Shown piece by piece: positions 1 to 64,000 of a stretch of DNA of 64,000 nucleotides. Position numbers and translations under genes: made by a program. Within the stretch, counting starts at the first letter, position 1. Each line of letters opens with the position of its first letter. The DNA is taken from the NCBI RefSeq assembly GCF_008014675.1, contig NZ_VOXD01000011.1, positions 1 to 64,000 of the forward strand, read 5' to 3'. Source of the stretch: Neolewinella aurantiaca (GTDB lineage: Bacteria; Bacteroidota; Bacteroidia; Chitinophagales; Saprospiraceae). The notes beneath the pieces were generated by a model. It did not search any database, was not told where the DNA came from, and was given only the letters and a program-made list of their open reading frames with translations.

Positions 1-1
1 G

Positions 2-1585
2 GTTGGTGACCACGCTATCCGCGTTCGCGCATCTGACGGCTGTGGTAACTTCGACGTTCAGATCATCGAGTTCTGTGTAACTGCTGACAAGTCGCCTACT
101 CCGATCTGTATCCAGACCCTGACCGTTACGCTGATGAACGACGGCAACGGTGGCGGCATGGCTGCGATCTGGGCATCTGACTTCATCGCTTCTCCGATCG
201 AAGACTGCTTCGGTAACGTAGTAGACAAGTACAGCCTCTACCGCTCCAGCGAAGCTGGCACTGCTGGCTTCACACCGGTAGCTGGTGTTCTTGGTATCGA
301 CGACATCGACTGTGATGACTTCGACAACGGTACGGTAAACGTACGTGTATACGCCTTCGACGACAACGGTTCTACGCCTGACTACTGTGAGGTAATCGTA
401 GAAGTACAGGACAACATGGGCTGGTGTGACGGTTCTACCGGCAACCTTTCCGGTCTGATCGCTACACAGGACAATGAAGTTATTGCCGGAGTTGAGATCA
501 ACCTGACCAGCTCTGCCGGTATGGACGAGACCACTACTACTGCTGCTAACGGAACGTACACCTTCAGTGGCCTGCCACTGGACGCTGACTACACCGTACA
601 GCCAGTATTCGACGCTGCATTCAACGCACAGAACGTACGTGCATCCGACCTCGTAGCGGGTATCGGCCAGATCCTCGGTACTGCACCATTCACCAGTGCT
701 TACCAGTTCGTAGCTGGTGATGTTACTCAGGACGGTTCCTTCGACGTATTCGATATCCTTGCCGGTCAGCGTGCCATCCTTGGCCTTGACAACGGCTTTG
801 CCGGTGGCAACTGGTTCATGGTGGAAGCCGGAACGAGCATCAACATGAGCAACCCTTACGCGGTGGCTTTCCCCGAGGTATTCAACGCCAACGACCTGCA
901 GGGCAGCGTAACTGCTGACTTCGTAGCAGTAGAGAAGATGAACCTGACCGGTGCCACCGGTCGTACGGCTCAGCTTCTGAACGTAGACGACGTACAACTG
1001 GAAAGCGGACAGCTCCGCACGATCATCCTTGACGGCGCGCAGATGGCGGGCTTCCAGGGTACGATTGAGCTGGCTGCCGGCCTCGAGCTGATCTCTGCTG
1101 AGATCATCGGTGAAGGTGGTCTGAACCTGAACCACGCTGGTGAAGGTATGGTCGCTGTACTGGTTCGTGAAGCTGGTGCTGTGAGCCTTGAGGTTCGCGC
1201 AACGACTTCTGGTCTGGTGAGCGAGCTGATCAGCCTGAGCGACGCCGTAGTGGTTCGTGAAGGTGTAGCGCTGAACGGCACGAGCAACGGTCTCGAGCTT
1301 GCCTTCAACGCTGACTTCGCAGGTGCAACTGCACAGAACGTACTCTTCCAGAACACGCCTAACCCAGTGGTTGACGTTACTTCTGTAAGCTTCGAACTGG
1401 CAACTGCCGGTGCTGCTACCCTGACTGTTCAGGACGTAGCTGGTCGCCTGGTTAAAACTGTTGAAATCGACGGTGTTGCTGGTCTGAATCGCGTTGAGCT
1501 GGAGAACATCGGCGCCGCTGGTGTTTACTCTTACACGCTGACTTCTGGCGACTTCACTGCTACCAAGCAGATGATCGTACAGTAA
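2..1585 (+). CDS. T9SS-exported multidomain protein, 3' part only
   Basis: The reading frame is open from the left edge, so the N-terminus lies outside the window. What remains is the last 527 residues or so of a secreted protein. From nt 440 there is a carboxypeptidase-regulatory-like or CNA-B-like beta-sandwich (GNLSGLIATQDNEVIAGVEI). Near nt 715-790 there is a dockerin-like segment (GDVTQDGSFDVFDILAGQR), as often found in large Bacteroidota surface proteins. The last 80 residues or so (from LFQNTPNPVVDVTSVSFEL) form a typical T9SS type A sorting domain, with an NPV box, a DVAGR turn and a final GDFTATKQMIVQ strand. Such proteins cross the outer membrane by T9SS and are processed at the sorting domain. 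A strong terminator follows. The substrate or partner cannot be read from this fragment. Domain names are by eye; the sorting signal is the most secure part. Confidence 0.85.
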   Translation, partial: VGDHAIRVRASDGCGNFDVQIIEFCVTADKSPTPICIQTLTVTLMNDGNGGGMAAIWASDFIASPIEDCFGNVVDKYSLYRSSEAGTAGFTPVAGVLGIDDIDCDDFDNGTVNVRVYAFDDNGSTPDYCEVIVEVQDNMGWCDGSTGNLSGLIATQDNEVIAGVEINLTSSAGMDETTTTAANGTYTFSGLPLDADYTVQPVFDAAFNAQNVRASDLVAGIGQILGTAPFTSAYQFVAGDVTQDGSFDVFDILAGQRAILGLDNGFAGGNWFMVEAGTSINMSNPYAVAFPEVFNANDLQGSVTADFVAVEKMNLTGATGRTAQLLNVDDVQLESGQLRTIILDGAQMAGFQGTIELAAGLELISAEIIGEGGLNLNHAGEGMVAVLVREAGAVSLEVRATTSGLVSELISLSDAVVVREGVALNGTSNGLELAFNADFAGATAQNVLFQNTPNPVVDVTSVSFELATAGAATLTVQDVAGRLVKTVEIDGVAGLNRVELENIGAAGVYSYTLTSGDFTATKQMIVQ

Positions 1586-1610
1586 TCGTTACGGGTTAAC
1601 GCCCGTGAAA

Positions 1611-1675
1611 CGCAGCCTGAAGGCTGCGGAACAGAGCCCCGCCACTCAGAGATGAGTGGCGGGGTTTTTGTTTTT
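1611..1675 (+). terminator. Rho-independent terminator
   Basis: A perfect 11-bp stem (1637-1647 with 1654-1664, 6-nt loop) is followed at once by TTTTTGTTTTT. A second hairpin precedes it (1611-1617 with 1622-1628). It lies just after the stop of the exported protein and separates it from smc. Confidence 0.9.
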
Positions 1676-1762
1676 CAGTAAGTGTGAGTAGGGGAGAAGG
1701 AAAGTCGGAAAACGAGTCTGCCTTGGCTAAGGTATTGAGCAACAGTATATTTGTCAACCTTC

Positions 1763-1782
1763 TTTGCACCTGCGGCCCCGCA
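1763..1782 (+). repeat. Dispersed 20-bp repeat, copy 1
   Basis: Matches the consensus TTTGCACCTGCGGCCGCGCC at 18 of 20 positions. Intergenic, between the terminator and smc. Confidence 0.75.
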
Positions 1783-1862
1783 TCCAAAATGTGTAAAACC
1801 CTGTGGAAATTGCGGGGAAAACTAAGCGGTGTACGTACTAACAAGCAAATGAACTAACTATC

Positions 1863-1870
1863 TACCTTCG
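1863..1870 (+). promoter_or_regulatory. smc promoter -7 box
   Basis: TACCTTCG fits the Bacteroidota -7 box TAnnTTTG with one change. It ends only 6 nt before the smc ATG, so transcription would begin at or next to the start codon. No clear -33 TTG is seen at the usual spacing. Confidence 0.5.
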
Positions 1871-1876
1871 CCCTCT

Positions 1877-4800
1877 ATGCGTTTACGCCAACTTGAAATT
1901 AAGGGCTTTAAAAGCTTTGCCAACCAGACGATCGTCAATTTCGACGAGGACGTTATCGGGATTGTCGGACCAAATGGTTCGGGAAAATCCAATATAGTTG
2001 ATGCTATCCGCTGGGTGTTGGGAGAGCAAAAAGGGAAAGAGCTCCGGCTGGATAAGATGAGCTCCGTCATTTTCAACGGAACAAAAAAGAAGAAGCCAGG
2101 TAGTCTTGCTTCGGTTAGCCTGACCTTCGATAACGACAAAGGGCTGTTACCGACCGAGTACAACACGGTAACGATAACCCGGATGCTGTACCGTTCGGGA
2201 GATTCGGAGTACCGTCTAAATGGAGTTCAGTGCCGTTTGAAGGATATTACATCGTTACTACTCGATACCGGGATTGGGTCAAACTCTTACGCGATAATCG
2301 CGCTGGGAATGGTTGACGACATCCTGAGCGACAAGGACAATAGTCGCAGGAAGATGTTCGAGCAGGCTGCGGGTGTGAGCAAGTATAAGGCGAGAAAGCG
2401 TGAAACGCTGAATAAGCTCAAAAACACAGAGGGCGATCTCGATAGGATTGAGGATCTGTTGCACGAAATAAACAATAACCTTGTCAGCCTTGAAAAACAG
2501 GCACGTCGTGCGCGTCGCTACCTGGAGATAAAGGAGCAATACAAGCAGCAAAGCCTGCAGCTGACCCAGGTGAAGGTATCCGCTTTACGTGAAGACTACG
2601 GTAAGTTGAAGGGGGAAATAGCCAAAGCCGAAGACGATTACCGTAACGTAGACGTAACCATCCGTAAGCTGGAAGCTACGCTTGAGGCAGAACGTGCAAA
2701 GCACATCGACAAGGAAAAACTGCTCGGTGAGCGCCAAAAGAAGCTCAACGAACTGGTCAACGAACTTCGGGGGCTGGAGAACGAGAAACAGATGCTGGCT
2801 CAGCGCAAAGCTTTTGTTCGCCGGCAAACTGAAAAGCTACAACAGGATATCGCGACTGCTTCGGGTCAGCTGACGGACTACGTGAGCCAGATCGAAGAAA
2901 TGGATAAGCGCCTTGAAGCCGAAAAGGCGGTGGCCGTTGAGCGAAAAACTGCGCTTGATGCAGCCGAAGAGGCGCTCAAGGAAATCCGTGCCGGACATGA
3001 GTCGTTGAAAGGAAGGCTGGACGAAGGGCTTAAAGCCCAGCAGGAAGAAGAGCGTAAGATTTTCGAACTGGAGAAGCGAAAAGCCATCAACGCAAACCAG
3101 GTTGACAACTATAAATACCAGATTGAGCGCAATGCCGGCGAAATGGATGACCGCCGGAGTGAAAAAGAGAGCCTTGAAAATTCGTTGAAAGAACTCGAGG
3201 CAGAGGAAGAGAAACAGCTCAAGGCGATTGAGAAACTCGAGCAGGCGGAGACAGACCGCCGGGAAGCGATGGATGCTGCTACTGAGGCTGTAGACCGTTT
3301 GCAAAACGAGCAGAGCAAGATCAATCGCGGCCTCGATGCCCGGCGGAACGAATTCAAGCTTACTAAGAGCATGATTGACAGTCTTGAGGGCTTTCCTGAA
3401 TCCATTCGCTTTCTCAGCCAGAGTAAGCAATGGAAGGAAGATCCTCAGCTGCTGTCCGACCTGGTTTTGGTAGACCAGGACTACCGCGTTGCGATTGAGA
3501 ACTACCTCGAAAGCTTCCTCAATTACTACGTTGTTGCCGACGCGGAAGAGGCGAAGCAAGCCATCGCTTTACTTAGCAAAAGTCAGAAAGGGAAAGCCAA
3601 TTTCTTTCTGCTCGATGCCATTCCTCCTTATCAGGGCGGACCTGCATTACTGCCACCAGGTACCCAACTTGCCACGGATGTGGTGAAAGTAGACAAGCAG
3701 TTTCAGCCGCTGTTGGATCACCTGTTGCATAATGTCCTGGTGACGACGACCGATGCTTTGCCGGAGCAGCCTCCGGAGGGCATATCCATTCTCAGCCAGA
3801 GCGGACGGTTTATCCGACGGCCATTCTCAGTTAGTGGCGGTTCGGTAGGCCTGTTCGAGGGTAAGAAGATTGGCCGAAAGAAGAACCTTGAAGTTCTGGA
3901 AAAAGCAATCACAGAAGCCGAAGCGAAAGCAAGGGTGATTGAGAAGGAATTGTACCAGGAGCGTAACAAACTCAATGAACTTCGACAGCGACGGGTAGAT
4001 AAAGACATTCAGGAAAAGCAGCGTGAGCTCAGTCGTTTGCAGCAAAAACGTGCCGGATTACGGGCAAGGGTTGATAGTTTCCAGAATTATTTTTCCGAAA
4101 CCGAGGCCAAAAACGAGAACCTTGCCAAGCAGGTAGCTGAGATCATCAAAACGAATTCTGTTATTGTTCGTGACCTGGAGACGAGTCAGCAGAAAGTGGA
4201 AACCATGCGTGAGCAACTGGCCGGTACCGACGGGAATTACCGTCAGTTGAGTGAACAGCTTTCTGAAGCAAGTGCTGGTTACAACCAGCACAACATCAGC
4301 TTTATTCAGCAGCAGAATCAGGTAGAGACGCTCGAACGAGAAATAGCGTTCCGGAGAAACAGGCTGAAAGAGTTGGGTGATCAGGACCTGAGCAATAAGG
4401 AGCAACTGGAGAAACTGGCCAAAGAGTCGCGTCAGTTCGAAGAACAAGAGAGTCTTCAGGCTAAGAACCTGGAAACTATGTACGCTAATCGTACAGAATA
4501 CCAAACGACGCTGAACGCTGCGGAGCAGGATTATTTTAGTGCGCGCACCGCTATCAACGCGATGGAGGACGATTTGCGGCGTGAAAACCGTCGCCGGCAG
4601 GATGGGCAGGTGTTGGTGAATCAGCTCAAGGAGAAGTTTACTGACATCAAATTCAAGATCAATGGCCTGGCGGAAAGGTTGAAGATCGAATTCAATATCG
4701 GACTGGAAGGGCTCAACGGTCTGGAGATTGAAGAATGGGTAGGCTCAGTAGGCGACCTCGAAGTTAAAGTCGACCGCCTGCGCGGCCGGATTGGCAATTA

Positions 4801-5428
4801 CGGTGAAATCAACCCGATGGCGGTTGAGGCCTATGATGAGATGAAGGAACGCCACGATACCATCACCAAGCAACGGGATGATATTACAGAAGCCAAGGCC
4901 ACACTGATCAAAACAATCAAAGAGATTGAGACTACCGCTACGGTTCAGTTCCTGAACGCATTCGAAACAGTGCGGACACACTTCATTGAAGTGTTCAGAA
5001 GCCTGTTCACCGAAGACGACAACTGTGACCTGATCCTGGAAACTCCGGAAGACCCGCTGGAATCAAAAATCGAGATCATCGCCAAGCCGAAAGGTAAGCG
5101 GCCAACAACCATCAGTCAGCTCTCCGGTGGAGAGAAAACCCTGACGGCGACTGCTCTGCTCTTCGCTTTGTACCTGCTCAAGCCTGCGCCTTTCTGTATT
5201 TTCGACGAGGTCGATGCTCCGCTGGACGACGCCAACATCGCGAAGTTCAACAAGATCATCAAGAAGTTCTCCAAGGACAGTCAGTTCATCATCGTGACGC
5301 ACAATAAGCTGACCATGGAGGCGGTGGACACCATTTACGGAGTCTTTACCAACGAACAGCAGGGTAGTGGAGTACTGCCGGTTAAATTCACAGAACTGGA
5401 AGGAAGCAGAATGTTCTCGGCGGCCTAA
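1877..5428 (+). CDS. smc: Chromosome segregation protein SMC
   Basis: Structural maintenance of chromosomes ATPase that, with ScpA and ScpB, loads on DNA and compacts and separates the chromosome. The 1,183 residues match the family length. The N-terminal head has Walker A GPNGSGKSN at residues 31-39. Two long coiled-coil arms rich in Glu, Lys and Gln flank a hinge at about residues 510-660. The C-terminal head has the ABC signature LSGGEK from residue 1082 and Walker B FCIFDE at 1106-1111, followed by the D-loop. The ATG at 1877 begins MRLRQLEIKGFKSF, the usual SMC N-terminus. It sits 6 nt behind a promoter-like box, with no room for a leader or a ribosome binding site. scpA and scpB are not adjacent. 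A weak terminator-like hairpin and dapB follow. Confidence 0.97.
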   Translation: MRLRQLEIKGFKSFANQTIVNFDEDVIGIVGPNGSGKSNIVDAIRWVLGEQKGKELRLDKMSSVIFNGTKKKKPGSLASVSLTFDNDKGLLPTEYNTVTITRMLYRSGDSEYRLNGVQCRLKDITSLLLDTGIGSNSYAIIALGMVDDILSDKDNSRRKMFEQAAGVSKYKARKRETLNKLKNTEGDLDRIEDLLHEINNNLVSLEKQARRARRYLEIKEQYKQQSLQLTQVKVSALREDYGKLKGEIAKAEDDYRNVDVTIRKLEATLEAERAKHIDKEKLLGERQKKLNELVNELRGLENEKQMLAQRKAFVRRQTEKLQQDIATASGQLTDYVSQIEEMDKRLEAEKAVAVERKTALDAAEEALKEIRAGHESLKGRLDEGLKAQQEEERKIFELEKRKAINANQVDNYKYQIERNAGEMDDRRSEKESLENSLKELEAEEEKQLKAIEKLEQAETDRREAMDAATEAVDRLQNEQSKINRGLDARRNEFKLTKSMIDSLEGFPESIRFLSQSKQWKEDPQLLSDLVLVDQDYRVAIENYLESFLNYYVVADAEEAKQAIALLSKSQKGKANFFLLDAIPPYQGGPALLPPGTQLATDVVKVDKQFQPLLDHLLHNVLVTTTDALPEQPPEGISILSQSGRFIRRPFSVSGGSVGLFEGKKIGRKKNLEVLEKAITEAEAKARVIEKELYQERNKLNELRQRRVDKDIQEKQRELSRLQQKRAGLRARVDSFQNYFSETEAKNENLAKQVAEIIKTNSVIVRDLETSQQKVETMREQLAGTDGNYRQLSEQLSEASAGYNQHNISFIQQQNQVETLEREIAFRRNRLKELGDQDLSNKEQLEKLAKESRQFEEQESLQAKNLETMYANRTEYQTTLNAAEQDYFSARTAINAMEDDLRRENRRRQDGQVLVNQLKEKFTDIKFKINGLAERLKIEFNIGLEGLNGLEIEEWVGSVGDLEVKVDRLRGRIGNYGEINPMAVEAYDEMKERHDTITKQRDDITEAKATLIKTIKEIETTATVQFLNAFETVRTHFIEVFRSLFTEDDNCDLILETPEDPLESKIEIIAKPKGKRPTTISQLSGGEKTLTATALLFALYLLKPAPFCIFDEVDAPLDDANIAKFNKIIKKFSKDSQFIIVTHNKLTMEAVDTIYGVFTNEQQGSGVLPVKFTELEGSRMFSAA

Positions 5429-5435
5429 GCATGTA

Positions 5436-5454
5436 TCAGGATCGCTGATTTTTC
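5436..5454 (+). terminator. Weak terminator after smc
   Basis: A short 5-bp hairpin (5436-5440 with 5446-5450, 5-nt loop) runs into TTTTC. Small, but placed 8 nt after the smc stop. Confidence 0.35.
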
Positions 5455-5559
5455 TGGTCGAGAGGCTGTTGGGTGTACAGGTTGACGTGGAGGGGCACAG
5501 CCTGAGCAGCGTCCGAAACTCGTTATGCCCAACAGTGAGTCCGGATTTGATGAATTATG

Positions 5560-5567
5560 TACCTTCG
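5560..5567 (+). promoter_or_regulatory. dapB promoter -7 box
   Basis: TACCTTCG, the same octamer as before smc, ends 4 nt before the dapB ATG at 5572. This favours the downstream start over an in-frame ATG at 5557 that overlaps the box, and suggests a leaderless transcript. Confidence 0.5.
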
Positions 5568-5571
5568 CCTT

Positions 5572-6342
5572 ATGAAGATAGCACTATTTGGCCACGGTAA
5601 AATGGGTCGATTCATAGAAGGCCTTGCCAAAACCGCAGGAGATGATATTGTACTGATCGTAGATGAGAACAACCGCACATCGGTGAAAGCGACAGACCTG
5701 GCCGTTGCAGACGTGATTATTGAGTTTACGCGGCCCGAATCGGCTATACCTAACATAGAGCTGGCTTTGGAAGCCGGAGTGCCTATTGTGGTAGGAACTA
5801 CCGGGTGGCTGGCGAAGCTTCCCGAAATATCCGACAAGGTTGATGCATCAGACGGAGCACTGTTCTGGGCGAGTAACTTCAGTATCGGTGTCAACGTGTT
5901 TTTCGAGGTAGCGGCGAGGGCTGCAGCACTGGCCAATCAGTACGGTGGCTATGAAGCCTCGGTGGAAGAAATCCATCACGTACAGAAGCTGGACGCGCCT
6001 TCCGGAACGGGAATTACCCTGGCGGAGGAGGTTGCCGCACAACTAGATGCTTATGATTCCTGGGCCCTGTCTGAGGTCCGGTCCGATGTACCACAAACTA
6101 AAATTGCACCTGCGTCTGCGCCCAAAGCGGGTAAATTGCCGGTTCCCATTACTTCTGTCCGGGAACCTGAAGTTCCGGGTACGCATATTTTCGAGCTGGC
6201 AAGCCAAGTGGATACACTAAGCCTGAAACATACCGCACACTCCCGGGAGGGCTTCGCAAAAGGCGCCCTAACGGCGGCCCGCTGGCTGGTGGGTAAACGG
6301 GGAGTGTTCACGATGAAAGACTTGCTGAAAACGAAGGACTGA
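5572..6342 (+). CDS. dapB: 4-hydroxy-tetrahydrodipicolinate reductase
   Basis: Reduces the DapA product to tetrahydrodipicolinate with NAD(P)H, in the lysine and diaminopimelate pathway that feeds peptidoglycan. The 256-residue protein starts MKIALFGHGKMGRFIE; GHGKMG is the form of the nucleotide-binding loop I associate with Bacteroidota. The catalytic region reads EEIHHVQKLDAPSGTG, with the expected histidine pair and the dipicolinate-binding Lys and SGTG. VPGTHIFEL and the final GVFTMKDLL motif are also typical. An in-frame ATG 15 nt upstream would add MYLRL but overlaps the promoter box, so 5572 is preferred. Codons at 6103-6122 match the dispersed repeat and encode APASAPK. It stands alone, with no other lysine gene beside it. 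Confidence 0.95.
   Translation: MKIALFGHGKMGRFIEGLAKTAGDDIVLIVDENNRTSVKATDLAVADVIIEFTRPESAIPNIELALEAGVPIVVGTTGWLAKLPEISDKVDASDGALFWASNFSIGVNVFFEVAARAAALANQYGGYEASVEEIHHVQKLDAPSGTGITLAEEVAAQLDAYDSWALSEVRSDVPQTKIAPASAPKAGKLPVPITSVREPEVPGTHIFELASQVDTLSLKHTAHSREGFAKGALTAARWLVGKRGVFTMKDLLKTKD
6103..6122 (+). repeat. Dispersed 20-bp repeat, copy 2 (inside dapB)
   Basis: 17 of 20 matches to the consensus, in sense orientation within dapB, read as GCA CCT GCG TCT GCG CCC (Ala-Pro-Ala-Ser-Ala-Pro). A more diverged copy; chance cannot be excluded for this one alone. Confidence 0.5.
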
Positions 6343-6384
6343 GCACCGGGACATAAAAGTCTTATGTGCTAAGCTCCTAACCAT

Positions 6385-6392
6385 TATCTTCG
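6385..6392 (+). promoter_or_regulatory. Promoter -7 box upstream of the 6421 gene
   Basis: TATCTTCG fits TAnnTTTG with one change, 28 nt before the ATG. No -33 element is obvious. Confidence 0.4.
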
Positions 6393-6420
6393 CCCCGCAC
6401 GCCACAACCAACCCACCTGT

Positions 6421-7308
6421 ATGCGCATCTTTTTTAGCCTTCTTGCCTGTATCGTTTGCTCCCTTAGCCTAGCTGCACAGCTGCCTGCTACCCAGGTTTA
6501 TGTGTTTGATATCGAGGAAGGGGACAGCACCGTCACGTTCAGCAACCCCCAGTACATAACCGGCTTTAACCAGCAGGGTTACAACAACCAGCCTTACTGG
6601 CAGGACCGGAATGTTTTGTTGCTCTCGGTACAACAGCCGGAAATGCAGCAGCCGGATATTTTCAGCTTCGATTTGAACGCGAAGAGTAAGACACGGATGA
6701 CCCGTACGGTTTCCGGAGAATACAGCCCCAAAAGTATGGGAGACGGGCGCAAATTCAGTGCTATCCGCCAGGAATACATCGGCCGGGACACCGTGTTAAG
6801 GCTTTGGGAATTCCCTACAAACCTCCAGGACAACGGCCGGCCGGTATTCAAGTACATCAATGGTATCGGATACTACGAATGGCTGAACAGTACTCAGTTA
6901 GCCTTATTTATCGTCGGAACGCCGAATACGTTGGCGCTTGCCAGCGCCGATACAGACCGGCCACGAACCCTGGCCAACAACGTTGGCCGTTGTTTTAAGC
7001 GGTTGCCGAACGGCAACCTTGCTTACGTCAGCAAAGAAACTGCGAGCTGGACGCTGGTAGAGCAGAACCTGTACCGCCTCACGGATGCCCCACGTCCGGT
7101 TACAACCTGTATTAACGGCTCTGAAGACTTTGCCATTCTCCGCGACGGAAGTTACCTAATGGGCGGAGGCTCGAAGATTTATCGCTTCGACCCCATTCGC
7201 AATCCGGTTTGGAAAGAAGTTGTGGACCTCCGGTTTTACGGGATTAAGAATATTTCCCGGATCGAATCCAACGGCTTCGATAAAATTGCGATCGTTGCGG
7301 GCAATTAA
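6421..7308 (+). CDS. Secreted beta-propeller-like protein
   Basis: A 295-residue protein whose first 19 residues or so (MRIFFSLLACIVCSLSLAA) form a signal peptide cleaved before QLPATQ. The rest alternates short strands with lines such as NQPYWQDRNVLLLSVQQPE and DIFSFDLNAKSKTRMTRT. These recall TolB or WD40-like propeller blades, in which a measured quantity is listed and then printed. No catalytic motif is seen, and no T9SS sorting domain is present, so it probably stays in the periplasm. It is one gene between dapB and ald, with its own promoter-like box. I cannot assign a substrate; the propeller call is by appearance only. Confidence 0.7.
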   Translation: MRIFFSLLACIVCSLSLAAQLPATQVYVFDIEEGDSTVTFSNPQYITGFNQQGYNNQPYWQDRNVLLLSVQQPEMQQPDIFSFDLNAKSKTRMTRTVSGEYSPKSMGDGRKFSAIRQEYIGRDTVLRLWEFPTNLQDNGRPVFKYINGIGYYEWLNSTQLALFIVGTPNTLALASADTDRPRTLANNVGRCFKRLPNGNLAYVSKETASWTLVEQNLYRLTDAPRPVTTCINGSEDFAILRDGSYLMGGGSKIYRFDPIRNPVWKEVVDLRFYGIKNISRIESNGFDKIAIVAGN

Positions 7309-7492
7309 GACTAGCAAAGCCACCAATACCAGGATGATGAGCGCGTGAGAGCATTCCCCGGCGCGGCCGCGGGATGCAATGATTGTAATTAAACAGCAAA
7401 AGAATAACCACGGATTTTTAATCTCATCAAAGGATTATAGTACATCCGTATTACCCCAATAAATTACCAACCAACCAAATTACTACCACCAC
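7309..7492. other. Intergenic region before ald
   Basis: Holds a GC-rich stretch at about 7358-7380 that resembles a degenerate reverse copy of the dispersed repeat (GGCGCGGCCGC kept, the rest altered). An AT-rich stretch follows that presumably carries the ald promoter; I could not place a convincing -7 box. Confidence 0.4.
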
Positions 7493-8578
7493 ATGATTAT
7501 AGGTTGTCCGAAAGAGATTAAGAACAATGAGAACCGTGTCGCCCTTACCCCGGGTGGCTGTCTCGAACTGGTTCGCAGAGGCCATACCGTTTACGTTCAG
7601 ACCGGAGCCGGCGTTGGTTCCGGGTACGATGATGACGCCTACGTTGAGTCGGGTGCCGTTATCCTTCCTACCATCGAAGACGTATACGCGAAGTCCGAAA
7701 CCATCGTAAAGGTCAAAGAGCCGATCGCGAGCGAATACGACCTGATTCGTGAAGACCAGTTCGTCTTTACCTACTTCCACTTCGCCAGCTCTAAGCCGCT
7801 GACCGAAGCTATGATTAAAAGCAAATCCATTTGTCTGGCGTACGAAACGGTTGAGGCACCCAACGGTAGCCTGCCGCTGCTGGTACCAATGAGTGAAGTT
7901 GCTGGCCGGATGGCGATTCAGCAGGGCGCGAATTACCTGGAAAAGCCAAAAGGCGGAATTGGTATTCTTCTCGGCGGTGTGCCCGGTGTTAAACCGGCCA
8001 AAGTTGTCGTTCTCGGCGGCGGAGTCGTTGGTATCCAGGCGGCCAAGATGGCGGCGGGCCTTGGTGCTCAGGTCATCCTGATGGACATCAATCTCGATCG
8101 TCTGCGTTACCTGGCCGACGTACTTCCGGCAAATGTCCGTACCGTTTACTCCAGCGAATACAACATCCGCAAAGAGCTCTCCACGGTAGATCTTATTGTT
8201 GGAGCAGTACTCATTCCCGGCGCAAAAGCTCCTCACCTCATCACCCGCGAAATGCTCAGCGAAATGCGTGACGGCTCGGTTGTAGTAGACGTTGCTGTTG
8301 ACCAGGGCGGCTGTATCGAAACCTGTAAGCCGACCACCCACGCTGACCCGACCTTTGTGGTGGATGGCGTTCTGCATTACTGTGTGGCCAACATGCCGGG
8401 TGCAGTGCCTTACACTTCCACCCTTGCTCTTACGAATGCCACTTTCCCCTACCTGCTGCAGATTGCGGAAAAGGGCTGGGAGAAAGCATGCGAAGACAAC
8501 GCCGGACTCAAGAAAGGCCTCAACGTTGTGCGCGGTGAGATCGTTTACCAGCCAGTTGCCGATGCATTCGGCATGTAG
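7493..8578 (+). CDS. ald: Alanine dehydrogenase
   Basis: Catalyses the reversible NAD-dependent oxidative deamination of L-alanine to pyruvate and ammonia. The 361 residues are close to the family length of about 370. It starts [20 protein letters not shown]. The residues known to act in catalysis fall at their usual numbers: Arg15, Lys75, His96 and Asp270 (in [11 protein letters not shown]). The Rossmann fold shows [23 protein letters not shown] at about 171-193, with the acidic residue of MDIN binding the adenosine ribose. The C-terminal [20 protein letters not shown] motif is also typical. The OsmC gene follows 75 nt downstream on the same strand, separated by a structured spacer. The enzyme may serve alanine breakdown or ammonium capture; gltBD lies elsewhere in the window. 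Confidence 0.96.
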
Positions 8579-8597
8579 TAGAGTTTAAACGCCCGTT

Positions 8598-8637
8598 ACC
8601 AGGAGCTGGCACGAGCTCTCTTTTTCCAGCTCCTGGT
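8598..8637 (+). promoter_or_regulatory. Mutually exclusive hairpins between ald and the OsmC gene
   Basis: The outer arms 8598-8609 and 8626-8637 form a perfect 12-bp stem. An alternative small hairpin pairs 8603-8607 with 8614-8618 (loop GGCACG) and is followed by TC and TTTTT (8621-8625), which is terminator-like. The two cannot form together. The structure ends 16 nt before the OsmC start, so it could act as a terminator for ald or set how much transcription reads on. Confidence 0.5.
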
Positions 8638-8653
8638 CAACAAAATTTCTGAA

Positions 8654-9073
8654 ATGACTGTAAATCTTCAACGCCTCGACGATTCTTTTCACCTACAGGC
8701 CACCAACGAAAACGGCCGGACGGTCGAAACGGACGCCGGTCCTGCTACCGGCGGGCACGATGCGGGCATGCGCCCGATGCAGGTATTGCTTTCGGCCGTA
8801 GGCGGTTGTTCGAGTATCGATGTTATCATGTTGCTGCAAAAACAACGGCAGGACCTGAAAGACATCCGGATCGCCGTTACCGGCACCCGCCGCGACGAGG
8901 AGCCGCGCATCTTCACGGCAATTCACGTGGCTTATACGCTTGTTGGAGATATCGACGAGAAGAAAGCCGAACGTGCCTGCCGCCTAAGTATGGAAAAAAT
9001 GTGTTCGGTGAGCCTGATGCTGAAAGCCGGTGGCGTCGAGATAACCTGGGACTACAAAGTAGTCGGGGAATAG
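8654..9073 (+). CDS. OsmC family protein
   Basis: A 139-residue protein of the OsmC/Ohr fold, whose members often reduce organic or fatty-acid hydroperoxides with a cysteine pair. The first conserved cysteine is in LLSAVGGCSSIDVIMLLQKQ and the second in KAERACRLSMEKMCSVSLML, matching the family pattern of one Cys at the start of the central helix and one in the later helix. The N-terminal strands (FHLQATNENGRTVETDAGP) and the final VEITWDYKV also fit. It follows ald and ends in a strong terminator. It is OsmC/YhfA-like rather than a clear Ohr; the substrate is unknown. Confidence 0.9.
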   Translation: MTVNLQRLDDSFHLQATNENGRTVETDAGPATGGHDAGMRPMQVLLSAVGGCSSIDVIMLLQKQRQDLKDIRIAVTGTRRDEEPRIFTAIHVAYTLVGDIDEKKAERACRLSMEKMCSVSLMLKAGGVEITWDYKVVGE

Positions 9074-9114
9074 TGATTCTACCTGCGCATTAACCTGTCG
9101 GTTGTCGCTTCAGA

Positions 9115-9155
9115 AAAAGCCTGTCGGAGATAAATTTCTCCGACAGGCTTTTCTG
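9115..9155 (+). terminator. Strong terminator after the OsmC gene
   Basis: A perfect 16-bp stem (9115-9130 with 9137-9152, 6-nt loop), A-rich on the left arm and T-rich on the right, ends in TTTTCTGTTTTC. It could work in both directions. Confidence 0.9.
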
Positions 9156-9161
9156 TTTTCA

Positions 9162-9181
9162 GGCGGGGCCGCAGGTGCAGG
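9162..9181 (-). repeat. Dispersed 20-bp repeat, copy 3
   Basis: 17 of 20 matches to the consensus on the minus strand, 10 nt beyond the terminator stem. Confidence 0.65.
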
Positions 9182-9356
9182 GTGCGCTCTCGGGAACAGC
9201 GGGGATAATTACTTCATAAATCGTACTCATTTTGAGGTACGTAGTTTTACCTGTTTTTCAGGTGGTTCTTTTCCTCAAAAGCAAGTATTTACTAGGGTGT
9301 AGGGGGTGAATAGCCTAAAAGCAGTTGCCTGTTTGGTTCGGTTAAAATAGAATTAA

Positions 9357-9388
9357 GTTGTATTTCTTACGCCTTCTCATTATATTTG
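9357..9388 (+). promoter_or_regulatory. Promoter of the giant surface-protein gene
   Basis: GTTG at 9357-9360, a 20-nt spacer, then TATATTTG at 9381-9388: an exact Bacteroidota -7 box with a -33 TTG at fitting distance. It is the best promoter in the window and implies a leader of about 580 nt. Confidence 0.7.
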
Positions 9389-9974
9389 TGCATGTCTTTT
9401 AACTGATTCATAGACATCATCCACCAAACTTTAATCTGTGGTTGATGGGTTTTTACCTACTTCACCGGTGCTGAGCATCGGAAACACACACATACACATA
9501 TATCTTTAATTGGTACACCCTTCCCGCGCCTTTCTGGTTGCGGGCGAATCAGTACCCCATCTTTTTTTGTTTTGAAATAACACCTTGACACTTCACCATT
9601 AACCACTCGTTGCATCCCTCATGCGATGGGCGGCGTCGTACCGTGTTCGCACGGTCAACCTTTATTTTCCGTGCCTGGCACGGAGCACTATTCCAATGCC
9701 CGAAAGCGACCTCTGCTGCTCGACGGCTGATTATACCAGAACCTACAACACATTGAAACCAGACGAACCCATGTTTTCTCTTAGATCCGTACTGGAGACA
9801 ACTAACCTCCAGATTATCAAGCCTCTCAGCAAGATCGTTGAGCAGCCATTTGTGCGTCTGGACACCACGGATAAGACCTCTCTCCACCTCTGGGAGACCC
9901 TCCTTTCAACTCACCTTGCACCCCGCGATCGCGCCCAGATCGTGAACACTGCTTCATGCCTACAATCCATACAC
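9389..9974 (+). other. Long leader of the giant gene
   Basis: No separate gene is evident. At 9418-9447 a 9-bp hairpin with one mismatch is followed by TTTTT (9450-9454), resembling an early terminator some 30 nt into the transcript. From 9621 the frame of the giant gene is already open, but the added 118 residues have no signal peptide character. The true start is placed at 9975. Confidence 0.5.
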
Positions 9975-12900
9975 ATGCTTACTACTTCTACAAAGATTAC
10001 CCCATCTGCTTCACCCCGGTTTTTGTTGGCAGCAATGCTGGTGGTGGTGTTCAGCTTCCTGACTGTAACAGGAATGATGGCACAATGCGTGCCTGGAATC
10101 GATGACGATTTCAGCACAAATCCAATCCTTTCCGAAACAGCGATTGACGGTGCCTGGTATCCTGACCGTTACGCGCCATATGCCTTTGTCTCAAACGGTA
10201 GTCAATTGACAATTTCGATTAATGAAGCAGATGGCGCTCAATCTCGAGGCGGAAGGTCTGGTGGTTTTTACAATACACAGGGGCGAAAGATAAACCAAGG
10301 GAACTGTCTTTCATATGTTCAGGCGGACCTGTATGTTCCAGCGGAATGGGAAACGAATCATCGGCGAAGTGGCTTATGGGCAACTGCTGTTAATGAAACA
10401 GATGAAATATCGCTTTATCCGATTATTGCCTTCAGAAACGAAGATGGTTCTAGTCCTGGTTTCTTTTATTTTGACGGAAACGTTGGTTGGATTGATTGTA
10501 ATGTAAGTGTCACCTACAACCAGTCTTACAATTTGAGGACCGAAATTCGTGGCACTAATGCATTGTTCTACATAAATGGGGAAATTGTTGGGAGTATAGC
10601 TGCAAACGGCAGCGATCATTTTTCAAACATTATCCTCCAGGCCTTTAATTTTTACGATTCCAATCTAGCGCCTGAAATTCAGGATACACCACCTACATCG
10701 AATTATGATGCGATCTGGGACAACCTGAAGACAGGCAATGGCGAGTGTGGTATTGAAACAGGAGGTGTGGTCACCTACACAGGTAACGTAACCATCGCAT
10801 CTCAGGATGATCTCGATGCCTTCATTGAGCCCGGTACAAACAATAAGTACACGGAGATTGATGGTAGCTTGTCTATAAGTGGTAACGTTCCAGTTGGCGA
10901 AAATCCCATTACTGATTTTTGTAATTTATCGATGATCAGTTCTGTAACCGGAGTGCTTAATCTGGCAAACTGGGATGAGGCTGCCGCCCTGAGTTCCACG
11001 GGAGATCCACTGGGCGAGCTGACCAGCCTTTCGAGTGTTGATGGTGCTATTCAGGTCGCAAACAGCAACAGTTTTGTAAACGGTATTTCCCTTCCTTTTC
11101 TTGAAGGGACAACAGCTTCGATTAACCTGGCAAACCTTACCCATACTGAAAGCATCGCTATCGGTACGGAAGCTTCCGGCTCCCTGACGATAACAAGTTT
11201 TATAAGCATTACTGGTAGCAGTACTCCCGCAAGCTTTCTCGAATCAGTGGAAATTCCCAATCTTGTTTCTACCGGTGGGAACCTTGACGTTTCGGGAATC
11301 AGAGGAGGAAATGTATCTACCATAGATTTCTCCTCGCTTGAAACCATTACCGGTGGGCGCCTACGCCTGCAGGGTTTGGGCGAGCCCGTAAGTGATGCAG
11401 ATGTATTGCTGCCTGAACTGACCTCCGTAAGCGGATATTTTCTTGTGCAAGGTATAGCCGGGTCAATTGTGGCGGGTGAAAGCGGAACGGACCTTTCGGT
11501 AGGAGAGTACTTCTCCGTTATCGAGAATGTACACCTTAGTACGCTCACCACTGGCCTGACTTCTGTAGGTGGTAACCTGATCATCAAAAATGCAGACCTC
11601 CTGACAACACTCGATGCAGAAGGTGTGCTTTCTGACCTTGAAACGGTTGAAGGTAACGTTCAGGTAATCCAAAATGATGTTTTAGGCAGTTGCTGTGTTT
11701 TTCCCTGCAGCGTTGATGTTACCGGAACCCGGGACTTTAGTTCGAATAAGCCTGGCGGAAATTGCTCAGGCAATGAGGCAAGTGTTATTGCGGCATGTAC
11801 TCCGGTGATTTCAGCATTCACCGCAATGGATCAAGATGGGCATGACGCCTTCGGGGAGGTTACTTGTTTTGGCGATGATATTGATTTTTCAATTACAGCT
11901 TCAGTCTCTACGGGGTATACGCTTGAGTACGAGATATTTGTAGATGAGAATGAGAACGAAGTATTTGATGCTGGTGAGAGAGTCATCCTCTCGAGAGGAG
12001 CGGAGTCAACTATTGCTGACATCACCGGGCTCACGAACGAAATGGTAGTTGTAGCCAGAGTTTATAACGTAGAAGGCGGATGTTCTGCATTTGAAAGTTA
12101 TACCCTTGCGGTAAACACCCTTCCGGTGGTTTCATTTACGGCTGATCCTGTCGGTAATGTGTGCCTGGGAACCACCTCTCAGTATCTTTCCGGCTTGAGC
12201 GAAGGAGATGAACCGGACCATGGTAGCTATAGCTTCTTGTGGGGCGCGCACAATGGTTTACTGGGCGGACCTTCAGGAGCTAACCCGAATAAATTCTCGA
12301 ACGCATCAATTAGCGGCGTCGAAAGAATATGGGACAGTGGCGCGGGAGATAAATCGGTCACGTTCGATATAGCAACTCCGGGATGTGAGAATGTGAAAGA
12401 AGTCTTTGGTTTCAGGGTGCTGAACCTTCCCACATCAGGCAGTATCGGCGGAGATCAGAGTGTATGTTCTGTACAAACTCCAGATCCGATTATGAGCGTG
12501 TCGAACGGTTCCGGGGCAGGAGTTATTTCTTACCGTTGGGAGAAAAAAGAGACGGGGGATGCCAACTGGCAAACAATTTCGGGGGCTACCGACGCGGGGC
12601 TGAGCCCCGGTCCACTGGCCGGAACGACAATGTTCCGTCGTTACACCATTAATGATAATGGAGGAGATCCTGCGCCAAGCTGTGAAAGCGCGTTCTCAAC
12701 GAATACAGTGACCATCACGGTAGAGGACGATGTAATTGCACCGGTTCCGGATGAGGCTATGCTTGCTGATGCCATTGCACAATGTTCTATTACCGTTGAT
12801 GCTCCTACGGCTACTGATGTATGTGTAGGCGAAGTGGTTGGTACCACAACCGACCCGACAACGTACACCGGACAGGGTACATACACCATAAACTGGAGTT

Positions 12901-15900
12901 ACGACGATGGGAATGGGAACGTAAGTACCCAGCAACAGACAGTAATTATCGAGGAGGGTACAGGCGAAAATGACGGGGTAACGAATATGCGTACTTCTAC
13001 GACTTACTGTACAATACAAAGTGCCATCGAGGCTGCTGAGGCGGGTGATGTGCTGAACGTGTCAGGTGGTTTCTATGATGAGAACGTAGTAATAGACAAA
13101 GCACTTACTCTAAAAGGCGCAAATGCTGATGTCGCTTGTGGAACCAACGCTGAATCTTTAATTGCTCCCGCAACCGGAACACCTGTTTCTATTACAGCAG
13201 ATGACGTAACGTTGAATGGTTTTGAAATTACAGCTCCGGATGCATACAACGCCGTTGTAGTGGGAGGCGTATCAAATACAACCATGACGTTTAACAACAT
13301 TCATGACATTGGGACAAATCTGTCTGGTGGGCAGAACGTTCATGCAATCGTGTACAATCTTGGTTCCGAAAACTCGGCAAACCTGTCTGTCACCAATAAC
13401 TGTTTGAATAACATCAGTAGTAGTACGTTGAGTGGGTTCAGTGCCAGCGCAATAGCTGTGCTGCAATCAATTTCTTCGGGAGTGCTCACAAATCTTGCTA
13501 TTGATAAAAACACTATCAGTAACGTAAATGTAAATACCGGTTCCTGGCCTACCGGTAAAATAGCATACGGTGTTTTGATAAACGTAGGAAGTAACGGCTA
13601 TACCACATCAACGGGAAAGGTGGTGAATGCAGTAATCAGCAGCAATGAAATAGCTGGCTTGTCCGGATTTATCTCTACAGGTATCGGCATGGAAGGAAAT
13701 ACAGAGAATGCTGAAATCAGCAACAACATCGTGACCAACCTTTCGGGAAGTAAATTTTCTGGTAATCGTAGCGGTGGAGGCTATGACTTAAGCGCTGTTA
13801 AGTTTGAGTCCAATCGCTATGTGTCTACTTGTACCGTAATGAACAATAGCTTCGCGGTAAACACCTTTAGTCATAGTGTGTCTCCAGGGAAAGGCTACGC
13901 CGTTTCAAACTACGTTCCAGTAACTGAAGGCGGTGTCCTTACGTTGAACTGTAACTGGTTCTCGGTGGCGAATGCCGATGAGATTAAAGACAATGCAACC
14001 TTCACTGGTCTGCTGTTTAATAAAGATGATTGCGAAACCAATTTCTCTCCTTATCTCGTAGGAGGTGGTGATGGTGCAGGCATTGGATTTCAACCTACAG
14101 AGAGTTGTACCGGAACTCCGGTGGTAATTGATCTGGTAGAGATTCAGGATGAGCTGTGTGAAACTACGGGCTGGATTGAGCTTTCTTTTAGTGGAGGAAC
14201 AGGCCCTTACAGTATTGCGTGGGACGGTGATGCTACCGGTTCTGTGAATAACGTTACCAGTACGCACACTATCCCGAACCTGGAAACAGGAGCATACGGT
14301 ATCACTGTAACTGATTCTTATGGCTCTACGGATATAACTACTGCTACGGTCGAGTATTTACCGGTAGAGAATACTACTGCACATACGTTTTTTGCTACTA
14401 TTCAGGAGGCTATTACTGCCGCGCAGGATGGAGAAACGATTATAGTTTGTGCTGGTATCTACGCTGAGAATCTCACTATTGATAAAGAAGTAATTCTGAA
14501 TGGTCCCAATGCGGGCGTTTCTCCAAATGGCGGCGCGCGGATAACGGAAGCTATTATTGTTCCTGCGGCATCTGAGACTGATGTGATTGCTGTCGAAGCT
14601 GATAATGTTGTGATCGACGGATTCATCATCGATGGAGACAATCCCGAAATTACGACTGGATGGACGGGAACAAACGGCGCAGACATAGATGCTTACGATG
14701 GTATATATGTTGCTGACCCAAACAACGTGATAGTGGTGAATAGCCTGAGAGTCCAGAACAATATCTTTCAAAACCTGGGATTCTTTGCCGTCGATATCTT
14801 CGGTTGGCATAACTATTCCAACCCTTCCACTTCTGGCCACCTGGTAGAAAATAACCTGTTCCGGAACTTAGGAACGTATGAGTCAGACGGAGCTACCGAT
14901 TCCTGGGGAGGGGGTGTACTGCTCTACAACGACAACTATGCACGGATTACAAATAATGTAATGACCAACGTAAGACTTGGCATTCAGACTGGTAATTTTC
15001 ATGATGAGAACCCTGGTGATCCTTCCTTTCAGGTGATTGACAATAATACTATTGAAGCCAGAAGATTAGGTGTGTTCTACAACTTGCATACTGGAGGTGA
15101 CGTAGAAGCGCTCACATTTTCCAATAACACAGTTACTGGACTTGCTGACGCACATGAGACCAAATGGGATGGGATTAAACTCAGCAGCCTTACAGATGCT
15201 ATTGGTCAGGTTCTGAACAACGTAGTAGATGGAGCCGGAGTCGAAGGAACGGTAGTGCAATCTCTTGGCTACAACGTTTGGAATGTCAGGACTTCCAGTC
15301 CGGTCAATATCCAAGACTGTATCGCAAAAAATGTGGATATCGGTGTTTTCGTAAACAACTTCGAGGGTTACGGTACCAATGCCGGCAATACAGCCGCGGT
15401 TATTGACGGAGCGACTTTGACAGACAATGTGAAAATTGGTATTCTGGTGAAGGATAGTCCGGATAACACGAATGGATCAAATGTTGGTGCAGAGATCAAA
15501 GGAAATACAGATGTCGCAACCAACACCACGGACGGAATCGGGATCCAGATTGAAGGCGCTGATGCAAGCGCCAACATTCATGATAACCTGGCTACTATCA
15601 GCGGTAACAACATCGGTGTTTTAGTTGACGCAGGTACGGCTGATATTACCGACAATACCATTGCGAACAATATCATTGGTGTACGTTTCCAAAACGGAGG
15701 TACAGGAACAGTGAACAACAACAACATTACAGGCAACACCATAATTGGAGTGGACAACACTACAGGAGTTGACATAGATGCTTCTAATAACTGGTGGGGA
15801 GACGCCACTGGTCCGGGTGAAGTTGCTGTGGGAGCAGGTGACAAAATAAGCATTGACTTAACGTACTGTCCCTGGTTGGATGATGTGTCAGGTACCGGAT

Positions 15901-18900
15901 CGTCCGTTGCCTCAGTATACAATACTACTCAAGAAACCTACCACTGTACCATTCAGGACGCAATTGATGCGGTTACTACTGTTAATGGAGATGTCATCCA
16001 ACTCTCTCCAGGTACTTACGCCGAAAGGGTAACCATTTCGAAAGAACTTACCATCCAGGGCGCATCAACCGCAAAGGGTGAATACGTTATTGATGGTTCT
16101 TCGCTTGCAGGAGAAGGAAGCGGTATTTTCATCGAGACAGGCGTTGAAAACGTCACGATCGAGAACCTGACCGTTCAGAATTTTTCGGGTACAAACGGTA
16201 ACTCTCATGCGGGGATTTACGCTAACCGTAACAACCACAACCTCACCGTAAATAATGTTGCTCTTCTGGACAATGTTGGCGGCTCTGGTTTCTACGCAAA
16301 CGGACCGGTTGACGGCGTTACAGTCAGTAACAGTATGGTCTCTGGCCATACCACCAGTGCCCGTGGGATTGTTATCTGGGGTGGCTTTAAGGAAAACATC
16401 ACCATCACTAACAATACGTTGGCGAACAATAACTGTTGTGGAATCGAGTTGCAGGATGGTACCTCATCTGCCGTAAATATTTCGAACAACACTATTGATA
16501 TCGGAATAGGGGACAATGCGATTGCGGCTCTTGGGATGAATCCAAGCACCGGCCCCAATTTCATCAATGGCAACACCATTACCGGGGGAGGACGATTTGG
16601 AATCGAGATCAAGAATCCTGATGGAGGCATAACTGTGTCGGGCAATTCAGTGGAACTCACTGTGATGAACGCTGATGTACGGGACAGAGCGGGTATCGCC
16701 ATCATGAGAAGAGACTTCACTGCGGGTAACCCCGCAGGATACGCTGATGTACCTAACGGAGTAACCGTAACGGGCAATACCGTTACTGGCTACACCCAGT
16801 CTTCCGGAGATGAAGGGTTCGGAATCGTAGTGGAGGGAGCGAACCATGTTGTCTCAGGAAACATACTCTCAGGCAACGATATCGGAATCCAACTGCAGGG
16901 TGGAGGACACGCCAATGCGATGTACGTGATGAATGATGCAGGGTCTGGCAGCCAGAATCCTGGTGATTCTCCTATGTACTTCGGTCGGGGTAATTCGCCG
17001 GTAATCTGTAGTGTGGAAGGCCTCGGTGCAAATACCATGTCTGGAAACGGCACTGATTACCGCCTTTCCATCAACGATGTTTCAAGCCCCACTGCACCAC
17101 GCGTAACGACAGACCTGGCAGGAATAAACTCTTACCTGAACGCCGAAATTTCCTACACCATAAACGGTACTACAATTGGTAACACCAACGATGGTTCGGT
17201 CAATGACTCCGAAAATGTAACCATTACGGTCTGCGACGAAGACGGGAACGTGGAATTGTCCACAATCACTCCTGATGTAGCTAATGTTGGAATGACGGTT
17301 TTTTACGCCACCACTACAAATATTGCGGGTGGAACACCCGCTGACCAGGACTTTAAGGTCAATACTTTCAATAGTGTACTGGGGACAGAATTTCTTCCTA
17401 ATCCTGGAACTTATCGTCTTGCTGATCCGCTATTGGCAGGTCAGGTAGTGTACGAGTCTTACGTGTACAATGACGCCAATGATAACGGCATTCTGGACCC
17501 AAGTGAGTGTACCGGTGACAAAATCACGGTAACGATCAACATCCAGCCACTCCCCGTTGTCGTTGATCAGGTAGTGACCGGACCAATCTGTAGTGGCGAT
17601 CCGGTCGGGGTTAATTTCTCACCTTCCACGAGTACTGCAACCGCAGCAACCTACAATGTTACGGAAGTAAACGTTGTCTCGGGATCCGCTACTCCCCAGG
17701 GAGATTATACTGGTTCCGGCCTTTCAGCATCAGATTTAGCGGATGATGTTTTCATTAACACATCTGGTGCTGATGCAGTGGTTGAATATACCGTCGTTCC
17801 GGTTAGCTCAGAATCAGACAATGCGTGTGTTGGGGATCCATTTACGGTTACCGTACATATCGCAACAACTCCTTTACTAAGTGACCTTCCGGATGACATC
17901 TCTGTGGGTACATCCTCAAACAATCCTGATTCGGATTGTTTTGGTGTGGTTGACTTCACGGCTCCTACAATGTCCGGAGGTTGTTTCCCCGTAACAGGGA
18001 TGATTACCTACGATCAGACAATGCCAGCAGGAGTACCCACCGGCTTTGTCTCAGGTGAGATGTTTACGCAAGTAACCTTCCCTATAGGCGTAACGACGGT
18101 AACCTTTGTTGTGGAGGACGGTGCAAGCGTACCAAACTCAAGCTCAGATATGAGTTTCATGGTTACGGTACTGGATGATGAAGCACCGTCGATAGTGTGT
18201 CCTGCTGCTACAACTATTAACGTTGATGAAGGTATCTGTGGAGCAGCCTTCGCCACGGAAAACACCGGCAACGCTACGGGAACTGACAATTGCGCGGGCA
18301 CGGTAACAATCACGAATGATGCTCCGACCACCCTTGGCTTGGGCAGCACTACTGTTACTTTTACGGCTGATGACGGAGACGTCAACAGTGCGAACACGAC
18401 GTGTACACAGGTCATCACTGTTATTGACAACGAAGCACCATCGATTGTGTGTGCTCCGGATGTTACTATTGGTGCTTCCACTGATTGTAACCTTACATTG
18501 ACAGGAACTGGCTATGACGCTACGGCTGCGGACAACTGTTCTGTAGCGGGTATCACCAACAGCCTCAATGCCGGCGCCAGCGTATCAGGAGAAGTACTGA
18601 GCTTAGGAGCCACTACGATCACCTTTACAGCTGAAGATGGTTCGGGTAATACTTCAATGTGCACAACTACGATAACAATCGTAGACAACACCGCTCCTAC
18701 TGCTACCTGTCAGGACATAACTGTAACCCTTGGAGAGAACGGCACGGCTACAATAGAGCCGTCCGACCTTGACGATGGCTCCGCTGATAACTGCGGAACC
18801 GTCACTTTTGCTGCCAGTCAGACATCTTTCGACTGTACAGACATCGGTTCGGTTGCAGTTACGCTTACAGTTACCGATGCTGCCGGAAACAGTGACACTG

Positions 18901-21900
18901 AATCAAGTACTTGTGTCGCCAATGTTTTGGTGGAAGATATTCTCCCCATCATCGTAATGACGCCAGGGGACATAACTCTTTCGAATGAAGCAGGTCTTTG
19001 TTCCGCCACTGCTACCTGGACTGAACCCATGGTTGAAGCTGTAGACTACCTGGAAAATTTTGAAGGGACTGAGAACAGCTTTATCGACTATGATGGTGGA
19101 ACCATGACCATAACTGCCTCCGGGACCAATGGCGTTACTTCGTTTGAGGGAGGCTTCCATGGTGTCGCTAATCAGGGCAATACAGGACCTTTCGGCCGGT
19201 TGGGCGGATACTCTTCTGAATTCGGAAACGGATACAGGGTGGAATCAAAGATTTATATTGATTTAACGGATGCTCAAGTAGCTGCAGGCACCTATGGTTT
19301 TGACTTGTCAGTAGCTGCAAACGGGGCGGATGGTGTCCATCAGCGTGATTTCGTGTTTCACGTAAGCTCTGTTGATGCCGCAGGGCAGGCATTTGTTGGT
19401 GCCAGTAATGGTACCACGTTCTCAATCCAATCGACAACCTCATCAAATGCTTTCGATACTAAAGCCGAAATTACAGCAACAGGCTGGTACACTTTTGAAT
19501 GGATCTTCTATGACAACGGCACCGGAACCCTTGCTGTTGATATGAACGTATCGGACGATGCAGGAACGCAGTTATTTACCGAAACCAGTAGCAACGCCGG
19601 TGATGCAATTGCAACAGAGATTGGTGGGAATCGTTATATGTGGTTCACGGTGATATCCGCCCAGAATGGTATTCCTGTCGACAACGTGCAAAAGTCGCAC
19701 AAAATCAATATTGACCTGACCAGTACCCACGCCAGTGGAGCGTCCTTTAACGTAGGTACAGAGACCGTAACTTATACTGCGACCACCGAATGTGGAGCTG
19801 AAGTCTCCTCCTCATTCGACGTGACGGTCAACGACACAGAAATGCCAATCGCTGGTTGTCAGGACATTGATGTCTTCGTTGACGAAAGCGGGAACGTCAG
19901 TACTACAGCTGAGGCAATCAACCTGGGGTCTTCTGACAACTGTACAGCCTCCGGGGATCTCACGTTGATGCTTGATCGTACCGCATTCAGTTGTGCTGAT
20001 ATTGGCTCCCCGGTTACAGTTACCCTGACGGTAATCGATGCTTCCCTGAACGAAGCCACTTGTACCGCTTCCGTCACGGTGCTCGATGAAATCGACCCTA
20101 CTGCCCTCTGCCAGAACATCTCGATAAACTTGGATGCTTCGGGCAATACTGCTATTGCCCCCGCTGATGTAAACGGAGGCTCCACAGACAACTGCACGCT
20201 TGAAGGAGACCTCATTCTTGCAATCGATGACAGCAGTTTCGATTGCTCCGACGCAGGGACACTCGCCCCGGTAGTGCTCACAGTAGAGGACGCCTACGGC
20301 AACTCAAGCACCTGTACCGCCCAGGTAACTGTGAACGACATCACGCCACCGACGATGGTCTGCATGGACGCGATGGTCGATCTTGACGGTACGGGTATGG
20401 GAAGCATTACGGTCGATGACATCGACGATGGCTCGTCTGACGCCTGTGGTATTGCCACCCGGGTACTCAGCCAGAGTGACTTTGGCTGTAACGACGTTGG
20501 ACAGGTGATGGTAACCCTTACCGTCACTGACGTCAACGGCAACTCCAATGAGTGCGAACAAATGGTTACTGTTCGTGACCTGATCGAACCCGACGCCATG
20601 TGCCAGGATATTAGCGTAAGTCTGGATGCATCCGGAAATGCCTCAATATCCGCAGGTGATGTAAACAACGGCTCGACGGACAACTGTGCAATCTCCTCCT
20701 TAAGCGTTTCTCCGGCCAGCTTTACGTGTTCAGAAGTTGGTGCTAATACAGTGACCTTAACGGTTAATGACGTCAACGGAAACAGTTCTACGTGCGACGC
20801 AACGGTCATCGTTACCGATCTCCTTGCACCTGCGTTCGCGCCTGAACCTGCTGACGAAATACTGACGACAGATGGCCTCGCCTCATGTCCGGGAGAAGCC
20901 CTTGTATCGCTCACCGATGGTGATGTAGTTGACGCTGGCGAATCGTTTACAATTGCCGGCCTTACCCGGAATGCTCCTGAATTTACCGACAACTGTTCCG
21001 ACAATACAACCATGACGGTTGGTGTTGTGGAAGCAGCCGATGCTGATAACTGTTCCCGAACTTTCACCCTGAGCTGGACGCTGAACGACGGTACAAATCA
21101 AACGGCAGCAACCCAGGTGTACACCATTGAGGACAACACCGATCCGGTGCTGAACCTGATCGGTGACGCCCTGATTGAACTTTGTGAAGACGGAACTTAC
21201 ACCGAGCCGGGAGTAACCGTTACGGATGAATGCACCGACGATCTGAAAATTTCGGTCGAAGAGACCTACACCTACGATGACGGCCTGGGCGAGGGGCCGG
21301 TTGCTGTCCTTGGTGGTGTCGATGAAACAGCGGTAGGAACCTATGTAATCACCTACACCGCGACCGATATCTGTGGCAACAGCACGAGTATCGAGCGCAC
21401 CGTTGAAGTGCGTGGCAAGCCGGTGACCGATCCAACGCTGCTGAGTATTTGTATCGGCTCAAGCGAAACCATTTCCGGCAACGCAATGGTCGGGGCAAAT
21501 AATGAGGCAGGAACGACAATCGCTTCTTACTTATGGACGTACGGCGGCGGCTCCGCCTCCGGCTTCACGATCAACGGAGGCTTTGTTTCCGCTGGCCAAA
21601 CGTACACCACCGAAGAGTTGGTGATCGACGCTGGTTTTGCTTCTGCAGGAAACGCCATCTTCACGCTTCAGGTAACCGACAGTGACCTGGGATGTGCTTC
21701 AGACAGTCCCGTTTTCCAGGTGGTGTTCAACGCAACCGCAACGGCCGGAACCGCTATTTCACCGAGCGAAGCCTTCTGTGAAGACGAAGGCAATGTTGAC
21801 CTCTTCTCTCTGCTCGACGGCGAGAACGCCGGTGGTTCATTTGTCCGCAATGGAGGTGACGGAACGGGAGGAACCCTGACCGGATCGACCTTCAATACAA

Positions 21901-24900
21901 GCGGTGCCGAAGGGACCTTCACCTTCACGTACACCGTTGGTGACGACGGATGTGTGCCCGATTCTGAAGACATCACCTTCACGGTAGACCCCGAGCCAAA
22001 TGCAGGTACCTTCAATGCATCAACCGCAGCTATCTGTACCGATGCGGCCGACTTCGACCTGACAACACTACTAGACGACGAAGATGAAGGTGGAACCTTC
22101 ATCAAAGTAAGCGGAACGGGAGGAACCCTGACGGGTGGCCTGTTTGACCCAACCGGAGCAACGCCCGGAACTTTCACGTTCCAGTACACCGTTGCCGGTG
22201 GTGAGTGTGACGATGCAATAAGCAACGTTTCCATCCAGATCGATGGCGCTGCCGATGCCGGTAACGCAACGGCTGGTTTTGCTGATGGCAATACCGAAGT
22301 AGACATCTGTTCCGACTTCGGAACCATAGACCTCAACAACCTGCTGGACGGAACCCAGACCGGCGGCGGAGCATTTGCGTTTGCCGACACCGGCGCTCCG
22401 GGAACCCTGATTGGTAGTAGCTACAACCCAGGGAATCTGGATGGCAGCGACGTCGTTTTTGTCCGTTTTACCTATACCGTAAACGGTAGTGGCGCTTGTG
22501 CGGCAGGAAGTGATGTTGAGATCATTCAGCTGGGTATTCAGCCGGCTCCTGATGCAGGTACGCTCAATCCGGAAGCGCAGAACAGCGTTTGTACCAATGA
22601 TCTTTCCTTCGACCTCTTCACCCTTCTTTCGGGTGAAGACGACGGCGGAACCTGGACCGAACTGACCAACAGCGGAGCGGTACTTTACGGCGACAACAAC
22701 GCCCTGATTGACGCCTCTATGGCGACGCCAGGAGCTGGCTACCAGTTTGCCTACATCGTATCCTCAACCGATCCCTGCCAGACCAGCGCCAGCATCACCG
22801 TTACCGTCAACTTCAACGAAGTCGCTACTGCGGATGCGGGCGAAGATCAGACGATCTGCTTCGGCGAATCAGCTTCACTGAACGGAACGTTTGGAGGAGG
22901 CGCGACCGCAGGTGCATGGGAAGGTGGAACGGGAACGTTCAGCCCCGATCGCAACGATCCTTCGGCAACTTACACACCCGACGTATCCGAAGCCGGAACG
23001 GTGGTAACCCTCACCTTTGTCGCTCAGGACCCCGACGGAACCGCCGGGCCATGTAGCGAGGTTACCGACGGAATTGACATTACGGTCAACGATGCTGTTG
23101 CAAGCATCAACGCCGGCGAAGCTACGGCTGTTTGCTATGAATTTAACGGACCCACTACCGTAACGCTTAGCGGTGAAATCCTGCTGGCCAGTGGTGCCGC
23201 AGGAACAGGAATCTGGACCACCGATGGAACAGGCAGTCTGGACGATCCGACTTCTCCAAGCCCGGTTTATACCGCCGGAGAGGCAGATGCCGGCAGCCTG
23301 GTGACCTTCACTTACACTGCTAACGACCCTGACGACGCTGGTCCTTGTGTTGGTGGACAGTTCGACATCGTCACCCTGAACGTCGAGGCGGTTCCTACTA
23401 TTTCCGTTGAACTTACCGCTCCGGCAGCTGCAACCATTGACGCCGAAAATTCATACGAGTCAACGGTATGCAACGGTACCGCTTTCACGGGAGCACTTGC
23501 GACGACCACTCCGTTCTCTAGTCAGGGAGATCCTCTCTTCCTGGCAATTGCGCTTACCGATCCGGAAGAACAGTTCGGATTCGGAGCCAGCTCGTTCTTC
23601 GTTGCTCCGGCTTTCGTTCCTGACGGAGAAGGAGGCATGGAGCCATTTGGTTTTGATGAAATGCTGGTCAATTCCGGCACCGAACCTATCACGCTGACTT
23701 TCGCTATCGCCCCGTACTACGAAACCACTCCGTTGGATCCCGGTTTCGCTCCAGGCAAATGCGTCGGACAAGCCATTCAGGTCAACATCACCATCAATCC
23801 TGTACCTACCGTTGCTGATCCTGCGGATCAAGTAGTCTGCGAAGGAACGATGACAACAGAAGTGACTTTCGTTGCGGATGGTGACGACACCAACCCTGCG
23901 ACAACCTATTCTTACACCGTTGCCGGTGATATGATTGGTGTGCCTGCAGATGACAACTCCGGGACTATTGTTGCCTTTGAACCTACTGCTACCGGAACGG
24001 CTACCATAACGGTTACCCCGACCTTTACCGACGGTGGCATAAGCTGTGACGGACCGACTCAAGAGTTTACGATCACGGTGAACGAAGGAGCGACCGTAGA
24101 TGCGGGCGCAGACCAGACGATCTGTCCGAATGCTACCGCTACGCTAGCGGCCACGATCGGTGGCTCAGCCACCGGTGGCACCTGGACCGGCGCCAATGCA
24201 GGAGAACTCTCCGATGAGAATGATCCTGCCGCAACCTTCACCCCAGACGCAAGTCGCCTGAACACAACGGTGACGCTGACCTTCACTTCTGAAGATCCGG
24301 AAGGACCTTGCCCTGCGGTGTCCGATATGGTAGAGATTACCGTTCAGGACCTGGATGCACCAGACTTTGTAGCACAGGATGATATTGATGTATCTAACGA
24401 CCCGGACAACTGCTCCGCGGAAGTAAGCTTCGGTGTTACCGAAGTAACTGATAATTGTTACCCTGAAAGCGGAATTACGGTAACTTACACCATTCCAGTC
24501 GCTATGGCTACGGATATGGAGATTACTTCTCCTGCAATCTTCCCGGTTGGTGCTACTACCGTTTCGGTCCTGATTGAAGATGCCGCTGGTAATTCTGCTA
24601 CTTCTTCGTTCACCGTTACAGTGACCGACACCGAGGCACCAATGGTAAGCTGTCCGGCCGGACCACTTACTACCGGAACCGATGCAGGTCAATGTGCCGC
24701 AAGCGTAGCCTTCGAAGCTACAGCGACCGACAACTGTGATACAGAAGTTGACATCGTCTACACAATCTTTGTTAGTGAAATACCGGCTGTAATCACCTCA
24801 GGGTACGATTTTCCGATCGGAACCACCACCGTAACCGCTACGGCTACTGATGACGAAGGCCTCACTAGCACGTGTGCATTTGATGTTACCGTAACTGACG

Positions 24901-27900
24901 ATGAAGCACCGATGGTGAGCTGTCCGGTCGGACCACTTACTGCCGGAACCGATGCAGGTCTATGTACCGCAAGCATAGCCTTCGAAGCTACAGCTACCGA
25001 CAACTGTGATACAGAAGTCGACATCGTCTACACGATCTTTGTTGATGAATCGCCGGTTGAAATTGTCTCCGGTTACGACTTCCCAACGGGTACGACCACG
25101 GTAACCGCAACGGCTACCGACGATGGAGGCATCACAAGCTCCTGCACCTTCGTTGTGATTGTAACTGACACTGAAGCGCCGATGGTGAGCTGCCCGGTCG
25201 GTCCACTTACAGCAGGAACCGATGAAGGTCTGTGTACCGCAAGTGTAACCTTTGAAGCTACGGCAACTGACAACTGTGATACAGATGTAGACATCGTCTA
25301 CACGATTGTCGTTGATGAATCACCGGTTGAAATTACCTCCGGTTACGACCTCCCAACGGGAATCACCACGGTAACCGCAACGGCTACCGATGATACAGGC
25401 CTCACAAATACTTGTACGTTCGACGTTGAGGTTACTGATGACGAAAACCCCGTGATTACTTGCCCGGATGACATTACAGTTGTTGCCGACGCAGGATTGT
25501 GTACCGCAGTAGTTGCTTACGCCGATGCAGCCGCCACAGATAACTGTGGCGCAACCGTAAGCCTTGATGCAGGTGGCATGGTCAGCGGTTCTGCTTTCCC
25601 GATTGGAGAGACTGTTGTTGGCTTTACCGCTACTGATCTCGCGGGCAACGTTGATATTTGCAGTGTCATGATCACTGTAAATGACACCGAAGCGCCGACC
25701 ATTGTCTGTCCCGAAGTTGCACCCGTTACCACCGACCCCGGCGTTTGTGGTGCGGTAGTAACCTTCGCCACTCCCGACGGTGCTGACAACTGTACCGGCT
25801 TCATGGTCGCACAAACTGCCGGCCCCGTAAGCGGCTCCACCTTCGATGTAGGTTCCACGATGGTAACCTTCACGGTTACCGACGCGAGCGAGCTGACGGC
25901 CGAATGTTCCTTCACCGTTGAAGTAGCGGATGACGAAGCGCCGACCATTGTCTGTCCCGAAGTTGCGCCCGTTACCACCGACCCCGGCGTTTGTGGTGCG
26001 GTAGTAACCTTCGCCACTCCCGACGGTGCTGATAACTGTACCGGCTTCATGGTCGCACAAACTGCCGGCCCCGTAAGCGGTTCTACCTTCGATGTAGGTA
26101 TGACAACGGTAACTTTCACGGTTACCGACGCGAGCGAGCTGACGGCCGAATGTTCCTTCACCGTTGAAGTAGCGGATGACGAAGCGCCGACCATTGTCTG
26201 TCCCGAAGTTGCACCCGTTACCACCGACCCCGGCGTTTGTGGTGCGGTAGTAACCTTCGCCACTCCCGACGGTGCTGATAACTGTACCGGCTTCATGGTC
26301 GCACAAACTGCCGGCCCCGTAAGCGGCTCCACTTTCGATGTAGGTTCCACGATGGTAACCTTCACGGTTACCGACGCGAGCGAGCTGACGGCCGAATGTT
26401 CCTTCATCGTTGTAGTGGCGGACACCGAAGCGCCGACTATCGTCTGTCCCGAAGTTGCACCCGTTACCACCGACCCCGGCGTTTGTGGAGCGGTAGTAAC
26501 CTTCGCCACTCCCGACGGTGCTGACAATTGTACCGGCTTTATGGTTGCACAAACTGCCGGCCCCGTAAGCGGCTCCACCTTCGATGTAGGTTCGACGATG
26601 GTAACCTTCACGGTTACCGACGCGAGCGAGCTGACGGCCGAATGTTCCTTCACCGTTGTAGTGACTGATGATGAAATGCCAACCTTCGCCCAGATTGATG
26701 ACGAAGAAGTAACCACCGAAATTGAATCCGATTGTCCTGCTGAAGCTGGTACTGACCTTGTCATTAATCAGGTCTACGCGAGTGGAACTGAATTCACAGT
26801 CGCAGGTATTACGTACACCTCTCCCGCAGCGATGGATAACTGTGAAGCCACGGTAACTGTATGCTGCATCGCAGTGGAAGATGAAGGCTGTGACCGTATC
26901 ATCACCGTCACCTGGACAGCAACGGATGCTGCTGGTAATGAGGTAGATGAAGACCAGGTATTCACGATCACAGACAACACCATTCCGATGATTACCATCA
27001 GCGGAGATGAGACCGTCTACGTTTGCCAGGATGGCGCTTATACAGATGCAGGTGCTACCGCTTCAGATAACTGCGCCGGTGACCTTACCGGTGTGATTGT
27101 TTTCGATGACTCTGCCCTTGACATGACGACTCCGGGAAGCTACGAGTTGACCTACAACGTCAACGATGGCTGCGGAAACGACGCAATTGAAGTGACCCGT
27201 ACGGTAGTTGTGAATCCTGTCCCTGTAGCGGATCCTGTCGCTGATCAAACGGTGTGTTTCGGTGCAATGACTGATGCTGTCACCTTTACGAGTAATGTGG
27301 AAGGAGCAACCTTTACCTATACTGTAACCGGTGATGATATTGGCCTTGAAGATGGAGATGGCGATATAGAGGCATTTATTCCGGTGAACACTGGAATGAC
27401 TGCGCTTACGGCGACCATCACCGTTGTACCAAGCTTTACGGCTGGTGGTCAGGAATGTGACGGCGACCCGATCAGCTTCACCATTACGGTAGAGCCTGAG
27501 ATCGACTACAGCCTGAACATTACCGCTCCGGATGCAGTGACGTTGGATGCTGAGAATACCGATTATACCGCAACGTTCTGTGGAGGCACGGTCTTCACCG
27601 CAACGGACGCATCAAGCACTACCACTGGTAGTGCCGGACCACTTTGGATTGAGGTCATTGTTAACGATCCTATCAATGCTCTTGGCTTCGGTCCTGGAAC
27701 CAGTACACTCTACGCTCCGGCAGGAAGCTTCAGCTTCAACAGTATTCTGGAGAACATGACTGGTGCGCCGGTAACCATTACCGGAACCATTACGCCATAC
27801 TTCGAGTCTGAAATTAGCACCGACGAAGAAGGCTTCCCGCTGGGAACCCCTGAAGGTGAATGTGCCGGAACACCGGTAACCTTCTCGATTACTCTCGATC

Positions 27901-30746
27901 CGGAACCGGTCGTTACCGCAGCTGCCAGTTTCGAAGAAGCTGTCTGCTCTGATGAAGAGTTCGATGTCGACTTCACCGAAACAACCGGTGTTGCTGACGC
28001 AACCTTCAGCTGGAGCGTCACCACCGATCCACTACCCGCTGATGTAACCATCAACAGTGGGGCGATGACGGGGGACATCTCCGACATGAGCATCACTAAT
28101 GAAAGTGGTACAGCGCAAACCATCAACTTTGAGGTGGTAGCAAGTACTCCCGATTGTGACAGCGATCCGGTAGCGTTCTCCGTAACCGTAGACCCCGAAC
28201 CAGTCATAGGTGTTGAAGTCGTTACTCCGGTCATCTGCTCCGGCGATGATGTATTCGTCAACTTTACCGAGACGAGCGGTATCGCAGGTGGAGCGACCTT
28301 CAGTTGGGAGATCACTACGACTCTTCCCGAAGGAGTAACCGCCAGTATGACGTCTGGGGACGGCAACATCAACGAGCTGTCTTTCTCCAACGTCAGCAGT
28401 GATCCGGTTACGATCAGTTTCACGGTGGACGCGGTAAGTGGTATCTGTAACGGTGATCAGGAAGCCTTCTCCGTGACGGTTAATCCTGAACCAGTAGGTA
28501 CCGACGAGGCACTCAGCGGTTGTGCCGAATTTGATCTCAGCGTTGATCTTCAGGCGCTCATCGGCAACAATGTCGTGAGTTCGTTCGAGTGGTACACCGA
28601 GTCGGTGACCATGGTGAACGGTAACACCTTCGTGACTGGATTCAGCGGAACCGAAGCAGCTCCGAATACGTCTTCGGTGATCGATGACGAACTGATCAAC
28701 TTCTCAACGCAGCCGCAAACGGTTACCTATGCAGTAATCCCAACTTCCGCTTCTGGCGATTGTGAGGGAGAGCTTTTCCACGTTGTCGTTACCCTCTTCG
28801 GTGATGTAAACGCTCAGATCCTGCCAGTTGACGGTACCACCGTCTGTGACGGCAGCTCCATCACGCTGGTCGGTAGTGCAGACGGCGGACAGTCTCCGTT
28901 CGAATTTGAATACACCATCGTAAGCACGACCGGAACCGCCGAAGGCAGCTTCAGTGATCCGTCTGCTCAAACGACTGAATTCATGGGAACCGGTCAGGGA
29001 ACCGTAAGGGTACAACTAGTCATCACCGATGACAACAATTGTACTTCTGATCCTTTCTTCCAGACTTACACCGTAATCGCCGCACCATCTGCTCAGGAGA
29101 TTGTAGGTGACAATGAAGTTTGCCCGGGAGCTCAGGAAACATACTCTGTTGTGAACGATCCGAACGTTACGTACAGCTGGGCGCTTTCTTCCGGAGGTCA
29201 GATCATCAGTTCCAGCGCTCAGTCTTCCGTTACTGTGGCATGGGCTAACTTCGAAGGAGGCCCGCACACACTGACCCTGACCCAGAGCTCTGCCAACTGT
29301 AGCATACAGACCACATATGACGTGAATATCCTGGATGTAAACGCCGAGTTCAGTTTTGTGGTAAGCTCCGATAACGGCCTTTCTGTCGACTTTACCGATG
29401 CATCAGATCAGGCCAACAGCTGGTTGTGGGACTTCGACGGACAGGGCACGAGCACTGCTCAAAACCCGACCTTTAGCTTCCCGTTCAGCGGCACGTACAA
29501 TGTATGCCTCACTATTGATGGCGATTGCGGAATGGATGAGCTTTGTAAGGATGTTACTGTAGCCTTCGTTCCAACCCCAACGTGTGATGAAATCACGTTG
29601 GTTCCAGGAATCAATTACATTAGTATCGATGTGGCGCCTGCTGATCCATCCATCGCGACGGTGCTGGCTTCGGTTCTTAGCGATATCAGCTACGTACAGG
29701 GTCGTAACGCAAATGGTCAGGTTATCACCTTCAACCCCGCCTTTGCCAACTTCCCCGGCCTTAACCAACTGGAAGATTTCGCTCCTTACGATGGCTACAT
29801 CGTCCGGTACACCGGTGAGGCAGAAGTTACCGTAAGCGTTTGTGGCACGAGCCTTGACCCAGGCTTCCGCCGGGCGCTGCCAAATGGTACCAGCCTGATT
29901 GGTTTCGTTCCCGAAAGCCCAATGGCGATCAGCGATTACTTCGCAGACCTGCCGAGCGGCGTACTCGCACGGGTACTCACCCGTGAGAACGGCACCACTG
30001 TTACCTACGATCCTGCATTCGCGAGCTTCCCCGGACTGAACGGACTCGACAGTCTGCGTAATGGCTTCGGATATGAAGTCAAGACGACCGCGGCCGTTTC
30101 CGGAGGTACTTACTTCGGTGAGCCGGTAACGGTATCTGCCGGGCGCTCCAACGGAAACAGGTTCACCGATACTTACATGGTTTTCGCCGGTATTTCCAAC
30201 CTGGGCGAAGATGCCGTTGGCGAACAAGTACTGATTGTCGACGAAGCAGGCAACGTCCACGGAATTACGGAAGTGATCCCTGGTGGCTATCTGATGACTA
30301 CTACCATCTACGGTGACGATACTCACAACGAAACTGTCGGTGTTCAGGAAGGCACCGTGCTGTACTACCAATTCGGTGAAAGCAGGGTAGAGGTGTCACA
30401 GCCATTCGTAGGAGACGGTCGGGTGTTCCTCGAGTACGTTGACTTCGAGCTACTGTCCGATACGGAAGAGGAAATCGTTGGCGACTACCTGTTATCCGTT
30501 TCGCCTAATCCGTTCGTTGAGCAGATTGACATCACCATCAACCTTCCTGTTGCAGGAAATCTGGAGGTGAGCATCATGGACATCGCCGGTAAAAACGTGA
30601 AGTCGCTTATCTCGGAAGTAAATGTTCCCGCCGGAAACTTCCAGAGAAGCCTCGATAACCTACAATTACCTTCCGGTACTTACCTACTTCAAGTTGAAAT
30701 TGATGGAGTCATTATGTTTAACGAACGTATGATCCGCCAGCAGTAA
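9975..30746 (+). CDS. Giant T9SS-exported surface protein with beta-helix, HYR and Ig-like domains
   Basis: A protein of 6,923 residues taken from ATG 9975, where MLTTSTKITPSASPRFLLAA begins a signal peptide ending about residue 37. In order: a concanavalin-like domain (to about residue 265); a leucine-rich L-domain-like stretch; three parallel beta-helix modules (about 1010-1370, 1460-1965 and 1990-2375), each opened by a TIQ-AI-A line and rich in NN-I/V turns; then HYR and Ig-like repeats with many DNC motifs, one of which seems split by a lectin-like domain (about 3023-3242). PKD-like blocks follow, then three 90-residue and four 82-residue tandem repeats, a PKD domain near 6456, a C-terminal module, and a T9SS type A sorting domain from about 6839 (SVSPNPFVEQIDITINLP). 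Probably an adhesin or surface fibre; no catalytic site was recognised. Confidence 0.93.
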   Translation: MLTTSTKITPSASPRFLLAAMLVVVFSFLTVTGMMAQCVPGIDDDFSTNPILSETAIDGAWYPDRYAPYAFVSNGSQLTISINEADGAQSRGGRSGGFYNTQGRKINQGNCLSYVQADLYVPAEWETNHRRSGLWATAVNETDEISLYPIIAFRNEDGSSPGFFYFDGNVGWIDCNVSVTYNQSYNLRTEIRGTNALFYINGEIVGSIAANGSDHFSNIILQAFNFYDSNLAPEIQDTPPTSNYDAIWDNLKTGNGECGIETGGVVTYTGNVTIASQDDLDAFIEPGTNNKYTEIDGSLSISGNVPVGENPITDFCNLSMISSVTGVLNLANWDEAAALSSTGDPLGELTSLSSVDGAIQVANSNSFVNGISLPFLEGTTASINLANLTHTESIAIGTEASGSLTITSFISITGSSTPASFLESVEIPNLVSTGGNLDVSGIRGGNVSTIDFSSLETITGGRLRLQGLGEPVSDADVLLPELTSVSGYFLVQGIAGSIVAGESGTDLSVGEYFSVIENVHLSTLTTGLTSVGGNLIIKNADLLTTLDAEGVLSDLETVEGNVQVIQNDVLGSCCVFPCSVDVTGTRDFSSNKPGGNCSGNEASVIAACTPVISAFTAMDQDGHDAFGEVTCFGDDIDFSITASVSTGYTLEYEIFVDENENEVFDAGERVILSRGAESTIADITGLTNEMVVVARVYNVEGGCSAFESYTLAVNTLPVVSFTADPVGNVCLGTTSQYLSGLSEGDEPDHGSYSFLWGAHNGLLGGPSGANPNKFSNASISGVERIWDSGAGDKSVTFDIATPGCENVKEVFGFRVLNLPTSGSIGGDQSVCSVQTPDPIMSVSNGSGAGVISYRWEKKETGDANWQTISGATDAGLSPGPLAGTTMFRRYTINDNGGDPAPSCESAFSTNTVTITVEDDVIAPVPDEAMLADAIAQCSITVDAPTATDVCVGEVVGTTTDPTTYTGQGTYTINWSYDDGNGNVSTQQQTVIIEEGTGENDGVTNMRTSTTYCTIQSAIEAAEAGDVLNVSGGFYDENVVIDKALTLKGANADVACGTNAESLIAPATGTPVSITADDVTLNGFEITAPDAYNAVVVGGVSNTTMTFNNIHDIGTNLSGGQNVHAIVYNLGSENSANLSVTNNCLNNISSSTLSGFSASAIAVLQSISSGVLTNLAIDKNTISNVNVNTGSWPTGKIAYGVLINVGSNGYTTSTGKVVNAVISSNEIAGLSGFISTGIGMEGNTENAEISNNIVTNLSGSKFSGNRSGGGYDLSAVKFESNRYVSTCTVMNNSFAVNTFSHSVSPGKGYAVSNYVPVTEGGVLTLNCNWFSVANADEIKDNATFTGLLFNKDDCETNFSPYLVGGGDGAGIGFQPTESCTGTPVVIDLVEIQDELCETTGWIELSFSGGTGPYSIAWDGDATGSVNNVTSTHTIPNLETGAYGITVTDSYGSTDITTATVEYLPVENTTAHTFFATIQEAITAAQDGETIIVCAGIYAENLTIDKEVILNGPNAGVSPNGGARITEAIIVPAASETDVIAVEADNVVIDGFIIDGDNPEITTGWTGTNGADIDAYDGIYVADPNNVIVVNSLRVQNNIFQNLGFFAVDIFGWHNYSNPSTSGHLVENNLFRNLGTYESDGATDSWGGGVLLYNDNYARITNNVMTNVRLGIQTGNFHDENPGDPSFQVIDNNTIEARRLGVFYNLHTGGDVEALTFSNNTVTGLADAHETKWDGIKLSSLTDAIGQVLNNVVDGAGVEGTVVQSLGYNVWNVRTSSPVNIQDCIAKNVDIGVFVNNFEGYGTNAGNTAAVIDGATLTDNVKIGILVKDSPDNTNGSNVGAEIKGNTDVATNTTDGIGIQIEGADASANIHDNLATISGNNIGVLVDAGTADITDNTIANNIIGVRFQNGGTGTVNNNNITGNTIIGVDNTTGVDIDASNNWWGDATGPGEVAVGAGDKISIDLTYCPWLDDVSGTGSSVASVYNTTQETYHCTIQDAIDAVTTVNGDVIQLSPGTYAERVTISKELTIQGASTAKGEYVIDGSSLAGEGSGIFIETGVENVTIENLTVQNFSGTNGNSHAGIYANRNNHNLTVNNVALLDNVGGSGFYANGPVDGVTVSNSMVSGHTTSARGIVIWGGFKENITITNNTLANNNCCGIELQDGTSSAVNISNNTIDIGIGDNAIAALGMNPSTGPNFINGNTITGGGRFGIEIKNPDGGITVSGNSVELTVMNADVRDRAGIAIMRRDFTAGNPAGYADVPNGVTVTGNTVTGYTQSSGDEGFGIVVEGANHVVSGNILSGNDIGIQLQGGGHANAMYVMNDAGSGSQNPGDSPMYFGRGNSPVICSVEGLGANTMSGNGTDYRLSINDVSSPTAPRVTTDLAGINSYLNAEISYTINGTTIGNTNDGSVNDSENVTITVCDEDGNVELSTITPDVANVGMTVFYATTTNIAGGTPADQDFKVNTFNSVLGTEFLPNPGTYRLADPLLAGQVVYESYVYNDANDNGILDPSECTGDKITVTINIQPLPVVVDQVVTGPICSGDPVGVNFSPSTSTATAATYNVTEVNVVSGSATPQGDYTGSGLSASDLADDVFINTSGADAVVEYTVVPVSSESDNACVGDPFTVTVHIATTPLLSDLPDDISVGTSSNNPDSDCFGVVDFTAPTMSGGCFPVTGMITYDQTMPAGVPTGFVSGEMFTQVTFPIGVTTVTFVVEDGASVPNSSSDMSFMVTVLDDEAPSIVCPAATTINVDEGICGAAFATENTGNATGTDNCAGTVTITNDAPTTLGLGSTTVTFTADDGDVNSANTTCTQVITVIDNEAPSIVCAPDVTIGASTDCNLTLTGTGYDATAADNCSVAGITNSLNAGASVSGEVLSLGATTITFTAEDGSGNTSMCTTTITIVDNTAPTATCQDITVTLGENGTATIEPSDLDDGSADNCGTVTFAASQTSFDCTDIGSVAVTLTVTDAAGNSDTESSTCVANVLVEDILPIIVMTPGDITLSNEAGLCSATATWTEPMVEAVDYLENFEGTENSFIDYDGGTMTITASGTNGVTSFEGGFHGVANQGNTGPFGRLGGYSSEFGNGYRVESKIYIDLTDAQVAAGTYGFDLSVAANGADGVHQRDFVFHVSSVDAAGQAFVGASNGTTFSIQSTTSSNAFDTKAEITATGWYTFEWIFYDNGTGTLAVDMNVSDDAGTQLFTETSSNAGDAIATEIGGNRYMWFTVISAQNGIPVDNVQKSHKINIDLTSTHASGASFNVGTETVTYTATTECGAEVSSSFDVTVNDTEMPIAGCQDIDVFVDESGNVSTTAEAINLGSSDNCTASGDLTLMLDRTAFSCADIGSPVTVTLTVIDASLNEATCTASVTVLDEIDPTALCQNISINLDASGNTAIAPADVNGGSTDNCTLEGDLILAIDDSSFDCSDAGTLAPVVLTVEDAYGNSSTCTAQVTVNDITPPTMVCMDAMVDLDGTGMGSITVDDIDDGSSDACGIATRVLSQSDFGCNDVGQVMVTLTVTDVNGNSNECEQMVTVRDLIEPDAMCQDISVSLDASGNASISAGDVNNGSTDNCAISSLSVSPASFTCSEVGANTVTLTVNDVNGNSSTCDATVIVTDLLAPAFAPEPADEILTTDGLASCPGEALVSLTDGDVVDAGESFTIAGLTRNAPEFTDNCSDNTTMTVGVVEAADADNCSRTFTLSWTLNDGTNQTAATQVYTIEDNTDPVLNLIGDALIELCEDGTYTEPGVTVTDECTDDLKISVEETYTYDDGLGEGPVAVLGGVDETAVGTYVITYTATDICGNSTSIERTVEVRGKPVTDPTLLSICIGSSETISGNAMVGANNEAGTTIASYLWTYGGGSASGFTINGGFVSAGQTYTTEELVIDAGFASAGNAIFTLQVTDSDLGCASDSPVFQVVFNATATAGTAISPSEAFCEDEGNVDLFSLLDGENAGGSFVRNGGDGTGGTLTGSTFNTSGAEGTFTFTYTVGDDGCVPDSEDITFTVDPEPNAGTFNASTAAICTDAADFDLTTLLDDEDEGGTFIKVSGTGGTLTGGLFDPTGATPGTFTFQYTVAGGECDDAISNVSIQIDGAADAGNATAGFADGNTEVDICSDFGTIDLNNLLDGTQTGGGAFAFADTGAPGTLIGSSYNPGNLDGSDVVFVRFTYTVNGSGACAAGSDVEIIQLGIQPAPDAGTLNPEAQNSVCTNDLSFDLFTLLSGEDDGGTWTELTNSGAVLYGDNNALIDASMATPGAGYQFAYIVSSTDPCQTSASITVTVNFNEVATADAGEDQTICFGESASLNGTFGGGATAGAWEGGTGTFSPDRNDPSATYTPDVSEAGTVVTLTFVAQDPDGTAGPCSEVTDGIDITVNDAVASINAGEATAVCYEFNGPTTVTLSGEILLASGAAGTGIWTTDGTGSLDDPTSPSPVYTAGEADAGSLVTFTYTANDPDDAGPCVGGQFDIVTLNVEAVPTISVELTAPAAATIDAENSYESTVCNGTAFTGALATTTPFSSQGDPLFLAIALTDPEEQFGFGASSFFVAPAFVPDGEGGMEPFGFDEMLVNSGTEPITLTFAIAPYYETTPLDPGFAPGKCVGQAIQVNITINPVPTVADPADQVVCEGTMTTEVTFVADGDDTNPATTYSYTVAGDMIGVPADDNSGTIVAFEPTATGTATITVTPTFTDGGISCDGPTQEFTITVNEGATVDAGADQTICPNATATLAATIGGSATGGTWTGANAGELSDENDPAATFTPDASRLNTTVTLTFTSEDPEGPCPAVSDMVEITVQDLDAPDFVAQDDIDVSNDPDNCSAEVSFGVTEVTDNCYPESGITVTYTIPVAMATDMEITSPAIFPVGATTVSVLIEDAAGNSATSSFTVTVTDTEAPMVSCPAGPLTTGTDAGQCAASVAFEATATDNCDTEVDIVYTIFVSEIPAVITSGYDFPIGTTTVTATATDDEGLTSTCAFDVTVTDDEAPMVSCPVGPLTAGTDAGLCTASIAFEATATDNCDTEVDIVYTIFVDESPVEIVSGYDFPTGTTTVTATATDDGGITSSCTFVVIVTDTEAPMVSCPVGPLTAGTDEGLCTASVTFEATATDNCDTDVDIVYTIVVDESPVEITSGYDLPTGITTVTATATDDTGLTNTCTFDVEVTDDENPVITCPDDITVVADAGLCTAVVAYADAAATDNCGATVSLDAGGMVSGSAFPIGETVVGFTATDLAGNVDICSVMITVNDTEAPTIVCPEVAPVTTDPGVCGAVVTFATPDGADNCTGFMVAQTAGPVSGSTFDVGSTMVTFTVTDASELTAECSFTVEVADDEAPTIVCPEVAPVTTDPGVCGAVVTFATPDGADNCTGFMVAQTAGPVSGSTFDVGMTTVTFTVTDASELTAECSFTVEVADDEAPTIVCPEVAPVTTDPGVCGAVVTFATPDGADNCTGFMVAQTAGPVSGSTFDVGSTMVTFTVTDASELTAECSFIVVVADTEAPTIVCPEVAPVTTDPGVCGAVVTFATPDGADNCTGFMVAQTAGPVSGSTFDVGSTMVTFTVTDASELTAECSFTVVVTDDEMPTFAQIDDEEVTTEIESDCPAEAGTDLVINQVYASGTEFTVAGITYTSPAAMDNCEATVTVCCIAVEDEGCDRIITVTWTATDAAGNEVDEDQVFTITDNTIPMITISGDETVYVCQDGAYTDAGATASDNCAGDLTGVIVFDDSALDMTTPGSYELTYNVNDGCGNDAIEVTRTVVVNPVPVADPVADQTVCFGAMTDAVTFTSNVEGATFTYTVTGDDIGLEDGDGDIEAFIPVNTGMTALTATITVVPSFTAGGQECDGDPISFTITVEPEIDYSLNITAPDAVTLDAENTDYTATFCGGTVFTATDASSTTTGSAGPLWIEVIVNDPINALGFGPGTSTLYAPAGSFSFNSILENMTGAPVTITGTITPYFESEISTDEEGFPLGTPEGECAGTPVTFSITLDPEPVVTAAASFEEAVCSDEEFDVDFTETTGVADATFSWSVTTDPLPADVTINSGAMTGDISDMSITNESGTAQTINFEVVASTPDCDSDPVAFSVTVDPEPVIGVEVVTPVICSGDDVFVNFTETSGIAGGATFSWEITTTLPEGVTASMTSGDGNINELSFSNVSSDPVTISFTVDAVSGICNGDQEAFSVTVNPEPVGTDEALSGCAEFDLSVDLQALIGNNVVSSFEWYTESVTMVNGNTFVTGFSGTEAAPNTSSVIDDELINFSTQPQTVTYAVIPTSASGDCEGELFHVVVTLFGDVNAQILPVDGTTVCDGSSITLVGSADGGQSPFEFEYTIVSTTGTAEGSFSDPSAQTTEFMGTGQGTVRVQLVITDDNNCTSDPFFQTYTVIAAPSAQEIVGDNEVCPGAQETYSVVNDPNVTYSWALSSGGQIISSSAQSSVTVAWANFEGGPHTLTLTQSSANCSIQTTYDVNILDVNAEFSFVVSSDNGLSVDFTDASDQANSWLWDFDGQGTSTAQNPTFSFPFSGTYNVCLTIDGDCGMDELCKDVTVAFVPTPTCDEITLVPGINYISIDVAPADPSIATVLASVLSDISYVQGRNANGQVITFNPAFANFPGLNQLEDFAPYDGYIVRYTGEAEVTVSVCGTSLDPGFRRALPNGTSLIGFVPESPMAISDYFADLPSGVLARVLTRENGTTVTYDPAFASFPGLNGLDSLRNGFGYEVKTTAAVSGGTYFGEPVTVSAGRSNGNRFTDTYMVFAGISNLGEDAVGEQVLIVDEAGNVHGITEVIPGGYLMTTTIYGDDTHNETVGVQEGTVLYYQFGESRVEVSQPFVGDGRVFLEYVDFELLSDTEEEIVGDYLLSVSPNPFVEQIDITINLPVAGNLEVSIMDIAGKNVKSLISEVNVPAGNFQRSLDNLQLPSGTYLLQVEIDGVIMFNERMIRQQ
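20823..20842 (+). repeat. Dispersed 20-bp repeat, copy 4 (inside the giant gene)
   Basis: 17 of 20 matches, sense orientation, read as GCA CCT GCG TTC GCG CCT (Ala-Pro-Ala-Phe-Ala-Pro) at a linker between two repeat domains. Confidence 0.5.
24633..25442 (+). repeat. Three tandem 270-bp repeats (HYR domains)
   Basis: Units begin at 24633, 24903 and 25173, each 90 codons, opening E-A-P-M-V-S-C-P and carrying ATATDNCDT. They are similar but clearly diverged at the DNA level. Confidence 0.9.
25689..26672 (+). repeat. Four near-identical tandem 246-bp repeats (HYR domains)
   Basis: Units begin at 25689, 25935, 26181 and 26427, each 82 codons. The first 59 residues or so are the same in all four; differences sit at GSTMV versus GMTTV in unit 2 and in the last dozen residues. 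At DNA level only scattered third-position changes are visible, so they were copied or homogenised recently. Confidence 0.95.
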
Positions 30747-30762
30747 ACTTCATAATTTCATA

Positions 30763-30799
30763 ATGGAGCGCCAGCCTCCTAAAAAGGATGGCGCTCCAT
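30763..30799 (+). terminator. Hairpin after the giant gene
   Basis: A perfect 11-bp stem (30763-30773 with 30789-30799) with a further inner 4-bp stem (30777-30780 with 30785-30788). The downstream T-run is poor (ACTTTAAA), so it may be a weak terminator or an mRNA 3'-end stabiliser. Confidence 0.6.
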
Positions 30800-30815
30800 A
30801 CTTTAAACCTTACAC

Positions 30816-31949
30816 ATGAAAATTTTCTATACATTTCTGTTCTGTTTGTGTTCCCTGGGAGCCGCAGCTCAGTGCAACGGCGCCGGAGGAGCATTCCCCG
30901 CGTTTGGCTTTACCCCTGGTCCCCCGCCTATTGACGACTCAAAACAATTTGCACTTCAAATCTCAGGCTTGCCCCTGCCGGATTCTGGAAATGGTGAGTT
31001 GGATTACTTTGCCGTTACTACCGCCGAAGGCAATGTCGTTGGTTGCGGTCCGGTATCGTCCAACGGATCCGTCGCAATTGGTAACATGCAAATCAATTTT
31101 GAATGCGGAAACACAGTGCCGGAGGCACTGAATTGTGCAGCTACACCAGCCTGTGACAACTGTGAAACGTTTCAGGTTTTCTATTACGATGTTTCTACCC
31201 AGTTGTACTACCAACTGGAAAACACCTCAAACCCTGGTTCACCGTTAGAGTTTCTTTTTGTTGATGTGAATGATAACGGCGACGGCACGTTCGGCGATGG
31301 TATCGTTGATGGCTACGGTGCAACGGAGGCCGTAAGCGGAGCAAATACTGAGGATGCTGATGTCAGCAGTGCTACCATGAATTTTGAGGATTTCTTTCTG
31401 CCTCTGCCCGTTTCCTTCGCTGCTTTTACCGGCCAGCAAGCCGAGAAGTCAATCGAACTGGACTGGGTCACAGCCACGGAAAGCGGAAACGATTTTTTTG
31501 CCGTCGAGCGCTCCAATTCAGGAAGTGATTTCGAAGAAGTAGGCAGGGTCGCAGCAGCCGGAGATTCCGAAGTTGCTACCAGCTACGAGTTCATTGACCG
31601 CACTCCCGCGGAGGGCCTCAATTATTACCGTTTGCGCCAGATCGATGCAGACGGAGACTTCAGCTTTTCCTCCGTTCTCCTGATCGATTTTAAGGGCGCA
31701 GACGCAGGTGCAATGATTGTTTCACCTAACCCGGCAACAAACCATCTCTCGGTACGGCTGAGTGGTGACTGGTCAGCTGAAACCGTTAACGGTCAACTCT
31801 TCGGAGCCAGTGGTCGTCTGATTAAAAACTGGCAGCAACGCCCGGGAACTTCCTCAACGATCGACCTGGCGGGTGTTCCTGCCGGTATTTACCAGTTGAG
31901 GATGAACGACGGCAAAACCCGTCAGATACAACGCGTCATCGTACGCTAA
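30816..31949 (+). CDS. T9SS-exported protein with C-terminal sorting domain
   Basis: A 377-residue protein. A signal peptide covers about residues 1-18 (MKIFYTFLFCLCSLGAAA), before QCNGAGG. The N-terminal half is Cys-rich (CNCETFQV region) with an acidic, calcium-loop-like stretch DVNDNGDGTFGDGIVDG. The middle LPVSFAAFTGQQAEKSIELD is the common Bacteroidota linker that leads into a fibronectin-like fold (TATESGNDFFAVERS...YYRLRQIDADGDFSFS). The last 75 residues or so, from MIVSPNPATNHLSVRL, are a T9SS type A sorting domain. It lies 69 nt after the giant gene and could be co-transcribed with it if the intervening hairpin leaks. It may be a partner or a separate surface protein; the function of the N-terminal half is unknown to me. 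Confidence 0.88.
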   Translation: MKIFYTFLFCLCSLGAAAQCNGAGGAFPAFGFTPGPPPIDDSKQFALQISGLPLPDSGNGELDYFAVTTAEGNVVGCGPVSSNGSVAIGNMQINFECGNTVPEALNCAATPACDNCETFQVFYYDVSTQLYYQLENTSNPGSPLEFLFVDVNDNGDGTFGDGIVDGYGATEAVSGANTEDADVSSATMNFEDFFLPLPVSFAAFTGQQAEKSIELDWVTATESGNDFFAVERSNSGSDFEEVGRVAAAGDSEVATSYEFIDRTPAEGLNYYRLRQIDADGDFSFSSVLLIDFKGADAGAMIVSPNPATNHLSVRLSGDWSAETVNGQLFGASGRLIKNWQQRPGTSSTIDLAGVPAGIYQLRMNDGKTRQIQRVIVR

Positions 31950-31978
31950 ACGCTTAAACCTTTGAAGTAGGTTATTTT

Positions 31979-32009
31979 GATGGTCGGCGCCTTCGGGTGA
32001 CCGGCCATC
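31979..32009 (+). terminator. Terminator-like hairpin with TTCG tetraloop
   Basis: 31979-31987 pairs with 32001-32009 (one G-T) and continues inward as a 4-bp stem capped by TTCG, a very stable loop. It is followed by TCTTGTTTGG. It ends the 30816 gene. Confidence 0.65.
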
Positions 32010-32144
32010 TCTTGTTTGGTATCGTAGCCGGAGCTGATACTACTGTCGGTTTAGCGCCAGGAGCGGTAACTTTTCGGTGGGGAAATACTGTTGCCAGCAA
32101 TAGCGCTTTCTCAAACCCTCAGATCAAAGAATACTACCATTGCT

Positions 32145-32672
32145 ATGAAAGAATACCTGGAAACTGAACGCCTCATTCTGCGCCCGTTCCTCTTCGCTGA
32201 TGCACCGCTGATTTTTGCGTTGAATGCTGACCCCGAGGTCATGAAGTTCCTGCCCAAAGACGAAGTCTATACCTCCGAAGAGCAGGCCGCAGATTTTTTG
32301 GACCAATACATCCGCAAGGCTCAGGATTGGCAATTCTCGCGTTGGACCGTGCTCCGGAAATCCGACCAGAAGAAACTGGGTTGGTGCGGCTTGCGCGAAG
32401 TGGAGAAGGGCGAAGTCGACCTGGGCTTCCGCTTCCTGCGGGAGTACTGGGGACAGGGCTATGCCACCGAGTCGGGGCAGAGATGGTTGGAGTACGGATT
32501 CAACGAAGGAAAACTTGCCCAGATAGTAGCACAAGCTGCTGCAGGAAACCTGGGCAGCCAACGGGTATTGACCAAGCTGAACTTTGTGCGGGAACCGGAA
32601 GACGATGCTGTCGCATACGGTTTCCAATGGTTGAAATACAGGTTGCCCGCCCCCAAAGAGCGGACCCGTTAA
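32145..32672 (+). CDS. GNAT family N-acetyltransferase (RimJ/RimL-like)
   Basis: A 175-residue acetyl-CoA-dependent acetyltransferase. The start MKEYLETERLILRPFLFADA is the standard opening of the RimJ/RimL branch; an in-frame ATG at 32091 would add 18 residues that do not fit. Family features are the strands GWCGLREVEKGEVDLGFRFL and the acetyl-CoA loop REYWGQGYATESGQRWLEYG (a variant of the Q/R-x-x-G-x-G/A motif), then the late helix AAAGNLGSQRVLTKLNFVRE. Members of this branch acetylate ribosomal protein N-termini or small amines; which applies here cannot be told. The gene converges on the S24 regulator, with a dispersed-repeat copy 6 nt after its stop. Confidence 0.92.
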   Translation: MKEYLETERLILRPFLFADAPLIFALNADPEVMKFLPKDEVYTSEEQAADFLDQYIRKAQDWQFSRWTVLRKSDQKKLGWCGLREVEKGEVDLGFRFLREYWGQGYATESGQRWLEYGFNEGKLAQIVAQAAAGNLGSQRVLTKLNFVREPEDDAVAYGFQWLKYRLPAPKERTR

Positions 32673-32678
32673 ACAAGC

Positions 32679-32698
32679 TTTGCACCTGCGGCCGCGCC
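32679..32698 (+). repeat. Dispersed 20-bp repeat, copy 5 (exact consensus)
   Basis: TTTGCACCTGCGGCCGCGCC, the perfect copy, starting 6 nt after the GNAT stop. It contains the 8-bp palindrome GCGGCCGC. Confidence 0.85.
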
Positions 32699-32741
32699 CT
32701 CTGTCTTTTAAAGAATCCTGGGCTAATGCGGCCTGAAATTG

Positions 32742-32768
32742 CCGGACGGGCACTAGTTGCCCAACCGG
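32742..32768. terminator. Hairpin between convergent genes
   Basis: An inner 5-bp stem (32748-32752 with 32758-32762) is flanked by an outer CCGG pair (32742-32745 with 32765-32768). It overlaps the 3' end of the S24 regulator and may stop transcription from either side; there is no clear T-run. Confidence 0.35.
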
Positions 32769-33580
32769 TCGATTGCAGCCGACAGGCGGTTGATCATCTT
32801 GCCCTGCTTGTCGATGGTCTCCTTCAGTCCCAACATTTCGTCGTGGACGTAGCGCTGAATGTTCTGCGGAGAAGGAAGGAACGGCGTAATGCGGGCCCGA
32901 ACGTACCATATTTCCCGCAGGTCGGCCATTGATACACGGTAAGACTCGTAGAACTTATTATCAGGAATAAGCTCAAGCTCTTTGCTTTCTTCAATCAGGT
33001 TTTTTACCCGCCGGACCGCTACATCGCTGCGCGTAACGATGACGTAGGCATAGTTGTCCTTGATGCCGGAGGCCCACAAAGTAGGCTCCAGAAACGAGCA
33101 AACCACCTTATCTCCTTCGAAGAGGGTAGGCTCCATACTGTCGCCCGGGACATCGAAACTGCGGTGTGTACCCACCTTGTATTTGTAGTCGGGGAGGCTG
33201 AACGTAGGAAGATCCTGCACAAAAGACGGATCGCCTAATTCAGCGGAGTAAACAGACTGTGCCGGAAGCGGTACGTGAACTATAAGTTCTTCGTCGTTAG
33301 GCGATTGTATGGTGGTGAGTACCCGGAAGCTCTGGTTGGTTTCCTCGGTCATAAACATCGGGCCATCTCCCGTCATGATGTAAACCGGATTCATTTTGTA
33401 TTTTGCAATAGCCTTGCGCAGCAGTTCAATGGTTACATCACGTCGGCCCTTAAGAATCTCAGAAAGAGATTGTGGTAAATACTCCAGCGAAAGGGCAAAT
33501 TGCCTGCTGGAACGTACCCGTTTTTCCTCCCTGAGTTTATTGTGGCATTTGATGAAGCGCTGGGAGACGACGTTATTCAT
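32753..33580 (-). CDS. S24-type (LexA/CI-like) transcriptional regulator
   Basis: A 275-residue protein. The N-terminal 75 residues or so look like a helix-turn-helix (RQFALSLEYLPQSLSEILKGRRDVTIELLRKAI, as in XRE-type repressors). A linker then leads to an S24 peptidase fold with the serine in FDVPGDSMEPTLFEGDKVV and a likely general-base lysine in VAVRRVKNL. The C-terminal helix (MLGLKETIDKQGKMINRLSAAIDRL) may form a coiled coil. LexA and phage CI relatives cut themselves when RecA is activated; many Bacteroidota homologues without a cut site are plain regulators, and I cannot identify an Ala-Gly or Cys-Gly cut site with confidence. No prophage genes lie nearby. A consensus promoter box and small inverted repeats upstream suggest self-regulation. 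Confidence 0.88.
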   Translation of the reverse strand: MNNVVSQRFIKCHNKLREEKRVRSSRQFALSLEYLPQSLSEILKGRRDVTIELLRKAIAKYKMNPVYIMTGDGPMFMTEETNQSFRVLTTIQSPNDEELIVHVPLPAQSVYSAELGDPSFVQDLPTFSLPDYKYKVGTHRSFDVPGDSMEPTLFEGDKVVCSFLEPTLWASGIKDNYAYVIVTRSDVAVRRVKNLIEESKELELIPDNKFYESYRVSMADLREIWYVRARITPFLPSPQNIQRYVHDEMLGLKETIDKQGKMINRLSAAIDRLGN

Positions 33581-33619
33581 AAAAGTGTTGGTTTGACGTT
33601 AATCCGGTTATAAGAGCAC

Positions 33620-33655
33620 CAAAGGTACGCGCATTGTGCGTTAACTTCCTAGTTA
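33620..33655 (-). promoter_or_regulatory. Promoter and possible operator of the S24 regulator
   Basis: TACCTTTG on the minus strand (33627 to 33620) is an exact -7 box, 39 nt before the ATG. Just upstream are inverted repeats CGCA/TGCG (about 33629-33639) and TAACT/AGTTA (33642-33646 and 33651-33655), possible repressor sites. Confidence 0.5.
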
Positions 33656-33745
33656 CGGTCTTGATTTTTTGCAGCAATTTGCTGATTTTTCCTTCGTGGG
33701 ATTTTACTCCCTCCCGGCCCACCAAAAGCTGGTGTGCTCAACGGA

Positions 33746-34885
33746 CTATTTCTCTTCCGGGATGAGGACATCATCCTTACCGTTCTTGCCGTGGTTGATC
33801 ACCTCTTCGGCTTCCTCCATGTCATCGTCATGGCGGTCGTGTTGTTGGCTGGGGCCTTTGCTTTTTTCAAAGTTGAAGGAGATGAAAACTGGGAAATGAT
33901 CTGAGCCCACGTCTCCGAGGCGATGCAGGTCGATGACGGCGAGGTCTTCGGAGTGGAACACATGGTCGAGCGGCCAGCGCATGAACCAGTGTTTGGCGTG
34001 GAAAGTTGCGAAGAGGCCCCGGCCCCGACGGGGGTCGAGTAACCCACTGAGACGCTGAAATAACCGGGAAGAATGCGACCAGGCTACATCATTCATATCT
34101 CCCGCAACAATGGCATTTCTTCTTTTTTCCTCGACTTCAAGGCCAACCAGGGCGAGTTCGGCATCGCGTCCGGTACTGGCGTAGTCCTCGGTAGGGCTGG
34201 GCGGCATCGGATGCAGGAAATAAAGATCTACCTCTTCACCGTTGCCGAGCGTGACAGTTGCATCAACACTCGGGATGTCATCTTTTATTCTGTACTTGAC
34301 GGTAGGGTTTTGGAGGTCGATACGGCTGAAAACATGCATTCCGTACAGGTTCTCGAGCGGTACATCGACATGGTGGGGGTACTCATGATCGAGGCCCCTG
34401 TGCAGTGCCTCGCCCCAGGTGTGGTTAGATTCCAGGGACACGAAAATGTCAGGGTCATTTTCAAGAACGAGATTTACAACCTTGTCGTAGTGCGTGTTGG
34501 TCTGCAGGACATTGGAGACCATGATGCTCAGCTGACTGTCAGGATTATCTGGTTGCCGCGCGTCGTGGGATTGTTTTTGCCATAACGGAGTGTAGGGTAA
34601 AATCCGGTAAGCCTGGTAAGTCATGCATGCCAACATAAAGCCGGCGATCACGTAATCGTAGCCATCCCAATCCGTATTAGTCAGCAACCACAGGGCCGTT
34701 GCAGCCGCCAGTACGAAGATGAGTTGCAGGCGGGGGTAGTCGAATCCCCTGATCCAGTAGTCATCGTATGGCAGGAAAGGAAGTAATGTCCCGATCATCC
34801 CGAAGGCGCCAAGTAAGTAGGCTAAAATGCGAAAGACGATCAAGTGTGTGGCTTTGATTAGTGTTACGTTTAAACCTTTACCCAT
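33746..34885 (-). CDS. Membrane-anchored endonuclease/exonuclease/phosphatase (EEP) family protein
   Basis: A 379-residue protein from ATG 34885; a TTG at 34930 would add 15 basic residues and is less likely. The first 110 residues or so hold three hydrophobic segments (LIVFRILAYLLGAFGMIGTLLPF; LQLIFVLAAATALWLL; YVIAGFMLACMTYQAY). An outward-facing EEP domain follows: LSIMVSNVLQTNTHYDKVV, the metal-binding Glu in FVSLESN, LYFLHPMPPS, then GDMNDVAWS, PLDHVF and GSDHFPV, the family's Asp-Asn and Asp-His catalytic pairs. The tail is highly charged. Such proteins hydrolyse phosphodiesters of nucleic acids, phospholipids or inositol phosphates; this branch is often annotated only by fold. It is divergent from the MBL hydrolase. 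Confidence 0.9.
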   Translation of the reverse strand: MGKGLNVTLIKATHLIVFRILAYLLGAFGMIGTLLPFLPYDDYWIRGFDYPRLQLIFVLAAATALWLLTNTDWDGYDYVIAGFMLACMTYQAYRILPYTPLWQKQSHDARQPDNPDSQLSIMVSNVLQTNTHYDKVVNLVLENDPDIFVSLESNHTWGEALHRGLDHEYPHHVDVPLENLYGMHVFSRIDLQNPTVKYRIKDDIPSVDATVTLGNGEEVDLYFLHPMPPSPTEDYASTGRDAELALVGLEVEEKRRNAIVAGDMNDVAWSHSSRLFQRLSGLLDPRRGRGLFATFHAKHWFMRWPLDHVFHSEDLAVIDLHRLGDVGSDHFPVFISFNFEKSKGPSQQHDRHDDDMEEAEEVINHGKNGKDDVLIPEEK

Positions 34886-35006
34886 AGGGGCTTTGTTCAC
34901 TGATTCCAAGCCCTTTTTTCTTTTCGGCAATAGGCGATCGACCTGTATGTTTAGGAGGAACTATTGTTTGTGCCTGAAAAACTGATTTCTAATCAACGAA
35001 TTTGCC

Positions 35007-35903
35007 ATGTCTGTAATCATTCATACTATCGACCTTCAATTCCTCAACGAGCCGGAAGCCATCGCGGCTTTTGCAATCGAAGACTCCGGAGGTTATACCC
35101 TTGTGGAATGCGGACCTTTCTCTACCCACGACAATCTGATTGCTGGTTTGAAAGCAAAAGGCATCAGCCCCGGAGATGTACACACCCTGTTGCTCACCCA
35201 CATTCATTTCGATCACGCGGGCGCTGCCTGGTGGTGGGCAAAGCGCGGCGCCAAGGTTTATGTGCACCCCAAAGGGCTGAAGCACATGATAAACCCAGGT
35301 CGGCTTTACGGCTCGGCCGCCCGGATTTACGGAGAGGAGAACATGGAGAAACTGTGGGGCAGAATGGAAGAAATCAACGAATACGACATAGCGGCCGTAA
35401 CCGATCGGAACCGTCTCACGATTGGCGGTAATACCTGGGTTGCACATCATACGCCCGGCCACGCCAGCCACCATATTGCCTGGCAACTGGGCAAGAATGT
35501 CTTTACCGGCGATGTCGGCGGAGTGAAGATTAAAGGAGGTCCGGTTGTGCCACCGCTGCCGCCACCGGATATCAATATTTCTCAGTGGCGCGAATCCATC
35601 AGCCGGCTGCGGAGCCTCCGGGCCGAGAAGTTCTACCTCACGCACTATGGCCCTGTTGACGCTCAGAGCAATCACCTCGATCAGCTCTCTCAACGCCTGG
35701 ACAGCTACGTTGCCTGGGTTGGAGAAGCTCGAAAGACCGGGCAATCTGAAGAGGAAATGACGGCTGGTTTTACTGAGTTCGTAGAAGCAGATTTACGCAC
35801 CAACGGTGTCACCGACGAAGTGATCGGCGCTTACCGCGCCGCAAATCCTCCGGGGATGAGCGTAGCGGGTATCCTTCGCTGGTTCACCTATTTAGAGGCC
35901 TGA
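35007..35903 (+). CDS. MBL-fold metallohydrolase
   Basis: A 298-residue metallo-beta-lactamase-fold enzyme. The metal motif is THIHFDHAG, giving His65, His67, Asp69 and His70; further ligands are in HHTPGHASHHIAW and FTGDVGG, with the last His in YLTHYGPVD. The C-terminal 90 residues or so are helical (LDQLSQRLDSYVAWVGEAR), as in glyoxalase II-like and related hydrolases. The Lys/Pro-rich KIKGGPVVPPLPPPDIN loop after the second metal site is long and lineage-typical. It has no signal peptide and so is cytoplasmic. Its start lies just after TTTGCC, with an AGGAGG about 50 nt upstream that is too far to act as a ribosome site. The substrate is unknown. Confidence 0.92.
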   Translation: MSVIIHTIDLQFLNEPEAIAAFAIEDSGGYTLVECGPFSTHDNLIAGLKAKGISPGDVHTLLLTHIHFDHAGAAWWWAKRGAKVYVHPKGLKHMINPGRLYGSAARIYGEENMEKLWGRMEEINEYDIAAVTDRNRLTIGGNTWVAHHTPGHASHHIAWQLGKNVFTGDVGGVKIKGGPVVPPLPPPDINISQWRESISRLRSLRAEKFYLTHYGPVDAQSNHLDQLSQRLDSYVAWVGEARKTGQSEEEMTAGFTEFVEADLRTNGVTDEVIGAYRAANPPGMSVAGILRWFTYLEA

Positions 35904-35961
35904 TCAATGCCGGGGAATCTCTAAAGTTGCCTCGGCCGAAGGGCTGTAATGTCATTTTACC

Positions 35962-37662
35962 CTACCGTTTCACAAACCGAACCGTCTGTATCCAGGCTGT
36001 CTCCGAATTGCGGCCGGTGGCGCGGAGTGCGTACATACCTGATGGAAGACTGTCCAGTGATTGGTTAAAGGTCGTTGTAGCGGTCGCTTCAAGCGACCGG
36101 GAGATGGTACGCAGTTTTTGTCCGCTGATGTCGAGTAGGTCAACCGTAATGTCCGTTCCCGCACCTGCTGCGATAGTAACGGTGATTCTCTCGTCGGCAG
36201 GGTTAGGAAATACACGAAGTACATCCGTAACTACCAGACGGTCGTTCCGGAGGGTAGACAGGAAGGAGGTCTCGTAGTCTGGCCCGGTATTTTCTTCGGT
36301 AGCGATTGGCCCGATGGTAACGTTGTGCGGGAACTCGCTGGCCCCTACATCCTTATCCTCTACTTCTGCTGGTCGTGGCTGATTCATCAGGTCGAAGAGA
36401 ACTTCGCTGTCGATTGGATCCATGCCGGGAAACTGTGGCAACGCAGCAAAACCGGGAAGCGCAGCATTGATAGCGGGACTGCTGGCACCCAGACCGAAGA
36501 AGCCATCTGCATTTTCTTCGAGCTGAAGAGCAACCCCGAGAAGGCCCGAGGAGGGGCGGCTGATACCAAGGCTTCCGGAGGTGATGTTACCGATCCAGGT
36601 TTCGTTTCCTGTGGCGTTGCGGAACAGGTCGTCTTTAGGGTCGGCAAAGATGTTGTTAGCGAAGGTAACGTTCGCAGGCGGGTTGTCGTCGCCGTCGCCG
36701 CCCAGGCGAACGTCGTCGCAGTCGATGATGGTGTTGAAAGCGATGTTGATGTTGTCGAGCGGGTCAGAGGCTTCGTTCTGCAGGAAAATAGCCCGGTCGT
36801 CGAGATCGAAGAAATAGTTGTTGTAGATGTAGTGATCCTGGCCTTCCCGCACCCGGACGCCACCCTTGCCCCTCAGAAAGAAATTGCCGTAAACGATGAT
36901 TTCGGAGCCGTGCCGCAGCACTAACTCTGCCTTGGTATTGTCTTCGAATGTATTGAAACGGTAAACATTTTGGGTGGCCTTGCTGGAGATAAGCTCTCCG
37001 TCGCCGTCGCACTGCGAGAAATAACAGTATTCCACCAGCGTCCGGCTGATGAAGTCAGCCTGGGTACTTACCCCGATACGGATGGGCTCTACGCCTTCAT
37101 CGTTACCGCCACCGGGGAAGTTCTTGAACGAGCAGTAGCGGATTTTGTGGTAGCCCGGTTGATTGTCATCAACAAGAATGGAAAGGATGTTTTGGTCCGC
37201 AGTATTCAGCCGGTTCTCGAAGTTGCAGTAGGTAATGTCAACGTACTGACTCTCTTCCCGTACCCGCAGGTATTTGTAACAGGTGTAGGCCCGGATGTTG
37301 ACCTGGGTAAACGTAATGTTGCTGCCCCTGATGTTCACGACATCCGAGGTGCCGATGTTGCCACCAACGTACTGAAAACCGCTGAAATGGATGTTGTCTC
37401 CGTCGATCTCTGCCCGTGATGCGCCGTTGAAAACGGTACCGCCGGGAGTTTCAGAAATTATGGTCAGCGAGTTTTTCACGATGTCCATAAAGATGTCGGC
37501 GTAGGTGCCGTCGGTCCAGATAATCGTATCGTTTGCAGAGGACTGATCGTGCGCAGCATCGAAGGTTTCCTGGGAATCGACAAATACGGTATTGGCAGTA
37601 ATCGAAGTTGTGAACAGTAGGAAAATGAAGGAAAATTGAACGACTTGTAGTTTGTTTTTCAA
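35962..37662 (-). CDS. Polysaccharide lyase family 6 (alginate lyase/chondroitinase B-like), T9SS cargo
   Basis: An exported lyase of 566 residues that would cleave uronate-containing polysaccharide by beta-elimination. No ATG is available. TTG 37662 gives a well-formed signal peptide (MKNKLQVVQFSFIFLLFTTS then ITA), whereas a TTG at 37695 would overlap the promoter box. The body is a right-handed beta-helix with the PL6 signature: the catalytic Lys in ELISSKATQNVYRFNTF and Arg in AELVLRHGSEIIVYGNFF, followed by GGVRVREGQDHYIYNNYFF. The last 80 residues or so (VLRVFPNPADERITVTIA to TVRFVKR) are a T9SS type A sorting domain. Alginate is the likeliest substrate given marine relatives, but chondroitin or another uronan is possible. 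It stands alone, not in a full polysaccharide utilisation locus. Confidence 0.9.
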   Translation of the reverse strand: MKNKLQVVQFSFIFLLFTTSITANTVFVDSQETFDAAHDQSSANDTIIWTDGTYADIFMDIVKNSLTIISETPGGTVFNGASRAEIDGDNIHFSGFQYVGGNIGTSDVVNIRGSNITFTQVNIRAYTCYKYLRVREESQYVDITYCNFENRLNTADQNILSILVDDNQPGYHKIRYCSFKNFPGGGNDEGVEPIRIGVSTQADFISRTLVEYCYFSQCDGDGELISSKATQNVYRFNTFEDNTKAELVLRHGSEIIVYGNFFLRGKGGVRVREGQDHYIYNNYFFDLDDRAIFLQNEASDPLDNINIAFNTIIDCDDVRLGGDGDDNPPANVTFANNIFADPKDDLFRNATGNETWIGNITSGSLGISRPSSGLLGVALQLEENADGFFGLGASSPAINAALPGFAALPQFPGMDPIDSEVLFDLMNQPRPAEVEDKDVGASEFPHNVTIGPIATEENTGPDYETSFLSTLRNDRLVVTDVLRVFPNPADERITVTIAAGAGTDITVDLLDISGQKLRTISRSLEATATTTFNQSLDSLPSGMYALRATGRNSETAWIQTVRFVKR

Positions 37663-37684
37663 AGTAAATAGCTTGGTAAGATTG

Positions 37685-37712
37685 CTAAGGTACAAAATTG
37701 GTTGACCAATTT
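37685..37712 (-). promoter_or_regulatory. Promoter and palindrome upstream of the lyase
   Basis: TACCTTAG on the minus strand (37692 to 37685) is one change from TAnnTTTG and lies 22 nt before the preferred TTG start. Directly upstream is a palindrome, AAATTGGT-TG-ACCAATTT (37695-37712), in the position of an operator. Confidence 0.45.
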
Positions 37713-37749
37713 GTCGGAGAAAAAGCAGAGGTTGTCGTTTCAGGGGATT

Positions 37750-39114
37750 TTAATCTGCCGTGGATATCCGTAGTACTTCGGTATGGTGAGGTAGTACCTT
37801 GAATTTCTCTGAGATACAGTAGCCGGTGATGGCCATGATCTCGTCGTCGGCGTTACACAGCAGGTAGATTTGATCACGCAGCCAAACGGGGACTTTCTCG
37901 TCGATCATGTAGTCCTTCACCTTCTTACTTTTACCGCCCATTCCTAGTGGTTGGAAGCGGTCTCCTTTTCGGCGCGGCCGCAGGTGCAGGGGGAGGGGTA
38001 GAGGAGCGAGGAATAACGGACTGGAGGTATTAAGCACTTCAGGCCGAGGGACGAGCTCAATGGTTAGTTTATGGTGGCCTCCCTTAAGTGAACACGGGAG
38101 TTGCTTGATTTCTGTAGCGGGGAGTGATTTATCTCCATAGGTCTTAAAGTCGAAAGACCAGGTTTTGGGTGTTACATAAGCTATCATGTTCTTACCCTCA
38201 ATGGTGCGTTGGCCGGGGACAGTGATGATTTGCTTGAATTCTTCGTTCGTAAAACTATTTTCTCGTAGCGGGAGTGATCGTAAGAAAGCCAGTTGATCGA
38301 TACCTTTAGGGAAAGCGGTGCGGTCAATAACCAGCATTTCTCCAGTGCCCCAGTCATTAATTACTACTTCTTTAAAAACAGCGCTGAATCCATGTCGATA
38401 AATCCTCTCATCAGCCCGGAGGTTGTTTGCGGTATTTGCCCAGGTATTGATCGACATGCCAAATTCATCGTAGAACACGGGGGCTAAATGATGACGGATT
38501 CTGTTGCGTAGGTAATTGTCTGAAGCGTTACTTTCGTCTTCTCTCCAATTGAGGTTTTTTGCCCGGGCGTAAGCTAGGATGGAGGCTCTACTGCTATTAA
38601 GTAACGGACGTACTTTGGTATGGGGAATCAGTCCGTAAATAGATTCAGATTTTGGCTCTATTCCACTAATTCCCCTGAAGCCTGTACCTCTGATTAGATT
38701 CATCAGGACGGTTTCAAAGTTGTCTTCTAAATGATGAGCTATTACTAAATGTAACATGCTGCAGTCTTGCTCAATAACGATTTCGTCAAACCACTGGTAC
38801 CGCAATCGCCGGGCAACCATCTGCGTACTCTCGCCCGGGAGTGCTTCTTTTTTAGCGTCCACTGCCTTAAGGAAAAACTTTGCTCCCAGCGTCCGCGCCA
38901 GATCCTCGACAAAGGCAGCATCTTCGTTGGAGGCTTCGCCCCGCAACTGGAAGTTCATGTGCGCAATAGCAAAATCGTAACCTTCGGCGTGCAGCAAGTG
39001 CGCTAGTACGGTACTGTCCAGCCCGCCGCTACAAGCCAGCAAAAGCTTGTCCGTCTTCGTAAACAGTTGCTCACGCTCAACAAATTCCCGAAATGTCGTA
39101 ACTAAATCCGTCAT
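37750..39114 (-). CDS. tilS: tRNA(Ile)-lysidine synthase
   Basis: Modifies C34 of the CAU-anticodon tRNA(Ile) to lysidine with ATP and lysine, so that the tRNA reads AUA. It has 454 residues. The N-terminal PP-loop is ACSGGLDSTVLAHLL (SGGLDS at 29-34), followed by FAIAHMNFQLRGEASNEDA and the HLVIAHHLEDNFETVLMNLIRGTG signature of TilS. The C-terminal domain contains LRPRRKGDRFQPLGMGGKSKKVKDYMIDEKVP, the usual tRNA-binding motif. The codons for LHLRPR overlap a copy of the dispersed repeat (37971-37990). The gene is transcribed away from a tandem array starting only 34 nt upstream of its ATG, so its promoter probably lies in or near that array. It is essential in most bacteria. Confidence 0.96.
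   Translation of the reverse strand: MTDLVTTFREFVEREQLFTKTDKLLLACSGGLDSTVLAHLLHAEGYDFAIAHMNFQLRGEASNEDAAFVEDLARTLGAKFFLKAVDAKKEALPGESTQMVARRLRYQWFDEIVIEQDCSMLHLVIAHHLEDNFETVLMNLIRGTGFRGISGIEPKSESIYGLIPHTKVRPLLNSSRASILAYARAKNLNWREDESNASDNYLRNRIRHHLAPVFYDEFGMSINTWANTANNLRADERIYRHGFSAVFKEVVINDWGTGEMLVIDRTAFPKGIDQLAFLRSLPLRENSFTNEEFKQIITVPGQRTIEGKNMIAYVTPKTWSFDFKTYGDKSLPATEIKQLPCSLKGGHHKLTIELVPRPEVLNTSSPLFLAPLPLPLHLRPRRKGDRFQPLGMGGKSKKVKDYMIDEKVPVWLRDQIYLLCNADDEIMAITGYCISEKFKVLPHHTEVLRISTAD
37971..37990 (-). repeat. Dispersed 20-bp repeat, copy 6 (inside tilS)
   Basis: 18 of 20 matches, in sense orientation relative to tilS and read as CTG CAC CTG CGG CCG CGC (Leu-His-Leu-Arg-Pro-Arg). It overlaps a conserved motif of the TilS C-terminal domain. 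Confidence 0.7.
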
Positions 39115-39148
39115 AGTTTTTCAGTTGTGCCGCCGGGGCCTTGCGGAA

Positions 39149-39697
39149 GCGAAGTCGCATATCAAGTATCGCCAATTGCATACCCCATATTTTGCTTGTG
39201 TGGCAGCGAAGTCGCATATCAAGTATCGCCAATCGCATATCGCATATTTTGCTTGTGCGGCAGCGAAGTCGCATATCAATATCGCCAATTGCATATCGCA
39301 TATTTTTCTTGTGCGGCAGCGAAGTCGCATATCAAACATCGCCAATCGCATACTTTGCTTGTGCGGCAGCGAAGTCGCATATCGCCAATCGCCAATCGCA
39401 TATTTTGCTTGTGTAGCAGCGAAGTCGCATATCAATATCGCCAATCGCATATCGCATATTTTGCTTGTGCGGCAGCGAAGTCGCATATCAATATCGCCAA
39501 TCGCATATCGCATATTTTGCTTGTGCGGCAGCGAAGTCGCATATCAAATATCGCCAATCGCCAATCGCATATTTTGCTCGTACGGCAGCGAAACCGCATA
39601 TCGCCAATTGCATATTTTGCTTGTGTAGCAGCGAAGTCGCATATCAAGTATCGCCAATCGCCAATCGCATATTTTGCTCGTGCGGCAGCGAAATTGA
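39149..39697. repeat. Tandem array of about 56-bp units upstream of tilS
   Basis: Ten units and a truncated eleventh begin with GCGAAGTCGCATATC or a variant at 39149, 39206, 39263, 39319, 39369, 39419, 39475, 39531, 39588, 39631 and 39688; periods are 57, 57, 56, 50, 50, 56, 56, 57, 43 and 57. The constant part is about 31 bp (TTTTGCTTGTGCGGCAGCGA and on through AGTCGCATATC). The variable part is built from the small motifs ATCGCCA and ATCGCATA, which explains the length steps. The unit has almost no stop codons in any frame, so long but meaningless frames cross it. Not a CRISPR, since the would-be spacers resemble each other. Confidence 0.95.
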
Positions 39698-39739
39698 GTG
39701 TAATATATCGAGAATCGAGAATCAAATATCTAACAATTT

Positions 39740-39759
39740 CGATGGGGTGAACCCCATCG
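39740..39759. terminator. Hairpin between the MiaE-like gene and the array
   Basis: A perfect 8-bp stem (39740-39747 with 39752-39759) with a TGAA loop, 24 nt beyond the stop of the MiaE-like gene. It has no good T-run on the minus strand, so its role as a terminator is uncertain. Confidence 0.4.
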
Positions 39760-39782
39760 CCACAAGAGACGGACCTCCGGCC

Positions 39783-40388
39783 CTAATGCATTCGGTCTCC
39801 GCGAACTTCCATGTTTTCCAAAAGGTCTTTTTCGAAGGCCAGGAATTCTGCCCAGCGCGCATCTACTTTCTCACGGTCGAAATATTTGCGCGCCAGCTCT
39901 ATGAATAACACGTAGTGTCCAGCTTCGGCGACCATAAATTTGTGGTAGAAAGCACGCAGGTCTTCGTCCGAGCAGTAGAGGCTGAGCAGCCGGAAGCGCT
40001 CACAGCTACGCGCCTCTATCAGGGCGCAGAGCAACAGTTTTTCCATCAGGGCCGCTTCGCGGCCCCCACCTTTTTTGAGGCATTTCATGAGCCCGTTCAC
40101 GTATTCGTCTTTGCGCTGACGACCCAGTTTCAATCCACGTTTCTCCAGTTCGTGCAGCACCATCCGGAAGTGGCCCCACTCCTCGGTTACGATTGGCGCT
40201 ACCTCCGCCACAATCTCCGGGTAATCCGGGTAGCCCTGGATGAGCGAGATGCAACTCGTGGTGGCTTTCTGTTCGCAATAGGCGTGATCGGTCAGGATTT
40301 CTTCGAGGTCCATTTCTGCTAAGTTCACCCAACGGGGATCGGTGGGGAGCTTAAGGTTGAGCATTTGGACGGTAGCGGCGGTATCCAT
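39783..40388 (-). CDS. tRNA-(ms2io6A)-hydroxylase-like protein (MiaE family)
   Basis: A 201-residue all-helical, ferritin-like non-haem di-iron protein. MiaE hydroxylates the isopentenyl group of the modified adenosine at position 37 in some tRNAs. Metal-binding Glu/His residues appear in DHAYCEQKATTSCIS, in TEEWGHFRMVLHELEKRG (ExxH) and in ALIEARSCERFRLLS, with another ExxH-like pair in FMVAEAGHYVLFIELA; this is the family arrangement. ATG 40388 (MDTAATVQML) is chosen because an upstream in-frame ATG at 40436 would precede the promoter box. It lies between glgP and tilS on the same strand; with tilS it makes a loose tRNA-modification pair, although the tandem array separates them. Confidence 0.87.
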   Translation of the reverse strand: MDTAATVQMLNLKLPTDPRWVNLAEMDLEEILTDHAYCEQKATTSCISLIQGYPDYPEIVAEVAPIVTEEWGHFRMVLHELEKRGLKLGRQRKDEYVNGLMKCLKKGGGREAALMEKLLLCALIEARSCERFRLLSLYCSDEDLRAFYHKFMVAEAGHYVLFIELARKYFDREKVDARWAEFLAFEKDLLENMEVRGDRMH

Positions 40389-40420
40389 TGGTAAGTAATT
40401 GAAAGTAATATGTAGGGAGG

Positions 40421-40428
40421 CAAAGGTA
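40421..40428 (-). promoter_or_regulatory. Promoter -7 box of the MiaE-like gene
   Basis: TACCTTTG on the minus strand is an exact consensus -7 box, 32 nt before the ATG. Confidence 0.5.
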
Positions 40429-40526
40429 AGGAGCACACAACAGGAACTGTAGTTACCTCAGTCATCAAAGGTGAAATTTTGGCAAGGTGATTTTATTATC
40501 CGGCGAACTGACAAGTTGAAAGCATA

Positions 40527-40589
40527 GCCGTAGCTACGGCAAAACTCGGCGGTGAAGCCGGATGGTAAAAGCGGCCGCTAAAAACCATC
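40527..40589. other. Cluster of three hairpins
   Basis: In 63 nt there are a perfect 14-bp palindrome (40527-40540), a CGGC/GCCG hairpin (40547-40560), and GATGGT/ACCATC arms (40561-40566 with 40584-40589) around the palindrome AGCGGCCGCT (40570-40579). It lies in the 311-nt gap between glgP and the MiaE-like gene, where no coding frame is seen. Confidence 0.5.
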
Positions 40590-40637
40590 TGGGATGGCCG
40601 AGGCAACTATATAATTCCTCTTGAGCAGTAGATTGAA

Positions 40638-40673
40638 AAGCCCGCAGTCACTAATCGTGGCTGCGGGCTTCTG
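40638..40673 (-). terminator. glgP terminator
   Basis: A 14-bp stem (40638-40651 with 40657-40670, one G-T, 5-nt loop). On the minus strand it is followed by TTTTC, so it fits the end of glgP, 30 nt past its stop. Confidence 0.8.
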
Positions 40674-40699
40674 TTTCGGTCAGTATGAACCTTGATGTT

Positions 40700-43261
40700 C
40701 TATACCCAGAAAATCAGGTTGAGGTCCTGTGCGTGGGGCATTAGTTTATGCGTCGGGCGCAAACGGAAGCCATACTCAAATACACCTGTGTATTGAGGAT
40801 CGAAGGAAATGGTAAATGTTGCCTTCCCGTCTTTCTGACCCGCAAGTTTGAACGGCTCGGTCCGGATGAGTTCCAGTTTCTCTTCACTGAGGCGGCGGTA
40901 AGCGCAGTATTCGAGTACAAGCCCCTTGGCATCGATGCCGTTGGTATCGATCACCACTTCGGCGTTGAACTTGCTTGACATCGTGAGCGACTCATTGACG
41001 CTGTCGAATGAGTTGTTGTCCACAACGTGGATACCAGACCATTTCTCGGAAACGTCCTGTTTCCACGCGGCGAATTCGCGCGCAGGCTTCCATTTGCTCT
41101 TGCTGGCAGCCGTTTGGCTTTTGCCGAGGGGCAGGTAAAAGCGGTCGTAGTAATCGTCCATCATCCGCTTCATCGTGAAGGTCGGGGCTACTTCGGCAAT
41201 GATTTGCTTCACGAAGCCCATCCAGTCTTTACTGATGCCGTTTTCGTCGCGGCGGTAGAAGGTCGGGATGATTTCGTCTTCAAGGATGGCGTAGATGGTT
41301 TCAGCATCCAGTTCGTCCTGCAGGTACTGCTCCTCATAGGTACGCTCCAGCGGGAGTGCCCACCCGGCATCGGGGCGGTAACCTTCGGCCCACCAACCGT
41401 CGAGAACGGAAAAGTTCACCGAGCCGTTCAGGGCTGCTTTCATCCCGGAGGTTCCGGAAGCTTCCAGCGGACGGGTCGGTGTGTTCAGCCATACGTCTAC
41501 ACCCTGGGTGAGGAGTTTGGCCATCTCCATGTTGTAGTCTTCCAAAAAGATCACCTTGCCGGCAAACTCAGGCTTCTTACTGACGTGGATGATGTGGCGG
41601 ATGAGGTCCTGTCCGCCCTGATCGGCTGGGTGAGCCTTACCGGCAAAGAGGAAGATGACCGGGCGGTCCGCATCGTTGACGAGCTCCATGAGCCGCTCCT
41701 CGTTTTTGAACAACAGAGTGGCACGCTTGTAAGTCGCAAAGCGCCGCGCAAAACCGAAGACGAGGGCGTTGTCGTTGATGTTGTTCACGATGTCGATGAT
41801 CGCCTTGGGGCGTTCTCCGCGCCGCCGCATATCCACTTCCAGCTTTTCGCGAACGTACTCCAGCAGGCGAACCTTAAGGGTGTGGCGTACGTCGAACAGT
41901 TTCTTGTCGTCAATTTTGTGGACTTTGCGCCAAACGTCTTTATTGCTTTGGTCGCGCAGCCAGTTTTTTCCGAATTGAGTGGAGTAAAGTTCGTGCAGGT
42001 CGTTTGCGATCCAGGTAGGGTAGTGTACCGAATTGGTAACGTATCCGATGTGAACCTCCTCGGTAGTGTAGCCGGGGTAAAGGCTCGTGAACATTTCCTG
42101 GCTCACTTCGCCGTGTAGTTTGGAGACACCGTTGACGCGCTGACTCAGGCGGATAGACAGTTTAGACATGTTGAAGTCTTCTCCCTCGTCGTCGGGGTTG
42201 AGACGACCGAGAGCTACGAACTCCTTCCAGTCGATGCCCAGATCCGCAGCGTAGTTGTAGAGGTAGTTGCGTAGCATGTGCTCCGGGAAGTGATCGTGCC
42301 CGGCGGGAACTGGCGTGTGGGTAGTGTAGAGGCTGCTGGCCCGCACAGCTTCGACGGCTTCGTTGAAGTTCATCCCGTCTTGCTGTACGTGGTTCTTCAG
42401 GCGCTCGATGCTCAGGAAGCCGGCGTGGCCTTCGTTGAGGTGGTACACTTCCGGCTCCAGCCCCATTGCCTCGATGGCGCGGACGCCACCAATACCGAGC
42501 AGAATTTCCTGTTTCAGGCGGTGCTCGTTGTCGCCGCCGTAAAGCATATGTGTAAGGGCGCGGTCGTCCTGCTGGTTGTCTTCGTGATCGGTATCGAGGA
42601 GGTACAGGTTGATGCGTCCGATGGGGAGTTTCCACACTTTGGCGACGACCATCCGCCCCTGAACAGGAACGGTGATCTTGAGCCACGATCCGTCTTCGTT
42701 GCGGACAGGCTCAACGGGCAGCTGGGTGAACTTCTGCGCCGGGTATTTATGGATCTGGTCACCGTTGATGCTCAGCCCCTGGTTAAAGTAACCGTAGCGG
42801 TAGAGCAGCCCCATACCAAAAAGGTTTACGTTGGAGTCTGACGCTTCTTTGAGGTAGTCTCCGGCAAGTACTCCTAGTCCGCCACTGTACAGTTTGAGGC
42901 TGATGTGCAGACCGTACTCCATACTGAAGTAAGCAATTTTAGGACTCTTGCGCTTGAGGGGCTCAGCCAGGTAGGCATCGAAGCTTTTTTCGACGGCCTT
43001 GAGTTGGCTGAGGAATTTTTTGTCTTTAGCCAGTTCCTGTGCCCGTGAGGGATCCAGCGTTTCCAGCAGGGCAACGGGGTTGTAGTTCAGTTCTACAAAT
43101 TTATCCGGATCAATTGAGCTGAATAGCTCCTGAGCACTGGCGTTCCACGACCACCAGATGTTGTTGGCCAGTCGGGTGAGCGGTTCAAGTGCAGCGGGCA
43201 GTTCGTTTTTGATGAAGATGCGGTGAAGCTTCATTTCAGAATTGGTTTGCATTAAAATCAT
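40700..43261 (-). CDS. glgP: Alpha-glucan (glycogen) phosphorylase
   Basis: Family GT35 enzyme that releases glucose 1-phosphate from glycogen or maltodextrin using inorganic phosphate and pyridoxal phosphate. It has 853 residues from ATG 43261; ATGs at 43252 and 43234 (MKLHRIFIKNELP) are equally possible. It belongs to the bacterial branch with an N-terminal DUF3417-like segment (LEPLTRLANNIWWSWNASAQ) and a core from KIAYFSMEYGLH. Sugar and phosphate sites include YSGGLGVLAGDYLKEASD, HLNEGHAGFL and FARRFATYKRA. The PLP lysine is in EASGTSGMKAALNGS, near residue 605. The last 120 residues or so are a beta-rich tail. No other glycogen gene is adjacent. Cytoplasmic. Confidence 0.95.
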   Translation of the reverse strand: MILMQTNSEMKLHRIFIKNELPAALEPLTRLANNIWWSWNASAQELFSSIDPDKFVELNYNPVALLETLDPSRAQELAKDKKFLSQLKAVEKSFDAYLAEPLKRKSPKIAYFSMEYGLHISLKLYSGGLGVLAGDYLKEASDSNVNLFGMGLLYRYGYFNQGLSINGDQIHKYPAQKFTQLPVEPVRNEDGSWLKITVPVQGRMVVAKVWKLPIGRINLYLLDTDHEDNQQDDRALTHMLYGGDNEHRLKQEILLGIGGVRAIEAMGLEPEVYHLNEGHAGFLSIERLKNHVQQDGMNFNEAVEAVRASSLYTTHTPVPAGHDHFPEHMLRNYLYNYAADLGIDWKEFVALGRLNPDDEGEDFNMSKLSIRLSQRVNGVSKLHGEVSQEMFTSLYPGYTTEEVHIGYVTNSVHYPTWIANDLHELYSTQFGKNWLRDQSNKDVWRKVHKIDDKKLFDVRHTLKVRLLEYVREKLEVDMRRRGERPKAIIDIVNNINDNALVFGFARRFATYKRATLLFKNEERLMELVNDADRPVIFLFAGKAHPADQGGQDLIRHIIHVSKKPEFAGKVIFLEDYNMEMAKLLTQGVDVWLNTPTRPLEASGTSGMKAALNGSVNFSVLDGWWAEGYRPDAGWALPLERTYEEQYLQDELDAETIYAILEDEIIPTFYRRDENGISKDWMGFVKQIIAEVAPTFTMKRMMDDYYDRFYLPLGKSQTAASKSKWKPAREFAAWKQDVSEKWSGIHVVDNNSFDSVNESLTMSSKFNAEVVIDTNGIDAKGLVLEYCAYRRLSEEKLELIRTEPFKLAGQKDGKATFTISFDPQYTGVFEYGFRLRPTHKLMPHAQDLNLIFWV

Positions 43262-43409
43262 TTTAGCATGTAATTTAAGAGCGGGAATTCGCTGCGGCAG
43301 CGCTTTGGTTTCCCGAATACCAGTTCACCTCGTTATCCCCCGGCAGGAGGATAAAAGTAGTCTTCGAACGGCCGTAAAGGGCAGGAGACCATCGAAGTAC
43401 AGCCAGAGC

Positions 43410-43480
43410 AGTGGCACCTTTCGGCTTTCTCTCTGGCACAGAATTATGGCGGCGGGGTAGTGGCACCTTTCGGCTTTCTC
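43410..43480. repeat. 22-bp direct repeat, period 49
   Basis: AGTGGCACCTTTCGGCTTTC plus TC occurs identically at 43410-43431 and 43459-43480, upstream of glgP. Confidence 0.85.
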
Positions 43481-43518
43481 CCCCGGCCACAGTTCGGTCT
43501 TGTCAAGTTCCCCGATCA

Positions 43519-43538
43519 GGCGCGGACGCAGGTGCAGG
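43519..43538 (-). repeat. Dispersed 20-bp repeat, copy 7
   Basis: 17 of 20 matches on the minus strand, in the non-coding stretch upstream of glgP. Confidence 0.65.
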
Positions 43539-44161
43539 GTGAGGTGTCGAAGCCGGTCACCGTTGGCATAAACAGATTGGTGAACCTTGCTTGATGATCG
43601 GACTTCGCCGTATTGTGCATGATAAACACGGTGAGCTCAGCTATCCGTGGAATGAGTCCCCGGTTGTGTCTGGAAGCATAATTCAGAAGGCTCATACACA
43701 CTACTGATTACCTAATGCAAACCAACCCGGAATAAACTGAGTAGGGCAAAACTCGACATTTCAGGTGAAACCGCCAAATCAGCCTGTTGTGCGCTGGCAA
43801 AGGCAAAATATTACCAGCTGGCCAGAGAATCGCTAACAGGGATACTCACACGGTAGAGCACGGACACTAAAGACATTCGCTTTTAGGGATTATTACCTTG
43901 ACAGTGCTGTTCGGGCAGACTTCATGTTGCCGTTTCCCGGACTTTAGCCCGGAAGATTGATGGAGGAAAGATTAGATCGACCTGATCGTTATTTTATCAC
44001 GCTAAAGCATGATAATTAGTGGCCTAAAGACTGCCGGACAGTGCTTTCGGCGGTATGGAAACCCATGTACGGCAAAAGCGATTGCCCTACCCGGAGCAAT
44101 TACCGTTAGGTCTTTGGTTATTAGCTTGTGACCTCAACTCGCATCCGGCAACTTTCTTCCC

Positions 44162-44452
44162 ATGACAAACGCAATCAAGAATAATTACACGCCCGTTCTC
44201 ATCAGCATTGGCCTTCTGGTGTACTTCCTGTTCATGATAGCTGTGTCCCACTTTCAGTGGGACTTTATACTGATTGGCGTGATTACGGAGCTCCTGACCC
44301 TTCCCGCGTTGGGTGTAGTTTTGGGGCTGTTTGGCTACAGCCTTTACCGCAGTTTCCGGGGTGAGGTCGCTCAGCGACCTGTATTTAAGATTACCGCAGG
44401 CATTCTGTTCGCCTGCATCTCAATGCTGCTGATCGTTACCTTTATAGCGTAA
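44162..44452 (+). CDS. Small membrane protein, function unknown
   Basis: A 96-residue protein with three hydrophobic stretches: VLISIGLLVYFLFMIAVS (about 12-30), FILIGVITELLTLPALGVVLGLFGYSLY (about 35-62) and ITAGILFACISMLLIVTFIA (about 77-96). A short basic loop (RSFRGEVAQRPVFK) separates the last two, as in small inner-membrane proteins with the loop facing the cytoplasm. Composition, length and ATG start support a real gene. It stands alone after the 0.9-kb non-coding stretch and converges on the phosphatase gene. I do not recognise the family. Confidence 0.75.
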   Translation: MTNAIKNNYTPVLISIGLLVYFLFMIAVSHFQWDFILIGVITELLTLPALGVVLGLFGYSLYRSFRGEVAQRPVFKITAGILFACISMLLIVTFIA

Positions 44453-44541
44453 AACCCGAGAGGGGAACCCGTCAGTAAAAACCCGCTTCTTACCATTTGG
44501 GAAGAAAGCAAGGAGGAAGACCCTGGCGGTAATGTAGTGGC

Positions 44542-45636
44542 TTACTTACCCTCAGCAAAGAGGTCCATTCGCTCTCCCAGCATACCGCCTCTGATGAATT
44601 TGCCTTCTTCAATCAGCAACACTTCACCCATAGAGCCGAACTTCATGCTGGAGTCGACCGCAAGAACTTTACCCCCGAAAAAGGAGCGGATTGCCTGAAA
44701 CGAAGTGTGCCCCACAACCATCCGATTGGCTTTCACTCGTTTCAGGATGCGGTCGATATCTTTCTCTTCAAAATCACGGTCGAGAAAATAACCGCGGTAC
44801 CACAGTGGCCCGTTTCTTCCCTTCAGGATACCCAGTCGCTCAGTCTTGCTTAGGGTTAAACCGGGCTCTGCGTCGATTAGGTTCATATGGTAAAGATCGT
44901 TGATCTTACCGAGGTCTGAGACCTCTCTTAGAAGGTCTTTGCTGAAGCCTCCGTGGACGAAAACCATGTCGTTGATCCGTATGGTAAGCGGGAGCGAGCG
45001 CAGCCAACGGCCAAGGTAGGAGTCAAGCCCGAAGAGCTCGTAATACGGTGCCCGCAACAGTCCGGATGTAATCATGTAACGCTTGTTGACGTACCGTACG
45101 TCACGGTCCATCACCATTGTTTCGTGGTTGCCCAGCAGGAAGTGAACCCGGCCACCCGCAGCTTTTGCTTCTATCTGAAGATTGTGGAGCAACCAGAGTA
45201 CTTCCGTTACCTGACCTCCACGATCGAATACATCACCCACAATAACAAAATGCCCGTCTCCGTAGGCCCAGTGCAGATCATCGTCGATGATACCATGACT
45301 GATGAGTACCTTACGAATTACATCGAACTGGCCGTGGATGTCACTCACGACCGCAACTTTATCCACACCATCGAACGAAACCTGGCGGTCGCGGTCAAAA
45401 TGCCCCGAAGCCGCGATGGTTTCCGGCCGGAAAGACCGGAAAGCCGGAAGGCTTTCGGAAATATCCTCGGACCAGTATGCTGAACCGGATTTTTTGTCTT
45501 CGGGCCACGCCCAGTACGCCTGCAACTGCCCCAGGGTGTCGTAAATAAGGTAAGGTCCGTCAGCGTATCGTATGTCTGACTGAGCACTGCACATTATGGG
45601 CAGTAAGAGGGAGAGGATGAGGAGTAGCTTTTGCAA
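44542..45636 (-). CDS. Exported Shewanella-like (PPP-type) metallophosphatase
   Basis: A 364-residue calcineurin-like phosphoesterase. It appears to start with TTG (45636), giving a signal peptide MQKLLLILSLLLPIMCSA cut before QSD; no ATG is available in frame ahead of it. The five metal and phosphate motifs are clear: VVSDIHGQFD, VGDVFDRGG, LLGNHE, FVHGGF and VVGHTS. The spacing, with IIDDDLHWAYGDGHFVIVGDV between the first two and GNHETMVMDRDVRYV, is that of the Shewanella-like phosphatases, relatives of eukaryotic PPP protein phosphatases. Substrates in bacteria are little known; protein phosphotyrosine or small phosphoesters are possible. Export to the periplasm is inferred from the signal peptide. 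Confidence 0.9.
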   Translation of the reverse strand: MQKLLLILSLLLPIMCSAQSDIRYADGPYLIYDTLGQLQAYWAWPEDKKSGSAYWSEDISESLPAFRSFRPETIAASGHFDRDRQVSFDGVDKVAVVSDIHGQFDVIRKVLISHGIIDDDLHWAYGDGHFVIVGDVFDRGGQVTEVLWLLHNLQIEAKAAGGRVHFLLGNHETMVMDRDVRYVNKRYMITSGLLRAPYYELFGLDSYLGRWLRSLPLTIRINDMVFVHGGFSKDLLREVSDLGKINDLYHMNLIDAEPGLTLSKTERLGILKGRNGPLWYRGYFLDRDFEEKDIDRILKRVKANRMVVGHTSFQAIRSFFGGKVLAVDSSMKFGSMGEVLLIEEGKFIRGGMLGERMDLFAEGK

Positions 45637-45760
45637 AATCGACGTGCTGTAGGAGTATAACCCTGAGTGAAAATCTTGCGCCAGGTGAAGACTGACGCGT
45701 ACAATTAACGTGAAGAAGGTGTTAACTGTTTGTTAGAGCGGGCTTTTCCTGAAGTTATAT

Positions 45761-45780
45761 TTTGCACCTGCGTCCGCGCA
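45761..45780 (+). repeat. Dispersed 20-bp repeat, copy 8
   Basis: 18 of 20 matches; intergenic between the phosphatase gene and gltB. Confidence 0.75.
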
Positions 45781-46032
45781 ACACTTAAAAACGCTGTATT
45801 GCAGGTCGTAACACATCAAAATACGGAGACGTCGGTGCACTTTAGGGAAAACACCCGAATGAGAGGCCAGGAAATAGGCTTTGTAAATGGAATTTGGTGT
45901 TTTTTGCCGTAGTGGAAATTAAAATTTGGTCGTTGTGTTTCTTCCTGTCTTAAATTTCGATATTTTTGTTAAGACGAATCCTAAATAACAATTAGCGGCT
46001 GGTAAAACGGACTTTACATGCAGTTTTAAAGG

Positions 46033-46063
46033 TTGATTTAGCGATGTCACTTTCCTACCTTGC
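46033..46063 (+). promoter_or_regulatory. Candidate gltB promoter
   Basis: TTG at 46033-46035, a 20-nt spacer (the same as in the giant-gene promoter), then TACCTTGC, a two-change match to TAnnTTTG. The leader would be about 130 nt. Confidence 0.4.
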
Positions 46064-46198
46064 GGAATAACAGGTACTGGAGAACTCCACCACATAATCG
46101 TTCCCAATACTGATGAGCCTGACTGAATAACTACCGCTGATTTAACCCAAGTGGCCGTGTACTATGGCTGCAAAGGTCAACCAACATACTGAATTCAC

Positions 46199-49100
46199 AT
46201 GCGCTATCAGGCCGAGACCCCCTGTCAGAAAGGACTTTATACCCCCCATACCGAATCCGATGCCTGTGGCACCGGGTTTATTGCTAATCTTACTGGAGAC
46301 CCTTCCCACAAGCTGGTGACGGATGCACTCACGATGCTTATTAATATGGAGCACCGTGGCGCTTGTGGTTGCGAACCGAACAGCGGTGACGGAGCAGGTA
46401 TTCTGGTGCAGGTTCCTCACGAATTTTTTGCCCGTAAACTGGCTGAAAAAGGAAAAGAACTACCTGAGAAAGGAAAGTATGGGGTGGGCATGATGTTTCT
46501 GCCGGCCGAAAAGCAACTGTTGGAACGCTGCCAGTATCTCTTTGAGGATTACGCCGATGAAATGGGCTTCGACCTCATTCACTACCGGAAAGTACCAACC
46601 GATCACGAAGAACTGGGTGTTACCAGCAAAAGCGTAGAACCACGCTTTCAGCAGGTATTCGTAAAGCCGCGCGTAGAACTCGACCCGAAAGACCTGGAGC
46701 GTAAACTGTACGTTCTGCGCAAGTACGCGACCCACAAAATCCATTCTACTTACCCCGAAACCCGCGACCAGTTCTACCTCGCCAGTTTCAGTTATAAGAC
46801 CATTGCTTACAAAGGTCAGCTCACCACCTGGCAGCTGCCCGGTTACTTCAGCGACCTGCAAAGCCAGGATTTCAAATCGGCCATCGCGCTGGTTCATAGC
46901 CGCTTTTCCACCAATACTGTCCCTAAGTGGAAACTGGCGCAGCCTTTCCGTATGGTCGCTCACAACGGAGAAATCAACACCATCCAGGGTAATGTAAACT
47001 GGTGGAAATCAAAGGAGAGTCTGATCCGGGAAACGGCTCACTTCACGGAAGAAGAGTTGGATAAAATCTACCCGGTTTGTGGTTCCGGACTCTCGGACTC
47101 AGCTAACTTCGACAACGTCCTTGAATTCCTGACGCTGAATGGCATCAGTATTCCGCACGCCCTGATGATGATGATCCCGGAAGCATGGCAGGATGATGAG
47201 CAAATGCCCGATTACAAGCGCGCATTCTACGAGTATGCCAAGGGGCTGATGGAGCCATGGGATGGCCCCGCAAGCATTTGCTTTACCGACGGCGTTCTCG
47301 TCGGAGCTACGCTCGATCGTAATGGTTTACGCCCCAGCCGCTGGTGTCTCACTGAAGATAACGTTCTTATTGTAGCCTCGGAAGCAGGTGCATTGCCCGT
47401 TGATCAGTCCACAGTGATCCAGAAAGGCCGTCTTTCTCCCGGGCGTATTCTCGTTGCAGATCTCGACGAACACCGGGTAATCGGCGATGAGGAACTTAAA
47501 GAGGTAATCTGCAAGCGGCTTCCTTACCGGGAATGGTTAGATGAGCACCGCATCCGGCTCGATGATCTGCCCCTGAAGCGCAAAGCCGACATTAGTATGG
47601 ATCAGAAGACGCTTTTCCAGCGTCTCCAGTTGTTCGGCTACACAAAGGAAGACCTCAACTTCCTCCTCGAGCCAATGATCAAAGGCGGTAAAGATCCGAT
47701 TGGTTCTATGGGTGCAGATACGCCGCTTGCGGCCTTGAGTCTGCAGAGCCAGCACCTCGCCAACTACTTCAAACAACTCTTCGCTCAGGTAACGAACCCT
47801 CCGATCGATCCGATCCGGGAACGCAGTGTCATGTCGCTCTACGCTATGCTCGGTAGCACTGACAACATCATGGAGATGAAACCCGGCAACGCCCAGAACA
47901 TCCACCTGGATTCACCGGTGCTGAGCAACGACGACATCACCCGGATCAAGGAATTGCACCATAAAGACTTCAAAGCGGGCGTGATTCTGTCCGTATTCCG
48001 TGCCGACAATCAGGCCGGTCGTCTCAGTGCAGCGATTGAACACATTAAGGCTCAGGCAGAGAGCCTGGTCCGCAGCGGATACAATATTCTGGTCATTAGC
48101 GATCGGACTTCCGACAGTTTCAACGCCCCCGTCCCGAGTCTTCTCGCTACCGGAGCCGTTCACCATCATTTGGTAGAACTTGGCCTGCGCGCTAAAACGA
48201 GCCTGGTGATCGAAGCCGGAGATGTGCGCGAAACCCACCACTTCGCCACTCTTGTCGGCTACGGCGCATCGGCCGTGAATCCGTACATGGCGTACGCTGC
48301 GCTGTCTAATCTGTACAAATCGGGTGTTTTCGATGACCAGGATATCTCCCGCGATGAAGTGCTGAAAATTTACAAAAAGGCAATTGGCAAGGGCTTGCTC
48401 AAGATCATGTCTAAAATCGGCATCTCCACCTTGCAGTCTTACCAGGGAGCTCAGATTTTCGAAGTGCTGGGCATCAACCACAAAGTAGTAAACGAATGTT
48501 TCCGAGGCTCTATCAGCCGCATCGAAGGAATGGGGTACGATGGCATCGCAAAGGAAGTTCTTGTACGTCATAAGCTGGCTTACCCGGTGAAGGCAGTACC
48601 AAACCCTCAACTTGAAGTTGGAGGCGTATTCCAATGGAAGCGCCGGGGCGAAGCCCATATGTTCAATCCCAAGAGCATTCATTACCTACAGATCGCTGCG
48701 CGCAAGAACGATAAAGAAGCGTACGAGAAGTACCGGGACGAAATCAACCACCAAACGGAAAAAGCCCTCACGCTGCGTGGTCTGCTCGCTTTCCGTAAAG
48801 GTGATCCTATCGACATCGAAGAGGTGGAACCAGCGAGTGAGATCATGAAGCGCTTCGCTACCGGAGCGATGTCTTTTGGTTCGATCAGTTGGGAAGCGCA
48901 CACTACGCTTGCCATTGCAATGAATAAGATTGGCGCCAAGTCAAATTCCGGAGAGGGAGGCGAAGATGAAGTGCGCTTCGAAATCAACGAGAAAGGAGAA
49001 AATATGCGTTCTGCAATCAAGCAGATCGCTTCTGGCCGGTTCGGAGTGACGAGCCATTACCTCACAAATGCCGACGAACTCCAGATTAAAATGGCCCAGG

Positions 49101-50752
49101 GGGCCAAGCCAGGTGAAGGCGGTCAGCTGCCTGGCCATAAAGTGAATGACTGGATTGGCCGTGTCCGTAACTCTACGCCGGGAGTGGATCTTATCTCTCC
49201 TCCGCCGCACCACGATATTTACTCTATCGAAGATCTGGCCCAGCTGATCTTCGACCTCAAGAACGCCAATCGCCGTGCACGCATCAACGTCAAGCTGGTG
49301 TCGAAAGCAGGGGTGGGCGTCATCGCCTCCGGCGTTGCAAAGGCAAAAGCCGATGCAATCCTGATTGCCGGCCACGACGGTGGAACCGGTGCTTCGCCAC
49401 TTTCCAGTATTCGCCACGCAGGACTTCCCTGGGAGTTGGGTCTCGCCGAGTCGCACCAGACGCTTGTGCGCAACAAGCTGCGTGACCGTGTTGTGCTACA
49501 AACCGATGGCCAGATACGTACGGGCCGCGATCTCGTTATTGCCACCCTGCTTGGTGCCGAAGAGTATGGCGTTGCTACCGCAGCGTTGGTCGTGGAAGGC
49601 TGTATCATGATGCGTAAGTGTCACGTGAATACCTGCCCGGTCGGCATAGCAACCCAAAACCCCGACCTCCGCGCCCGCTTCACTGGTGACCCAGAGCACG
49701 TTATCAACTTCTTCCGCTTTCTTGCCGAAGATATGCGCTCCATCATGGCTGAGCTTGGCTTTAAGACTGTCAACGAAATGGTCGGTAAAGTGGAACATCT
49801 CAAAGGAAATAAGGACGCTGAGCACTGGAAATACAAAGCCCTCGACCTCAGCCCCATCCTCCATAAGGAAATTGCGGACGAAACCGTGGGCCTGTACAAC
49901 AAAACTGTTCAGGATCACGGCCTGAACGAAGTCCTTGACCGCCGCCTGCTCGATGCCGCAAAACCGGCTCTGGAAAACGTGGAGTCTGTCGTTGGTGAAT
50001 TTGCCATCAAGAACACTGACAGAGCTACAGGAACTATGCTCTCGAATGAAATAAGCCGCCGCTTCCACGGAGAAGGCTTACCTGATGGTGCCATTAAATT
50101 CAACTTCCGCGGATCTGCAGGGCAAAGTTTCGGCGCCTTTGGCGCCAAGGGAATAGAATTCCTGCTTGAGGGTGAATCCAATGATTACTTCGGTAAAGGG
50201 CTCTCCGGAGGACGATTGATTGTGGTTCCGGACCGGATCTCCAAGTTTGATCCCCACGAAAACATCATCATCGGTAATGTTGCCTTTTACGGTGCTACTT
50301 CCGGCGAAGCATACATCAAAGGAACTGCAGGTGAACGCTTCTGTGTTCGGAACTCGGGCGTGAAGACCGTCGTGGAAGGCGTGGGCGACCACGGTTGCGA
50401 ATACATGACCGGTGGTCTTGCGGTCATCCTCGGCGAGGTGGGCAAAAACTTCGGCGCGGGTATGTCGGGCGGAATGGCCTACATCTACGATGTCAACAAA
50501 ACCTTTGAGTCCAAACTCAACGGAGACATGGCAGACATCGAAGCACTGGATGATTTCGATAAAGACGTGCTCAAACTGATGATTAACAATCACCTTACCT
50601 ACACCAGCTCAAGAATGGCTAAGCACCTGATTGAAAACTGGGACAAGGAACTGGGTAATTTCCTGAAAGTGATGCCAAGAGATTATAAGCGTGTGCTGGA
50701 GGAAAAATCGATCAAGCCCAATATCGACGTTAAAGTGGCTGTGCCTGTTTGA
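46199..50752 (+). CDS. gltB: Glutamate synthase, large (alpha) subunit
   Basis: Makes two glutamates from glutamine and 2-oxoglutarate; with GltD it forms NAD(P)H-dependent GOGAT in the cytoplasm. It has 1,517 residues, the full family length. The first 22 residues form a propeptide, exposing catalytic Cys23 in DACGTGFIANLTG (Ntn glutaminase domain). Next come the central domain and the FMN-binding synthase barrel. The 3Fe-4S cysteines follow the pattern C-x5-C-x4-C in CIMMRKCHVNTCPVGIA near residues 1135-1147. The C-terminal GXGXG beta-helix domain has repeats such as GDHGCEYMTGGLAVILGEVG. gltD starts 105 nt downstream with no terminator between, so the two form an operon. Confidence 0.97.
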   Translation: MRYQAETPCQKGLYTPHTESDACGTGFIANLTGDPSHKLVTDALTMLINMEHRGACGCEPNSGDGAGILVQVPHEFFARKLAEKGKELPEKGKYGVGMMFLPAEKQLLERCQYLFEDYADEMGFDLIHYRKVPTDHEELGVTSKSVEPRFQQVFVKPRVELDPKDLERKLYVLRKYATHKIHSTYPETRDQFYLASFSYKTIAYKGQLTTWQLPGYFSDLQSQDFKSAIALVHSRFSTNTVPKWKLAQPFRMVAHNGEINTIQGNVNWWKSKESLIRETAHFTEEELDKIYPVCGSGLSDSANFDNVLEFLTLNGISIPHALMMMIPEAWQDDEQMPDYKRAFYEYAKGLMEPWDGPASICFTDGVLVGATLDRNGLRPSRWCLTEDNVLIVASEAGALPVDQSTVIQKGRLSPGRILVADLDEHRVIGDEELKEVICKRLPYREWLDEHRIRLDDLPLKRKADISMDQKTLFQRLQLFGYTKEDLNFLLEPMIKGGKDPIGSMGADTPLAALSLQSQHLANYFKQLFAQVTNPPIDPIRERSVMSLYAMLGSTDNIMEMKPGNAQNIHLDSPVLSNDDITRIKELHHKDFKAGVILSVFRADNQAGRLSAAIEHIKAQAESLVRSGYNILVISDRTSDSFNAPVPSLLATGAVHHHLVELGLRAKTSLVIEAGDVRETHHFATLVGYGASAVNPYMAYAALSNLYKSGVFDDQDISRDEVLKIYKKAIGKGLLKIMSKIGISTLQSYQGAQIFEVLGINHKVVNECFRGSISRIEGMGYDGIAKEVLVRHKLAYPVKAVPNPQLEVGGVFQWKRRGEAHMFNPKSIHYLQIAARKNDKEAYEKYRDEINHQTEKALTLRGLLAFRKGDPIDIEEVEPASEIMKRFATGAMSFGSISWEAHTTLAIAMNKIGAKSNSGEGGEDEVRFEINEKGENMRSAIKQIASGRFGVTSHYLTNADELQIKMAQGAKPGEGGQLPGHKVNDWIGRVRNSTPGVDLISPPPHHDIYSIEDLAQLIFDLKNANRRARINVKLVSKAGVGVIASGVAKAKADAILIAGHDGGTGASPLSSIRHAGLPWELGLAESHQTLVRNKLRDRVVLQTDGQIRTGRDLVIATLLGAEEYGVATAALVVEGCIMMRKCHVNTCPVGIATQNPDLRARFTGDPEHVINFFRFLAEDMRSIMAELGFKTVNEMVGKVEHLKGNKDAEHWKYKALDLSPILHKEIADETVGLYNKTVQDHGLNEVLDRRLLDAAKPALENVESVVGEFAIKNTDRATGTMLSNEISRRFHGEGLPDGAIKFNFRGSAGQSFGAFGAKGIEFLLEGESNDYFGKGLSGGRLIVVPDRISKFDPHENIIIGNVAFYGATSGEAYIKGTAGERFCVRNSGVKTVVEGVGDHGCEYMTGGLAVILGEVGKNFGAGMSGGMAYIYDVNKTFESKLNGDMADIEALDDFDKDVLKLMINNHLTYTSSRMAKHLIENWDKELGNFLKVMPRDYKRVLEEKSIKPNIDVKVAVPV

Positions 50753-50857
50753 TCGACAGGGAGACAATTTCCCCCAAAGGTGATTATGGTGCAACCTCTT
50801 CGGCGAGGATGCCCGTCAAATTAAAGAATAGGCCATCTGGCCCAAAAGAATAAAATA

Positions 50858-52336
50858 ATGGCAGACCCAAAAGGCTTCCTGGAAACAACAAGAGAACTAC
50901 CCGCGAAGCGCCCGGTAGAAGAAAGAAAAAAAGACTGGAAAGAACTCTACGAGCCAATGGCCGAAGAGAAAACGATCAAGCAGGCAAGCCGCTGCATGGA
51001 TTGCGGCGTACCTTTTTGCCACAGCGGTTGCCCGTTGGGCAACATCATTCCTGAATTCAACGATGCTGTTTATCAGGAAGATTGGCGCGAAGCCTGGAAT
51101 ATCCTCAGTGAGACCAACAATTTCCCTGAATTTACCGGCCGTATCTGCCCCGCACCCTGCGAAAGCGCTTGCGTGCTGGGGATCAATCAGCCGCCCGTAG
51201 CCATCGAGCACATCGAAAAAAGTATTGCTGAAGAGGCGTTCTCAAGAGGGTACGCACGCCCGAATCCGCCTAATTCCCGGACGGGAAAGAAAGTCTCGGT
51301 AATTGGATCAGGACCGGCAGGGCTGGCCGCCGCCGCCCAGCTCAACAAAGCAGGACACACGGTCACGGTTTACGAACGAAACACCCGCATTGGAGGCCTG
51401 CTGCGGTACGGTATTCCTGATTTCAAAATGGAAAAAACGGTCATCGACCGGCGGGTTGCGCTAATGGAAGCGGAAGGCATCCGTTTTGAGGTTAATGCCA
51501 ATGTGGGCGGGAACGTAGATGCAAAGCAACTTGTCAGAGAAAGTGACGCTGTCGTTCTGGCTGGTGGAAGCACCATTCCGCGCGATATTCCTTCTCCCGG
51601 CCGGGAGATGAAGGGAATTCATTTTGCCATGTCTTTCCTTGAGCAAAACAACAAACGTGTTGCGGGCGACGACCTCTCGGATCAGGAAGAAATTCATGCC
51701 AAAGGCAAGAATGTTGTCGTAATCGGCGGAGGAGATACCGGTGCGGATTGCGTAGGTACCAGCAATCGTCATGGTGCTGCTTCAGTGACCCAGATCGAAA
51801 TTATGGGGAAACCACCAACCGAGCGTAACCCTGATAACTGGCCCAACTGGCCAATGATCTTACGTACCTCCACCAGCCACGAAGAAGGCTGTGAACGTGA
51901 GTGGGCCATCCTTACCGAAGCCTTCCTGGGCGACGAAGACGGAAACCTGAAAGCGATCAAAACGGTTCAGATCCGTTGGGCGAAAGACGCCACCGGGCGC
52001 AACACTTTCGTCAAGGTGCCCGGTACGGAGCGTGAACTACCATGTGAACTACTACTGATTGCGGCCGGCTTCATGCACCCGCAGCACGAGGGCTTGCTGA
52101 GCAAGCTCGGGGTTGGCCTCGATCCGCGCCGCAACGTTGCTGCCGATCCGCAGCACGGCTACCAAACCAGCGTGCCGAAGGTCTTCGCTGCCGGTGATAT
52201 GCGCCGCGGCCAAAGCCTCGTGGTCTGGGCTATCTCCGAAGGACGCGAATGCGCCCGCTCAGTCGATGCTTTCCTTACCGGCGGTGAGTCCGTACTGGAA
52301 GGGAAGGACGCAGGTAAAATGGCTCTGGAAGTATAA
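50858..52336 (+). CDS. gltD: Glutamate synthase, small (beta) subunit
   Basis: Feeds electrons from NAD(P)H through FAD and 4Fe-4S clusters to GltB. It has 492 residues. The N-terminal cluster-binding region has [19 protein letters not shown] and [14 protein letters not shown], the two four-cysteine-type motifs of the family. The FAD fold begins [20 protein letters not shown] at about 147, with the [13 protein letters not shown] motif after it. The NAD(P)H fold is [17 protein letters not shown] at about 287. The C-terminal [23 protein letters not shown] binds FAD again. It ends in a strong terminator, closing the gltBD operon. Confidence 0.97.
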
Positions 52337-52361
52337 CTTCAGTGCTTAAACATCAGTTTTC

Positions 52362-52417
52362 AGCGTTCAGCATTCGGGCCATCTTCAATGGTGGCCTGAA
52401 TGCTGAACGCTTTTTTA
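52362..52417 (+). terminator. gltBD terminator
   Basis: A stem of about 20 bp (52362-52381 with 52392-52411, one G-T) with a 10-nt loop is followed by TTTTTTATT. The strongest terminator of this part. Confidence 0.92.
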
Positions 52418-52550
52418 TTAGGGGAGAACGCTAACGTCTGCGGGCTTAGCAACGGACCTGTCATTTCAACGATTACTGAAATACCTGTTTGGTTTTTTTA
52501 TTAGTTTGGCAGCACAGTTTTTTCGCATACATACTTTAAACCAAACACAA

Positions 52551-54110
52551 ATGAGAATTACCACACTTTTAATAGCTTTACTCTGCACCTGCGGCCTCGC
52601 CCGCCTGGATGCCCAGGAAGCCGTTAACGAAGACATCAACACCATCATCCGTAAGCACGGCTTGGAACAGAGCCAGGCCATGGAAATCGCCGGCTGGATG
52701 ACCGACGTTTACGGCCCCCGCCTCACCGGATCGCCAATGCTGGACAAGGCCACCGACTGGGCGCAAAAAACGCTGAACGAGTGGGGAATGAAGAACGTCC
52801 ACCTCGAAGAATGGGGCCCTTTCGGTACCGGTTGGGAAATGTCTCACTTCGAAATGCATGCTTCCAGCCCGAGTTATTGGCCATTGATCGCCTACCCAAA
52901 GGCCTGGTCGCCATCCGTGAAGGGAACGGGAAGCGTCATCTACATGGCCGCCGAAACGGTCGAAGACCTCGCGCAGTACAAAGGCAAACTGAAGGGGAAG
53001 TTCGTCCTGCTCGATACCATCCGGGAGGTCAAAGAAATCTGGGAGCCCAACGCTAAACGGCACGATGCGGAAAGCCTGTTGGACATGGCGAATGCTCCAA
53101 TGCCGACTCCACGACCACGCCGTAACTACAACCTGGGGGCCCGCGGTTTCCGGACAGCACTGTGGGAACTTATGGAAGAAGAAAAACCGCTGGCAATTCT
53201 GGACCGCAGTTATAAAGGCGACCACGGAACAGTGTTTGTTTCCAGTGCACGAACGGCCGAAGGCCGGTCTCGCGACAAAGACAAAAAGGTAGTCCCACAG
53301 GTGACCGTTGCGGTGGAACACTACAACCGCATCCTCCGTAACCTGCAGCGTGGGATCGATGTGAAACTGAGCATCGACATGAAGGCCGAGTATACCAACC
53401 CGGACGAAATGGAGCACAACATCATCGCCGAAATCCCCGGAACCGACCTTAAAGACGAGGTAGTCATGTTCGGCGCTCACTTCGACTCATGGCATACCGC
53501 TACTGGTGCAACCGACAACGGGGCCGGCTCTACCGTCATGATGGAAGCGGCCCGTATCCTGCTGGAAACGATCAAGGAAAGCGGTGTACAACCCCGCCGT
53601 ACCCTCCGCCTCGCGCTCTGGACCGGCGAAGAGCAGGGCCTGCTGGGCTCGCGCGGGTACGCCAAAGACCATTTTGCCGTTTTCCCTCCCGACAGCTACA
53701 CGCCCCAAAGCCTGAAACCTGAGCAGGAAAAAATCTCTGCTTACTATAATCTGGATAACGGAACCGGAAAAGTTCGGGGTATTTACCTGCAGGGCAACGA
53801 GGCGGTTGCACCCATCTTCCGTGCCTGGCTGCAACCTTTCAAAGACCTCGACGCCAGCACGGTGAGCCTCGGCAATACCGGAGGCACCGATCACCTCACT
53901 TTCGATGCCGTAGGCATACCCGGCTTTCAGTTCATTCAGGAGCCGATGGCCTACTTTGCCCGTACCCACCACTCGAATATGGATAACTTTGATCACCTGT
54001 CCGGAGAAGACCTCTCGCAGGCGGCTACGATTATCGCCTCTTTCGTGTTCCATACTGCGATGCGCGACGAAATGCTGCCCCGGAAAGAAAGTAAGATAGA
54101 CGGGAAATAA
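52551..54110 (+). CDS. Secreted M28 family aminopeptidase/carboxypeptidase
   Basis: A 519-residue zinc peptidase. ATG 52551 opens a signal peptide (MRITTLLIALLCTCGLARLD before AQ) preceded by no Shine-Dalgarno. A PA-like insert occupies the middle (VKGTGSVIYMAAETVEDLAQ...KGKFVLLD), as in exported M28 enzymes. The catalytic domain has the zinc and base motifs VMFGAHFDSWHTATGATDNGAG, WTGEEQGLLGSRGYAKDH, YNLDNGTGKVRG and GGTDHLTFDAVGIPGFQF. No T9SS sorting domain is present, so it is probably periplasmic or released another way. Codons for LCTCGLA in the signal peptide overlap a dispersed-repeat copy. It stands alone after gltBD. Confidence 0.94.
   Translation: MRITTLLIALLCTCGLARLDAQEAVNEDINTIIRKHGLEQSQAMEIAGWMTDVYGPRLTGSPMLDKATDWAQKTLNEWGMKNVHLEEWGPFGTGWEMSHFEMHASSPSYWPLIAYPKAWSPSVKGTGSVIYMAAETVEDLAQYKGKLKGKFVLLDTIREVKEIWEPNAKRHDAESLLDMANAPMPTPRPRRNYNLGARGFRTALWELMEEEKPLAILDRSYKGDHGTVFVSSARTAEGRSRDKDKKVVPQVTVAVEHYNRILRNLQRGIDVKLSIDMKAEYTNPDEMEHNIIAEIPGTDLKDEVVMFGAHFDSWHTATGATDNGAGSTVMMEAARILLETIKESGVQPRRTLRLALWTGEEQGLLGSRGYAKDHFAVFPPDSYTPQSLKPEQEKISAYYNLDNGTGKVRGIYLQGNEAVAPIFRAWLQPFKDLDASTVSLGNTGGTDHLTFDAVGIPGFQFIQEPMAYFARTHHSNMDNFDHLSGEDLSQAATIIASFVFHTAMRDEMLPRKESKIDGK
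52582..52601 (+). repeat. Dispersed 20-bp repeat, copy 9 (inside the M28 signal peptide)
   Basis: 18 of 20 matches, in frame TGC ACC TGC GGC CTC GCC (Cys-Thr-Cys-Gly-Leu-Ala), supplying the end of the hydrophobic part of the signal peptide. Confidence 0.7.
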
Positions 54111-54240
54111 ATCCTTGATCGCGAGGCACCAGACGCCACCATTGGTCTTTGAATCAGGCAGGGACCTTTCAAAAGGCACGCTTCAGACGACGCGTGTTTT
54201 TCAGCGGCTAAGATCTCAGTCAACAACATTGAGCATATAG

Positions 54241-54270
54241 TTCCGTCCCGGCAATAATGCCTGGACGGAA
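54241..54270. terminator. 30-nt hairpin
   Basis: 8 bp (54241-54248 with 54263-54270), one C-T mismatch, then 4 bp (54250-54253 with 54258-54261) and an ATAA loop. It is followed by TTAGC with no T-run, so it is either a mild terminator for the M28 gene or part of a structured RNA. Confidence 0.5.
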
Positions 54271-54345
54271 TTAGCTGGATGGATTCGCTTCGAACCAACT
54301 GATTGATTCACTTTGTCGAAGTTGAAAAAGGTCGGTTGCTGCCAT

Positions 54346-54435
54346 ACTGCCGGACATTTTTGATTTTCCACTTCACCCTCCGGCAAACTTCGCCTTAAGG
54401 CTCAGCGGAGAGGGAACCTGAAAATGTCCGGTAGT
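54346..54435. other. 90-nt foldback element
   Basis: Inverted 15-bp arms (54346-54360 with 54421-54435, one G-T) enclose 60 nt. Inside, CCCTCCG pairs with CGGAGAGGG, allowing a 2-nt bulge, around a CGCC/GGCT mini-hairpin. The nested arms resemble a small MITE or a structured RNA. Confidence 0.55.
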
Positions 54436-54464
54436 GTGCCTTACCACTTTGCCCCAGGTTTATT

Positions 54465-54851
54465 ATGCAACGATCTCCTTACCGGTTGTTTCTCATCGAT
54501 GGCCTTGGAGCCATCTTGTCTGCAGTTTCTTTAGGATTCATCCTGCCGTATTTCAACGAGTACATCGGACTTCCATCAACTTCGCTGTACTTGCTGGCAG
54601 TGCTGCCGGTGGTTTTTGCCGCCTATTCACTAGCGTGCTACTACCTCCGACCAGTTCATTTTCAACCATTCCTGGCCGGAATTGCAATTGCCAATTTCGC
54701 GTATTGCTGTCTGACGACTACAGTGTTGTTAATCAATCGGCATTCAGTCACCAATTTAGGAGCAGCCTATTTTACGGCTGAGATTATCGTGATTTCAGTG
54801 CTTGTATATATTGAGTGGCGAACGGCAGCGATTGCCAAAAGACATTTGTAG
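54465..54851 (+). CDS. Small four-helix membrane protein
   Basis: A 128-residue protein with four hydrophobic segments: LIDGLGAILSAVSLGFILPYF (about 10-30), LYLLAVLPVVFAAYSLACYYL (about 41-61), FLAGIAIANFAYCCLTTTVLLI (about 68-89) and LGAAYFTAEIIVISVLVYIEW (about 97-118). The basic C-terminal tail (RTAAIAKRHL) suggests a cytoplasmic end. The short DGLGA line at the start of the first helix is found in a widespread group of small uncharacterised bacterial membrane proteins. Its stop lies 46 nt before the tricorn-type gene, with that gene's promoter-like box between. Function not known. Confidence 0.8.
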   Translation: MQRSPYRLFLIDGLGAILSAVSLGFILPYFNEYIGLPSTSLYLLAVLPVVFAAYSLACYYLRPVHFQPFLAGIAIANFAYCCLTTTVLLINRHSVTNLGAAYFTAEIIVISVLVYIEWRTAAIAKRHL

Positions 54852-54867
54852 TAATCATATTTATTTC

Positions 54868-54875
54868 TACCTTCA
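54868..54875 (+). promoter_or_regulatory. Promoter -7 box of the tricorn-type protease
   Basis: TACCTTCA, 22 nt before the preferred GTG start, differs from the smc and dapB boxes only at the last base. Confidence 0.4.
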
Positions 54876-54897
54876 AGCCACCCAAACCAAACAACCA

Positions 54898-57800
54898 GTG
54901 AAAAACCTCCTTTTATTATTCTGCGCTATCGTCTCCTTCAGTTCTTACGGCCAGACGGCACCCAACTGGCTACGCCACGCAGCTATTTCTCCTGACGGTA
55001 GCCAGATCGCTTTTACCTATAAGGGGGATTTGTACAAAGTGCCCGCTGCCGGTGGCACTGCGACCCAACTCACTTTCCACGACGCCCATGACTACATGGC
55101 CACCTGGAGTAAAGACGGCAAACAGTTGGCTTTTGCCTCCGAGCGATACGGGAATTTTGACGTGTTTGTTATGCCCGCCACCGGCGGGCAGGCGCGCCGG
55201 CTTACCTTCCATTCCAACGCCGAAGTGCCGTATAGCTTTGCGCCGGATGGCAAGTCGGTTTACTTCGGTGCTTTGCGTCAGGATGATGTCCGGCACCGCC
55301 AGTATCCCCATCGCTCGCAATCAGAACTTTATAGTGTACCAGTCGATGCGGGCCGGGTCAGCCAGGTTATGACTGTCCCCGCCGAATTCGTGCAGGCCAC
55401 CAAGGATGGAAAAACCATTTTTTACCACGACAAAAAAGGTGGCGAAGACGAATACCGCAAGCACCAAAATTCATCCATCACGCGTGATCTTTGGCGTTAC
55501 GACACCAAGACCGGGAAGCATACCCAGCTTACCACCAACACCGCCGAAGATCGTCAGCCCGTACTCAGCGCCGACGAAAAAACGCTTTATTTCCTCAGTG
55601 AGCGAAGCGGCTCGTTTAATGTTTTCAAAATGCCGGTCAATGATCCGGCGCGGGCGGAGCAGCTGAGTAAGTTTTCAAAACATCCGGTTCGCTTCCTCAG
55701 CATTGGTGGCGGAACACTGTGCTTTGGTTACGACGGAGAGCTGTACACCATGAAAGAGGGTGGGGAACCCCAAAAAGTTGCCGTCTCCATCATCACCCAG
55801 GACAAAGCCAACACCGACAAGTTCATTTCCATCAGCGGCGGTGTCAGCGAGATGGAAGTCTCGCCCAGCGGCAAAGAAATCGCCTTCATCGCCCGGGGAG
55901 AGGTTTTCGTTACCTCCGTCGGCGAGTCATTTACCAAACGCCTTACCAATACCCCCGAGCAGGAGCGCTTCGTTACCTGGGGGCCCGACGGGAAATCCGT
56001 CGTCTACAGTTCCGAACGCGACGGCAAGTGGAGCATCTTCGAAACAAAGAAGGTCCGCGGAGAAGAACCTTTTTTCTACGCCGCCACACTAATCAACGAA
56101 ACCCCGGTTCTCGAGAACGAGTCGGACAACTACCTCGCACAGTTCTCACCCGATGGCAAGAAGATGGCCTACGTAAAAGGTCGCCGCAGTATTGTCGTGC
56201 GCGACGTCGCCTCCGGAAGTGAAACAGTACTGATGGATTCCTCCGAACTCTTCCACATGGGCGACGGAGACAAGTACTTCACCTGGAGCCCCGACTCCGA
56301 ATGGCTGCTGATCGAATGGGATGTTCTCCTGAACAACAGCGAAGTCCTGCTCATGAAGGCCGATGGCTCTAAACGTGTCAACCTCAACGAAAGCGGCTAC
56401 TACGACTCCCGCCCGAAATGGGTAAACGGAGGTAAGCAAATGATCTGGTTTACCAACCGTGACGGACTTAAATCCTACGCCACCAGCGGCCGGTCAGAGC
56501 AGGATGTTTACGCCATGTTCTTCACCCAGGAAGGCTGGGATAATTTCAACCTTTCCGATGAAGAGTTCAAACTCATGAAAGCCGTAAAAGAGGCGGAGAA
56601 AAAAGATAAGAAAGACAAAAAAGACAAAGACAAAAAAGACGACGATAAGAAAGACGACGACAAAAAGGATGATGAGAAGAAGGTCGAAAAACTGGCCTTC
56701 GACTGGGACAATATGGACGAACGCACCAAGCGCCTCACCATCCATTCTTCCCGCCTGGGCGATGCTGTGCTCTCCAAAGACGGCGAGAAACTCTACTACC
56801 TGTCCACCTTCGAAAAAGGAGCTAACCTCTGGAGCACCAACCTCCGCACCAAGGCCACCAAAATGGAGATGAAAATCGGCTCTAACGGCCGTCTGGAGTG
56901 GGACAAAGACATGAAAAACCTCTACCTCCTCAGTGGAGGGCGGATATCCAAGATCGACGTTGCCAAGAGCAAGAAGGAAACCGTAAAGATCAGTGGCGAA
57001 ATGGCTTACGACGTAGAGGCAGAACGCCAGGCCATGTTTGATCACGTCTGGATCCGGACCAACGCCGTATTCTACGAACCCACCTTCCACGGCATCGATT
57101 GGAACATGATGCGGACCGAATACCAGAAGTACCTGCCATCCATCGGCAACTCATTCGAGCTGACCGAAATGCTCTCCGAAATGCTGGGCGAACTCAATGT
57201 TTCTCACGCCGGTGCCCGCTACCGCAGCAGCGGTTTTACCAATCCTGACAAGACGGCATCGTTGGGCATTTTCATGAATTACGATCATAAAGGAAACGGA
57301 ATCCTGATCGACGAGGTACTTGCGGGCGGGCCTCTCGATAAAGCCGCTTTTAATGTAAAACCAGGCATGATCATCGAAGCCATCAACGGGGAAACCATCC
57401 TCGCTAACCGCGACGTAGCGTCTTACCTCAACCGCAAAGAAGGGGAGTTTACCCTGCTGGAGTTAGTTGATCCCGCTACCAAAAAACGGGACACCATCAC
57501 CATGAAACCTATTTCTCTCGGCGAAGAGAACGGCCTGCTTTACAAGCGCTGGGTGAAGATGAACGAAAAAGAGGTCGACGAAAAAAGCGGCGGAACGCTT
57601 GGTTACGTCCACATTCCGGGAATGGGCGACGGGCCTTACCGCAGTATCTATCAGGACATGATGGGCAAATACTTCAACCGCAAGGCCATGATCGTCGACA
57701 CACGCTTCAACGGCGGCGGAGACCTGGTGGCCGACCTTGCGATGTTCTTCACCGGTACACCTTTCATTACCTACGCAACCGAAGCCAAGGTTGTTGGCGG

Positions 57801-58143
57801 AGAGCCTACCTCCCGCTGGACTAAGCCTACGCTGGCTCTGATCAACGAAGCACAATACTCCGACGGACACTGCTTCGCTTGTGGTTACACCGACCTCAAA
57901 ATCGGTAAAACGGTTGGAATGCCTACGCCGGGTACCTGCTCCTTCGCCGGGTGGGAGCGCCTGCCCGACGGATCGGTATGGGGAGTAGTTCCTGTTTCGG
58001 CCAAAGACATCAACGGCAACTGGATGGAAAATAACCAGACGGAACCGATGATCAAGGTCAAAAACATGCCAGGAGTCGTTGACCAGGGGCGCGACGAGCA
58101 ACTGGAGCGTGCCATCGCGGAATTACTAAAAGACGTTAACTGA
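54898..58143 (+). CDS. Exported tricorn-type S41 family protease
   Basis: A 1,081-residue serine protease. GTG 54898 is preferred because it opens directly into a signal peptide (MKNLLLLFCAIVSFSSYGQ, with V read as M) and lies behind a promoter-like box; the longer frame from 54802 has an unlikely N-terminus. Domains in order: a PD40/WD40-like propeller (PDGSQIAFTYKGDLYKVPA and later SPDG blades); a very charged Lys-Asp linker near nt 56590-56690; a second propeller part; the tricorn core with Ser769-His770 in LNVSHAG; a PDZ domain (GILIDEVLAGGPLDKAAF); and the S41 domain with nucleophile Ser988 in NEAQYSDGHCF. Tricorn cuts peptides made by other proteases. Here the signal peptide implies periplasmic work, perhaps with the M28 peptidase. 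Confidence 0.93.
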   Translation: MKNLLLLFCAIVSFSSYGQTAPNWLRHAAISPDGSQIAFTYKGDLYKVPAAGGTATQLTFHDAHDYMATWSKDGKQLAFASERYGNFDVFVMPATGGQARRLTFHSNAEVPYSFAPDGKSVYFGALRQDDVRHRQYPHRSQSELYSVPVDAGRVSQVMTVPAEFVQATKDGKTIFYHDKKGGEDEYRKHQNSSITRDLWRYDTKTGKHTQLTTNTAEDRQPVLSADEKTLYFLSERSGSFNVFKMPVNDPARAEQLSKFSKHPVRFLSIGGGTLCFGYDGELYTMKEGGEPQKVAVSIITQDKANTDKFISISGGVSEMEVSPSGKEIAFIARGEVFVTSVGESFTKRLTNTPEQERFVTWGPDGKSVVYSSERDGKWSIFETKKVRGEEPFFYAATLINETPVLENESDNYLAQFSPDGKKMAYVKGRRSIVVRDVASGSETVLMDSSELFHMGDGDKYFTWSPDSEWLLIEWDVLLNNSEVLLMKADGSKRVNLNESGYYDSRPKWVNGGKQMIWFTNRDGLKSYATSGRSEQDVYAMFFTQEGWDNFNLSDEEFKLMKAVKEAEKKDKKDKKDKDKKDDDKKDDDKKDDEKKVEKLAFDWDNMDERTKRLTIHSSRLGDAVLSKDGEKLYYLSTFEKGANLWSTNLRTKATKMEMKIGSNGRLEWDKDMKNLYLLSGGRISKIDVAKSKKETVKISGEMAYDVEAERQAMFDHVWIRTNAVFYEPTFHGIDWNMMRTEYQKYLPSIGNSFELTEMLSEMLGELNVSHAGARYRSSGFTNPDKTASLGIFMNYDHKGNGILIDEVLAGGPLDKAAFNVKPGMIIEAINGETILANRDVASYLNRKEGEFTLLELVDPATKKRDTITMKPISLGEENGLLYKRWVKMNEKEVDEKSGGTLGYVHIPGMGDGPYRSIYQDMMGKYFNRKAMIVDTRFNGGGDLVADLAMFFTGTPFITYATEAKVVGGEPTSRWTKPTLALINEAQYSDGHCFACGYTDLKIGKTVGMPTPGTCSFAGWERLPDGSVWGVVPVSAKDINGNWMENNQTEPMIKVKNMPGVVDQGRDEQLERAIAELLKDVN

Positions 58144-58418
58144 TGAATATTTTTGCTTTGAAGGGCCACCGGGTACGGGCGGTTGATCCATTACCGCCAC
58201 CTAGCAACGGCTGGCCGACCATTGACCCGCAAGGACTGACGGCCGGAGAACTTTATACAGTAGAGTGTACTGAGGTTCACAGCTACAACACGGTTGTTTC
58301 CTTACAGGAAATCTCCGATCGCAGTTACAACTCGGTGCTCTTCGAAGATGTAGACGAACAGTCGGAAGAGGATGATGCGAAACACCCCTACCATCAGAGG
58401 GACGAAGAAGACTATTAA
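58143..58418 (+). CDS. Small protein overlapping the tricorn-type gene
   Basis: A 91-residue protein whose ATG overlaps the tricorn stop by one base (TGATG), a typical arrangement for coupled translation. It begins MNIFALKGHRVRAVDP. The middle TAGELYTVECTEVHSYNTVVSLQE is strand-like, and the end is strongly acidic (FEDVDEQSEEDDAKHPYHQRDEEDY). There is no signal peptide and no membrane segment. Because the tricorn protein is probably exported and this one is not, a direct complex is doubtful. I do not recognise the family. The overlap and codon pattern support a real gene, but its short length leaves some doubt. Confidence 0.7.
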   Translation: MNIFALKGHRVRAVDPLPPPSNGWPTIDPQGLTAGELYTVECTEVHSYNTVVSLQEISDRSYNSVLFEDVDEQSEEDDAKHPYHQRDEEDY

Positions 58419-58448
58419 TCAGGGATCTGTTTTTTCTGAGAAACTGCC

Positions 58449-58468
58449 TTTGCACCCGCGTCCGCGCC
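58449..58468 (+). repeat. Dispersed 20-bp repeat, copy 10
   Basis: 18 of 20 matches, intergenic, 30 nt after the stop of the small gene. One of its two differences lies within the otherwise invariant GCACCTGCG core. Confidence 0.75.
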
Positions 58469-58568
58469 GGAGAATGTCTGGTGTCGTGAAAAGACCCTCA
58501 ACTTACTTTCTTGCCCGGCGGTACAACAGCGGCCTCAGCAAAAACATTATTGAGGCAAATAAATCGTA

Positions 58569-59549
58569 ATGAAGAACTATCTCCTCCTCCTGCTGGCTAT
58601 TATTTTTACCACCGGTCTTTCCGCCCAGGGCCGTACTGAAGTTGAAGGCCAGCGCGCTGAACTGGGTAAAGTTAGCTGGTACCGCAACTACGATCAGGCG
58701 CTTGCGCTGGCCGAAAAAAGCGGTAAGCCGGTATTGATTTTGTTTCAGGAGGTGCCAGGTTGTGCCACCTGCCAGCGCTACGGCACGTCTACGCTCAGCC
58801 ATCCGCTCATGGTGGAAGCCATAGAGAACGAATTTATTCCGTTGGCAATCTTCAATAATAAAGGGGGCGACGATGCGCGGGTGCTGGCAAAGTTTGGAGA
58901 GCCCAGTTGGAACAACCCTGTGGTGCGGATCGTGGACGAGAAGGGCAAAAATCTCGTTGACCGGGTGGCGGGGAACTACTCTCCGCAGGGTCTGTACGCA
59001 GCGATGGCGCAAACACTGATCAGCCGACAAAAGACGATTCCCGGTTATATGGAAGTATTGGGCCTTGAGCTTTCCGCTTCCGCTGCGCCGGTGAAGGAAG
59101 CCTACTACCAGATGTATTGTTTTTGGAGCGGAGAGCACCACCTAGGTAACAACGATGCCGTGCTGACCACCGAGCCAGGCTTCCTGAATGGCCACGAAGT
59201 AGTTAAGGTGAAGTACGATCCCGCTAAAGCCAACGAGGCGCAACTGGCTCAGTACGCTGCACAGAAAGACATCAAACAGGTCAAAGGCAATGCCGGCTAC
59301 CGCATTGCGGCAAAGGATCACTACTACCAGCTGCAGCAAACCGATTACGTTTATCTACCCTTGACGGAAGTACAAAAAACCAAAATGAACGCTGCCTACG
59401 GCAGGGGAGAAGACCTCGGGCGTTTCCTGAGCCCCCGCCAGAAAGCGTTTATGACGCTTATAAAGAAGGATAGAAAGCCTGCCTCGAAGCTGTACGCCCT
59501 GAATTTTGACGAAGCCTGGCAGACTATGCTGGGCCTCAGCAAAAAGTAA
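58569..59549 (+). CDS. Exported thioredoxin-like / MsrA-like fusion protein
   Basis: A 326-residue protein with signal peptide MKNYLLLLLAIIFTTGLSA before QGRTE. The first domain (about 35-150) is thioredoxin-like, with WYRNYDQALALAEKSGKPVLILF and the active-site region EVPGCATCQRYG (a Cys-Ala-Thr-Cys pair), followed by the cis-Pro region WNNPVVRIVDEKG. The second domain resembles peptide methionine sulfoxide reductase A: YYQMYCFWSGEHHLGNND retains the Cys-Phe-Trp of the MsrA active site, and TEPGFLNGHEVVKVKYDP matches its GFxGGHEVVxVxYDP line. The usual Gly before Cys-Phe-Trp is Tyr here, so activity is uncertain. A periplasmic repair enzyme with its own reductant domain is a reasonable guess. 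Confidence 0.85.
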   Translation: MKNYLLLLLAIIFTTGLSAQGRTEVEGQRAELGKVSWYRNYDQALALAEKSGKPVLILFQEVPGCATCQRYGTSTLSHPLMVEAIENEFIPLAIFNNKGGDDARVLAKFGEPSWNNPVVRIVDEKGKNLVDRVAGNYSPQGLYAAMAQTLISRQKTIPGYMEVLGLELSASAAPVKEAYYQMYCFWSGEHHLGNNDAVLTTEPGFLNGHEVVKVKYDPAKANEAQLAQYAAQKDIKQVKGNAGYRIAAKDHYYQLQQTDYVYLPLTEVQKTKMNAAYGRGEDLGRFLSPRQKAFMTLIKKDRKPASKLYALNFDEAWQTMLGLSKK

Positions 59550-59569
59550 TCAGAGTTGGTGGTGTGCCC

Positions 59570-59593
59570 AAACTGGCCCAAAAGCCGGTTTTT
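59570..59593 (+). terminator. Terminator after the Trx/MsrA-like gene
   Basis: An 8-bp stem with one G-T pair (59570-59577 with 59584-59591), 6-nt loop and a following T-run. Confidence 0.65.
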
Positions 59594-59692
59594 ACATTTT
59601 AAGTTGACGGTAACGTATCGGGAGGCAACATTCGCTACCGTAAAATCCGTTATGCTTGCAAGTACATCAACACTACAGATTCAAACACTCAC

Positions 59693-60511
59693 ATGCTTAA
59701 ATTGATTTTCGCAACGCTGCTCGTTGCTTTCACCATTCCTTCCTTCGCCCAAAATTTCTCCGCGATTTTTCAGCCTTCAGACGCTGAGGTGCATACCATA
59801 ACCAAGATGGGGTGGGAGAATTTTCTGGCTGAAACCAATTCGATGACCCAAAAGGGCTTCCGGCTTACCGACCTGGAAACCTTCAAAGAAGGGGGCGACG
59901 ACCGCAGCTTCATCGGTACCTACACCAAAAGCCCGCTCGAGGGCGTAGTCGAAATGGCCGAGGGCTGGACGGCTTTCATCAAGCTGAAGCGCAAAAAAGT
60001 GAAGGAGGGCTTCACCATGATCGACATTGCCGCGGTGACCCTCAACGAATCCGACGTTAACTTCTACGGCGTTTGGGTCAAGGAGGACAATCCAACTATC
60101 CATAAGGTCTGGTTGCTGGACAGCCGTGAGACCATCGAGAAGAAAACAAAAGACATGGCCAAGTCGCGCTTTAAGATCAAGCGTGTTCATGTCATCGACG
60201 TTCCCAACGGTGAGCCGTCTTTCGTTGTACTTTACCATTTCTCCCCGATCGATCGCTTCAACTTCCTTTACTTCGCCGACACCATGGAGGAGTTCGAGAA
60301 GGAATATAATGAGCGTAAGGGAAGCGACGTGGAGTTGATCGACTTCGACCGTTTCCGTACCGGAAACCACATCCGCTACGTAGCTATCTTTCAGGACGGG
60401 GCTTACGAAAGTGCTTTCCTTACCAATCAGCCTTTTGCCGATATTCTGACGAAGTCAGACTCTCTTGCAACGAACGCCGGCCTTAAACTGATTAACCTTA
60501 GTGTTGACTAA
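59693..60511 (+). CDS. Secreted protein with repeated W/Y-rich units (BTRD1-like)
   Basis: A 272-residue protein with a signal peptide (MLKLIFATLLVAFTIPSFA before QNFSAIF). The rest is built from about four units of 45-50 residues of the form MxxKGFRLTDLETF...RSFIGTYTKS, KKVKEGFTMIDIAAVTLN...NFYGVWVKE, and SRFKIKRVHVIDVPNGEPSFVVLYHFS. This recalls the bacterial tandem repeat domain found in polyglycine hydrolases, which folds as a propeller-like structure. No catalytic domain is attached and no T9SS domain is visible. A possible promoter box, TATGCTTG (59651-59658), lies 34 nt before the ATG. Function unknown; the repeat-family name is a tentative match by eye. Confidence 0.75.
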   Translation: MLKLIFATLLVAFTIPSFAQNFSAIFQPSDAEVHTITKMGWENFLAETNSMTQKGFRLTDLETFKEGGDDRSFIGTYTKSPLEGVVEMAEGWTAFIKLKRKKVKEGFTMIDIAAVTLNESDVNFYGVWVKEDNPTIHKVWLLDSRETIEKKTKDMAKSRFKIKRVHVIDVPNGEPSFVVLYHFSPIDRFNFLYFADTMEEFEKEYNERKGSDVELIDFDRFRTGNHIRYVAIFQDGAYESAFLTNQPFADILTKSDSLATNAGLKLINLSVD

Positions 60512-60531
60512 CCAAAGGATTACGCCTTTGG
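60512..60531. terminator. Shared terminator of two convergent genes
   Basis: A perfect 7-bp stem (60512-60518 with 60525-60531, 6-nt loop) starts one base after one stop codon and includes the last codons of the PhzF-like gene on the other strand. Confidence 0.55.
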
Positions 60532-61332
60532 CTGCAGAACAATCTGACCGGTCATGTAAGTGATTGCCTGGCCGGTCAGTCTGACCTTTTTCCCTCTCAG
60601 TTGGCAATCAATGTCTCCGCCTCTGGTGGAGATCTGGCGGGCCTTTAGTTTTTTCTTTCCAAGCTTACCGGCCCACAGCGGTGTAAGGACCGTATGAGCC
60701 GAACCCGTAACGGGGTCTTCGTCGATGCCGTACGCAGGGAAAAAACACCTGCTCACAAAGTCATGTTTCTTTCCAGGAGCCGTCACCAAAAGGCCGCGCC
60801 GTTTTTTCAATGCGGCAAGCATGGGGAAATTGGGGTTGAGTTTCTCTACCTGTGACTGGTTCTTCAGAACAACGATCAGGTCATCGATCCCGGCGTAGAC
60901 CTCGAGTGGTTTAATTCCACCCAGAATACCTCTTAATCCTTTGGGTGATCTGATTTTCTCTGGTTTGTCGACGGGGAAGTCCATGCTGTACGATCCATCA
61001 TCATTCGGAACGACTACGATGGTACCCGCTTCGCGGGTTTTGAACCTCATTTTGTTCAGCGTTTCCCCTCCCGATTTGTACAGGATGTGAGCAGCTGCAA
61101 GAGTGGCGTGCCCGCAGAGCCTTACTTCCATTGCCGGGGTGAACCATCTGATGTTAAATTTTCCAGGCCCATTGATGGTCACAAAAGCGGTTTCAGAAAG
61201 GTTGTTCTCTGTGGCGATGTTTTGCATCAGTTCATCAGAAGGGAACTCCGGTACGGGAACCACGGCCGCGGGATTGCCGCTGAAAACTTTGTCGGCGAAG
61301 GCGTCTACCTGATAGATGGGTAAGTTGTGCAT
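60520..61332 (-). CDS. PhzF family isomerase-like protein
   Basis: A 270-residue protein of the PhzF/diaminopimelate-epimerase fold. It starts MHNLPIYQVDAFADKVFSGNPAAVVPV, the standard opening. The acid-base residue is the Glu of NLSETAFV (PhzF Glu45 equivalent), and the substrate loop follows with RWFTPAMEVRLCGHATLAAAH. The second half has SRCFFPAYGIDEDPVTGSAHTVLTPLW, the mirrored motif. Only a few relatives make phenazines; most are cytoplasmic isomerases of unknown substrate, and no other phenazine gene is here. Its ATG faces the LytTR gene across 200 nt, and it converges on the preceding secreted-protein gene with 8 nt between stops. Confidence 0.93.
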   Translation of the reverse strand: MHNLPIYQVDAFADKVFSGNPAAVVPVPEFPSDELMQNIATENNLSETAFVTINGPGKFNIRWFTPAMEVRLCGHATLAAAHILYKSGGETLNKMRFKTREAGTIVVVPNDDGSYSMDFPVDKPEKIRSPKGLRGILGGIKPLEVYAGIDDLIVVLKNQSQVEKLNPNFPMLAALKKRRGLLVTAPGKKHDFVSRCFFPAYGIDEDPVTGSAHTVLTPLWAGKLGKKKLKARQISTRGGDIDCQLRGKKVRLTGQAITYMTGQIVLQPKA

Positions 61333-61533
61333 TAGTCTGTTTTGGAGGGCTGTAAGTAATGAAGAAGGGGGCTTAGATGTAATTATTCACAGGTTTACGA
61401 TGAACTAAATTCGGAAAGACTGTTACTTTTTTTAAGAACTTCCGTCAAAAAGCAAAATCAACGGTATTAACGGTACTGATACACTCAGTTGTTCATTGCC
61501 GGCTATCATAAACATGCTTTCACTCGATTCACT
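61333..61533. promoter_or_regulatory. Divergent promoter region, PhzF-like and LytTR genes
   Basis: Contains two direct copies of AACGGTA (61460-61466 and 61469-61475), spaced 9 bp, and a T-rich stretch just before. No exact -7 box was found. LytTR proteins bind direct repeats, so this could be an autoregulatory site; the spacing is shorter than usual. Confidence 0.3.
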
Positions 61534-61872
61534 ATGAATAAACTGAACCAATATCCGGATCACCTCTTCTTACGCGAGGGGACAACATACGTAAAAATTC
61601 CGCTCTCGAACATCGAGTATATTCAAGCTGACGGAAATTATGCTTACCTGCAGACCGAAGACAAGCGCTTCGCCGTTAAGCGGTCTCTGGCGGCCATCAC
61701 AGAAGAGCTCGAAGCTCCCGACTTCGTTCGTGCCAGCCGCGGCATCCTTGTCAACTTTGCCCGCGTCAACAAAATCAGTTTTGCCAATGGTACCATCAGC
61801 GTTGGTGGCTACGAGGTGAAAATGGGTAAGGCGTACCACGCAGAAATCAAAAGCCGGATGCCCCGGTTGTAA
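61534..61872 (+). CDS. Stand-alone LytTR DNA-binding protein
   Basis: A 112-residue protein that consists only of a LytTR domain. It starts MNKLNQYPDHLFLREGTTYVKIPLSNIEYIQADGNYAYLQ, the family's first strands (I-x-Y-I-x-A-D-x-N-Y). KRSLAAITEELEAPDFVRASRGILVNFARVNKIS carries the conserved R-x-x-R-x-x-L-V-N, followed by KMGKAYHAEIKSRM. There is no receiver domain, sensor or membrane segment, so its activity must be set by amount, by a partner or by direct ligand or protein contact. ATG 61534 is used; an upstream in-frame ATG (61489) would add residues outside the domain. A perfect terminator follows. It may regulate itself or the divergent PhzF-like gene. Confidence 0.93.
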   Translation: MNKLNQYPDHLFLREGTTYVKIPLSNIEYIQADGNYAYLQTEDKRFAVKRSLAAITEELEAPDFVRASRGILVNFARVNKISFANGTISVGGYEVKMGKAYHAEIKSRMPRL

Positions 61873-61932
61873 GGAAACGTGTTTCAAATGTGCTTCTCAT
61901 TTTTCCAAAAAGGAGTTTAATAGACCAATTCT

Positions 61933-61969
61933 TCCGGTAACACTCTAGAGTGTTACCGGATTTTTTTTT
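61933..61969 (+). terminator. Terminator of the LytTR gene
   Basis: A perfect 28-bp palindrome (61933-61960) followed by nine T residues. Very strong. Confidence 0.95.
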
Positions 61970-62022
61970 GCTGAACCTGCCCTTTGCTGAACTTTATGCC
62001 CCCCTTTCCGCATTCTTAAAAT

Positions 62023-62565
62023 GTGAAGTTTATTATCTACGACATCGAAGCCACCTGCTGGGAAGGTCGCCCTCCCGGAATGGTTCAGGAAACCATTGAA
62101 ATAGGAGCTTGCGAACTCGACCGGTTTGGTCGCATTCAGGATTATTTCAGCCGTTTGGTTCGCCCGGTCCTCCATCCGACCATCAGCCATTTTTGCCGGA
62201 ACCTGACCAAAATTGATCAGGTAGAGCTCAATCGTGCCCAGGGCTTCAACCGTGTCATCGAAGATTTTCAGGATTGGATCGGTGTGCACGATTCCGAATA
62301 TATTCTTGCAAGTTGGGGGAAGTTTGACCCTCAGCAGTTGGCAGCCGATTGCCGTTTGCACAAAATGGATGACTACTGGCTCGACGAGCACATCAACCTA
62401 AAGGCACAGTATCAGGACATCAAGGGGCTCCCCAAGAAACGCGGTCTCAAATCTGCCGTTAAGCACGAGGGCTATGAGTGGGAGGGCGAGCAGCACCGGG
62501 CTCTTACCGATGCTAAAAACACCGTGAAGGTGTTTCAGTCGCTTATCGATATGTGGCAGTACTGA
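62023..62565 (+). CDS. DEDDh 3'-5' exonuclease (ERI1/RNase T-like)
   Basis: A 180-residue exonuclease of the DnaQ/RNase D fold. The GTG at 62023 is the start: it begins VKFIIYDIEATCWEG, where the Asp and Glu of YDIEATC are the first two metal ligands. An ATG two bases earlier is out of frame and meets a stop at once. Exo II is LASWGKFDPQQLAADC, with its Asp, and Exo III is HRALTDAKNTVKVF, with the His and Asp of the DEDDh set. The middle line LPKKRGLKSAVKHEGYEWEG is typical of the ERI1-like (KapD) branch, which trims RNA 3' ends in eukaryotes; its bacterial role is not settled. It converges on pyrC across a shared hairpin. Confidence 0.92.
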   Translation: MKFIIYDIEATCWEGRPPGMVQETIEIGACELDRFGRIQDYFSRLVRPVLHPTISHFCRNLTKIDQVELNRAQGFNRVIEDFQDWIGVHDSEYILASWGKFDPQQLAADCRLHKMDDYWLDEHINLKAQYQDIKGLPKKRGLKSAVKHEGYEWEGEQHRALTDAKNTVKVFQSLIDMWQY

Positions 62566-62584
62566 ATCTGGCTGAAACACAAGA

Positions 62585-62614
62585 AGTGCCATCGTTGGTA
62601 TTGACGATGGCACT
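62585..62614. terminator. Bidirectional hairpin between convergent genes
   Basis: A perfect 11-bp stem (62585-62595 with 62604-62614, 8-nt loop), midway between the exonuclease stop and the dihydroorotase stop. No long T-run on either side. Confidence 0.6.
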
Positions 62615-62659
62615 CCTGTTGGTTCTAAGTCCGTTGTCCTGATAGTATTGCTATACGCG

Positions 62660-64000
62660 TTAGTCTCTGGTAAAGTCGAGGCGCATCCCTTTAACTTCTT
62701 CGAAGAATAAGCCCCGGTCATAGGCCAGGTGCCCCGAAACGATTGTTTGCCGGACGCGACCTTCAAACGATTCTCCTTCCAGCGGAGACCATCCCACTTT
62801 GTAGAAAATGTTGTCTTGGGCAACGGTCCAGTCTTCTTTGGGGTCATAAATGATGATGTCGGCGTACATCCCTTCGTCAAGAAAGCCACGGCGGTCCACC
62901 TCAAAACAAATGGCCGGGGCATGACACATTTTTTCGATCACGCGCTCCAGAGTTATGTCTCCTTTCTGTACGAGCCGCATCATCATATCCAGCGAATGCT
63001 GCACCAAAGGAAGTCCACCGGGGGCTTTGAAGTAATCACTGCGGGCCTTCTCCTCTGCAGTATGAGGAGCGTGATCGGTAGCGATCACATCGAAGCGGTT
63101 GTCGAGCAGCGCCGGCAAGAGCGCTTTCCGGTGGTGCTCCGCTTTGATGGCCGGGTTGCACTTTATTTTATTACCAAGCCTCAGGTAATCGTCGGCGTTG
63201 AAGGTAAGGTGGTGAACACACACTTCGGCGGTGATTCTCTTTTCTTCCAGCGGGATGTCGTTGCGGAACAGGGCAATTTCATCTTCAGTGCTTATATGAA
63301 GGATGTGGAGACGGGTATTGTGTTTTTTGGCCAGTTCCACGGCGAGGCTGCTGGATTTATAACAGCCGGCAGCTGAGCGGATGTTGGGATGTTCCGTGAC
63401 CGGGATGTCGTCTCCGTATTTCTCTTTAGCCGCCGCTGCGTTGCTCCGGATGGTGGCTTCATCTTCGCAGTGGGTCGCTATCAGGAGCGGACAATCAGCG
63501 AATAGTGCATCCAGTACCTGGCGGTCATCGACCAGCATATTTCCGGTACTGCTACCCATGAAAATCTTTAGTCCGCAGACGGTTTTAGGGTCGGTGCGTA
63601 GCGCTTCTTCGCGGTTGTCGTTCGAGGCACCCATGTAAAAACTGTAATTGGCAGGGCTCACCTGAGCAGCCTTGTCGTACTTCGCTTGCAGCAGTTCCTG
63701 CGTCAGCGCAGCCGGCTTTGTATTTGGCATCTCCATGAAGGTAGTGGTGCCTCCGGCCACGGCAGCGCGACTTTCTGTTTTTATGGTCGCCTTATGCGTA
63801 AGGCCCGGCTCCCGGAAATGAACCTGATCGTCGATGATGCCCGGAAGAACAAGACAGCCTTCGGCGTTGATCTCTTGATCGGCATGCCGGTCTATGGAAG
63901 AGCCAACGGCTTCGATAAATCCGTTTTTAACGAAGATGTCTCCGGTAAATCGTTTTCCCCGGTTGACGATCGTGCCGCCTTTAATTAGAATGGTTCCCTT
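62660..64000 (-). CDS. pyrC: Dihydroorotase, 5' end outside the window
   Basis: Converts N-carbamoyl-aspartate to dihydroorotate in pyrimidine synthesis. The frame is open to the right edge: the visible part is 446 residues, starting within KGTILIKGGTIVNRGKRF. It is the amidohydrolase of the AllB-like/class I type: IDDQVHFREPGLTHKATIKT, GLKIFMGSSTGNMLV, IATHCEDEATI, LHILHIS and IATDHAPHTAEEKARS. The first His of the usual H-x-H metal motif is Gln here (DDQVHF), a variant I associate with Bacteroidota enzymes. The remaining ligands (His in HCED, His in LHIS, Asp in ATDHAPH) are present. It ends 94 nt from the exonuclease, with a hairpin between them. Confidence 0.94.
   Translation of the reverse strand, partial: KGTILIKGGTIVNRGKRFTGDIFVKNGFIEAVGSSIDRHADQEINAEGCLVLPGIIDDQVHFREPGLTHKATIKTESRAAVAGGTTTFMEMPNTKPAALTQELLQAKYDKAAQVSPANYSFYMGASNDNREEALRTDPKTVCGLKIFMGSSTGNMLVDDRQVLDALFADCPLLIATHCEDEATIRSNAAAAKEKYGDDIPVTEHPNIRSAAGCYKSSSLAVELAKKHNTRLHILHISTEDEIALFRNDIPLEEKRITAEVCVHHLTFNADDYLRLGNKIKCNPAIKAEHHRKALLPALLDNRFDVIATDHAPHTAEEKARSDYFKAPGGLPLVQHSLDMMMRLVQKGDITLERVIEKMCHAPAICFEVDRRGFLDEGMYADIIIYDPKEDWTVAQDNIFYKVGWSPLEGESFEGRVRQTIVSGHLAYDRGLFFEEVKGMRLDFTRD

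Follow-up and report, generated by a model that had tools for sequence, protein, structure and literature searches.

The 64-kb window analysed here (64,000 nucleotides of a contig of the marine bacterium Neolewinella aurantiaca) raises the question of why one 20-bp element recurs along it on both strands, in genes and between them. A near-match scan of the window, allowing ≤3 mismatches on both strands, found 12 copies, compared with none in 100 dinucleotide shuffles. The ten copies named in a preliminary description of this DNA were all recovered at their coordinates and strands with 0–3 mismatches, while two on the minus strand, starting at 22899 and 31695, had been missed. A degenerate copy that it had placed near 7358 was located at 7360 (−), but with five mismatches; at that stringency the window also contains one match to the reversed control. 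No Rfam family was detected in the window at gathering scores.

Several copies are intergenic, at 1763..1782 (+, two mismatches), 9162..9181 (−, three), 45761..45780 (+, two) and 58449..58468 (+, two), together with 43519..43538 (−, three), which is intergenic by gene calling. The exact copy at 32679..32698 (+) falls between genes by gene calling, and an opposite-strand open frame (32124-32909) also spans it. Others are coding. The copy at 6103..6122 (+, three mismatches) lies in dapB (Pfam) in frame 0 and reads APASAP, and genome G003 has a copy at the same place. A giant gene (9621-30746), with HYR domains identified by Pfam in the part scanned, holds one copy in frame 0 at 20823..20842 (+, three mismatches; APAFAP) and one of the two newly found copies, antisense, at 22899..22918 (−, three mismatches). 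The other new copy, at 31695..31714 (−, three mismatches), is antisense in gene 30816-31949, which carries a type IX sorting domain (Pfam). Within tilS (Pfam), the copy at 37971..37990 (−, two mismatches) is read in the LHLRPR frame and has same-place copies in G002, G003, G005, G008 and G018, and the copy at 52582..52601 (+, two mismatches) codes part of the signal peptide (LLCTCGLA) of an M28 peptidase (Pfam). Frame assignment and reading of the sequence bore out the frames previously given for four genic copies (APASAP, APAFAP, LHLRPR and CTCGLA).

Counts beyond the window confirm that the dispersed repeat is real. Genome-wide, we found 63 exact 20-bp copies (28 and 35 by strand) and 1,232 copies of the core GCACCTGCGNCCGCGCC with ≤1 change, each against a reversed control of 0, and 464 kb of the genome contains 123 copies with ≤4 changes (control, 0). 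This is the genome-wide count that the preliminary description had called for, and it lies far above chance. The word is non-palindromic and about 20–28 bp long, with the own-genome form aacc...C-ttTGCACCTGCGNCCGCGCC, then often an A-rich stretch. HIP1 of cyanobacteria is likewise a very abundant, dispersed genomic word; unlike that 8-bp palindrome, the Neolewinella word is longer and asymmetric.

Because some copies encode signal-peptide ends and Ala-Pro linkers, a peptide motif recurring for the protein's sake could in principle generate such a pattern. The 123 copies in 464 kb divide into 69 intergenic, 26 sense and 28 antisense, with a core consensus common to all three classes, and genic copies occur in several reading frames. 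We reject the peptide-level reading because antisense and intergenic copies have the same core, and regard it as practically without credit; the earlier statement that selection or copying acts on DNA rather than on a peptide is borne out. Copy density is 0.83 per kb between genes and 0.14 per kb within them, a ratio of 5.8 that is somewhat overstated because the simple gene caller set some starts late, so that copies in signal peptides were counted as intergenic. With respect to neighbouring genes, 24 of the 69 intergenic copies lie in divergent gaps (~21 expected from intergenic length) and 5 in convergent gaps (~10 expected), while gaps between same-direction genes hold 23 copies oriented along and 17 against the genes (~19 each expected). 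A promoter or terminator element was rejected as a candidate, since these 69 copies show no fixed orientation to adjacent genes.

The arrangement of copies along the chromosome is ordered in other ways. Strands are balanced, at 604 versus 628 core copies genome-wide and 64 versus 59 in the 464 kb, and three stretches show no skew (41/37, 16/17 and 7/5), strand neutrality being judged from genome totals and these three stretches. Copies are spaced more evenly than chance, at ~4 kb (spacing CV 0.826 versus 0.98 simulated, p 0.0145), and adjacent copies alternate in strand (78 versus 42, p 0.0013). The lack of strand skew genome-wide and in the three stretches and the alternation of neighbours argue against an oriented signal of the Chi or KOPS type. 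A 21-kb stretch free of the word is a polysaccharide-use-like cluster, a single instance bearing on whether the word, as expected of uptake sequences of the DUS/USS type, favours core and genome-maintenance genes. Even spacing, strand alternation and intergenic enrichment all favour the main rival to the reading that we prefer below, namely that the word is bound inside the cell by an abundant protein with a role in organising or marking the chromosome, such as a nucleoid protein, a loop anchor or a repair or recombination factor. Selection for function would then keep the word, and the protein would have co-evolved with it. Against such a site, conserved enzymes, dapB and tilS among them, tolerate the word in more than one reading frame, and the lack of strand bias argues against Chi- or KOPS-like roles. 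We consider this explanation unlikely, though it deserves serious attention.

Close pairs suggest a further alternative. Of 90 distinct pairs less than 600 bp apart, 69 are head-to-head. In 26 of these 69 the copies are no more than 95 bp apart, and a hairpin is often predicted in the gap, as might be expected of a mobile REP-, BIME- or MITE-like repeat inserting around the genome. Pair distance and inner sequence are variable, however, and 100 isolated copies have neither a hairpin nor a decayed partner. In the isolated copies, an inverted-repeat unit with one decayed arm was rejected, the best upstream match being hardly better than the downstream one, as was an upstream hairpin: predicted folding there averages −11.9 and −12.1, and random intergenic DNA folds at least as strongly (−12.6). 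Orthologous sites also count against insertion: among 301 comparisons, which count both directions of a pair and are not independent, 248 are gap-free, and ≥10 bases are missing in only 9, which come from three sites where the comparison crosses dialects. A mobile repeat, one of three options raised in the preliminary description, is thus contradicted, and we hold it to be very improbable.

The same comparisons indicate how sites change. A counterpart element lies within 6 bp in 179 of the 301 and is absent in 122; every one of the 6 comparisons from G000 to the G001/G007 dialect belongs to the latter. Sites differ mainly by substitution at fixed places, in genes and between them, and insertion is rare. 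At 41 sites, per-site identity is 0.83 for the element, compared with 0.70 for neighbouring windows (Wilcoxon p 2e-5) and 0.74 for windows drawn at random from the same alignments (p 5e-5). Conservation is higher in the element than next to it in 57 of 80 comparisons, although not in all. Fixed-place conservation is also consistent with the chromosomal protein site. Conservation above the surroundings and point substitution at fixed genic and intergenic sites could further be produced by a selfish word spreading through recombination or gene conversion, in which the word is the target of a host enzyme and is copied during repair, independently of uptake. We identified no such enzyme, the evenness of spacing would be left unexplained, and recombination-initiating cut sites tend to be lost rather than gained; we judge this mechanism improbable.

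The word is also carried by two cultured members of the genus, N. persica DSM 23188 and N. agarilytica DSM 24740. Related Neolewinella species carry their own dialects of the word, which largely follow a one-gene tree built from one protein and rooted at the midpoint, in which the branch to G011 is long. Dialect consensus sequences, each built from 7 to 151 copies, were obtained for 17 of the 20 genomes tried, with seeds chosen per genome after k-mer counts; those of G019, G016, G020, G008 and G017 rest on 7–11 copies. The 20-kb samples of G013, G012 and G009 contained fewer copies than a consensus needs, and G010 was outside the sample. The word of G011 is very different, with 761 copies. Dialects are not clean, because G005, a member of the CCGCGCC clade, also holds 244 copies of the CCCCGCCC form. 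Across 117 genomes from other genera of the family, each has 0–5 core matches. The comparison with related genomes that had earlier been proposed thus revealed dialects within the genus and a word nearly restricted to it among the genomes examined. A comparable dispersed word was not found in the small samples (49–100 kb) of G021, G022, G023+G024 and G096, the 13-copy words of G096 being set aside. For the chromosomal protein site, co-evolution of word and protein would have to account for the dialects. Hundreds of sites per genome carrying other dialects within one genus would be better explained by drive than by site-by-site selection.

We therefore asked how far the word resembles the uptake signals DUS and USS, for which many of the properties found here have also been described (accounts in PMC2346458 and PMC3630211). 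It shares with DUS/USS-type sequences its copy number, occurrence on both strands, genic copies in several frames with an intergenic excess, inverted close pairs, phylogeny-following dialects, substitution at fixed sites, and the presence of comEC and dprA, which is unspecific. ComEC was found in 21 of 21 genomes of the genus and DprA in 20 of 21 (absent only from a genome that is 55% complete), and this proves little because most control genomes match too (10 of 14 and 11 of 14, respectively). One DUS/USS-type property that the genus appears to lack, judged by the PF00437 ATPase, is a type IV pilus whose pilin acts as receptor: a PF00437 profile search gave no convincing type IV pilus ATPase in the 21 genomes. 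Partial matches occur in 20 of the 21, 11 of them barely above the cut-off, the best cover 82–84 of 370 positions, and two that we examined are ClpB-type chaperones. A pilin receptor of the ComP kind is therefore unlikely. This result also favours the chromosomal protein site.

Of the three options in the preliminary description, an uptake-like sequence fits most of the tests, and we lean, by a narrow measure, towards an uptake-signal-like sequence with a non-pilus receptor. The word would be read during DNA uptake by a surface protein outside the type IV pilus and maintained by uptake bias. Neolewinella cells would favour DNA of their own dialect in binding and uptake, and biased uptake with homologous recombination would let matching point variants accumulate at tolerant sites. 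Weighing against this reading are the want of a convincing pilus ATPase, the length of the word, the 122 orthologous comparisons lacking a counterpart, the comparisons in which the element is no better conserved than its neighbours, and the second form in G005. A broader proposal, which we advance tentatively and with slightly less than even confidence, is that Neolewinella has a sequence-specific uptake system and, with it, the first uptake word to be identified in Bacteroidota. On this view ≥20 bp are read by a receptor other than a type IV pilus, and the system has diversified into at least five dialects in one genus, that of G011 being almost unrelated in sequence.

Comparison with known systems sharpens both the likeness and the differences. 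In the parts of the literature available to us, uptake words come from two families, Neisseriaceae and Pasteurellaceae, with pilins as their proposed or known receptors. The DUS of Neisseriaceae is described with ~1,500 copies in both orientations, genic and intergenic, with inverted pairs (PMC3630211, PMC2346458), and with species dialects congruent with a core-genome tree (PMC3630211), where we have a one-gene tree. Unlike DUS, the Neolewinella word, whose role in uptake is putative, is unrelated in sequence, longer, and found in a Bacteroidota host with no convincing type IV pilus ATPase. The USS of Pasteurellaceae similarly combines a core with a longer extended motif, two dialects and high density (PMC12616744, PMC2346458), but its core is unrelated and its predicted receptor is a type IV minor pilin (PMC12616744), whereas Neolewinella has no convincing pilus ATPase. 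Uptake words are quoted at 10–12 bp in PMC2346458, shorter than the Neolewinella word, though a 17-bp extended USS is described in PMC12616744. Within Bacteroidota, PMC7965970 presents candidate k-mers of Riemerella and Flavobacterium, among them A-rich 10-mers such as AAAAATAAAA whose function its account leaves open, and reports that R. columbina prefers its own DNA in uptake; the Neolewinella word differs in being long, specific, divided into dialects and described here from sequence. In the open-licence literature, searched by titles and the starts of abstracts, we found no uptake tag described for Bacteroidota or Bacteroidetes. Open-licence searches also returned no publication linking Neolewinella to competence, only unrelated titles for Saprospir with natural transformation, and no occurrence of a 17-mer of the word.

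If the uptake reading is true, Neolewinella would provide a third case of uptake words, unrelated to the two known and with many dialects in one environmental genus. Such independent evolution could test why uptake words exist, through drive or adaptation, and would direct attention to a novel class of DNA receptor. Were the word a chromosomal protein site instead, >1,000 sites at conserved positions, with several dialects within a single genus, would still imply an undescribed DNA-binding system.

Matches to the word also turned up in viral contigs. The core pattern matched at least 120 stretches of them. Within those 120 loci we counted 174 occurrences of the core with ≤2 changes, a figure that takes in the matches by which the loci were fetched, against 20 for the reversed control. 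Several good copies occur in each of a few viral contigs, IMGVR_UViG_3300009467_000002 among them; these contigs are possibly host or prophage DNA. The G011 word was found in 5 stretches of viral contigs.

A scan of the window with TTTGCACCTGCGGCCGCGCC at ≤3 mismatches returned 12 matches, compared with none in 100 dinucleotide shuffles; all ten copy positions listed in the preliminary description were right, and two further copies lie at 22899 and 31695, both on the minus strand. The genome of Neolewinella aurantiaca as a whole (5,995,659 bases in 104 contigs, 99.3% complete) contains 63 exact copies of TTTGCACCTGCGGCCGCGCC (28 and 35 by strand) and none of the reversed pattern. The same description had called for a count across the complete genome, and the shorter core, GCACCTGCGNCCGCGCC, at ≤1 mismatch gave 604 and 628 matches on the two strands against 0 for the reversed control, bearing out the dispersed element. 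Complete reading of 464 kb (the window plus 280 kb of one contig and 120 kb of another) gave 123 copies at ≤4 mismatches, or about one per 3.8 kb, and 0 for the control. The exact 20-mer occurs in at least 107 stretches of the contig collection and, among the matches listed, belongs to Neolewinella, Lewinella or a 'Bacteroidia bacterium' MAG throughout. Exact copies are present in 15 of 40 genomes examined, every one in the genus Neolewinella, which contributed 21 of the 40 and has 6 genomes without an exact copy; other genera show 0 to 5 core matches per genome (117 genomes from a family-wide draw of 120). One genome of another genus (G096, loci L200-L204) carries words such as CAGCGCGGTATC, with 13 copies in a 100-kb sample, and several good copies of the element lie in a contig labelled viral, IMGVR_UViG_3300009467_000002 (L248, L284), whose origin may be host, prophage or phage.

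Genome-wide counts in the 21 genus genomes (N. aurantiaca, G000, and G001 to G020) show that word-poor species carry other words, here called dialects. G011 has 761 copies of TTGCTACTTTGTTAGCC at ≤2 changes, against 0-2 per genome for the remaining 20, and ACCTGCGCTCCGCCGC at ≤1 change occurs 572 times in G001, 160 times in G007 and 0 to 105 times elsewhere, while GCNCCTGCGNCCCCGCCC is found 317 times in G012, 244 in G005, 178 in G017, 117 in G009 and 0-71 in the others. Consensus refinement, attempted on 20 genomes, succeeded for 17: ...CCGCGCC in G000, G003, G008, G018, G005, G002, G006 and G019; ...CAGCGCC in G014; ...tcCcCGCC forms in G004, G017, G020 and G016; ACCTGCGCtCCGcCGCcc in G001 and G007; GCACCTGCGctc...cc in G015; and CaTTGCTACTTTGttAgCcaaaa, a putative dialect, in G011. 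A single-protein tree (a conserved carbohydrate phosphorylase by Pfam, 853 aa) makes G001 and G007 sisters (100/100) and joins the CCCCGCC species to them (100/99). The other clade consists of the CCGCGCC species together with G014, which is nested among them, and G015, which branches basally (85/85). G011 has the longest branch and is also deepest at the midpoint root. The exception is G005, which falls within the CCGCGCC clade yet has many CCCCGCCC copies too.

Orthologous sites were compared within the same dialect in eight genomes (80 site-by-genome comparisons, 41 distinct sites). The element was gap-free in 66 of the 80, with at most 11 gap letters in one element, and its per-site identity was 83%, compared with 70% in neighbouring windows (Wilcoxon p = 2e-5) and 74% in windows drawn at random from the same alignments (p = 5e-5); it exceeded its neighbours in 57 comparisons and the random windows in 54. 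A wider set, with fetched stretches from 20 genomes and the dialect pattern of each, gave 301 comparisons, both directions counted. Here a counterpart element lay ≤6 bp away in 179, where by our estimate density alone predicts well under 1%, and was absent in 122, including each of the 6 in which sites of G000 were sought in G001 or G007. Gap-free alignment was seen in 248 of the 301, and ≥10 bases were missing in 9, from three sites compared across dialects. These comparisons show that the places of the element are often kept across species and that it changes by substitution.

Along the genome, copies are denser between genes (0.83 per kb) than within them (0.14 per kb), a 5.8-fold ratio that is somewhat overstated due to late start calls in gene calling. 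Copies between genes are not oriented consistently relative to their neighbours: divergent, convergent, along and against arrangements number 24, 5, 23 and 17, where intergenic length predicts approximately 21, 10, 19 and 19. The strands are balanced (64 vs 59 copies). Successive copies alternate in strand above chance (78 vs 42, p = 0.0013) and still do so at distances above 400 bp (64 vs 42, p = 0.04). Spacing is more even than random (CV 0.826 vs 0.98, p = 0.0145), including when close copies are merged at 400 bp (p = 0.0085) or 1,000 bp (p = 0.02). Among 90 distinct pairs <600 bp apart, 69 are head to head (remaining arrangements: 14, 4 and 3), 26 of these at ≤95 bp, and a hairpin is frequently predicted in the DNA separating the two copies. 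As a single example, a 21-kb word-free stretch in contig C1 of N. aurantiaca is a cluster encoding a hybrid sensor, a TonB receptor, a GH2 enzyme and type IX sorting-domain proteins; clusters of this kind are often exchanged between strains.

The consensus of aligned copies is aacc...C-ttTGCACCTGCGNCCGCGCC followed by an A-rich stretch, with the same core in 69 intergenic, 26 sense and 28 antisense copies. The element is non-palindromic, and isolated copies show neither a hairpin nor a decayed partner copy beside them. Copies inside genes differ in reading frame and encode, among other things, Ala-Pro linkers. Genic copies in the window fall in dapB and tilS (named by Pfam), on both the sense and the antisense strand (one each) of a giant HYR-domain gene, antisense within a gene that has a type IX sorting domain, and in the part of an M28 peptidase gene that encodes its signal peptide. 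The element also recurs as a signal-peptide end, LLLxxLCTCxRAQ or LCTCxRAQ (for example, window 52582-52601): in the material scanned, 40 of 495 distinct copies lie in this frame 20-100 nt after the ATG of an open frame of at least 100 codons, and by a simple rule a hydrophobic stretch precedes 32 of them. By this count, a word at the DNA level has become part of the secretion signals of many proteins. A secondary variant, CACCTGCTGCCGAGCC or close to it, recurs in N. aurantiaca at 8758, 102443, 176052 and 185295 of contig C1 and 152041 of contig C28.

Uptake sequences are described as present in hundreds to thousands of copies that show no general orientation bias, include inverted pairs in intergenic DNA and in many cases lie within genes (PMC2346458). 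In Neisseriaceae, the dialects of different species are reported to agree with the core-genome tree (PMC3630211), and extended dialects are reported for Pasteurellaceae (PMC12616744). Riemerella columbina, of the Bacteroidota, is reported to prefer its own DNA, with A-rich candidate k-mers listed for the Riemerella work (PMC7965970). With DNA uptake sequences (DUS) and uptake signal sequences (USS) so described, the element shares abundance, lack of orientation bias, inverted pairs, genic copies and dialects. All 21 genus genomes have ComEC and 20 have DprA, both of which are common in bacteria. Matches to PF00437, the type IV pilus ATPase family, occur in 20 of 21 genomes, always to a partial profile and in 11 barely above the cut-off, and both matches examined are ClpB-type chaperones, making the known receptor type unlikely. 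Given the shared properties and this result, we lean slightly towards the proposal, by analogy, that the element works like DUS/USS and would be read by an unknown receptor, with no formal assignment to either class. The main rival, that the element is the site of a chromosomal protein, we consider rather unlikely.

The giant HYR-domain gene is a single 7,041-codon open frame (window 9621-30746), two scanned parts of which contain HYR, PKD, Ig-like, beta-helix and type IX sorting domains; its predicted product is a giant secreted protein. Between tilS and the next gene, at 39380-39690, is an intergenic tandem repeat of ~60 bp, atcgccaatcgc...tattttgcttgtg...gcagcgaag, inside which a look-alike of the element with 5 mismatches lies at 39673. 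A separate dispersed repeat of ~160 bp occupies 40450-40611, with copies in contigs C39 and C14 of the same genome and at least 10 in G011, and a further one of ~175 bp, at 43877-44051, recurs in at least five other N. aurantiaca contigs.
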